Shown here piece after piece: positions 1 through 36,590 of a DNA stretch of 36,590 nucleotides. The DNA is from a virus. Location of the stretch: positions 1 through 36,590 of the IMG/VR virus record IMGVR_UViG_3300042291_001101. One strand, written 5' to 3'. Each line of letters opens with the position of its first letter. The stretch's first letter is position 1. The notes beneath the pieces were generated by a model. The model was not told where the DNA came from, did not search any database, and saw nothing but the letters and a program-made list of their open reading frames with translations. A program made the translations under genes and the position numbers.

Positions 1-127
1 GGGAAGCAAAGCGGCCGGATGGATCACCGGCACCGGGGCGGCAGCGGGGCGGAAAGCAAGCTTGCCGGGGCTTGCATAATCACCGCGCAAGTTAACGGCG
101 GGGGCTTTTGTGGGGCATAGGTTTTTC
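1..127. repeat. Terminal direct repeat, copy 1 (contig join)
   Basis: The first 127 bases are identical to the last 127 (36464-36590). An exact repeat of 127 bases is what a de Bruijn assembler with k=127 leaves when it closes a circle, so I read this as an assembly overlap showing a circular or circularly permuted molecule, not as a biological terminal repeat. The segment lies in the leader of the gp88-family gene, which starts at 36457 on the minus strand. Confidence 0.93.
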
Positions 128-183
128 GCTTTGACCGGCGGCACGGTTTGCTTTATGGGTTTCATGGGTTTTAGGGGAAGGGG

Positions 184-426
184 TTAAGGGCGGGGTTTGT
201 TTTCAGCGGCGGCAACGGCAAGGGCGGCGGCAAACTCAGTCCAAACGGAAATATGAGCGGCGACTAGATCGGCCCCGCCGGCTTCCCTCATTTCATAAAC
301 GTAAACTTGCGCGGCCCTTTCCATGTCAGCCCCATAAGGCAAGTCACCGGCAAGGGCGGGAAGGTAAACCTCAGCCCCGGTGCAATGTAGGGCATAAGTC
401 AGCGGACGTTCGTTTTTTTGGATCAT
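184..426 (-). CDS. Hypothetical protein, 80 aa
   Basis: Not recognised. The 80-residue product opens MIQKNERPLTYALHCTGAEV and has an alanine-rich C-terminal half; no membrane segment or metal motif is visible. The ATG at 426 follows a pyrimidine-rich stretch (ACCCTTTCCCC) instead of a Shine-Dalgarno sequence, as do several neighbours. It is the last gene before the contig join in the leftward run 1187-948, 922-839, 828-445, 426-184, and 18 bases separate it from the gene upstream. Short spacing and codon use matching its neighbours support a real gene of the same operon as the gp88-family gene across the join. Confidence 0.6.
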   Translation of the reverse strand: MIQKNERPLTYALHCTGAEVYLPALAGDLPYGADMERAAQVYVYEMREAGGADLVAAHISVWTEFAAALAVAAAENKPRP

Positions 427-444
427 GTGTTTTAGGGGAAAGGG

Positions 445-828
445 TTAAAGGGTGGAAAAGGGGTTTTCCTTCTTAAAGTAAAAGTCGGCAACGGCGGCGG
501 GGTTTTCCTTCATGTAGTTATCCACCTGGCCGCGCTCAATTGCATAGGCAATCAAAGTCAGGCGGGCGGCGTCTTCCCATCCCAAGCTGTCAGCGGGGAA
601 GGTTTGACGGAAAGCACGGGCGGCGGCGTTCAACATGGCCGGCGCGTGATCCAGCTCTTTCCAAGTTAGGCAACCGGCGACAAAATCCAAGTTATCCAAA
701 ACGCCGGCGACATTAAGGCCGCGCATCTTGCCGCTTTCAACCTGGCAAGCGGTTGCCGCCAATCCGTCCGCAATTGCGGCGACTTCGGCAAGGTGAGATT
801 GAATGAGAGGGGGAAGCGGGGTTTTCAT
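445..828 (-). CDS. Hypothetical protein, 127 aa
   Basis: Not recognised. The product begins MKTPLPPLIQSHLAEVAAIA; the frame stays open upstream, but this ATG is preferred because the upstream codons are proline/phenylalanine-rich filler and would run past the neighbouring 27-aa gene. The sequence looks helical and soluble: one segment near residues 28-60 (CQVESGKMRGLNVAGVLDNL and following), then an alanine-rich helix. There are no transmembrane segments or catalytic motifs. It lies between a 27-aa membrane peptide gene and an 80-aa gene, with gaps of 10 and 18 bases, consistent with one transcript. Confidence 0.6.
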   Translation of the reverse strand: MKTPLPPLIQSHLAEVAAIADGLAATACQVESGKMRGLNVAGVLDNLDFVAGCLTWKELDHAPAMLNAAARAFRQTFPADSLGWEDAARLTLIAYAIERGQVDNYMKENPAAVADFYFKKENPFSTL

Positions 829-838
829 GTTGGGGAAA

Positions 839-922
839 TTAAAGAGAGAGAAAGGCAACGGCGACAATCCAGGCAATCAAGGTAAGGGCGGCGGCGGTTA
901 GGGCGTCTTTTAGGTTTTGCAT
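839..922 (-). CDS. 27-aa single-span membrane peptide
   Basis: A very short open frame encodes a short N-terminal segment (MQNLKDALTA) followed by about 17 hydrophobic residues (AAALTLIAWIVAVAFLSL) and a stop. This is one transmembrane helix with almost no cytoplasmic part. The ATG at 922 is preceded by CCCTTTCCCTATT, the same pyrimidine-rich leader seen at neighbouring starts, and the frame fills the gap between two neighbours in the same direction. The function is unknown; such micropeptides in phages can act in lysis, superinfection exclusion or host takeover, but nothing here tells which. Confidence 0.5.
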   Translation of the reverse strand: MQNLKDALTAAALTLIAWIVAVAFLSL

Positions 923-947
923 AATAGGGAAAGGGAAGGGTTGCGGT

Positions 948-1187
948 TTACTTGGCACGGGGTGCAAACTTAGCGGCGGCGGAGTTAGCTTGGCGCGTAA
1001 CCTCCGACATGGCGGCACGGGCGTTTTCAAGTTTGCCGTAGGCAATACCGGCAAGGGTCAATGCCGCTTCTTTTGCAACCTCATCCCGGTCGGGGATAGA
1101 GTCGTAATATTTAACAGCTTCGGCATAGGCACGGCTTGCGGCGGCGCGGGTTTTCTTAATGGCCTTAATTTCGGATAGGGTGAACAT
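948..1187 (-). CDS. Hypothetical helical protein, 79 aa
   Basis: Not recognised. The product starts MFTLSEIKAIKKTRAAASRA; an alternative ATG lies three codons upstream (1196). The sequence is mostly alternating charged and alanine residues with regular spacing, suggesting one or two long amphipathic helices or a coiled coil, with a basic C-terminus (KFAPRAK). It is the first gene of the leftward run entering the contig join, and the non-coding G-rich region begins immediately upstream. Any promoter for the operon should lie between about 1200 and 1900. Confidence 0.6.
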   Translation of the reverse strand: MFTLSEIKAIKKTRAAASRAYAEAVKYYDSIPDRDEVAKEAALTLAGIAYGKLENARAAMSEVTRQANSAAAKFAPRAK

Positions 1188-1640
1188 AGGACACATAAAC
1201 AACGGCACCGGCGGCGGCAGGTCAACGGCAAAGGCAAATAATTTGATACATGATTAAAGCCCCGCCGGCGGACGTGATCACCGGCAACGGCAAACCCCGC
1301 GCAAGGGGTTGACCAGGCGGACGGCAACCCCTACCCCATGCCGGCGGCACGGCACCGGCACGGCATGGCCCTACGTCCGGCCCTACATAGGCACGGCGGC
1401 AAGCTGGCCAGGCATAGGCACGGCACGGGGCGGGGCATAGGATCACGGCAAGGCAACGTTGCGCGGACGGCAAAGCGGCAAGGGAAGCACGGCAACCGCA
1501 GGCCGGCACGGGCGGCAAGGGCGGCAACGTCCGCAAGCTGGACACCGGCGGCGGGGCTTGCCGTCAATACGGGGCAACCCTTGAAAACGGGGCAAAGTGG
1601 GGCGTTTTCCCATTCACCCCGCCCTAATCCTAGGTCTCCG
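1188..1640. other. G-rich low-complexity non-coding region
   Basis: No gene is supported in these roughly 450 bases. The plus strand is built from a few recurring words (GGCACGG, GGCGGCAAGG, GGCAACGG, GATCACCGGC, GGGCATAGG) and is clearly richer in G than C. Open frames are present on both strands only because stops are rare; their translations are Cys/Arg/Ala/Pro-rich and look random. The same vocabulary recurs at 34720-35100 on the other side of the island. Confidence 0.6.
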
Positions 1641-1754
1641 ACTCATGTATTGACTCCCCACTAAGAAATCTATTCCCCCGTCCGCCAGCGGGGGGGGCGA
1701 AGCCCCACCGACCCCGTTAAAAACATGGGGGTAAACCAGCGAAAACCATATGTT

Positions 1755-1802
1755 TTGCTACTATGTTGGTCTAGGCAACCACAGTAGCAACCACAGTAGC
1801 AA
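1755..1802. repeat. Tandem 12-mer and overlapping hairpins
   Basis: GCAACCACAGTA is repeated in tandem (1775-1786 and 1787-1798) with a partial third copy (GCAA). TTGCTACT at 1755-1762 is complementary to AGTAGCAA at both 1783-1790 and 1795-1802, so two mutually exclusive hairpins can form. The inner GTTG (1765-1768) also pairs with CAAC (1776-1779). The site could be a protein-binding iteron or an RNA switch in the late leader. Confidence 0.7.
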
Positions 1803-1818
1803 TACATATAGACAATTC

Positions 1819-1863
1819 ATTTACTTTGTATCTCCCTTTACAGGGAGATTAAACAAAGTAAAT
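1819..1863. promoter_or_regulatory. 45-bp near-perfect inverted repeat
   Basis: ATTTACTTTGT (1819-1829) pairs with ACAAAGTAAAT (1853-1863). Inside it, ATCTCCCT (1830-1837) pairs with AGGGAGAT (1842-1849) around a 4-base loop. The 19 bp of stem are interrupted only by a 3-base bulge (1850-1852). No T-run follows on either side, so an intrinsic terminator is unlikely. An operator, origin element or structured mRNA leader fits better. Confidence 0.8.
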
Positions 1864-1880
1864 AATGGCCAAGCCATTAT
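1862..1880. promoter_or_regulatory. Inverted repeat ATAATGGC-CAA-GCCATTAT
   Basis: Perfect 8-bp arms lie around a 3-base spacer, abutting the 45-bp inverted repeat on its right. It may be a second operator half-site pair or a small hairpin. It is part of the run of dyads ending 13 bases before the first late gene. Confidence 0.7.
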
Positions 1881-1908
1881 AGCCTTTACGCCTTTGAGGG
1901 CGTAGGCT
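1881..1908. promoter_or_regulatory. Hairpin in the leader of the first late gene
   Basis: AGCC (1881-1884) and TACGCC (1887-1892) pair with GGCGTA (1899-1904) and GGCT (1905-1908), with a TT bulge and a 6-base loop. The start codon of the first late gene is at 1922, so in a plus-strand transcript this stem would sit just before the ribosome start region. Confidence 0.65.
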
Positions 1909-1921
1909 AAATGTCTGGCCA

Positions 1922-2290
1922 ATGAGCCAACCCTTCCGCCCCTTCCGTCGCCGCGCCGGCCAGGCGATCACCCGTCGTCCCGAGTCGCCTTGGGCGAGGG
2001 CATGGCGTCTTTCGCCCGAGCGGATGCGCGAACACATCAGCCGGCTGAACGAGGCGAGGACGGCCAAGTCGGAGGAAGCCGCCCAGCTTGTCCAGGCGGT
2101 GCTGAACCTGATCCCGACCGACCGGGGTTACCGCGCCCACGAAATCCGTGACCTGTTCGCCGCCGAGTGGGGACGGTGCTACGACGAGCCGCTGACCAAG
2201 AAGGACGCCTGGAACAAGATTCGCAAGGCCATGCGTCACGGGATGCTGGCCCGAGATGACAACGGTTTGATATTTCCACGACACGGGTAG
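1922..2290 (+). CDS. Hypothetical basic protein, 122 aa, first late gene
   Basis: Not recognised. The N-terminus is strongly basic (MSQPFRPFRRRAGQ and following), then comes a helical region. The C-terminal part, about residues 65-118, reads like a small winged-helix or restriction-domain-like fold (TDRGYRAHEIRDLFAAEWG ... KKDAWNKIRKAMRHGM). This suggests nucleic-acid binding, but no named family is assigned. It opens the rightward late run directly after the hairpin series at 1755-1908, so it is a candidate regulator of late genes or a packaging accessory. No Shine-Dalgarno sequence precedes the ATG (GTCTGGCCAATG). Confidence 0.7.
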   Translation: MSQPFRPFRRRAGQAITRRPESPWARAWRLSPERMREHISRLNEARTAKSEEAAQLVQAVLNLIPTDRGYRAHEIRDLFAAEWGRCYDEPLTKKDAWNKIRKAMRHGMLARDDNGLIFPRHG

Positions 2291-2299
2291 CAGATTGAC

Positions 2300-2575
2300 T
2301 TGGCCGATGTCGGGCGTAACCATGACGCCGTGGTACGAAACAACGACATCAGCGGAGACAACTTCCGAGCGGCCTGCGAAACCCTTGTAGCCGACGCCAA
2401 GCACCTGCGACGCATCGGTGGCATGAACATCATCCGGGCCGCGCACATCCATGAGCAGAGCGGTGACGAGGAAGTCTCGCAACTTCTGATCTCCGAGGCG
2501 GCGGTCATGTTATCGGTGGCCAGTCAGATCGAGGACTTGCTCTGTCCTCCCAGCGATCCCGATGCCAATCTATGA
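2300..2575 (+). CDS. Hypothetical protein, 91 aa
   Basis: Not recognised. The frame starts with TTG at 2300, nine bases after the previous stop; no ATG appears until inside the product (MNIIRAAHIHEQSGDEEVSQ), so the true start is uncertain. The sequence is helical, with an acidic patch and the C-terminal segment LISEAAVMLSVASQIEDLLC. Its last codons overlap the next gene by 14 bases, supporting translation in this frame. The role is unknown; it sits between two putative DNA-binding proteins ahead of the terminase genes. Confidence 0.55.
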   Translation: MADVGRNHDAVVRNNDISGDNFRAACETLVADAKHLRRIGGMNIIRAAHIHEQSGDEEVSQLLISEAAVMLSVASQIEDLLCPPSDPDANL

Positions 2576-3104
2576 CGAATACCAAAGGTTCTGGAAACGG
2601 CTCTCCAAAATGGAAAGGGCGGCGTTGGCGGCGTCTGGATTCAATCCTAGCAACCCTGACGATGCCGGGGTTCCCCACGCTCATCGTTACTTCGGAGGCG
2701 AACCCGTCTCTGACCACGAAGACGAAACGAAGAGCGAAGGCTACGACATCAACCAGTTGCAAGCGGTGCAATGGCAGATGCGCGAAAGGACGTACACGGA
2801 GATGAGCGAAAGACTTTTCACGCAGGACATGGTGCTGGACATCCTCCGCAAGGTGATTGCCGTGATTGATATGTCGACCCACGCCGAAGTCCGGCTGCAC
2901 GGGACTTGTATCAAGCTCGCCCTCGGGATGCCCGACCAGCCGACCATGACGGCTCTGGCCAACCAGCACCGCCTGACCCGTGCCGCCATATCCGCTCGGG
3001 TGAAGACCATCCAGCGTAACCTATCCCTTCCGCCGTCGATGTACATGAAGTCCGAATCGGCGTGTAATAAACTTTCCGTGGCGCGTAGGAAGAAACTCCG
3101 ATGA
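2562..3104 (+). CDS. Putative helix-turn-helix protein, 180 aa
   Basis: The product is mostly helical. Near residues 129-152 the segment MTALANQHRLTRAAISARVK has helix-turn-helix spacing (a short helix, a turn around H-R-L-T, then a recognition-like helix), followed by a basic C-terminus (VARRKKLR). This suggests sequence-specific DNA binding. The gene overlaps the 91-aa frame by 14 bases and the next gene by 4 (ATGA). Position just before the terminase pair fits a packaging-site binding partner or a late transcription factor; the latter would be a candidate reader of the 19-bp late motif. The family is not recognised. Confidence 0.7.
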   Translation: MPIYDEYQRFWKRLSKMERAALAASGFNPSNPDDAGVPHAHRYFGGEPVSDHEDETKSEGYDINQLQAVQWQMRERTYTEMSERLFTQDMVLDILRKVIAVIDMSTHAEVRLHGTCIKLALGMPDQPTMTALANQHRLTRAAISARVKTIQRNLSLPPSMYMKSESACNKLSVARRKKLR

Positions 3105-3724
3105 GCGACAAGGTGCGTCCCATCGACCTAGCCGGCCGCTTCGGCGTCACCAAGCAGGCGATCAACAAATTCATCCAGCAAGGGATGCCTCTCGACTCCA
3201 TCGAGGCCGCAGAGTCATGGTACATGGCCCGAGGTGCCGGACGCATGGGTTCATCCGTCCGTCCCGACAAGGACTTCACGGAGACGGTCGAGCGTCAGCG
3301 CGAACTGAAGGCTCTGGCGTATCAGCAGTACCTTGACGACCTCGGCAGCAACTCGCCCGACGCCAGCAAGTCGTATGCGACCTACGACAAACTGGTGAAG
3401 ACCTTGGTGACGCTGGAGAAGGAACTTCAGGCTCGGCAGATCGCCAGCAGGGAGTACATCCGCACCCAGACCGCCATCGAAAGGTTCGGGCGAGTGTTCG
3501 CGCAAGTCCGTGAAGAGGTCACCCAGCTCGGCACGAAACTGGCGTCGAGGGTAAACCCCGACAACCCGGGACGTGCCATGAAGGCCATCGACGACGAGGT
3601 GAAGAAGATGCTTGAGCGTCTGTCCGCCGCCGCCGGCTACGCAGAGCAGGCGGTCGTCAAGGAAGTCGACCCTGAAGAACCCATCGAGGTCGAAGACGAG
3701 GATTCCGTCGACGAAGTCGAATGA
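3101..3724 (+). CDS. Probable terminase small subunit (Nu1-like)
   Basis: Small terminases bind the packaging site and recruit the large subunit. The N-terminus contains a helix-turn-helix (residues about 8-29, IDLAGRFGVTKQAINKFIQQ), typical of Nu1-type proteins. A long helical central region follows (about 60-170), and the tail is very acidic (about 190-207, PEEPIEVEDEDSVDEVE). The gene ends in an ATGA overlap with the large terminase, the usual order. The length of 207 aa fits the family (lambda Nu1 is 181 aa). Assignment rests on position, HTH and coiled-coil character; the sequence itself is diverged. Confidence 0.75.
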   Translation: MSDKVRPIDLAGRFGVTKQAINKFIQQGMPLDSIEAAESWYMARGAGRMGSSVRPDKDFTETVERQRELKALAYQQYLDDLGSNSPDASKSYATYDKLVKTLVTLEKELQARQIASREYIRTQTAIERFGRVFAQVREEVTQLGTKLASRVNPDNPGRAMKAIDDEVKKMLERLSAAAGYAEQAVVKEVDPEEPIEVEDEDSVDEVE

Positions 3725-5586
3725 TCATCGACCCGAAGACAGTCGATACTTTTGAGGCTCACATCCGTGCGATGATGACGCCAGACCCGGAAGGTGATAT
3801 CGTCGCATGGCTTGAAGCCAACGTGCGCGAAGTCCCCGGCTCGCCGCAGCCCGGACCGTTCCGAGTGGAGTCCACGCCGTTCCTCGCTCCGATTCTCCGT
3901 GCCTTGAGCGACCCCGAGATCACCACCGTCGTCGTCTTGGGTGCCGTCCAGATGGGCAAGTCTTCCTTGCTGGAACTGTGGTCGACCTTCATCCCTGCCC
4001 GTTCGCCTGGGCCGACGCTGCTCTTGCAGGACGTCGACGACAACGCCCAAGACTGGCAGAAAGACCGCCTACGTCCGATGTGGGAAGCCACGCCGGCGAC
4101 GCTGGCTAAGATGGAGGACTCCGAACGCAACCAATGGAAGAAGACCCGTTTTGAGCGTAACACCGTTTGGGTGTTGGGTGCGAATAACAAGAAGAACCTC
4201 CAGCGTCGTTCCATCCGATTCCTCGGAGGTGACGAAGTCTGGCTTTGGCCCAAGGGTCACCTGAACGAAGCCTTGGCGCGTCGCACGGCGTTCATCTGGC
4301 AGGGCAAGTCGCTGCTCGTTTCGCAGGGCGGCGTCGAGGGCGACGATATCACCGACCTCTGGAACCAGTCCGACCGCCGGGAGTGGACGTTCAAGTGTAC
4401 GCAATGCGGAACCCGCCAGGCGTGGGAGTGGGAGCAGTTGATTTACCCCGAGGACGCACGGGAGCCGAACGGCTGGAACTTGGACAAGGTCAAGGCCGGC
4501 TGCACCTACGAGTGCAAGTCATGCAAGCACCGCTACCGTGATTCGTTTGAAGTCCGCGCCGAGCTGAACCTGACCGGCGAGTACATCCCGATGAACCAGA
4601 ACGCTCCCAAGGGCGTCGTCGGATTCCATTGGAATTCCCTCTGCGCTCAATGGGGCTTGGACTGGGGCAAACTGGCTGAGATGGCCATTCGTGCGAAGCA
4701 GGCTTTCGAGGAACACGGTGACGATGTCGCTCGTCGGGAATTCAAGCAAAAGCGTCTGGCCCTAAGTTGGTCTGACGATCCTGATGACGGCGGCGGCGAA
4801 GTCATGCCGCAGGGCTACAAGATGCTCGACGCATGGGACGACGAGGCGTTCATGGTCGATAGCAAGCTCGCCGAACCTCCCTTCAAGGACGAGTACAAGA
4901 AGGCCAAGCAGTTCGCCCGCCTTCGCTTCATGGCCGTCGACGTGCAGCGCAAGGGCTTCTACTGGATTGTCCGGGCGTGGGCCTTGGACGGCAAGTCACG
5001 CATGGTGCAATGGGGCTACTGCGACACCGAGGAGGAACTTCGGGAAGCCCAGAAACGTCTGGAGGTCTCCGACTTCTTCGTGTTCGTCGACTCGGGTGAC
5101 GGCCCGAACACCGACACCGTCTACCGTATGTGCGCGAAGTACGCTTGGAACGCCACGAAGGGTTCCGGCCAGAACGAGTTCCCTTGGCGTATCCAGACGC
5201 CCTACGGCATCAAGGTGGCCTACCGCCCTTACGCCCGAGCCAAGGTGATCCAAGTCGGCCAGACCTCATGCAAACTGTACCTGTTTTCCAATCTTTACTT
5301 CAAGGACTCCATCTCCCGCCTTCGCCGCGCAGGCCATCATACCTACCCCGAGGACGCCGGCGACGAGTACCGCAAGCAGATGCAGTCGGAACACCGCACC
5401 CGCCAGGCCAACGGGCAGGCCATCTGGCTTCCCATCGGCGAACGTGCGAACCACCTTTGGGACGCCGAGGTCATCGGCATGGTGCCAGCCCTGATGGCCA
5501 AGCTCATCGGGCGCGGCAAGAACCGCAACGGGAAGCCAGAAGACCGAAAGCCTGACGAAAAGCAGGTCGAGGAAGAAACCGCTTGA
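3721..5586 (+). CDS. terL: Terminase large subunit, lambda gpA family
   Basis: This is the ATP-driven DNA-packaging motor and nuclease. The P-loop GAVQMGKS lies at residues 74-81 and the Walker B segment IRFLGGDEVW at 165-174 (acidic pair D171/E172). A putative zinc-binding pair of knuckles follows (C226xxC229 and C265xxC268). The C-terminal nuclease half carries FMAVDVQRKG (D406) and FVFVDSGDG (D456), as expected for gpA-type RNase H-fold nucleases. The length of 621 aa matches the family (lambda gpA is 641). It overlaps the small terminase by ATGA. gpA-type enzymes are known for cos cutting, so cohesive ends are possible, yet the contig looks circular, which either cos or pac DNA could give. 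Confidence 0.95.
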   Translation: MIIDPKTVDTFEAHIRAMMTPDPEGDIVAWLEANVREVPGSPQPGPFRVESTPFLAPILRALSDPEITTVVVLGAVQMGKSSLLELWSTFIPARSPGPTLLLQDVDDNAQDWQKDRLRPMWEATPATLAKMEDSERNQWKKTRFERNTVWVLGANNKKNLQRRSIRFLGGDEVWLWPKGHLNEALARRTAFIWQGKSLLVSQGGVEGDDITDLWNQSDRREWTFKCTQCGTRQAWEWEQLIYPEDAREPNGWNLDKVKAGCTYECKSCKHRYRDSFEVRAELNLTGEYIPMNQNAPKGVVGFHWNSLCAQWGLDWGKLAEMAIRAKQAFEEHGDDVARREFKQKRLALSWSDDPDDGGGEVMPQGYKMLDAWDDEAFMVDSKLAEPPFKDEYKKAKQFARLRFMAVDVQRKGFYWIVRAWALDGKSRMVQWGYCDTEEELREAQKRLEVSDFFVFVDSGDGPNTDTVYRMCAKYAWNATKGSGQNEFPWRIQTPYGIKVAYRPYARAKVIQVGQTSCKLYLFSNLYFKDSISRLRRAGHHTYPEDAGDEYRKQMQSEHRTRQANGQAIWLPIGERANHLWDAEVIGMVPALMAKLIGRGKNRNGKPEDRKPDEKQVEEETA

Positions 5587-5711
5587 CGACCCTAAGGCTC
5601 ATGGCATGGTTCATGGCAAGCCGGCTGGCTCGACATACATACCACGGGTGGCTCTTGTGGATCGTTCATGGGGTGGGGTCAGCCGGCCCTTTTACACGGG
5701 GCTAAACGCAA
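5587..5711 (+). other. Intergenic gap with CATGG repeats and dyad
   Basis: This is a 125-base gap in an otherwise tightly packed operon. It has four CATGG words (5600, 5605, 5612, 5667). GCCGGCTG (5620-5627) is complementary to CAGCCGGC (5680-5687), which is followed by CCTTTTAC. It may act as a weak terminator or a processing site ahead of the first copy of the late motif. No gene is seen. Confidence 0.5.
5691..5709 (+). promoter_or_regulatory. Late motif copy 1 (most diverged)
   Basis: TTTACA-CGG-GGCTAAACGC has two mismatches to the consensus TTGACANNNGGCTAAACCC. It ends 2 bases before the ATG of the gpW-like gene and comes right after the 125-base gap. Confidence 0.75.
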
Positions 5712-5978
5712 ATGGCACGACCCCAAGGTATCTTCCTTATTTTCGACATTTGCGACATCCTTGAGATCGTCGCCAAGGCGAAGGAACTCCTGAAGCAGGG
5801 TAAGACCATGATGGAATACTCCGATTCCGGCACCAATGTCGTGAAGGAGTTCCCGATGGATATCTCCACCGTCTTGGTGGAATGCCGCTACGCGCTGATG
5901 GTCAAAGACCCCCAGACCTACGGCTCCATCGACCGTGTCCGGGTCATCAATATGCTCAATAATTTCCGAGGACTCTGA
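5712..5978 (+). CDS. Probable gpW-like head-tail connector, 88 aa
   Basis: It lies between large terminase and portal, exactly where lambda W sits. The 88-residue product has a first helix containing ILEIVAKAKELLKQGKTMME, a short strand pair around YSDSGTNVVKEFPMD and a second helix with VECRYALMVKDP. This matches the helix-hairpin-helix layout of gpW, which closes the portal pore after packaging. Identity cannot be judged by eye, so the call rests on order, size and predicted layout. The start is fixed by the late motif, which ends 2 bases upstream. It ends in a TGATG overlap with the portal gene. Confidence 0.65.
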   Translation: MARPQGIFLIFDICDILEIVAKAKELLKQGKTMMEYSDSGTNVVKEFPMDISTVLVECRYALMVKDPQTYGSIDRVRVINMLNNFRGL

Positions 5979-7570
5979 TGCGACCCAAAAAGCCGAGCAA
6001 GCCTGCTATCCCGCAGGCCAAGAAACCCAAGACGCCCAAGCGAGCCGATGTGACGGTGCCGCAGAAGCAGGCGTCGGGAGGCGGCTCCGGCCCGGGCATC
6101 TTCTCCAATTTCGAGTCGGCGAAGTTCAGCAACAAGCGTTCTTGGATTTGGTCGTCTTGGCCGCAGGACTTCAAGAAGACCATGACGGTCTTCGACCGCA
6201 TGGAGACCACGCGCAAGATGCGCTGGTTGGAGTTGAACGCCGGCCTGATCCGTCAGGTGCTGTCGGACATGGCCCTCTACACGGTCGGGGCTGGCATCAA
6301 GCCCCAGTCCCAGTCTGGCGACGAGATGTGGGACGACGCCGCCGAAATTTACTTCAAGCAATGGGCTTCCCGCGCTTGCGACATCACTGGCCGTTTCTCG
6401 TTCTTTGAACTCCAGCACATCTGCTGCCGCCTGATGGATCGTGACGGCGAGTGCTTCATCATCAAGACCCGTGGCCCCGGCGGAGAACCCCGTCTTCAGG
6501 TCATCGAGAGCCACCGTGTCGGCAACTCGTCGAACAACGAAGTGCCTCCGGGCATGGTGGACGGCATTCAGTTTGGCCCCTACGGTCAGCCCATCTTCTA
6601 CAACGTCATCCGTTCCGACGGCTCCAGCCGCCTGGTGCCGGCCAATGCCGTGATGCATCTCTACGAACCCGAGCTGGCCTCGGGTGCGCGAGCCTACAGC
6701 CCCCTCCAGCACTCGATCAACAACTTGGTCGATATGCTGGAAATCCTGTCCCTCGAAAAACTCGCCGTGAAGACGGCGTCGGACATCACTCGCACGATCA
6801 CCCGTGAGAATCCGAACTTCGACGGCACCCAGTCCGACTTTGAAGCCTTCGGCATGAAGCCGCAGGACTACGGCGACGGCATGACCGACCCGAGCGAGGC
6901 TTCGACCTTCCTCGGCGGCAAGGTGCTGGCCCTCGCCCCAGGCGAACGCCTGGAGTCCTTTGAGTCGAACCGCCCGAACAAGACCTTCGACGGATTCATC
7001 GAACACCTTGAGCGTGATTCTCTCGCAGGGATGCTCCCCTACGAATTCAGCGCGAACCCGACCAAGGCCGGCGGCGCGGTCATGCGTTTCGTGGTGGCCA
7101 AGGCCGACCGCAAATTCTCGCATCGTCAGCAGGTGATGATCCAGCGTTTCCTCACCCCCGTCTGGGGCTACGTCATCGGCTGTGCCATCAAGGACGGCTT
7201 CCTCCGCTCGACCGAGTATTGGACGAACGTCACTTGGACGACGCCCCGCCGTGTCACCGTCGACGCCGGTCGTGACGCGCAGCAGAACCGCATGGACATC
7301 GAGTCCGGCCTCAAGAGCCTTACGGACAACTACCTTGAAGAGGGCCTCGACCCGAAGGAGAAGATGCGCGAGAACGCCGCCGAGAAACGATACCTTCTCG
7401 ACCTGTCCAAGGAGTTCGACGTCCCGCTGTCGATGCTCTACAAGCCGCAGAACGTCGCCCCCGCCGACATCAACGCATCCGTCGCCGACGACGAGGTCAA
7501 GATGGACGACGGTGCGAAGATCGTCGAAGACGACGTCGACCCTGACGACGAAGAAACCTTCAAAAAATAA
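5978..7570 (+). CDS. Portal protein, lambda gpB family
   Basis: The portal forms the dodecameric ring through which DNA enters the head. The 530-aa product has the lambda-type portal pattern: a basic, proline-rich N-terminus (about 1-35), then the core from about 60 with RKMRWLELNAGLIRQVLSDM and GAGIKPQSQSG. The segment LMDRDGECFIIK and the surrounding ADAVMHLY-like region (NAVMHLYEPE) follow, and the C-terminal tail is acidic (DDVDPDDEE). Length matches gpB (533 aa). It overlaps the gpW-like gene by TGATG and is followed 3 bases later by the S49 protease, as in lambda B-C. Confidence 0.92.
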   Translation: MRPKKPSKPAIPQAKKPKTPKRADVTVPQKQASGGGSGPGIFSNFESAKFSNKRSWIWSSWPQDFKKTMTVFDRMETTRKMRWLELNAGLIRQVLSDMALYTVGAGIKPQSQSGDEMWDDAAEIYFKQWASRACDITGRFSFFELQHICCRLMDRDGECFIIKTRGPGGEPRLQVIESHRVGNSSNNEVPPGMVDGIQFGPYGQPIFYNVIRSDGSSRLVPANAVMHLYEPELASGARAYSPLQHSINNLVDMLEILSLEKLAVKTASDITRTITRENPNFDGTQSDFEAFGMKPQDYGDGMTDPSEASTFLGGKVLALAPGERLESFESNRPNKTFDGFIEHLERDSLAGMLPYEFSANPTKAGGAVMRFVVAKADRKFSHRQQVMIQRFLTPVWGYVIGCAIKDGFLRSTEYWTNVTWTTPRRVTVDAGRDAQQNRMDIESGLKSLTDNYLEEGLDPKEKMRENAAEKRYLLDLSKEFDVPLSMLYKPQNVAPADINASVADDEVKMDDGAKIVEDDVDPDDEETFKK

Positions 7571-7573
7571 TCC

Positions 7574-8653
7574 ATGTATTCCCTTTCCAACGCTTTCAAG
7601 ACCTTCTCGCCGATTCTAATCGAGCCGACGAAGGCCAAGGCTTACCTCGATAAGGTGGCCGAAATCTCCCCCGCCGACATCAAGGGCAACGGGGATATCG
7701 AGGACATGATGGAGATGCTCTTTGGCCCACGTCCGATGCTCGTCAAGAGCGGCGAGCTGGCAATCATCCCCGTCAAGGGAGTCATCGGTTCCGGCCTTAC
7801 GGAACTCGAAAAGATGATGGGCGCGGTCGACGTCGATGACGTCGAAGAGATGTTGGAGGAAGCCGAGCGTGACCCCGGCGTCGAGCATATCATCTTTGAC
7901 TTCGACTCGCCTGGCGGAACTGTCACCGGCGTTCCCGAACTCGCCGAACGCATCCGCAAGTGCAAGAAGCACACCATCGGCTACACCTGCAAGCAGTCCT
8001 GCTCCGCAGCCATGTGGCTGATGAGCCAATGCGATGAGACCTACGCCAGCCCGTCGGCCACCGTCGGCAGCATCGGCGTCTACATTCCGTTCTACGACAT
8101 GAAGGCGGCTTTCGCCGAAGACGGCATCACCGTCGACCTGATCAAGTCAGGCTGGGCCAAGGGAGCTGGTTTCGCCGGAACCTCCCTCACCCCCGAACAG
8201 CGTAAACTCTTCCAAGACGACTGCGACGAGTCCCACGCCTGGTTCATTTCCGACATCCTCAAGGTTCGCACCTACGCCGACCCCATTGATATGCAGGGTC
8301 AATGCTGGACGGGCAAGAAAGCCGCCGAGAAGAACCTCATCTCTGGCCTGATGAACACCCTTGACGATGTCCTGATGGCCATCGACCCCGAGGAATACGC
8401 CATTTACGAACGCGCCGAAAAACAGGTGCCTTCGACCGGCCCCGCCGGCTACGCCCAGGCCGCCGATGTCTCTCCCGAGCAGGGCGAGAAAGACGACGGC
8501 GTCGCTCCGATCTCCGACGACAAGAAGAAGAAAAAGAAGAAAAAGAAGAAGCCCGACGGCACGGACTCGGATGAAGACGAAGATGAGGACGAAGCCGAGA
8601 TTCCCGACGACGGATGCCCCCCTGTGGACACCGACTGCAAGCCCAAGGCTTGA
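7574..8653 (+). CDS. S49 (SppA/gpC-type) capsid maturation protease
   Basis: This serine protease cuts scaffold and/or portal during head maturation. The S49 core is clear: SPGGTVTGVPELAERI at about residues 112-127, the nucleophile Ser144 in QSCSAAMWL, and the probable general base Lys196 in KSGWAKGAGF. GSIGVY lies between them. After the catalytic domain the C-terminus becomes low-complexity: ten lysines in a row, then DSDEDEDEDEAEIPDD. The lysine tract is encoded by an A-rich run (8521-8551) that could provoke ribosome slippage. The stop codon lies inside late motif copy 2, immediately before the scaffold gene. Lambda makes its scaffold from inside C; here it is a separate gene. Confidence 0.92.
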   Translation: MYSLSNAFKTFSPILIEPTKAKAYLDKVAEISPADIKGNGDIEDMMEMLFGPRPMLVKSGELAIIPVKGVIGSGLTELEKMMGAVDVDDVEEMLEEAERDPGVEHIIFDFDSPGGTVTGVPELAERIRKCKKHTIGYTCKQSCSAAMWLMSQCDETYASPSATVGSIGVYIPFYDMKAAFAEDGITVDLIKSGWAKGAGFAGTSLTPEQRKLFQDDCDESHAWFISDILKVRTYADPIDMQGQCWTGKKAAEKNLISGLMNTLDDVLMAIDPEEYAIYERAEKQVPSTGPAGYAQAADVSPEQGEKDDGVAPISDDKKKKKKKKKKPDGTDSDEDEDEDEAEIPDDGCPPVDTDCKPKA

Positions 8654-8668
8654 CACTTGGCTAAACCC
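8650..8668 (+). promoter_or_regulatory. Late motif copy 2
   Basis: TTGACA-CTT-GGCTAAACCC is an exact consensus match. The stop codon TGA of the protease gene is embedded in it, and the scaffold ATG follows 3 bases later. Confidence 0.85.
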
Positions 8669-8671
8669 AAG

Positions 8672-9133
8672 ATGACGCTCGAAGAACGCCTTAACTCGCT
8701 GAAGGAAGCCTTCACCGGCAAGACCGCTGAGGTCGAAGCCAAGGCCAGCGAAGTTGCCTCCCTGTCCGCTAAGGTGGACGAACTGACCGCTGCGATGTCC
8801 GCTAAGGACGCTTCGCTCGCCGAGTTCACCGCCAAGGTCGAAGACCTCACCGCCAAGCTCGCCGCCGCCGATGAACTTCGTGCGAAGGCCGAAGCCCAGG
8901 CGAAGGAAATCCACGCCTCTCAGGAAACCGCTGGCAAGAAGGCCGCTGCTATCGCCGCCTCCGTCGGCGTCTCCCCCCTTGAAGTCACCCCCGCCGAAGT
9001 CGCCGCTACCTCCAAGAGCGACGAGGATATCTCCGCCGAGTGGGTGGCCCTCAAGCAGAAGGACGGCAAAGCCGCCTCTGATTTCTACAGCAAGAACCGT
9101 CCGGCCATCCTCCGCGCCGCCGGCCTTCGCTGA
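8672..9133 (+). CDS. Probable capsid scaffold protein, 153 aa
   Basis: Scaffold proteins organise the procapsid and are removed by the protease encoded upstream. The product is a long, alanine/lysine/glutamate-rich coiled coil (about residues 1-95, with many LxxK and LTAK repeats such as SLSAKVDELTAAMSAKDASL). A short C-terminal helical domain follows (SDFYSKNRPAILRAAGLR), basic as expected for coat-protein contact. The ATG at 8672 is preferred over a TTG at 8657 because the TTG lies inside the late motif. Position between protease and major capsid protein supports the call; lambda Nu3 and similar scaffolds have the same composition. Confidence 0.8.
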   Translation: MTLEERLNSLKEAFTGKTAEVEAKASEVASLSAKVDELTAAMSAKDASLAEFTAKVEDLTAKLAAADELRAKAEAQAKEIHASQETAGKKAAAIAASVGVSPLEVTPAEVAATSKSDEDISAEWVALKQKDGKAASDFYSKNRPAILRAAGLR

Positions 9134-9168
9134 TCCTTTCCCTCTCCAACCCAAACTAACTCCCTACT

Positions 9169-10083
9169 ATGTCTAACAGCATTGGTGGCTTGACCCTCCA
9201 GCTCGTCGCTGAAGAGTCCCTCCGCACCCTCGTCCCCGAACTCGTTCCCCTGACCGAGATCGCCGTCACCGACTTCGGCAACTACGTCGCCGAGCGCGGC
9301 ACCACGGTTCACACCCGTTACGCCGACTCCTTCACGGCCACGACCTTCAACCCGGCCAACGGTTTCGTCCCCGCCGACGCTAACTCGACGGACGTCCCCG
9401 TGACCATCGCCGACCTGAAGTATGTCGACGTCGCCTTCACCGACTACGAAGCCTCCACCCTCAGCCTGGAACGCCTCCGTCGCCTCTTCTTCGCCCCGAT
9501 TGCCAACGCCGTCCAGAAGTCCCTGTTCGACGAAGTCCTCTCCAAGGTGACCGCCGCTAACTTCGCCAACGCTGCTTACTCCGGCTCCACCGCTGGTTTC
9601 AACCGCATCGCCGTTGCGAACGCCGCCAAGAACCTCACCAAGGCCAACCTGCCTCACATGAACCGTAAGCTCCTGCTCTCGCCGGACGCTCTCGGCCAGC
9701 TCGTTCAGGATGCGTCTGTCGCCCAGACCTTCTCCTACGGTAACAGCGATGTGATCCAGAAGAACGCCATCAGCAAGGAACTCCACGGCTTCAGCGTCTC
9801 TGAGTACAACGGCTTCCCGACCTCTGGTACGCCCTTCACCGAAGGTCTCAACGGTGTGGCCTCCTGCAAGGAAGGTCTCGTCATCGTGACCCGTGTTCCT
9901 GCTACCCCGACCACCGGCGGTGGCGAACAGATGGTCGTTCAGGACCCGGACAGCAAGTTCTCCTTCGCTCTCCGCTACTGGTACAACTGGCAGGCCGGTA
10001 AGCACAATATGTCGGCCCTCTGGCTCGTTGGTTCTGCGGTCGGTAACCCGAACGCCCTCCAGCGCATCGCCTTCACCTCGTAA
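9169..10083 (+). CDS. Major capsid protein
   Basis: This 304-residue protein is the expected HK97-fold coat. It has an N-terminal arm, a helix with SLERLRRLFFAPIANAVQKS near residues 104-123 (spine-helix-like), a mid-region with LLSPDALGQLVQDASVAQ, and a beta-rich C-terminus ending FALRYWYNWQAGKHNMSALW. The family resembles P22/major-capsid-like coats of lambda-type packaging modules. Codon use is extremely uniform (GCC, GTC, CTC, AAC), as in highly expressed genes. A strong intrinsic terminator follows at 10126-10163. No Shine-Dalgarno sequence precedes the ATG (CTAACTCCCTACTATG). Confidence 0.9.
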   Translation: MSNSIGGLTLQLVAEESLRTLVPELVPLTEIAVTDFGNYVAERGTTVHTRYADSFTATTFNPANGFVPADANSTDVPVTIADLKYVDVAFTDYEASTLSLERLRRLFFAPIANAVQKSLFDEVLSKVTAANFANAAYSGSTAGFNRIAVANAAKNLTKANLPHMNRKLLLSPDALGQLVQDASVAQTFSYGNSDVIQKNAISKELHGFSVSEYNGFPTSGTPFTEGLNGVASCKEGLVIVTRVPATPTTGGGEQMVVQDPDSKFSFALRYWYNWQAGKHNMSALWLVGSAVGNPNALQRIAFTS

Positions 10084-10088
10084 GTTTC

Positions 10089-10108
10089 GGGGGAGTTTAA
10101 AATCCCCC
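10089..10108 (+). terminator. Small hairpin after the capsid gene
   Basis: GGGGGA (10089-10094) pairs with TCCCCC (10103-10108) around GTTTAAAA, 6 bases after the capsid stop codon. It has no T-run of its own. It may protect the capsid mRNA 3' end or assist the stronger terminator just downstream. Confidence 0.5.
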
Positions 10109-10125
10109 AAAGCGACAATGCGAAG

Positions 10126-10163
10126 CCCTCTCCCCGCGCCACGGGGGGAGGGTTTCTTATTTT
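10126..10163 (+). terminator. Strong intrinsic terminator after the major capsid gene
   Basis: CCCTCTCCCCG (10126-10136) pairs with CGGGGGGAGGG (10142-10152) over 11 bp with one T-G pair and a 5-base loop, then comes TTTCTTATTTT. The last Ts of the tract are also the first bases of late motif copy 3. Transcription therefore probably ends here and restarts for the tail genes. Confidence 0.9.
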
Positions 10164-10180
10164 GACAATGGGCTAAACCC
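10162..10180 (+). promoter_or_regulatory. Late motif copy 3
   Basis: TTGACA-ATG-GGCTAAACCC is an exact consensus match placed directly after an intrinsic terminator. The start codon of the next gene follows with no spacer (10181), so a promoter firing at the end of this motif would make a leaderless mRNA. Confidence 0.88.
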
Positions 10181-10519
10181 ATGTCGGGAATCACGGACGA
10201 ATGGGCTGTAGACGCCTCGGAAATCCTTTCCGAGATTCCTAAGGCCGTGACCGTTAAAAACGTCCCAGGCGGGACGCCAGTAGCCTTAAACGCGCTGATG
10301 TCGCAGCCGGCCATCATGCAGGACTTGGAAACGGGGGGCTTTATGAACCAGACCTCGTTCGACATGAAGTTCCTGCGGACGGACGCTGCCGCCAATCCGG
10401 GGCTGATCGCCTTCGGGAACGTGGTGGCCTATGGGGGTCAGGAGTTCCGCATTATGACCGTGACCGACCGCACCCCCTCCGCCTGGGTCATCGTCAAAGT
10501 CCAGACCAAGGTTCAGTAA
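10181..10519 (+). CDS. Probable head-completion / head-tail joining protein, 112 aa
   Basis: No signature motif is visible. The product has a short helical N-terminus (MSGITDEWAVDASEILSEIP) and a beta-rich remainder with FGNVVAYGGQEFRIMTVTDR, a layout common in stopper or gpFII-like proteins that close the filled head and dock the tail. It follows the capsid gene and precedes a gpZ-like gene, matching the lambda order E-FII-Z. The start is set by the abutting late motif. It ends in a TAATG overlap with the next gene, indicating coupling. Confidence 0.55.
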   Translation: MSGITDEWAVDASEILSEIPKAVTVKNVPGGTPVALNALMSQPAIMQDLETGGFMNQTSFDMKFLRTDAAANPGLIAFGNVVAYGGQEFRIMTVTDRTPSAWVIVKVQTKVQ

Positions 10520-11478
10520 TGGCCTTAGTGGTCACAGTCGCCAAGGGCGTCAAAGTGGATTACACGCAGATGGCGAAGCATCTGGCCATTTATGCCTTGG
10601 TCATGCGTAAGACTTCCGAGGAAATCGTGAAGCAGCAGGCGCGGTTGTTCGCCAAAGATATGTGCGATTTTACGCCGCCTTTCTCCGGCTCCCAGCCCTC
10701 TATCACCAAGGGAGGCGATGGAGGTTTTGGCAACAAAGCTCGTAATAAGGGAAGGGACGCCGTCAGCCGTGACGTCCGTAAGATTTTCGCCCCCCTGCAC
10801 TTCGCTTCCGCCGCTTCTGTTGCAGCGCGTAATCATATCGGCGTATTCTCGGCTTGGGCTAGGGCCAAGATGAAACTTCCGCAGGTATCTGACCCGGGGT
10901 ATATCTTCCAGATGATCAAAGACCGAGGTGGTATCATCGGCCAAGGTGAACTTGATTATTTTATCAGGATCATGGGCAATAAGGCCGCATCTAACGCCAA
11001 GTTCCTTCTTGGAACTACTGAAGGTAGGATTAAAAATATCCATGAAAGCCTGCGTGGTAAGCCTTCTTACAAGGTTTCAAAGATGCGTGATTCCGAGAAG
11101 TTCTATGTTGACGATTGGAAGCCTGTTGAGTCCTACATCAAGCGGGTGCAGCAGCGCGTCGGTAAACTCAAGTCCGGCTGGTATTACGCCGGCCTAAAAC
11201 TCGGCAGGATGCCAACCTCCGCCTGGGTTATGAACCAAGGTGCAGGTACCTCTATTTATGTTCCGCGCCTTGGCACCGCCCACCCTACCATCAAGCTCGG
11301 CTCAACCGTAGGCCGTAACTACAGCCAAGGCTACCACTTTATGCGTATGGCCATGAACCACCGCGCCTTTGCGATGCGGGTGGCCATCCTCAAGCATTTG
11401 CAAGCCCCGCGCAACCACGGTAAGTTGATAGATGTAATCAACCGCCTGAAGGGCTTCAATTTAACCAATACACCCTGA
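10519..11478 (+). CDS. Probable minor tail / neck protein (gpZ-like)
   Basis: The 319-aa basic, mixed alpha/beta protein begins MALVVTVAKGVKVDYTQMAK and contains a helical segment (LVMRKTSEEIVKQQARLFAK), DFTPPFSG and long lysine/arginine-rich stretches. DFTPPFSG followed by glycine-rich linkers is typical of HK97 gp10/gpZ-type neck proteins, which help join head and tail. The order (after the stopper, before the tail terminator) supports this. Base composition is slightly more AT-rich in 10890-11260 than in flanking genes. A TGATG overlap links it to the next gene. Confidence 0.6.
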   Translation: MALVVTVAKGVKVDYTQMAKHLAIYALVMRKTSEEIVKQQARLFAKDMCDFTPPFSGSQPSITKGGDGGFGNKARNKGRDAVSRDVRKIFAPLHFASAASVAARNHIGVFSAWARAKMKLPQVSDPGYIFQMIKDRGGIIGQGELDYFIRIMGNKAASNAKFLLGTTEGRIKNIHESLRGKPSYKVSKMRDSEKFYVDDWKPVESYIKRVQQRVGKLKSGWYYAGLKLGRMPTSAWVMNQGAGTSIYVPRLGTAHPTIKLGSTVGRNYSQGYHFMRMAMNHRAFAMRVAILKHLQAPRNHGKLIDVINRLKGFNLTNTP

Positions 11479-11921
11479 TGCCCCCCCCTGCCTTCTTCAG
11501 TTTCCGTACCGTCCTTGAGAACAGGGTGGCCGGCTACCTTGAGCCGCTGTTCCCAGGCGTCGCCGTCCATAAGGGCGTGACCGACGAAATCCGGGTCATC
11601 CCGATCATCATCGCCCATGCCGAGTCCAGCAGCAACATCGACGACCTCGGCTCCAAGACCCTCGGCAACTACAAGGCGACCCTGAAACTATTCATCTACT
11701 CGTCCGCCGACGACGAGACGCTGGAAGTCCACCGCGCTAGGGTCGTGGAGGTCATCGGTGCCATGCGCGACGTGCCGGCCCTGAAAGCCCTTTGGAACCC
11801 CTCCACGGACGGCCAGTTGTACGACCTGTGGATTGAGAACGACGAGGAAGGCATGAGCCAGCGACGCTACGGCAACGTGCTGGAATATACCGTCTGGGGC
11901 GTCATGCCCCCGTCCCCTTGA
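11478..11921 (+). CDS. Probable tail terminator (gpU-like), 147 aa
   Basis: Tail terminators cap the tube and form the docking ring to the head. The product starts with a helix (FRTVLENRVAGYLEPLFPGV) and then alternates strands and helices. It includes NYKATLKLFIYSSADDETLE followed by a helix VHRARVVEVIGAMRDVPALK, and ends in a strand (GNVLEYTVWGVMP). This is the alpha/beta layout of gpU-like proteins, and the 147-aa length is close to theirs (about 130). It is coupled to the gpZ-like gene (TGATG). Its TGA stop lies inside late motif copy 4. Confidence 0.6.
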   Translation: MPPPAFFSFRTVLENRVAGYLEPLFPGVAVHKGVTDEIRVIPIIIAHAESSSNIDDLGSKTLGNYKATLKLFIYSSADDETLEVHRARVVEVIGAMRDVPALKALWNPSTDGQLYDLWIENDEEGMSQRRYGNVLEYTVWGVMPPSP

Positions 11922-11936
11922 CACTTGGCTAAACCC
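11918..11936 (+). promoter_or_regulatory. Late motif copy 4
   Basis: TTGACA-CTT-GGCTAAACCC is identical over 19 bases to copy 2. As there, the upstream gene's TGA stop is embedded in TTGACA. The next ATG (11945) is 8 bases downstream. Confidence 0.87.
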
Positions 11937-11944
11937 ATACGACT

Positions 11945-12274
11945 ATGGCAATCGATTACGGCGTAGCACACTTTTACGGACTCTATGGCACGGTCACCTA
12001 TGCGACCCTCCAGTCCGACTCTCTCTCCCAGAGCTTCAAGATTGACGTCGAAGTCATGGACGAAGAAGGCCGTGTCATCACCGACCGCCTGGACGATATC
12101 TATCAGGAAATCACCCTTGAGGGTGTCCTCAAGGACGGAACGACCCCGGAAATCGGCACCCAGTTCACCTACCTCGGTATTCAATGGATTCTGAAGTCCC
12201 TTGAAGACAAGGGTACGAACAAGGACTTCCGCAAGGTCACCGTAAAGGGCGTTAAGTACTCGCAGATCGCCTAA
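11945..12274 (+). CDS. Small beta-rich tail protein (tube candidate), 109 aa
   Basis: The position corresponds to lambda V, the tail tube. The product is short and strand-rich: SDSLSQSFKIDVEVMDEEGR, DDIYQEITLEGVLKDGTTPE, then FTYLGIQWILKSLEDK and a final strand KVTVKGVKY. Such alternation fits a single tube-type beta domain, but 109 aa is short for a tube protein (usually 140-250). It has its own late motif, consistent with a need for high expression. A different tail-tube candidate is the 311-aa protein at 14071. Confidence 0.5.
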   Translation: MAIDYGVAHFYGLYGTVTYATLQSDSLSQSFKIDVEVMDEEGRVITDRLDDIYQEITLEGVLKDGTTPEIGTQFTYLGIQWILKSLEDKGTNKDFRKVTVKGVKYSQIA

Positions 12275-12290
12275 TAGGGCGGCATCCACG

Positions 12291-12884
12291 ATGGATGCTC
12301 GATACCTACAGGCTACGACCGTCCTGCCCCACCAAAACAAGGTGTGCGGCAGGACGCTTCGCCCTTTCTGCCTGCGTCACCGAATCGCGCTGGAGGCCAT
12401 TGAGTCTCCGTTTCTCGACCCGGAAAAGTACCAGTTTAACCCGGTTCAGGTCGTCATGGCGGCGCGGATTCTGTCGACCTACGACAAGGAGGAGATGGCC
12501 CGTCCTCTGTCCTTTATCGAAAAACTATACATCGCCCGGATGGCGATCAGCAAGAAGTACTACTCGCGCTGCGTGGGTACGATTCTCGGCTGCATCAAAT
12601 TGACCCTTTCATACCCTAAGTTCTGGAAAAAGGAGGAGAAGGAGGGCGTTAAGAAGTATGAAGCAATTCCCTTCCCCCTTTCCTGCGTTTCTAACCTTTG
12701 CCGTAATGGAGTCAGCCTGGAGGAGGCATGGACGATGCCGGAAGGCGAAGCCGTATGGATGTCCGTAGCCAGCGCAATCTACAACGGATCAAAGCTGGAA
12801 ATCCTATCCACCGAGGAAGAAAAAGATTTAGAGAATTTCGACGCCCGTATTGAAGCCTACAAAAAGGCGAACAACCTACCCTGA
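12291..12884 (+). CDS. Probable tail assembly chaperone, 197 aa
   Basis: The gene lies between the small tail protein and the tape measure, the place of tail assembly chaperones in nearly all siphophages. The 197-residue product is largely helical: LSFIEKLYIARMAISKKYYS, then WTMPEGEAVWMSVASAIYNG (the W-x-M/MP-E-A-xW arrangement common in chaperones), and a charged C-terminus (EEEKDLENFDARIEAYKK). Chaperones usually extend through a programmed frameshift, but no slippery heptamer or overlapping second frame is evident before the stop at 12884. The tape measure starts 5 bases later. Confidence 0.55.
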   Translation: MDARYLQATTVLPHQNKVCGRTLRPFCLRHRIALEAIESPFLDPEKYQFNPVQVVMAARILSTYDKEEMARPLSFIEKLYIARMAISKKYYSRCVGTILGCIKLTLSYPKFWKKEEKEGVKKYEAIPFPLSCVSNLCRNGVSLEEAWTMPEGEAVWMSVASAIYNGSKLEILSTEEEKDLENFDARIEAYKKANNLP

Positions 12885-12889
12885 CACCG

Positions 12890-14071
12890 ATGGCAAACCT
12901 TGATCTAACAATCGGACTAGACCAGAGCGAGCTGGAGAAAGGTCTTGCCAGCGCGGGTAAGAAACTCGGAGGTCTTGCTGGTTCTGTCCAGGCGGGTAAG
13001 AATCCTTTTAACGCCGCTGCCGGACAACTCAGTTCTGGCATGGGCATCGGCAGTCTTCTTGGTGGCCCTATCGGTGGCGTCATCGGTGCTTTCTTCGACG
13101 CCTTCGGTGGAATGCTTTCTGCCGCGCTGGCAAAAGTTAAGGAAATCGCCGACTACGCTCAGTCCATCAGGTTGTCATCTTTGACGACTGGTCTTTCAAT
13201 CGATCAGGTTCGCACTGTAGAAGCAATCGGCAAGGCTTTTGGAGTAAGTCTTCAGGGCATGGTAAGTGCTTCGGTAGAGTTCACGCGCCGCATGGGCGAG
13301 GCTCGCATCAAGGGCGGCGAGCTGACCAACATCCTCGCCAAGATGGGAGTCGGGATGGACGAGGTGGCCAACGGTACTTTCAATCACCAGAAGGCGATGA
13401 AGATGCTGGCAGATGCCTATGCCGCCGGCACGGACGAAGCCACGCTGCTTTACTACGGCACCAAAATGTTCGGCGATGCTTTCAAAGACCTTCTACCCAT
13501 CATCAAGGCTGGTTCTAGGGCCATCGACGACGCTGCAAGCAGTTACAAAAAAGCAGACCCAGGCGCGACATCTGCTCTCGGAAGGCTTAAGAATGACATG
13601 GATAACTGGGGAAGAACGTTTGAAAATATTGCAATTGATATGTTTGGCGGATTCGTAGAACAAGTCGAAGGCTGGATGTCTGATATGAAAAACATTTTTA
13701 CGCTTAGTTCTTGGAACCCATTTGAATCATTAGAAGATAAGGTTAAGCGGAGGATGGAGAATGCTCCGAAGCACATGACCAACGAAGAACTCGTGAAATT
13801 CGTGCTTAAGGGTTTTGACCCCGAAGATCGTGAAAAAGCCGAAAAGGAAATCCGAAAGCAGCTCAAGGGTAACGGCAAAGTCCTCTCCCCTTTTGGTATG
13901 GCCGAAGCCGGCGCGGCTTCCCAGATGCAGCAGATGGGCGGCGGCGACATCTTCGGAGCCGTGGCCTTCACCCCCCTTGAACGGATCGCAACGGCCACCG
14001 AGGCCACCGCCGAACATACCCGTCCTAGAGACGAACCACCCCCCCGCACCCCTGACGAACTTTCACGATAA
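12890..14071 (+). CDS. Tape measure protein, short (393 aa)
   Basis: Tape measures set tail length. The N-terminus shows the usual LDLTIGLDQSELEKGLASAG pattern, then a glycine-rich hydrophobic stretch at about residues 50-85 (MGIGSLLGGPIGGVIGAFFD) that could insert into the host membrane. Long helical regions follow (VRTVEAIGKAFGVSLQGMVS and others). At roughly 1.5 angstrom per residue, 393 residues predict a tail of about 60 nm, short for a siphophage. The stretch 13540-13830 is AT-richer than its surroundings. The gene ends in TAATG, overlapping the next start. Confidence 0.75.
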   Translation: MANLDLTIGLDQSELEKGLASAGKKLGGLAGSVQAGKNPFNAAAGQLSSGMGIGSLLGGPIGGVIGAFFDAFGGMLSAALAKVKEIADYAQSIRLSSLTTGLSIDQVRTVEAIGKAFGVSLQGMVSASVEFTRRMGEARIKGGELTNILAKMGVGMDEVANGTFNHQKAMKMLADAYAAGTDEATLLYYGTKMFGDAFKDLLPIIKAGSRAIDDAASSYKKADPGATSALGRLKNDMDNWGRTFENIAIDMFGGFVEQVEGWMSDMKNIFTLSSWNPFESLEDKVKRRMENAPKHMTNEELVKFVLKGFDPEDREKAEKEIRKQLKGNGKVLSPFGMAEAGAASQMQQMGGGDIFGAVAFTPLERIATATEATAEHTRPRDEPPPRTPDELSR

Positions 14072-15006
14072 TGGCTTCCCCTACACGAATCGGATACGGT
14101 AACAACCTGATTAACCCTATCGCCCAGCCCGGGTGGCAGGTTGAGTCGGACGGATTCGGCCTTATCCAGGCTCAAGTCAAGTTCAAGTGGACGAACAGCC
14201 AACTCCCCGGATTCACGAACACGTTCGCCAAAGGAACCACGTTTCAAAGCCTAGTCGGAGTGATTACGCCGAGCAGCCTAGCACAGCTCAAACTTTGGAA
14301 GGCCAATTATGTTTATGAAAAGGCGGACGTCGTAACCGTTACGGCAGATTTCTGTGGCATCGATCCTAATGTAAATAGCGGACAGTTCAGCAATATGCAG
14401 ATGGTAATGACTGGTGCCACCGCATCAGAACCCATCGAGCATCACCCTAACTTCCTCGTAAGGAACTGCATTTCAATCTCGCCTGGTAATGTGCTTGCCG
14501 GATTCCCTTCTGCTTCTGGCTGGGATCCTAATGTTGCCACTAATCCTAACCGCGCACTATGGACCCCCAAGGTAGCCAATAATGGTGCAACCCAAGGCCA
14601 GCAGTTCGTGGGCTTCCTGCCCAACCAAGACCCAGCAGAGTACGCTGCCGGCAACATCAACATCAAGGCTGGCATCAAGAACTACTACAAGCCGTCCCTG
14701 ACGCTGCGCGGACTCTGGTACATGGCCAGCGAGGTCGCAGCCTTGGATATTGCTTCTTATGTCGGATATTGCACCGACGGAACCAGCATGGGTATGCCTG
14801 AGGCTTACCGAAAACTTGCTAAAGACAACGGTTACTCAGGCAACTTCCAGTACACGGCTTTATACGATTCCAAGATTAACCGAGGCTTCCTGATTACCTC
14901 CTGCTCGGTCGAGCAGTTCGGAGGAATTTACAAAGTCACGATGGATTTCACCATGTCTGGCATTTCCGGCTGGGATCCTGACGTTTACCCAACGATGGTC
15001 GCATGA
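14071..15006 (+). CDS. Tail protein, 311 aa, unknown type
   Basis: Not recognised as a named family. The product is beta-rich and aromatic, e.g. QVESDGFGLIQAQVKFKWTN and YVYEKADVVTVTADFCGIDP near the N-terminus, and a final strand pair FGGIYKVTMDFTMSGISGWD. It is coupled to the tape measure by TAATG and to the next gene by ATGA, so it is part of the tail operon. It could be a distal tail or a tube-like protein; the order after the tape measure favours a distal tail component. There are no enzyme motifs. Confidence 0.6.
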   Translation: MASPTRIGYGNNLINPIAQPGWQVESDGFGLIQAQVKFKWTNSQLPGFTNTFAKGTTFQSLVGVITPSSLAQLKLWKANYVYEKADVVTVTADFCGIDPNVNSGQFSNMQMVMTGATASEPIEHHPNFLVRNCISISPGNVLAGFPSASGWDPNVATNPNRALWTPKVANNGATQGQQFVGFLPNQDPAEYAAGNINIKAGIKNYYKPSLTLRGLWYMASEVAALDIASYVGYCTDGTSMGMPEAYRKLAKDNGYSGNFQYTALYDSKINRGFLITSCSVEQFGGIYKVTMDFTMSGISGWDPDVYPTMVA

Positions 15007-16556
15007 GGTCTCTGACTGGATTCAACAGCGGTTCTTTGGACGGATCGTTCGCGCCGGGTCAGCCGCTTTCAGCATCAAAGCTGAACCTGCTCGCTGGCTC
15101 TGCGGACAAGTCTCGTCCGATGATGTCGAACGATGTGCAGTTCATGTCTACGGGAGGAGGAGTGGCCTACGGCATTCCTAATCAAGTCTACCAGCAGGAC
15201 GGCAGCGGCGCGGCGGCTACGTTCTACCAGCAGTACCAGTTGGAGGTCGTTAGCATCGAGATCAGCCCAGGCGTCTTCGCCCAGAAACTCAAGCTGGCCA
15301 AAGGGACGGTCAACTTCACCCAGAGCAATATGCCCCGGGTACGCCTAGGTGGTCACAGCGACCAACGTCAGGCTTGGCTCTTCAAGACGGCTGTCCTAGG
15401 AACGGGCGTAACGGCTACGCAGGGTCTTGATACAGGCACCATCTGGATGGAGTCCAACGGTTATTATAACATCGGTTCGGCTGGCACCTATTACGTCACG
15501 ATCAGCAAGTTCGACATCAACCAGTCGAACGACGACACCGACTCCGCGCTGTTGAATGCCGAGGTTCCTTTCGTGTCCATCTTCAAGTCTGGAGACTCCA
15601 TCGAGAATACCATCTTCTCGGAGACCGGCCCGTCGGAGTACGTCAATAAGACGAATATGCATAAGATGACCGGCTACGACGCCACGTCGACCGGCCTTTC
15701 TGGCGACTGGGGCAACTGCCACACGACTTGGTTCAACCCGGTCAAGTGGGGATACTCGGTCAAACTCATCGGCATCGTGACTGCGGTATTAGACCCGACT
15801 TCTGGCGGTATCATACTTACCATCGACCAACACATCCTTGGCCCTATCGACCTCCAGATTCCGTGCCTGTTCAACGGAACAACTTTGTGCAATCAGGACG
15901 ATCTGAACGAGACCAACGACCCGTACAACCTGAATAAGAACACGGAGCCTAAGGCATGGGCTGATATCGTCAATTCCAATGACCTTAACGCTTTCGAGGA
16001 GATTACGCCAGTTACGGAAGAATGGTTCCAAGAATTCATCGGCCCCGCTGACTGGACTTCCTTGAACTACTCTTACCTCATCCCGGCGAGCTGCGCGAAT
16101 CAGGACGACAACGCCTGCGAGCATCCGTTCCAGTTCCACCCGTTCACCGTTGCCAGCGGGGAGAGTTTCCTCTTCCGTGCGAACGTCTGCTCGGGCATGG
16201 CCAACAACCTTGTGCCGCTTGATGAACCAGGCTCGGGGATGTTGCTCCCCGCTACCATCGACTTCCTCACGACGGGCGACACCTTCATCTACCTCCGCAT
16301 GGGAACGGAAGCGTATGCTTCCAACAACCCCATCTTCCCAGTCACGGACGTTACGGACGTGTACTACCCGACCATCGTCCAGTCCCCGACCGCCCTCACG
16401 GACACGGACGAGTATGCTTATATCCTCATGGGCATGGCGCGGAACGTCGGCGACCCCGATACCTTCACCGTCGACCAGACAATCTCCGGCTCTGTCTGGG
16501 CCGAGCGTCTTAAGATCGGCACGGACACCGCCCGTTACTACTGGGCGGGAGTCTGA
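15003..16556 (+). CDS. Tail tip / baseplate protein, 517 aa
   Basis: Not recognised as a named family. The N-terminus resembles structural proteins that place a peptide before a beta domain (SGSLDGSFAPGQPLSASKLN, LLAGSADKSRPMM). This 'LSASKLN' style opening is frequent in phage tail-fibre or tip subunits. The rest is beta-rich with many Asp/Asn/Thr, and there is no membrane segment. It overlaps its neighbours by ATGA and TGATG. The role is inferred from position, after the distal tail candidate and before the fibre genes. Confidence 0.55.
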   Translation: MRSLTGFNSGSLDGSFAPGQPLSASKLNLLAGSADKSRPMMSNDVQFMSTGGGVAYGIPNQVYQQDGSGAAATFYQQYQLEVVSIEISPGVFAQKLKLAKGTVNFTQSNMPRVRLGGHSDQRQAWLFKTAVLGTGVTATQGLDTGTIWMESNGYYNIGSAGTYYVTISKFDINQSNDDTDSALLNAEVPFVSIFKSGDSIENTIFSETGPSEYVNKTNMHKMTGYDATSTGLSGDWGNCHTTWFNPVKWGYSVKLIGIVTAVLDPTSGGIILTIDQHILGPIDLQIPCLFNGTTLCNQDDLNETNDPYNLNKNTEPKAWADIVNSNDLNAFEEITPVTEEWFQEFIGPADWTSLNYSYLIPASCANQDDNACEHPFQFHPFTVASGESFLFRANVCSGMANNLVPLDEPGSGMLLPATIDFLTTGDTFIYLRMGTEAYASNNPIFPVTDVTDVYYPTIVQSPTALTDTDEYAYILMGMARNVGDPDTFTVDQTISGSVWAERLKIGTDTARYYWAGV

Positions 16557-17038
16557 TGGCCTCCCGCATTGGCGGGCCAAAGGTAGGTGGGTTCAACCCA
16601 TCAGGGCCGACTTGGGGTTCGATGCGCTCTCCGCTTGTGCTTAACGCATTCACTTGGAACGCATCATATACAGAATTCTCAAGGCAATGGCCTTTGAGCG
16701 TAGCAAGTCCTCCTAAGTTCTTCAAATGGGATAGCGGCTCCCTATTCCGTCAAGATACATACGGCCCACCGCCATACTATACCATTTCCAATAACAGTCA
16801 GGAAGTACCAGAACCCCCTATCATTTATACCGGGTGGAGCATCGGAATCCAATACCCGAACAGGACGGTCGACAACCATGACTTCCTTCAGCTCATAGGG
16901 GAGGCATTGGATACGGACATTGGCACATTCATCATTACTGCGGACGCACATGATGTGAACCAAGGCGGACAGACCCTTTCCGATCAGCCCCCAGGCGGGA
17001 CTGAGATTTACGATATCGGCAAATTGACGGGGTTCTGA
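16556..17038 (+). CDS. Hypothetical tail-tip protein, 160 aa
   Basis: Not recognised. The product begins MASRIGGPKVGGFNPSGPTW; it is proline- and aromatic-rich in the first half and ends with QTLSDQPPGGTEIYDIGKLT. There are no catalytic or membrane features. It is coupled to the preceding 517-aa gene by TGATG, so the two may work as a pair at the tail tip. The gene ends 15 bases before late motif copy 5. Confidence 0.6.
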   Translation: MASRIGGPKVGGFNPSGPTWGSMRSPLVLNAFTWNASYTEFSRQWPLSVASPPKFFKWDSGSLFRQDTYGPPPYYTISNNSQEVPEPPIIYTGWSIGIQYPNRTVDNHDFLQLIGEALDTDIGTFIITADAHDVNQGGQTLSDQPPGGTEIYDIGKLTGF

Positions 17039-17053
17039 CCCTTTTAGGGGGTA

Positions 17054-17072
17054 TTGACATACGGCTAAACCC
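17054..17072 (+). promoter_or_regulatory. Late motif copy 5
   Basis: TTGACA-TAC-GGCTAAACCC is an exact consensus match in the 46-base gap before the fibre genes. The start codon (17085) is 12 bases downstream, the largest spacing of the six copies. Confidence 0.86.
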
Positions 17073-17084
17073 AAACGGCAAACC

Positions 17085-17411
17085 ATGTCTTGCACCCAAC
17101 ATCAGTTCAAGCAGGGGGTAACCTTCAACGGTGCCGGAACCTATACGACCGAACCAGGCTGGCCTGCCGACCTGACCGGGGTGACCATCGTCACCGCGCT
17201 GCGCGACGCCCGGAACAAGCTCTTCTACCTAGACGTGGCCATTACCAGCCCCACGACTTTCACCGTCTATTACAACCAGACGCAGGAATGGCACCCCGGG
17301 ACGGCCTACTGGGATATCAAGTTCTACGAGAACACGACCGAAATCTTCTACTCGGCCACCGTCCGCCTGGAGATTCTTCCCAACGTCACCCCTAACAAAG
17401 TTTCTAACTGA
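17085..17411 (+). CDS. Fibre-associated beta-sandwich protein, 108 aa
   Basis: This small all-beta protein lies immediately before the collagen fibre. The pattern is FKQGVTFNGAGTYTTEPGWP, DLTGVTIVTALRD, TSPTTFTVYYNQTQEWHPGT, AYWDIKFYENTTEIFYSATV. These 'dLTG ... W-x-x-G-x-YxxDI-x-F' elements are common in phage receptor-binding or fibre-attachment modules of the BppU-like kind. It probably anchors or caps the fibre. A TGATG overlap couples it to the fibre gene, and its own late motif (copy 5) lies upstream. Confidence 0.6.
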   Translation: MSCTQHQFKQGVTFNGAGTYTTEPGWPADLTGVTIVTALRDARNKLFYLDVAITSPTTFTVYYNQTQEWHPGTAYWDIKFYENTTEIFYSATVRLEILPNVTPNKVSN

Positions 17412-19537
17412 TGTCCTTCACGATCAGCATCAACGACCAAGCCGCCTTTGAAGTCCAGTTCGCTGGCCCCGCCGGCCCGACCGGCCCTCAAGGCCCACAG
17501 GGCATTCAGGGTATTCAAGGCGTGAAGGGCGACAAGGGTGACCAAGGCGATCAGGGTATTCAGGGTATCCAAGGCATTCAGGGTATTCAGGGTATCCAAG
17601 GTGATAAGGGTGATAAAGGTGACAAGGGCGACCAAGGTGACCAAGGCATCCAAGGCATCCAAGGCATTCAAGGCATTCAAGGTATCCAAGGTGACCAAGG
17701 CCCGAAAGGCGACAAGGGCGATCAGGGAGACCAAGGCCCGCAGGGCGATAAGGGAGACCAAGGCGATATTGGCCCTCAAGGCCCGCAGGGTGTCCCCGGA
17801 ACCTCTGGCATCGCTTTCGCCACCGCGCCGCTGGCTTACGACTCTGTCACCCAGACGGTCAGCATCAGCCCGAATCCGAACTTCGACTCTATCTCCATCG
17901 CTGCTGGGGGCTACGCCGGTTTATTCCAGAATCAAGTCTTCATCGGCGACGGCATCCTGACGAACTACTTGGACATGACTCAGGGTCTTGTCCTTCAGAA
18001 CGGTTCAATCACCTTCCCTGACTCCACGTCTCAGACGACGGCGTTCAATTCGTCAGTTCTGCTGCCCTACGCGCTGATCAACTCGCAGGTCTTCACGGGT
18101 ACGCCGAGCCTTCCGACTGGCACCATCGGCGTGACCCAGCCGACCCTGACGTCGTCGACCCAGCTCGCCACCACGGCCTTCGTCCAGCAGGAACTCGCCG
18201 CCGGCACCGCCGTGGCGAAGAACCTTGAAGTCCTTGTCCGTAACCAGTCCGGGGTGACCATTCCCGCCGGCTCCATCGTCTACATCTCGGGTGCCACGGG
18301 CAACCTTCCTCTTATCACGCTCGCCCAGGCGAACAACGATCAGAACTCTGCCCAGACGATGGGCTTCGTCAAGACGGCCATCGCTAACAACGGCACGGGC
18401 TTCGTCATCGTGCGCGGAATGCTGGAGAACATCAACACTTCTGGACTGACCGAAGGCGTCCAACTTTACCTGTCCCCGACGACCCCCGGAACGTGGACGA
18501 CCACGAAGCCCGTGGCTCCGCAGCACATGGTCTATGTGGGCATCGTCATCCGCTCGCACCCGACGCTCGGCACGATTCTGGTGGCCGTTCAAAACGGCTA
18601 CGAACTCGACGAACTCCATGACGTCCTCATCACGACCCCTTCGACGGGTCAGGTGCTGACCTACGACGGCGTGACTGGCCTTTGGAAGAACCAGGCCGCA
18701 GCCGGCGGTGCTGTCTGGGGCGGAATTACAGGGACTCTTTCCAGCCAGACTGACCTCCAGAACGCTTTGAACCTGAAGGCGAACCTCTCCGGGGCCACGT
18801 TCACGGGCAAGGTCAATATGGCCACGATTGCTGCCTCGACTCCGAGCATCAACCTCGGGGGTCAATGCGACTCGGCTCCCGCCAGCGCGGCCAACGGCGA
18901 TCTCTGGATTTCAAACGCTGCTTCCCCTAAAATCACCTATCGGACTGGCGGGATTAATTACAACGTTCCCGTCCTGAACCAGTTCAACACGTTCACGGGC
19001 CAGATGGTCATCAACACGACCTCGTCATCGACCGCTGCCCTGCGTGTCACTCAGCTCGGAACGGCAAACGCCATCGAAGTCGAGGACAGCACGTCCCCTG
19101 ACGCCACCCGTTTCGTCGTCGACGCCAACGGCAAGGTCGGCATCGGCGTCGCCCCGGATACGACCGCCGCGCTCAAGGTCGATACGAACGGCATCATGTT
19201 CGGCGACGGCACGACGCAGACCACGGCGGCAGTTCCGCCACCCCCTCCTTCGTATTCTGCCAACCAAGCAATTGCTGACATGATTACGGGGGCAATCTTT
19301 AACATCAGTACTGCACCGGGGCAGATGTTTATCGAGTTTAATGGAGTTTCCGCTTTCACTAAGACGAACTTTGGAAACGACGTGACAGTAAACGGCTCCA
19401 CATTTACTTGGAACCCGAATCCGTATGGAGCAACTTGGACTACTGAGGTTTATTTAAGTGACCCGCCACTTAGCGAATACTTTATTGCATACAAAGGAGC
19501 TGTAGCATCCCTGCCTTTCAAATCATTTGGCGTTTAA
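17411..19537 (+). CDS. Collagen-repeat tail fibre, 708 aa
   Basis: This is the probable receptor-binding fibre. Residues 1-18 form a short attachment segment. Residues 19-132 are 38 uninterrupted Gly-X-Y triplets, including two blocks of five GIQ and charged GDK/GDQ triplets; a trimeric collagen-like stalk is expected. After it come beta-rich shaft domains, with GxV-type repeats (VVDANGKVGIGVAPDTTAAL) and two 'DSTSQTTA / GDGTTQTTA' elements often seen in fibre shafts. The last 95 residues or so (from about 19255) have a different codon style (AT-rich third positions), suggesting an exchanged receptor-binding tip. No S74 chaperone domain is seen. Confidence 0.85.
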   Translation: MSFTISINDQAAFEVQFAGPAGPTGPQGPQGIQGIQGVKGDKGDQGDQGIQGIQGIQGIQGIQGDKGDKGDKGDQGDQGIQGIQGIQGIQGIQGDQGPKGDKGDQGDQGPQGDKGDQGDIGPQGPQGVPGTSGIAFATAPLAYDSVTQTVSISPNPNFDSISIAAGGYAGLFQNQVFIGDGILTNYLDMTQGLVLQNGSITFPDSTSQTTAFNSSVLLPYALINSQVFTGTPSLPTGTIGVTQPTLTSSTQLATTAFVQQELAAGTAVAKNLEVLVRNQSGVTIPAGSIVYISGATGNLPLITLAQANNDQNSAQTMGFVKTAIANNGTGFVIVRGMLENINTSGLTEGVQLYLSPTTPGTWTTTKPVAPQHMVYVGIVIRSHPTLGTILVAVQNGYELDELHDVLITTPSTGQVLTYDGVTGLWKNQAAAGGAVWGGITGTLSSQTDLQNALNLKANLSGATFTGKVNMATIAASTPSINLGGQCDSAPASAANGDLWISNAASPKITYRTGGINYNVPVLNQFNTFTGQMVINTTSSSTAALRVTQLGTANAIEVEDSTSPDATRFVVDANGKVGIGVAPDTTAALKVDTNGIMFGDGTTQTTAAVPPPPPSYSANQAIADMITGAIFNISTAPGQMFIEFNGVSAFTKTNFGNDVTVNGSTFTWNPNPYGATWTTEVYLSDPPLSEYFIAYKGAVASLPFKSFGV
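17465..17806 (+). repeat. Collagen-like triplet repeats in the fibre gene
   Basis: A 342-base tract encodes 38 Gly-X-Y triplets. The DNA alternates 9-base units such as GGTATTCAG and GGCATCCAA with GGTGACAAG and GGCGATCAG. Synonymous variation between units (GGC/GGT, ATC/ATT, CAA/CAG) shows the repeats are old or maintained against homogenisation. Repeat number is likely to vary between relatives. Confidence 0.9.
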
Positions 19538-19543
19538 TAACCT

Positions 19544-19684
19544 ATGACCTACCTAATCTGCATCGCAATCGGCTTCATCGCCGGCCTAATCACGGGTCTG
19601 CTCGTCATGCGGAAACACGCCGCCAAAGCCTCCGAGCTGGAGGCCAAGGGCAAGGCCGCTCTCGACGCGCTCAAGGGACGCTGA
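19544..19684 (+). CDS. Small membrane protein, 46 aa, lysis region
   Basis: One N-terminal transmembrane segment (TYLICIAIGFIAGLITGLLV, residues 2-21) is followed by a short charged helix (RKHAAKASELEAKGKAALDA) and LKGR. The start is 6 bases after the fibre stop and the stop is 3 bases before the lipoprotein gene. A membrane anchor plus short helix just ahead of a lipoprotein could be a holin-like or inner-membrane spanin component, but the tail is short for the latter. Codon use matches the late genes. Confidence 0.65.
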   Translation: MTYLICIAIGFIAGLITGLLVMRKHAAKASELEAKGKAALDALKGR

Positions 19685-19687
19685 CCT

Positions 19688-20425
19688 ATGCGGCTTCTTC
19701 TGGTCATCGCCTGGGTGGCATTGGCTGGTTGCAAGTCGTCCAAGCCCCTCGACGAGCCGCTGCCTAAGCAGCCCGACGCCCCGACCAAGCCGGACGTCGT
19801 ACAGAGCCTCGGCAAAGACCTAGACAAGACGGATCACCGGGTCGGTGCCGCCCTCGTCGCCATCGAGCGTAACGCAGACAAGCCCAAGGTGGTCGTCGCC
19901 GAGTCCCGTCTAGCCCAGTCTTACCTCCCCCCTCCCCCCGAGGCGGACGTCGCCTTCAGCATGGCTCGCGCAGCCAAGGGTAGCGAAATCGACTACGCCA
20001 AGCAGATGGCCTTCGGTCGCCAGCTCGCCACCGCCGTCAACAAGGCATGGGAGAAATTAGAAGCCGACCAATCTGAAGCCAAGAGGGTGTCCAATTTAAA
20101 GGATGTCCGTATCAAGGAACTCCAAGCCGAAATCGAACGGGTTAAGAAGGACGCCTCCGCCCAGACGTGGACGCTCGTCGGTGCCGGCCTCGCCGTCGTC
20201 GGTGCGTTGACCACCGCCTTCCTCGGCCCGAAAATCGGACTCCCCCTCCTCCTCTGCGGAGCCTTCTGCGGCGCGGTGCCGTTCATAATCGACAGCCCAT
20301 ATTTTGAGTACGCTGCCGGCGGAACCCTGATCATCGCCGCCGGCCTAGGGCTATGGTGGCTCGCCGACAAGGTACGGGATTCCGTACGCTCTAACGACCA
20401 TGACGAAACGCCGCCAAAAGAGTAA
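19688..20425 (+). CDS. Lipoprotein with C-terminal membrane segments (unimolecular spanin candidate)
   Basis: The N-terminus is a lipoprotein signal: MRLLLVIAWVALAGCKSSKP, with lipobox L-A-G-C and Cys15. A proline-rich linker follows (about 20-35), then a long helical or coiled-coil region (about 90-160, with LKDVRIKELQAEIERVKK), then hydrophobic segments at about 162-182, 186-204 and 212-228, and a charged tail. An outer-membrane lipid anchor plus an inner-membrane C-terminal segment joined by a helical periplasmic span is the layout of unimolecular spanins such as T1 gp11, though this protein is longer and has more hydrophobic segments. It sits in the lysis region, which supports the call. 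Confidence 0.55.
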   Translation: MRLLLVIAWVALAGCKSSKPLDEPLPKQPDAPTKPDVVQSLGKDLDKTDHRVGAALVAIERNADKPKVVVAESRLAQSYLPPPPEADVAFSMARAAKGSEIDYAKQMAFGRQLATAVNKAWEKLEADQSEAKRVSNLKDVRIKELQAEIERVKKDASAQTWTLVGAGLAVVGALTTAFLGPKIGLPLLLCGAFCGAVPFIIDSPYFEYAAGGTLIIAAGLGLWWLADKVRDSVRSNDHDETPPKE

Positions 20426-20684
20426 GGTCAAGTGGGTCAAGCTCGGTCGCCAGCGAGCCTGGGGTCAGGCTACCATCGGCGAAGGGCTGATTGAAATTGA
20501 CCCCCGCCTCGGTGCCAAGCGGCAGTTGGAAGTCCTCTGCCATGAGCAGATTCACCTGACCTTCCCAGAACTCTCGGAAGCCCAAGTCGACCGCGCAGGC
20601 AAAGACCTCGCCGACGTCCTTTGGAATCAGGACTACCGCCGTGTCCTGCTCGCCCCTAACGCCAAGCCCCCCAAGATTTCGTGA
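20400..20684 (+). CDS. Mini zinc-metallopeptidase-like protein (HExxH), 94 aa
   Basis: A compact protein with the zinc-binding motif HEQIH at residues 48-52 (VLCHEQIHLTFPELSEAQVD). Glutamates follow within 10 residues and could give the third ligand. A basic N-terminus (MTKRRQKSKVKWVK) precedes a short strand. The fold may be a minimal ImmA/SprT-like or other gluzincin domain; the family is not certain. It overlaps the lipoprotein gene by 26 bases in another frame, and its stop overlaps the next start (GTGA). The lysis-cassette position could mean cleavage of envelope or host proteins, but the substrate cannot be read. Confidence 0.65.
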   Translation: MTKRRQKSKVKWVKLGRQRAWGQATIGEGLIEIDPRLGAKRQLEVLCHEQIHLTFPELSEAQVDRAGKDLADVLWNQDYRRVLLAPNAKPPKIS

Positions 20685-21043
20685 GTGCGGCACCTCTCAA
20701 TCCCGACGACATCCCTAGGGAGGTCAAAGACGGCGTCATAGCGGGAGTCCTAGGGGGCTTGGCAATGGTGGCCAGACTTCTCCTCAGTACCGAGCCGGTC
20801 TCGCTGGGCTGGGTAATCCGTCGTGTCCTTGCCGCTGCGATCACCGCCGCCTTGGTTGGCTATTGCATCCAAGACCATATTCAAAACGCCGGCCTAAAAA
20901 TGGGCGTCGTGGGTGCCAGCGGCTATGCCGCGCCAGAATGTCTGGATTACCTGATGAGGTATATCAAGTCGAAGGGCGACGCCGAGGTAGGCGTCCCTAA
21001 AAAAGATGCCAAAAAAAGACCTGCCTCCAAGCGACGGAAGTGA
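20681..21043 (+). CDS. Probable holin (LydA-like), 120 aa
   Basis: The pattern GVIAGVLGGLAMVARLLLST - RRVLAAAITAALVGYCIQDH - GVVGASGYAAPECLDYLMRY matches the layout of LydA-type (holin superfamily III) proteins: three hydrophobic stretches, conserved glycines and a 'G-x-x-x-P-x-x-L-D-x-L' end. The C-terminus is very basic (PKKDAKKRPASKRRK), as holins often are. Holins form the timed membrane lesion for lysis. The GTG start is fixed by GTGA overlap with the HExxH gene. It overlaps the next gene by 38 bases. Confidence 0.65.
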   Translation: MSAAPLNPDDIPREVKDGVIAGVLGGLAMVARLLLSTEPVSLGWVIRRVLAAAITAALVGYCIQDHIQNAGLKMGVVGASGYAAPECLDYLMRYIKSKGDAEVGVPKKDAKKRPASKRRK

Positions 21044-21344
21044 GAGCAACCTGCTCTTCGCCGTCATCGGCCTGGTCGTCGCCGCCGGCCTCGCCGCAGC
21101 CATGTCGGCTTGGATCGCAGGCTTCGTCCTAGACCAGCTCCAGAACACCGACGCCCTCGTCATGCTGGTGACCGACGGGGGGCTGAAGTCAGACTCCAAG
21201 GACTTGGAGCGGAATATGTCCACCGCCACCCTCGCCCTTCAGTCCTGCCGGGACTTGGGCTGGGCTTTGGGCGTAGGCTGTCTGGGGGTCGGGTTGGCAG
21301 TAGTAGTCAGACTACGGAAGAAAACGCCGCCACGGGCTTCCTAG
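21006..21344 (+). CDS. Two-span membrane protein, last late gene, 112 aa
   Basis: Two hydrophobic segments are visible: LLFAVIGLVVAAGLAAAMSA (about 16-35, extending to AGFVL) and GWALGVGCLGVGLAVVVRLR (about 85-104). They flank a polar loop with charged residues (SDSKDLERNMSTATLALQSC). It overlaps the holin gene by 38 bases and ends the rightward operon. Pairs of overlapping small membrane proteins are common holin/antiholin arrangements, so this may be an antiholin or second holin; the sequence gives no proof. Confidence 0.6.
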   Translation: MPKKDLPPSDGSESNLLFAVIGLVVAAGLAAAMSAWIAGFVLDQLQNTDALVMLVTDGGLKSDSKDLERNMSTATLALQSCRDLGWALGVGCLGVGLAVVVRLRKKTPPRAS

Positions 21345-21350
21345 GTGGTA

Positions 21351-21369
21351 TTGACAGGGGGCTAAACCC
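21351..21369 (+). promoter_or_regulatory. Late motif copy 6, with no large gene downstream
   Basis: TTGACA-GGG-GGCTAAACCC is an exact consensus match, 6 bases after the last late gene. Downstream are only a 14-codon frame (21373-21417) with a hairpin and then the convergent early genes, so its product would be a short RNA or peptide, or an antisense transcript of the primase-helicase 3' end. Confidence 0.85.
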
Positions 21370-21372
21370 ATA

Positions 21373-21417
21373 ATGGCTCCCCCCTCTGCCGAAAGGTACG
21401 GGGGAGTCGTCCTTTAG
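21373..21417 (+). ncRNA. Candidate short RNA / 14-codon ORF with GAAA-tetraloop hairpin
   Basis: ATG at 21373 lies 3 bases after late motif copy 6, the same spacing as at the scaffold gene. It opens a 14-codon frame (MAPPSAERYGGVVL). The same bases fold: CTCCCCC (21377-21383) with GGGGGAG (21400-21406), and inside it TGCC-GAAA-GGTA (21387-21398). The frame is too short to call a gene with confidence. A small structured RNA, or just the terminator of the late operon, are equally possible. Confidence 0.35.
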
Positions 21418-21418
21418 T

Positions 21419-21457
21419 ACCCCTCGGCCCTCTCGACGATGGTTTCTCTCGGGGGGT
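21419..21457. terminator. Hairpin between convergent operons
   Basis: ACCCCTCG (21419-21426) pairs with CGGGGGGT (21450-21457) with one T-G pair; the loop is 23 bases. It stands 3 bases past the stop codon of the primase-helicase gene (minus strand). With the hairpin at 21377-21406 it fills the 115-base convergent gap and probably ends transcription from both sides, although no long T-run is present. Confidence 0.5.
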
Positions 21458-21459
21458 CT

Positions 21460-23448
21460 TTAGGCGTCGTATTTGGTGCCTTGGTAGTACAACGCCGCCC
21501 CCACCTTGCGGGGTTCGATGATGCCGTTGGTCACCATAGCCTTAATCAGGGCTTCCGCCTGGTCGCGCTGGAGTTTGTGATCCGCCACCAGTTCCTCCAG
21601 CAAAGCCCCCCGGCTCAGGCGGGGCTTGGACTCAAAGTGCCGATACTGCTGCCCGACCTTGAGCAGCTCGAAACCGCCGGCCAAGGGGGCGACCTCCCAG
21701 AAAACCCGGTCGTCCGAGTGCTTGAGTTTCAGGACAAGGGTAGGCTTGCCGTCAGGCGTCCGCATCCCGGCTTCCTTGCCGCGCTTCGATAGGTTGAATG
21801 AGAACACCGGCAAGTCCTTCGACTCCCGACGGATGTTCAGCACGGCACGGACGTAGTTAACCAACTCCGCCCCGCCCGTACCGCTGTACATCATATCCGA
21901 GAAGGTCTGGCCATCCGTGACCTCCTTGGCCTTCGGCTTGCCTTCGTGGTGGATCAGGATGGCGATGCACCCCGTCTCCTTGAGCATCGGCTCCAGCAGG
22001 CCACGGCAGAAGTTGGTCACGTCGACGTTGTCATTGATGTTGCCGCCGATGTAGGCCATCAGCGGGTCGAGGACGATGACGTCCAACTTATGCCGGACGA
22101 TAATCTTACGGGCGAGCTGAATGATATCTGAGCCGCGCTTTGATGACTCGTTAAAGAAATGCAGGTGCTGCCTGACCATCGCCTTCTCGTCGTTATTCAT
22201 CCTCATGCCAGACATGACGCCTTGGAAGGACTGAGCCATGTCGCCGACGTCGCCCTCCGCCTGGAGGACGCCCATCTTCAGCGGGTGCTTCGCCGGGATG
22301 CCGAACAACTCCCGTCCGCAAGCCCATGACATGGCCATCTGCATTGCGAAGGAAGACTTGCCGATGCCGGACTGCGCGGTGATCAGCAGCGAGCCGCCCT
22401 TCTGCAACCAACGACCGTGGCCGATGACCGTGTTAGGGTCGTTCAGTACGTCGTAGTTCTCAAGGATGTCGGTCGTGACTTCCTCGGGAAAGTCCTGACC
22501 TTCCCGCCACGCCATGAACTCGTCCCAGTCCAGCGAACCAATCTTGAACGCCACTATTCTTTGCTCGTTCTCGCCGCGCATGATGCCCCCCAGCCGGCTC
22601 CAGCGGGAAGGGTTCTTGTTCTGCGGGTCGGGTTCGTGGTCCGAAAGGTAGTCATACACCGTATTACGGCGTTCCTCCCATTGCTCCTTGGTCTGGGCGT
22701 CGACACGCACCCAGGCGTGGACGGACTTGCCGCCCGAGTCGACGAGCAGGCTGATGGGCAGGTTGGACTGCTGGAAGATGGCGATCTGCTCGTCCTTGGC
22801 CTTCTTGTCGAACTCGACCAAGACATGGCGGTAGGCCGACACCGAACCGTCGGTACCCGTAAAGTCGTCGGGCGTGAAGGGGTTGATACGAATCCAAGCC
22901 CCCGACTCCGTGCCGGCGAACTTCGCAGCCCCCACGGCTCCGGGGCCGAAGAACTTGGTGATCCACTCGGCGCGGGTCAGGAAGATGCCCTTCGACGCTG
23001 GGAACCACTTGCCGTCATCGGTCTGGCCGGCCTCGTTCGTGATGCAGATGACGTCCTCGTCCTTGAAGCAGTTCAGCAGCACGTCGGCGGTCGTGAACGG
23101 CGTCTGCACGTCGACCAGCTCCGCCACCCGGTTCGGGTCGAAGACGAAGCGTCCGTTCGCGCCGACACGGCGTTCCTTGCCGGCGACCAGCCAGCCCTTC
23201 TGGCGTTCGTGCGGCTTGACGTAGGCGTCGTTCAACTTGTGACGCAGGTCTTTCTCCGACCAAGGGGGAGAGCAACGGGCGTTGAACTCCTGTAGCAACG
23301 CCCAGGCGTCCGACCACGGCAGGTCAAAGCCGTTGGCAAGGATGCTGGCGGCGCGGTAGGTGGCGGGGTGACCGCCTTGGCCGGCGACGGCGGCAGGCAG
23401 TTTGGCGAGATAGGCTCTCGCCCCGGAAATACGATCCTCGGTGGTCAT
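21460..23448 (-). CDS. Primase-helicase (AEP-like primase + RepA/DnaB-like AAA domain), 662 aa
   Basis: This is the replication initiator enzyme of the phage. Residues about 8-78 resemble a PriCT-type helical domain. An archaeo-eukaryotic primase-like core follows: LVEFD (210-214, acidic motif I), SGGKSVHAWVRV (238-249, sxH motif II) and SRLGGIMRG (284-292, motif III). The helicase half has Walker A AQSGIGKSSF (358-367) and Walker B VIVLDPLMAYIGG (457-469). About 160 residues follow, including a possible C-terminal winged helix. Motif I reads E-F-D rather than the usual D-x-D. No DNA polymerase is encoded, so host polymerase must extend the primers. It is the last gene of the leftward operon. 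Confidence 0.85.
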   Translation of the reverse strand: MTTEDRISGARAYLAKLPAAVAGQGGHPATYRAASILANGFDLPWSDAWALLQEFNARCSPPWSEKDLRHKLNDAYVKPHERQKGWLVAGKERRVGANGRFVFDPNRVAELVDVQTPFTTADVLLNCFKDEDVICITNEAGQTDDGKWFPASKGIFLTRAEWITKFFGPGAVGAAKFAGTESGAWIRINPFTPDDFTGTDGSVSAYRHVLVEFDKKAKDEQIAIFQQSNLPISLLVDSGGKSVHAWVRVDAQTKEQWEERRNTVYDYLSDHEPDPQNKNPSRWSRLGGIMRGENEQRIVAFKIGSLDWDEFMAWREGQDFPEEVTTDILENYDVLNDPNTVIGHGRWLQKGGSLLITAQSGIGKSSFAMQMAMSWACGRELFGIPAKHPLKMGVLQAEGDVGDMAQSFQGVMSGMRMNNDEKAMVRQHLHFFNESSKRGSDIIQLARKIIVRHKLDVIVLDPLMAYIGGNINDNVDVTNFCRGLLEPMLKETGCIAILIHHEGKPKAKEVTDGQTFSDMMYSGTGGAELVNYVRAVLNIRRESKDLPVFSFNLSKRGKEAGMRTPDGKPTLVLKLKHSDDRVFWEVAPLAGGFELLKVGQQYRHFESKPRLSRGALLEELVADHKLQRDQAEALIKAMVTNGIIEPRKVGAALYYQGTKYDA

Positions 23449-23449
23449 G

Positions 23450-24091
23450 TTATCGGTTCCTGACGTTGCAAAGTTCGGTGGCCTTCTTGCGTTCGCACAT
23501 GAAGGCGAATCGCAGGATTGGCTTCATCTTCGTGACGTCGACAAGACTGGGGATAGTCCACTCCCTCATGGCCATGTCCGTGATGCCTCCGACCACGTCT
23601 CCGATGCTCGGCCTGGTGCTTTTCCAAAATACGGCGTAGTGCATCTCGTAGATGCCGTTGACGCATTGCACCCCGACCATGGGGAAGGTGAAGATCAGAA
23701 GGCACTTGGGCTTCATCATCTCAAAGACCACCGGGAAGAATTTGTCCGGGTAACCGTACCCGTCGATGTCGATGACATCATACTTCTTCTTCTTGGCGCG
23801 TAGTTCGTAGATGTAGTTGAAGCTGTCGCCGGTAGTCTCCTTAGACATGGCGGTCACGTTGCCGTGCTGCTCGTACCACTTGGTCAGGTTTCCCTTTCCG
23901 GCGAAGACTTCCAAGATGTCGCCCTTGATCATAGGGGCAAGCGTCTCAAGCTGCTTGATCTTTTCTTCCGGGTGATGATGCCGGTCGCTGTTTTCGGCCT
24001 GCTGCTTACGCAGTTTTTTATGTTTCTCGGAAGACGTCATGGGGACGGTCTTCACTTCAGAAACCGGGAAAAGGTAATCTTCGGTGGTCAT
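23450..24091 (-). CDS. Class I SAM-dependent methyltransferase, Trm1-like motifs, 213 aa
   Basis: A Rossmann methyltransferase core is visible: motif I EVFAGKGNLTKWYEQHG (61-77) and a post-I strand ending GNVTAMSKE. A catalytic-loop candidate YDVIDIDGYGYPDKFFP (104-120) resembles the D-x-D-P-x-G-x-P loop of Trm1-type tRNA guanine methyltransferases, but with G in place of P. The N-terminal 50 residues are charged and histidine-rich. The substrate, RNA or DNA, cannot be decided. The gene ends 1 base before the primase-helicase gene. Both proteins begin MTTED. Confidence 0.65.
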   Translation of the reverse strand: MTTEDYLFPVSEVKTVPMTSSEKHKKLRKQQAENSDRHHHPEEKIKQLETLAPMIKGDILEVFAGKGNLTKWYEQHGNVTAMSKETTGDSFNYIYELRAKKKKYDVIDIDGYGYPDKFFPVVFEMMKPKCLLIFTFPMVGVQCVNGIYEMHYAVFWKSTRPSIGDVVGGITDMAMREWTIPSLVDVTKMKPILRFAFMCERKKATELCNVRNR

Positions 24092-24115
24092 GGTGGCTCT
24101 TTGACTTGTGGACGC

Positions 24116-24406
24116 CTATTTCCGCTTACGCAATCCTTTAAGGCAGCTCGGCTTATATTTCTTCCATTGATACCGGGCGGCGTAACTGACCTTGAAAGTC
24201 GGTGCGTTGTCGCAGGTCAGGCCGATCACATTGAAATTAATCCACTCCGCGCTGTCCTCTTCGGACTCGTTCATGTACCTCATGTGTACTTCGATAAGCC
24301 GGTAATAGGAGTAGATCAGGAAACCGTCCTTTGACGTCCCGACGATAGCGTCGTCGAACCACTCTCCAGGCTCGATGCGGATTGCGTTAGGATGATACTT
24401 TGCCAT
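24116..24406 (-). CDS. Hypothetical protein, 96 aa
   Basis: Not recognised. Start MAKYHPNAIRIEPGEWFDDA (24406) is chosen because it overlaps the methyltransferase gene by 20 bases; a longer frame upstream is only the antisense-like continuation. The product is strand-rich (GFLIYSYYRLIEVHMRYMNE) with a basic C-terminus (KKYKPSCLKGLRKRK), perhaps nucleic-acid binding. It lies between two methyltransferase genes and could be a partner of either. Confidence 0.6.
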   Translation of the reverse strand: MAKYHPNAIRIEPGEWFDDAIVGTSKDGFLIYSYYRLIEVHMRYMNESEEDSAEWINFNVIGLTCDNAPTFKVSYAARYQWKKYKPSCLKGLRKRK

Positions 24407-25562
24407 GGATGAAATTGATGCGTTCGCCAATCCAGCGCATGACCGGCACGGCCATTGAATTGCCACAGGCGTGGTAACGGGGTGAGTCCGAACACTCTTC
24501 CTCCGGCTTACCTTTGTACGGGATGCGGCTCCAGTTGTCGGGAAAGCCCATCAGGCGTTCGACCTCGACGACACTCAAACGTCGAACCGTCGACGGCGGG
24601 ATGGCCACATGGGCGTTCTGATCCCCGCTGTCCGTAGACACCGTAGGGAAGAAGTCGTAGGACGGGTTAGCTACGGCCTGACGTCGTAGGTTGCCAGGCT
24701 GAAAAGCTACTGGGGCTTGCTCGCAACCTGTTCCAATGTTCTCATCAGAGGAGCCGGCATACTCTTCCCCCTGCCCTTCGACCTTTCGAGGATTCCCCTG
24801 CAACATTCCGCGCTCAAAGAGTACCGCAGCAGGTGGTCGCCAGTCTCCAAGATATCCGACAAGGAACACTCTTTTGCGTCGCTGGGGAAGTCCGAAGCCG
24901 TTGCAGTCCAGCTGCCTCCAGGCACAGCAATACCCGAGGTCAACCAGCGACCTTTGGAAGGCGGCGAAATCGAGTCCGCCGCCGCTGGATAGAACGCCCG
25001 AGACGTTTTCCCAGACAATCCAGCGCGGTCGAAGTCGTCCAGCCAGCTCGGCAAAGGCAAGGGCGAGTTGACCACGGAGATCATCCATGCCTCCTCGCTT
25101 GCCTCCGATTGAGAAAGACTGGCAGGGAGTTCCGCCGACGAGGAGGTCCACATCTCCAATTGATAGGGGCCACTCGGCGTGTTTGGTGAGGTCGCCATAA
25201 TTAGGTACGTTAGGGAATCGGTGTTTGAGGATGGCTGATGGAAAAGGTTCAATCTCGGAAAATCCGACCGGCTTCCAGCCCATGTGATGCCAGGCTACCG
25301 ACGCTGCCTCCATGCCGGAGCAAACAGAAAGATAGCGAATCTTGTTTTGTTTTTCGCTCATGGGTGGCTGGTTATACTTGTACTCGTTACTATGGTTTTC
25401 AGAAATAAACAAGTACTGATCAGGGCTTGTGGAAATAGTGAAGACCTTGTCTTCGTAAACAAGAGGGCCGGTGCCGCCACCCTTAACGCCAAGCCGGATT
25501 CGTCCGCCCTTCGTACCAGAGCAATTACCACCCCCCCGTACCTTGAAGCAAATGGGTTTCAT
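24387..25562 (-). CDS. C5-cytosine DNA methyltransferase with displaced TRD-like N-terminus
   Basis: The enzyme methylates cytosine C5 in DNA. From residue 76 the order is canonical: motif I LSVCSGMEAASVAWHHMG (78-95), motif IV GGTPCQSFS with catalytic Cys147, motif VI WENVSG (184-189), motif VIII QRRKRVFLVG (227-236), and motifs IX-X ending GNSMAVPV (367-374). Residues 1-68 are unusual: ICFKVRGGG ... VKGGGTGPLVYEDKVFTIST ... PDQYLF reads like the variable recognition segment that phage C5 enzymes carry after motif VIII, and it parallels 285-321 here. The ATG at 25562 overlaps the upstream stop (TGATG); the methyltransferase could also start at MSEKQNK (25361). It may protect phage DNA from host restriction. 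Confidence 0.88.
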   Translation of the reverse strand: MKPICFKVRGGGNCSGTKGGRIRLGVKGGGTGPLVYEDKVFTISTSPDQYLFISENHSNEYKYNQPPMSEKQNKIRYLSVCSGMEAASVAWHHMGWKPVGFSEIEPFPSAILKHRFPNVPNYGDLTKHAEWPLSIGDVDLLVGGTPCQSFSIGGKRGGMDDLRGQLALAFAELAGRLRPRWIVWENVSGVLSSGGGLDFAAFQRSLVDLGYCCAWRQLDCNGFGLPQRRKRVFLVGYLGDWRPPAAVLFERGMLQGNPRKVEGQGEEYAGSSDENIGTGCEQAPVAFQPGNLRRQAVANPSYDFFPTVSTDSGDQNAHVAIPPSTVRRLSVVEVERLMGFPDNWSRIPYKGKPEEECSDSPRYHACGNSMAVPVMRWIGERINFIHGKVSS

Positions 25563-25789
25563 CAACCGTAAAAGTATTTCATCTGGATACGCTTACCGTC
25601 GAAGAAGCGTAACTTGAGCTGCTTTATCTCGCCGGCCTTGACCAGTTCCAGCACCCATTCCCGCGCCGTCGTGCGGTGAACCTTCCATTCCTTGGTCAAC
25701 TGATCCAAGTCCTTGAAGCCTTTGGGAATCTCGTCGGCTCCCTTAGACCTTATTTTCCAGAGTTTCTTCAGGACTTCTTCGGTCTTCAT
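25562..25789 (-). CDS. Winged-helix/HTH DNA-binding protein, 75 aa
   Basis: Start MKTEEVLKKLWKIRSKGADE (25789) overlaps the metallophosphoesterase stop (ATGA). Residues about 31-52 (LTKEWKVHRTTAREWVLELV) form a clear helix-turn-helix, followed by a strand pair (EIKQLKLRFFDGKRIQMKYF) as a wing. The family is that of small phage winged-helix proteins; the target is unknown. It stands directly before the methyltransferase gene and could regulate this operon. Confidence 0.7.
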   Translation of the reverse strand: MKTEEVLKKLWKIRSKGADEIPKGFKDLDQLTKEWKVHRTTAREWVLELVKAGEIKQLKLRFFDGKRIQMKYFYG

Positions 25790-26508
25790 ACGGGTAAAAT
25801 CCATTCGTCTTGGCCGTGCGGCTGCTCATGCACCCACGGTATGAGTTTATCGTCGGTATAGTAGCCGAAGACCATGCCTTGCGACCAGGCGAACGTGGCG
25901 CGGCGGGTGTTGGCATAATCCATAGCCCCCCGGCGGGTCAGGGTGCCGACGCTGATGCCCGTCGGAGTATCGTCCCGGCGTCCCGTCATGCGACCGACCT
26001 TGTGCGTGTGGGCGAAGATCACGTTGCCGTACATCTCGGCCATGTCCCGTGGGGCGTTCTCCCCGTAGACGGTGCCGTGGGTGAACTTGTAGTTGGCCAA
26101 CTGGAACGCCTGCCAGATGCCCGTGTACTCGATGAACAGGGCTTTTCGCTTACGGCAATGCTCGGTAATGTCGTTGATCAGGCGAAGGGCGTAGCCGGAA
26201 TAGATTTCGTCGTCCGAAGCCGCTTCCCGCCATAGGCGTACCTCATGGTTGCCGGCCAGAACGATGTTCGGGCGGAGCTGGTCTAGAAATTTCAGCCCCC
26301 CGCCGATATCGGGTTCGACGGCGTCGCCCTTGCCCCGCGCCGACGACATGAAGGGGGTCATGTCCACGAAGTCGCCTAGGTGGACGGTCATATGGGGTTT
26401 CCACCGTTCCTTGAACTTGAGGACGCCCGAGATGGCCTTCGGGTCGGCATACATCCCGTGGGAGCAGCCGACCGCCATGAACCGCTTCCAGCCCTTATTG
26501 ATGTTCAT
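25786..26508 (-). CDS. Calcineurin-like metallophosphoesterase, 240 aa
   Basis: The two-metal phosphoesterase motifs are in order: MAVGCSHGMYAD (11-22), HLGDFVD (43-49, metal-bridging Asp46), AGNHEVRLW (85-93, Asn87-His88), FTHGTVYG (about 137-144) and FAHTHKVGR (about 168-176). The usual first D-x-H is C15-S16-H17 here, so one classic metal ligand is missing. Such phage enzymes act on DNA ends or nucleotides; the substrate is not evident. It overlaps the 73-aa HTH gene upstream by 14 bases and the winged-helix gene downstream by ATGA. Confidence 0.8.
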   Translation of the reverse strand: MNINKGWKRFMAVGCSHGMYADPKAISGVLKFKERWKPHMTVHLGDFVDMTPFMSSARGKGDAVEPDIGGGLKFLDQLRPNIVLAGNHEVRLWREAASDDEIYSGYALRLINDITEHCRKRKALFIEYTGIWQAFQLANYKFTHGTVYGENAPRDMAEMYGNVIFAHTHKVGRMTGRRDDTPTGISVGTLTRRGAMDYANTRRATFAWSQGMVFGYYTDDKLIPWVHEQPHGQDEWILPV

Positions 26509-26716
26509 TGTTATTATTAGGCAGGTGTTTAGGGGGTCGACCGATTCCAGACCAGATGAAGGACACCTTCATGCGGGCGGCGGCTTCCTGCACGGCGCGG
26601 AGGCTATACTCGTAGGAGTAGGCGGTCTCCTTGGCGGTCAGGCCGTGCTTGATGCCCTCTAGGACGGCCAGTCTGGCCGGCGGACGCCCGTAGCAATTAA
26701 TCTTCTGGCGGCTCAT
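26495..26716 (-). CDS. Small HTH-like protein, 73 aa
   Basis: Start MSRQKINCYGRPPARLAVLE is set by ATGA overlap with the upstream gene. The segment VLEGIKHGLTAKETAYSYEY-SLRAVQEAAARM has helix-turn-helix character: a G-L-T-A-K-E turn, then a second helix. The C-terminus is polar (PNNNNEHQ). It resembles in layout the 58-aa protein at 26958-27134 (GLTYADVQAKYGYRRASLYE), so the two may be distant paralogues. The target is unknown. Confidence 0.6.
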   Translation of the reverse strand: MSRQKINCYGRPPARLAVLEGIKHGLTAKETAYSYEYSLRAVQEAAARMKVSFIWSGIGRPPKHLPNNNNEHQ

Positions 26717-26961
26717 CGGTTGAGCAGGTTGACCGCCTGATGATCGCCGTTGTGCAGTTCCCAGAACTCGACGTTCGACCGGCGGAGGGTCGGCAGCACG
26801 GTGCGCTTCCACTTGGCCAGCTCGGTGGCGTACTCGTCTCGGCTGTAGGCCACGAACTCGGGATGCTCTACCTTACCCCCGTCGAGGATGACGAGCAGGG
26901 CGTGGCAGCGGCGTGGCATCTTATGGGTATACTGGGTAAGGTTGATAGGGGGCTTTCTCAT
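26713..26961 (-). CDS. Hypothetical protein, 82 aa
   Basis: Not recognised. The product begins MRKPPINLTQYTHKMPRRCH and contains a strand (ALLVILDGGKVEHPEFVAYS) and a helix with WKRTVLPTLRRSNVEFWEL. It is coupled on both sides by ATGA overlaps (with 26958-27134 upstream and 26495-26716 downstream), which supports translation. No motif suggests an activity. Confidence 0.6.
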   Translation of the reverse strand: MRKPPINLTQYTHKMPRRCHALLVILDGGKVEHPEFVAYSRDEYATELAKWKRTVLPTLRRSNVEFWELHNGDHQAVNLLNR

Positions 26962-27134
26962 GTGCGATGTTTGGAGGGTTTGAGTTTAAGGTTAAGGTGT
27001 CGGGCGGCTTCGTAAAGGCTGGCACGTCGGTAGCCGTACTTGGCCTGGACGTCGGCGTAGGTCAGGCCGGCGGCGTGGGCTTCGACGACCGCTTGCTTGA
27101 TTTTGCCGTAGTTGTCTCTTCTTGAGGTTGCCAT
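26958..27134 (-). CDS. Small HTH protein, 58 aa
   Basis: Start MATSRRDNYGKIKQAVVEAH; the core GLTYADVQAKYGYRRASLYE reads as a helix-turn-helix of the kind found in resolvase or Trp-repressor-like small proteins, with a basic end (KLKPSKHRT). It overlaps the upstream 73-aa gene by 73 bases, an unusually long overlap for this genome, and overlaps the downstream gene by ATGA. It probably binds DNA; the partner is unknown. Confidence 0.55.
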   Translation of the reverse strand: MATSRRDNYGKIKQAVVEAHAAGLTYADVQAKYGYRRASLYEAARHLNLKLKPSKHRT

Positions 27135-27283
27135 TTGTTCCAAGGTTTGGCCATCAGTTCGTTCCATCGATCACGGTCGGCTTTTGTGGTCTTCTCGACA
27201 AGCCTGGCTTCGTTGGGGGTGAGGGAGGCTTTGATGAAGCGGGTATTCTTGCAGGACATACCGACCTGCTTCGGGTGCTTCAC
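27062..27283 (-). CDS. Hypothetical protein, 73 aa
   Basis: Not recognised. The GTG start at 27283 is chosen because it overlaps the stop of the coiled-coil gene upstream (GTGA), a junction used elsewhere here. The product runs KHPKQVGMSCKNTRFIKASL, then a helix with NEARLVEKTTKADRDRWNEL, then a Thr/Ser/Lys-rich tail. Its last 73 bases also encode the start of the 58-aa HTH protein in another frame, so one of the two ends could be annotated too long. Confidence 0.5.
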   Translation of the reverse strand: MKHPKQVGMSCKNTRFIKASLTPNEARLVEKTTKADRDRWNELMAKPWNKWQPQEETTTAKSSKRSSKPTPPA

Positions 27284-27690
27284 GGCTGCTTGCCCTCCTT
27301 GGCGGCTCGCCATTGGAACGAGGCGTTTCCGACTTCATAAGAAGACATCTTGCTCGTAAGCACTCGCTCAAGTTCATCCCCGGCCTTGGTCAGCCTCTCG
27401 ACCTGTGCGGATGCGTCACAGCACATCCCATACTTTTTGTCGATGGCATCAGAGCCAACAATCTCTTCAAGACGATGCACCTCGGCCTTGAGCCGGGCGT
27501 TCTCGGCTTCCAAGTCTATGTTTGGGATAATCGTGCGCGTGGAAAACGAACGCAACCGGGCGTTCTCGTCTTTCAGGCGGGTGCATTCGGCGTCCAGCTC
27601 GTCGCAGATTTCCTTATAGCGGACGAGGTCGCTCTGGGCGATGACCATCGCCGCCCACTTCTCGGGGTCGACTGGGATGAAGCGGCTCAT
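27280..27690 (-). CDS. Coiled-coil protein, 136 aa
   Basis: Not recognised. After the opening MSRFIPVDPEKWAAMVIAQS come two heptad-rich stretches: about 25-50 (RYKEICDELDAECTRLKDEN) and about 60-110 (LEAENARLKAEVHRLEEIVG). It probably oligomerises. Such proteins in early phage operons are often accessory factors of unknown role. It is coupled to the next gene by GTGA and abuts the previous gene's stop. Confidence 0.6.
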   Translation of the reverse strand: MSRFIPVDPEKWAAMVIAQSDLVRYKEICDELDAECTRLKDENARLRSFSTRTIIPNIDLEAENARLKAEVHRLEEIVGSDAIDKKYGMCCDASAQVERLTKAGDELERVLTSKMSSYEVGNASFQWRAAKEGKQP

Positions 27691-27932
27691 CAGTTGTTAT
27701 AGCAGGAACGACGGATCGTGCGTTCGTGATGCTTCCAGCCGTAGCCCGGAACGTAAGCGCGGACTCGTCCGATGACGTCCTTGCCGACCAAGGTGATCTG
27801 GACGCTCATATCGTCGTCGTGGCAACTCAACCCCGTGCAGTCAGGCGGCAGGTTTTCCATCATGTTCACGATGGCGTTGTCTGCCCAGACCTCAAAGCCT
27901 AGGCGGTCGATTTGTTCTTTGTCTGGTTTCAT
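27690..27932 (-). CDS. Hypothetical protein, 80 aa
   Basis: Not recognised. The product begins MKPDKEQIDRLGFEVWADNA and continues with strands (DMSVQITLVGKDVIGRVRAY) and a basic end (KHHERTIRRSCYNN). There are three cysteines but no paired metal motif. It overlaps the kinase gene by ATGA and abuts the coiled-coil gene. The role is unknown. Confidence 0.55.
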   Translation of the reverse strand: MKPDKEQIDRLGFEVWADNAIVNMMENLPPDCTGLSCHDDDMSVQITLVGKDVIGRVRAYVPGYGWKHHERTIRRSCYNN

Positions 27933-28519
27933 CGGTAGATGTGGTAGATTTCAGACGCTACGGCACGGACGCCGGCGGGGTCAACCGCCAACCGAGTATG
28001 CAGTATCTGCATGGACGCCATCATGTCCGCCAAGCTGCCCGCCTCCTCGTCGTTCGCCGGCCCGTAACCAGGCCGCTGCATCTCGACCGTGACGATCTGG
28101 GCATCGAGGTGCTTGGCCAAAAACAGGTACTCATTCAGGTAACGCCAATCCGAGACCAAGGCCACGGGGCGGACGTCGATCGGCGCGTAGTCCAAGAACA
28201 TATGCACTTGGGCGTTCAGGTGCCGAGCGAAGATATCTTTGTCCACCCCCCGGAGGGTACGGCCTAATTCGACCAGCAGCCCCCTATGGCGAACCTTGAA
28301 GTCTTCGGCGTGGAAGTCCCGCTCCCCGGCCTTGAAGACCCCCATCGCCCGAAGCACGTCGTTCGCCCTGTCCTTCAGGACGTCGGCGAACTTGAAGACC
28401 TCGGCACGGCAACCGTTGCCGTTGAAGTGTTCCATCAGACAAGCGGCGAAGGTGTCCTTCCCCGCGCGAGCGACCCCGGTGATCATAAAGACCAGCGGCT
28501 TGTTATTTTTAGGCATCAT
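27929..28519 (-). CDS. Deoxynucleoside monophosphate kinase-like P-loop protein, 196 aa
   Basis: Phosphorylates (d)NMPs in the phage dNTP pathway. The P-loop ITGVARAGKDTFAACLM stands near the N-terminus (about 14-30); AGKDT is the variant typical of phage dNMP kinases. A lid-like basic segment (FKVRHRGLLVELGRTLRG) and a VALVSDWRYLNEYLFL segment (D-x-R, nucleotide specificity region) follow. Length is close to phage dNMP kinases (about 200-240). Two ATGs in tandem (28519, 28516) are possible starts; they overlap the helicase stop. It may supply dNTPs for replication by host polymerase. Confidence 0.75.
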   Translation of the reverse strand: MMPKNNKPLVFMITGVARAGKDTFAACLMEHFNGNGCRAEVFKFADVLKDRANDVLRAMGVFKAGERDFHAEDFKVRHRGLLVELGRTLRGVDKDIFARHLNAQVHMFLDYAPIDVRPVALVSDWRYLNEYLFLAKHLDAQIVTVEMQRPGYGPANDEEAGSLADMMASMQILHTRLAVDPAGVRAVASEIYHIYR

Positions 28520-35160: not shown

Positions 35161-35709
35161 TTATGCCAAGGGCGGCGGCGGGGGCGGCGGGGCGGCAACG
35201 GGGCTTTGGTCGATTGGATCGAACAAACGATAAAGGCCGGCCAATTTATCAAAGTAAACGGCAAGCCGGGGCAGCAGCTCCGGCGGCAACCGTTTAAGCA
35301 CGGCACGGGCCGCGCAACCGCCTTCATGCCATTGCCCCGTGCCGTAATAGTGACGGCAACCGCCAGCAAGGGCGGCGGCATGATCCGCTGCCCAATCCCA
35401 TATATAACCGGGGGCGCCGTGGCCATATGCCGTAGCCTTTATCAAACGTAGGGCGGCGGCAGCCAGGCGGGGCTTGTGAGCTGTCCAAGGGATCAGGGCG
35501 GCGTTTGTCGAAGTCCCTTCAAACGTCAATTCGCCTAGGTCAATAAAGCCGGAAACCGTCCGGCGTTTGCCGGCAACGGTAATTTGAATGGAACCCCGGC
35601 ACGTTTCAAACCAGCCGCCGGACGTGCGGACGGACGTCCGCTTTATCCCGTCCCGGCATAGGACAGAATAACGGCGGCCTATCAATTTGAAGTCGGAATA
35701 GTCAGGCAT
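35161..35709 (-). CDS. Hypothetical island protein, 182 aa
   Basis: Not recognised. Start MPDYSDFKLIGRRYSVLCRD (35709) overlaps the gp88-family stop by 8 bases (ATGCCTGA). The first third is strand-rich (GWFETCRGSIQITVAGKRRT), followed by a mainly helical middle with histidines and aromatics (AYGHGAPGYIWDWAADHAAA) and a proline run at the end. No known motif is visible. Codon use fits the island and not the late genes. Tight coupling suggests that it works with the gp88-family protein. Confidence 0.6.
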   Translation of the reverse strand: MPDYSDFKLIGRRYSVLCRDGIKRTSVRTSGGWFETCRGSIQITVAGKRRTVSGFIDLGELTFEGTSTNAALIPWTAHKPRLAAAALRLIKATAYGHGAPGYIWDWAADHAAALAGGCRHYYGTGQWHEGGCAARAVLKRLPPELLPRLAVYFDKLAGLYRLFDPIDQSPVAAPPPPPPPLA

Positions 35710-36457
35710 TTGCGGCGGCGGTTGCGCGGATAACAAAGCCGGACTTGTCGGCCTTTGCTTTCCCCTTGGCTTTTAGAATACCAATCCGGCCTTTGCCGTC
35801 CTTACCCTTTCGATCTAGAAACCGCAAATCATGCCGATCAGAGGAAAAGGTGGGGCGGGGTTCCGACAGGCCAGGCAAAGCGAACCTTTGCCCCGGCCTT
35901 ACCCCGTCCGCCACGGCGGCAACGTTCACGCCGGCGGCAAGGGCAATCCCGGCGGCGGCGGCGTTTGTTTCAGAATAAGAGAAAGTTAAATGATAGTTGC
36001 GGGGCAGCTCACCCTTAGCAAAGGCAACGGCACGCCGTAAAGACTTGGTATAGTCATACACGCGCAACCGGGGGAAGTCCGTGAATATTTCCGGGGCTAA
36101 CTTTTCCCATGGCAAGTCACTTGTGCCGTTAAGACGTAGCACGGGCCGCAAGCCCCGCCGCTTTGCTTTCCTGATCAGGGCGGTAATTTCCCCTTTTAGG
36201 CCGGCAATAAAGCCGGCGCGGTTGTCATGTAGAAAACGGGTTCTCATTACCCGGGCGGCGTTGACCGCCTCAAATATGCCGGCACGGCCTGCCGTAAAGA
36301 GACAAGCGGCCAGGCAACCGGCGGACGCATGGGGGCAAAGGTTACCCACGCCGGCAAGCTGGCCCGGGGCCAAGTAAAGAATGCCGGTCAAATAACCGCT
36401 TGCCGTGCCTTTGTCGGTTTTTGCGTCCGCCTCTACTGACAGTAGATATGACGGCAT
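35702..36457 (-). CDS. Gp88-family protein with CX6CX3C motif, 251 aa
   Basis: It belongs, by the pattern GNLCPHASAGCLAACLFTAG (38-57), to the phage gp88 family, in which a Cys cluster of this kind precedes a helical R-rich segment (here AARVMRTRFLHDN). The cysteines are C41, C48 and C52. Later elements are LRPVLRLNGTSDLPWEKLAP and YHLTFSYSETNAAAAGI. A TIM-barrel-like or iron-sulphur fold has been suggested for such proteins; the biochemical role is unknown. The start MPSYLLSVEA lies 7 bases from the contig join repeat; a longer frame into the repeat is not supported. It is coupled to the next gene by an 8-base overlap. Confidence 0.75.
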   Translation of the reverse strand: MPSYLLSVEADAKTDKGTASGYLTGILYLAPGQLAGVGNLCPHASAGCLAACLFTAGRAGIFEAVNAARVMRTRFLHDNRAGFIAGLKGEITALIRKAKRRGLRPVLRLNGTSDLPWEKLAPEIFTDFPRLRVYDYTKSLRRAVAFAKGELPRNYHLTFSYSETNAAAAGIALAAGVNVAAVADGVRPGQRFALPGLSEPRPTFSSDRHDLRFLDRKGKDGKGRIGILKAKGKAKADKSGFVIRATAAANA

Positions 36458-36463
36458 CTTAAA

Positions 36464-36590
36464 GGGAAGCAAAGCGGCCGGATGGATCACCGGCACCGGG
36501 GCGGCAGCGGGGCGGAAAGCAAGCTTGCCGGGGCTTGCATAATCACCGCGCAAGTTAACGGCGGGGGCTTTTGTGGGGCATAGGTTTTTC
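36464..36590. repeat. Terminal direct repeat, copy 2 (contig join)
   Basis: Exact copy of bases 1-127. When the circle is closed, base 36590 is base 127 and the sequence continues at 128. The leftward genes at 184-1187 and 35161-36457 are then one operon. Confidence 0.93.

Follow-up and report, generated by a model that had tools for sequence, protein, structure and literature searches.

Asymmetric 13-bp repeats (SAS) stand immediately before start codons, mostly in one orientation, in cluster K mycobacteriophages, where the inverted-repeat consensus of ESAS varies between subclusters (PMC3203893). The giant phages AR9 and phiKZ have late promoters, AACA-N6-T[A/G] and TATG respectively, for multisubunit RNA polymerases of their own (PMC5312081). 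How uncultured phages without a recognised polymerase switch on their late genes has so far been mostly guesswork.

We analysed a 36,590-nt stretch of viral DNA, referred to here as the window (IMG/VR record IMGVR_UViG_3300042291_001101). It carries a 20-bp element ahead of late genes, of which the open-access literature searched, as far as its accessible text goes, holds no description. We put the probability at about 70% that this element is a self-contained late promoter whose +1 falls on or close to the position 20 A, so that mRNAs have no leader or almost none, and that it is read most likely by host RNA polymerase that the phage has redirected.

A 20-bp element recurs ahead of late genes

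A sequence-only reading had listed six plus-strand copies of a 19-bp motif, five exact and the first with two mismatches, and a motif scan of the window returned the same six. Chance alone is expected to give 0.29 matches at up to three mismatches (sd 0.56, maximum 2; 100 dinucleotide shuffles), and the reversed 19-mer pattern, used as a control, found eight stretches with one match each; the shuffles and this control rule out a chance origin. An A directly follows the 19-mer in 6/6 copies, which extends the element to 20 bp, with the consensus TTGACW-N3-GGCTA-N4-YA.

5691..5710, + strand: late element copy 1, TTTACACGGGGCTAAACGC followed by A; ATG at 5712 after 2 nt; putative +1 at 5710
8650..8669, + strand: late element copy 2; ATG at 8672 after 3 nt; putative +1 at 8669
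10162..10181, + strand: late element copy 3; ATG starts at position 20
11918..11937, + strand: late element copy 4; ATG at 11945 after 8 nt; putative +1 at 11937
17054..17073, + strand: late element copy 5; ATG at 17085 after 12 nt; putative +1 at 17073
21351..21370, + strand: late element copy 6, within an optional insert (~21345-21463) and followed by a hairpin

Measured from the end of the 19-mer, the ATG lies 2, 3, 0, 8, 12 and 3 nt away at copies 1 to 6, within the 0–12 nt originally proposed. At copies 2 and 4 the upstream ORFs, which end at 8653 and 11921, have their TGA inside TTGACA, as had also been noticed. The gene that starts at 8672 stands ahead of the major capsid gene. Several names given to the genes fared worse: the 5712 product, called gpW-like, matched only DUF5442 (E 0.006), the head-completion (10181) and small tail protein (11945) labels had no family match, and the related genome G015 does not conserve the 14-codon frame placed after copy 6. 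No Rfam family was found in the whole window at the gathering score, and megablast of positions 3000–22000 against named phages gave a single 43-bp match only. Random occurrence in unrelated phages, which the sequence-only reading had named as evidence against a signal, is not the pattern in viral contigs: of the 118 exact 19-mer stretches among the matches listed, 115 also encode proteins belonging to this group of phages.

The element is conserved in position and rewritten in concert

In relatives with TerL identity as low as 51% the element stands ahead of the same five genes, within the reach of the contigs. A strict core was matched in 227/242 orthologous upstream stretches; the other 15 comprise ten variant boxes (eight TAGAC/TGGAC, one GTCTA and one GCGTA), three GGCAT, one mis-anchored stretch (L248) and one stretch from phage P8625. 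Orthologues of copy 1 have TTTAC in most lineages. Position 19 is C or T in 221/227 sites and position 20 is A in 223/227; since the A is also present in 110/113 sites with a leader of at least 5 nt, it is not owed only to the ATG. With per-genome core patterns that were fixed after the sites had been seen, 12 genomes or contigs have their own core on the plus strand only (five copies in ten of them, six in G000, four in the G010 fragment, zero in reverse). Loose patterns gave one reverse match in G009, and forward matches without a start codon at G003 612 and G004 14945.

The right half of the element is rewritten in concert by lineage, taking the forms CTAAAAAC, CTAATTCC, CTAAAGGC, CTACAA, GGCCACA, GCGTTA and GGCAAATAGT. 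Among 66 sites from 15 lineages, chosen by hand from 28 tabulated contigs, within-genome identity was 0.897 over columns 10–18, against 0.663 with genome labels shuffled within each gene, and 0.99 against 0.62 at column 6, each value being reached in 0/2000 shuffles. Columns 7–9 had a small within-genome excess, reached by 9/2000 shuffles, and given this excess part of the concerted signal may be shared base composition. The 20 bases upstream of the element were at background, which argues for a self-contained element recognised in trans. All four copies in L328, a lineage found later, end GGCAAATAGTA. Suffixes are not strictly common within a genome: G006 has four different ones among five copies, and L170 mixes GGCTA and GGCATA sites. 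A trans-acting antisense RNA was considered and rejected, the right-half word having no reverse complement in 6/7 genomes; the 8-mer of G009 has two.

Hairpins and the case for a promoter

10122..10156, + strand: terminator-like hairpin after the capsid gene, 15-pair stem with tail TTATT, directly 5' of copy 3
21375..21408, + strand: hairpin GGCUCCCCCC..GGGGGAGUC immediately 3' of copy 6, unexceptional beside shuffled sequence (z -1.61)

The strong terminator that the sequence-only reading placed before one copy corresponds to the 15-pair stem adjoining copy 3. The stem scan found 24 stems in all, compared with 21.9 in shuffles and thus no overall excess, and the stem at 10122–10156 is the longest. 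A hairpin lies directly upstream of copy 3 in 25/25 contigs, these being the contigs of 28 in which the copy 3 site was found, many of them closely related. Folding energy over 40 nt averages -26.6 kcal/mol there and lies between -6.3 and -11.3 kcal/mol at the other four copies; in G010 the copy 3 hairpin has no T tail. At copy 6 in G015, the element is followed by ATAACG, a hairpin and then TTCTTTT, a terminator-like arrangement with no ATG.

If the element is a promoter, RNA would start at or very near the position 20 A, so that leaders in this phage would be 0–12 nt, and the copy 3 message would be leaderless if its +1 is 10181. Such leaders would suit a phage whose genes mostly lack a Shine-Dalgarno site; SD-like 4-mers stand ahead of 3/24 plus-strand and 1/12 minus-strand genes examined. 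Five copies would each open one transcription unit of the rightward late region (5710–8653, 8669 to the hairpin near 10160, 10181–11921, 11937–17038 and 17073–21344), and the optional sixth would drive only a short hairpin RNA. The two boxes, 3 bp apart, would be TTGACW at -19 to -14 and GGCTA at -10 to -6, both read by a trans-acting factor whose right-box specificity varies by lineage. The element, its limits and placement, its concerted change and the hairpin are direct observations, from which we infer promoter activity, the +1, leaderless translation and the identity of the reader. The 20-bp extent, the concerted change, the A at the putative +1 and the copy 3 hairpin support the contiguous-promoter, near-leaderless part of the sequence-only reading.

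An RNA-level signal, the alternative offered by the same reading, would place the motif in the 5' UTR of longer transcripts, where a phage RNA-binding protein or the ribosome would bind it to start translation, or where it would mark a cleavage site. Its nearness to start codons, its single orientation and the scarcity of Shine-Dalgarno sites fit this idea, and the cluster K authors considered a translation-initiation role for SAS, noting scant support (PMC3203893). The hairpin adjoining copy 3 in all 25 contigs, however, leaves little space for a promoter between the two, copy 6 in G015 has no ATG to serve, and most other SD-less genes manage without the motif; weakened in this way, an RNA-level signal is unlikely. 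A test of the element as a Shine-Dalgarno replacement gave no difference between genes with and without the motif, since a Shine-Dalgarno site is missing from most genes of either kind.

What reads the element

An ordinary sigma-70 promoter is ruled out by geometry. The -10 hexamer, which would have to follow at 16–18 nt, is absent 17 nt downstream of the copies, as first remarked from the sequence, and a start at sigma-70 spacing would fall inside the copy 3 gene, which is conserved at its N-terminus from that ATG onward. A host alternative sigma factor acting alone, with the right-half differences mirroring different hosts, would account for a constant TTGAC beside a variable second box, and no phage sigma or RNA polymerase family was matched over the cut-off. 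We nevertheless regard it as quite improbable, for boxes 3 bp apart and a start at or before position 20 misfit two-box sigma-70 geometry.

A terminal repeat of 127 nt shows that the genome, a unit of 36463 bp, is complete. Neither an RNA polymerase nor a full sigma factor was recognised in it, and the RNA polymerase families of Pfam and PHROG had no match among the scanned ORFs, in keeping with the sequence-only reading, which saw no single-subunit RNA polymerase gene. Sigma region 2 (PF04542) was found in 0/10 genomes (control positive in 11/14), PF00940 gave no match in 10 genomes with its control silent too, and sigma region 4 (PF04545) appeared below cut-off in 2/11 genomes, inside homologues (G001 and G003) of the 2562 protein listed below. 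Single-subunit polymerase promoters resemble the element in size and contiguity, yet a divergent phage polymerase (single-subunit or split, N4-like) that profiles missed and that reads a T7-like contiguous promoter is highly improbable, as the conserved early ORFs above 200 aa have been assigned to other functions (primase-helicase, helicase, phosphoesterase, kinase, exonuclease, SSB-like, RecT), and Gp88 and the methylase are absent from some genomes. Since no phage polymerase is recognised in a complete genome, the likeliest reader is host RNA polymerase, with one or more phage proteins redirecting it; two genes are candidates for this role.

1922..2290, + strand: candidate regulator, 122 aa, predicted winged helix, in the rightward block that precedes the terminase genes and is free of the motif
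2562..3104, + strand: candidate regulator, 180 aa, its C-terminal helix-turn-helix bearing a weak likeness to sigma-70 region 4

Either or both are leads for the reader, being conserved and encoded upstream, and would presumably redirect host RNA polymerase; conservation, position and weak fold hints point to them. Fold searches gave the 1922 protein winged-helix matches (Z up to 6.8, many unrelated) and the 2562 protein matches with Z up to 5.5. Against a viral fold library, the latter had eight matches at E <=0.001, every one of them in an uncultured phage; seven are uncharacterised, and the eighth is named a Psq-type helix-turn-helix protein. A search for 2562 homologues yielded 73 loci, of which the 48 newly numbered were scanned for sites, many in contigs already examined. 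At least 4.2 kb follows the 2562 start in 44 of the 48, and 42 of these 44 hold at least one site by a lax pattern; the two others are L320, with the GTCTA variant, and L333, a distant partial homologue with no motif in 5.4 kb. Loose patterns gave one reverse match each in 7/48 stretches.

Motif distance correlated with protein distance for 12 proteins (Spearman 0.49–0.79; 26 contigs). Partial correlations given TerL (19 lineages; the 1922 protein, MCP and scaffold left out for missing members) were 0.35 for the helix-turn-helix segment, 0.22 for the whole 2562 protein, 0.44 for the 5712 product, 0.58 for TerS and 0.60 for the portal. Phylogeny swamps these correlations, and no regulator is singled out, the 1922 and 2562 proteins included. 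In the 2562 protein, the two GGCA-core lineages (L230-232 with two sites, L328 with four) have NRA.ISY.VKRIQ in common within the putative recognition helix and differ there from the GGCTA lineages compared, and no protein compared makes L230-232 and L328 nearest neighbours. This common helix is a hint of recogniser and promoter being rewritten together, against which L170 combines one GGCATA site with an ordinary helix. A bolder proposal, possible and held only tentatively, is that the two proteins form a new specificity factor redirecting host RNA polymerase to a compact promoter (boxes near -19 and -10) for truly leaderless late mRNAs, recogniser and five promoters having been repeatedly rewritten together.

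The natural variation is a ready promoter swap over about ten lineages, so the recogniser could be identified from in vitro pairings of promoters and candidate regulators. Should the +1 be as proposed, nature would also have provided, in a Shine-Dalgarno-poor phage, a collection of late mRNAs that are leaderless or nearly so.

Comparison with known systems

The Verrucomicrobia phage P8625 is a distant relative (TerL 24–28%, MCP 28–29%). Its promoter-like sites have TTGACA and near-leaderless spacing at three structural-region genes, but in the form TTGACA-N17-TATTGG/TATCTG-N7-ATG, which is ordinary sigma-70 spacing, and its 24.6 kb searched held no homologue of the 1922 or 2562 protein at E 0.01 or better. 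The P8625 host is a verrucomicrobium, a weak lead to the host of the present phage; among genome contigs, no MCP or TerL relatives were found.

No known polymerase with this promoter geometry appeared in the accessible literature searched. The logic proposed here, in which small phage proteins direct host polymerase to a compact late promoter, is also that of a known clamp-dependent late system; the two promoters are unlike in sequence and extent, and the comparison is one of logic alone. AR9 and phiKZ have short promoters that start RNA at their last base, as proposed here, with a consensus strongly different among related phages. These phages encode their polymerase, whereas none was recognised in the 36.5-kb phage, and AR9 leaders span 26–491 nt (PMC5312081) against a putative 0–12 nt here.

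SAS resemble the late element in being repeats at start codons, mostly in one orientation, and differ in having up to about 19 numbered sites in one genome. Their consensus GGGATAGGAGCCC, which holds GGAG, is unrelated to TTGACW-N3-GGCTA-N4-YA, placing the present element outside SAS as defined in PMC3203893. Unlike SAS as described there, the late element reaches a putative +1, changes in concert and, at copy 3, adjoins a hairpin.

An element repeated ahead of the late genes

When the window was scanned with TTGACANNNGGCTAAACCC at up to three mismatches, six matches were found, all on the plus strand and five exact, against 0.29 expected; the motif positions and neighbours given by the sequence-only reading were confirmed. 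The motif forms the first 19 bases of a 20-bp element, TTGACW-N3-GGCTA-N4-YA, with positions numbered 1–20. The 127-nt terminal repeat shows that the window covers an entire phage unit (36463 bp); among named phages, megablast gave no near relative. Its relevant features are as follows.

1–127 and 36464–36590, direct terminal repeat
5691, 8650, 10162, 11918 and 17054, plus strand, copies 1–5, ahead of late genes
21351, plus strand, copy 6
1922–2290 and 2562–3104, two ORFs proposed as regulators
Rightward genes, terminase, portal, protease, capsid, tape-measure and fibre proteins
Leftward block, primase-helicase, helicase, exonuclease, RecT, SSB-like, kinase and phosphoesterase proteins

Terminal repeats were also seen in two related genomes, G006 (127 nt) and G005 (123 nt). 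The 39330-bp relative G004 has slightly different terminase large subunit (TerL) starts near both ends (L263, L264), which suggests a non-identical terminal overlap. Between the leftward and rightward blocks, window 1777–1921 contains repeated CAACCACAGTAG and strong hairpins (minimum free energy −51 kcal/mol over 112 nt; −32 to −52 across nine genomes), whose sequence varies with pairing preserved, by eye, in nearer relatives; this region may serve as an origin or form a structured leader, and a sigma-70-like site, TTTACA-18-AATAAT (1837–1866), overlaps it. Two conserved early-block proteins resemble, by eye, a RuvC-type resolvase (33287–33721; DPGASGGW) and a lysozyme-like transglycosylase (33718–34245; weak SLT match, E 0.055). 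A tRNA-like gene of uncertain anticodon lies close to the late block end in the relative G003 (L261 14626–14722).

The exact motif occurs in at least 118 stretches of the viral collection. Among the 118 listed, 115 encode proteins of the window's phage group (exceptions L014, L052 and L110), and A directly follows the motif at all 201 sites of those 115; the reversed pattern, used as a control, gave eight stretches with a single match in each. In relatives gathered by two alignment scans, capsid and terminase (best 80 from each; TerL identity down to 51%), the same five genes are preceded by the element as far as the contig extends.

Concerted change of the right half

The right half of the element varies between lineages and is mostly uniform inside one, less so in G006 and the contig L170. 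The forms found were CTAAAAAC, CTAATTCC, CTAGTTCC, CTAAAGGC, CTAAACTC, CTACAA, GGCCACA and GCGTTA, with GGCAAATAGT in a further lineage (L328). Columns were analyzed over 66 sites from 15 hand-picked lineages, with genome labels shuffled 2000 times. Identity within genomes exceeded that among orthologous sites at columns 6 and 11–19; for columns 10–18 it was 0.897 versus 0.663 under shuffled labels, a value reached in 0 of 2000 shuffles. Column 3 varies by gene. Columns 7–9 are nearly unconstrained, and their small within-genome excess (reached in 9 of 2000 shuffles) may reflect base composition. The 20 bases 5′ of the element are at background, and positions 21–22 are slightly raised, later ones not. 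Each of 12 genomes or contigs matched only its own core, with five copies in 10 of them and none on the reverse strand, under per-genome patterns defined after the sites had been seen; looser patterns gave a few stray matches. This lineage-wise concerted change, with upstream bases at background, points to a self-contained 20-bp element that would be read in trans.

Position 20 and the start codons

Of 227 sites, 223 have A at position 20, including 110 of the 113 with a leader (the bases between the inferred +1, position 20, and the ATG) of at least 5 nt, and 221 have a pyrimidine at position 19. A pyrimidine followed by A fits bacterial transcription start preferences, and positions 19–20 have the look of an initiation site. 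Sites in the relative G009 are one base longer, with A at 21. The ATG starts exactly at position 20 in 43 sites, and leaders in relatives reach 25 nt. Diverged relatives keep the N-termini encoded from element-adjacent ATGs, and the start codons look right. Sigma-70 spacing was rejected for the element, since it would place the RNA start 3′ of these ATGs, which the conserved N-termini make impossible. The element is real and, judged from sequence, probably represents a new kind of phage late promoter, with putative promoter activity.

A hairpin lies immediately 5′ of copy 3 in 25 of 25 contigs, its sequence changed and its pairing kept; that of the relative G010 has no T tail and is located after a T-tailed stretch. 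Because the hairpin abuts copy 3, transcription of this unit must restart in or after the motif, barring hairpin read-through. Copy 6 and its hairpin, which in the window is unexceptional against shuffles, are carried by an optional insert of ∼120 bp (about 21345–21463) that is absent with clean junctions from three contigs (L031, L087, L099). In the relative G015, a terminator-like hairpin comes after copy 6, with no ATG there. Like the A at position 20, the copy 3 hairpin and the copy 6 arrangement favour a promoter.

Candidate readers

The window ORFs scanned matched no RNA polymerase or sigma family, and a search of 10 genomes for sigma region 2, whose controls worked, was likewise negative; the RNA_pol profile search and its control both gave no match. 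All nine long relatives, among them G004, carry the 1922–2290 and 2562–3104 proteins in a motif-free block upstream of TerL, and G009 has a weak match to the latter. The former is a predicted winged helix (pLDDT 86). The latter is a helix-turn-helix protein for which 35 of 50 PDB rows listed are sigma-70 chains (Z ≤5.5), many being the same few proteins; PF04545 gave sub-threshold matches in 2 of 11 genomes, both inside homologues of this protein. The element was found in 42 of 44 stretches having this protein and at least 4.2 kb downstream, many of them from contigs already counted. In the Verrucomicrobia phage P8625, which has sigma-70-like spacing ahead of three structural-region genes, a search of 24.6 kb gave no homologue with E ≤0.01. 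A recognition-helix signature is common to both GGCA lineages, although no compared protein makes them nearest neighbours. Two results speak against the assignment: neither candidate stands out in correlations of motif with protein distance, and the contig L333 has a distant partial homologue of the 2562–3104 protein without the motif. The two proteins are best regarded as a lead to the reader of the element.

Comparison with known systems

No description of the element was found in the open-access literature searched. P8625 itself has TTGACA-N17-TATTGG/TATCTG-N7-ATG ahead of three structural-region genes (5412, 10736 and 15558), with inverted repeats GTATC..GATAC spanning the −10 at two; these are possible leaderless sigma-70-type promoters. 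Three known systems are each like the one described here in a single respect, identity being established for none of them: the start-associated sequences found in cluster K mycobacteriophages (PMC3203893), the late promoters of AR9/phiKZ (PMC5312081) and T4 gp55/gp33 (PMC2988020).
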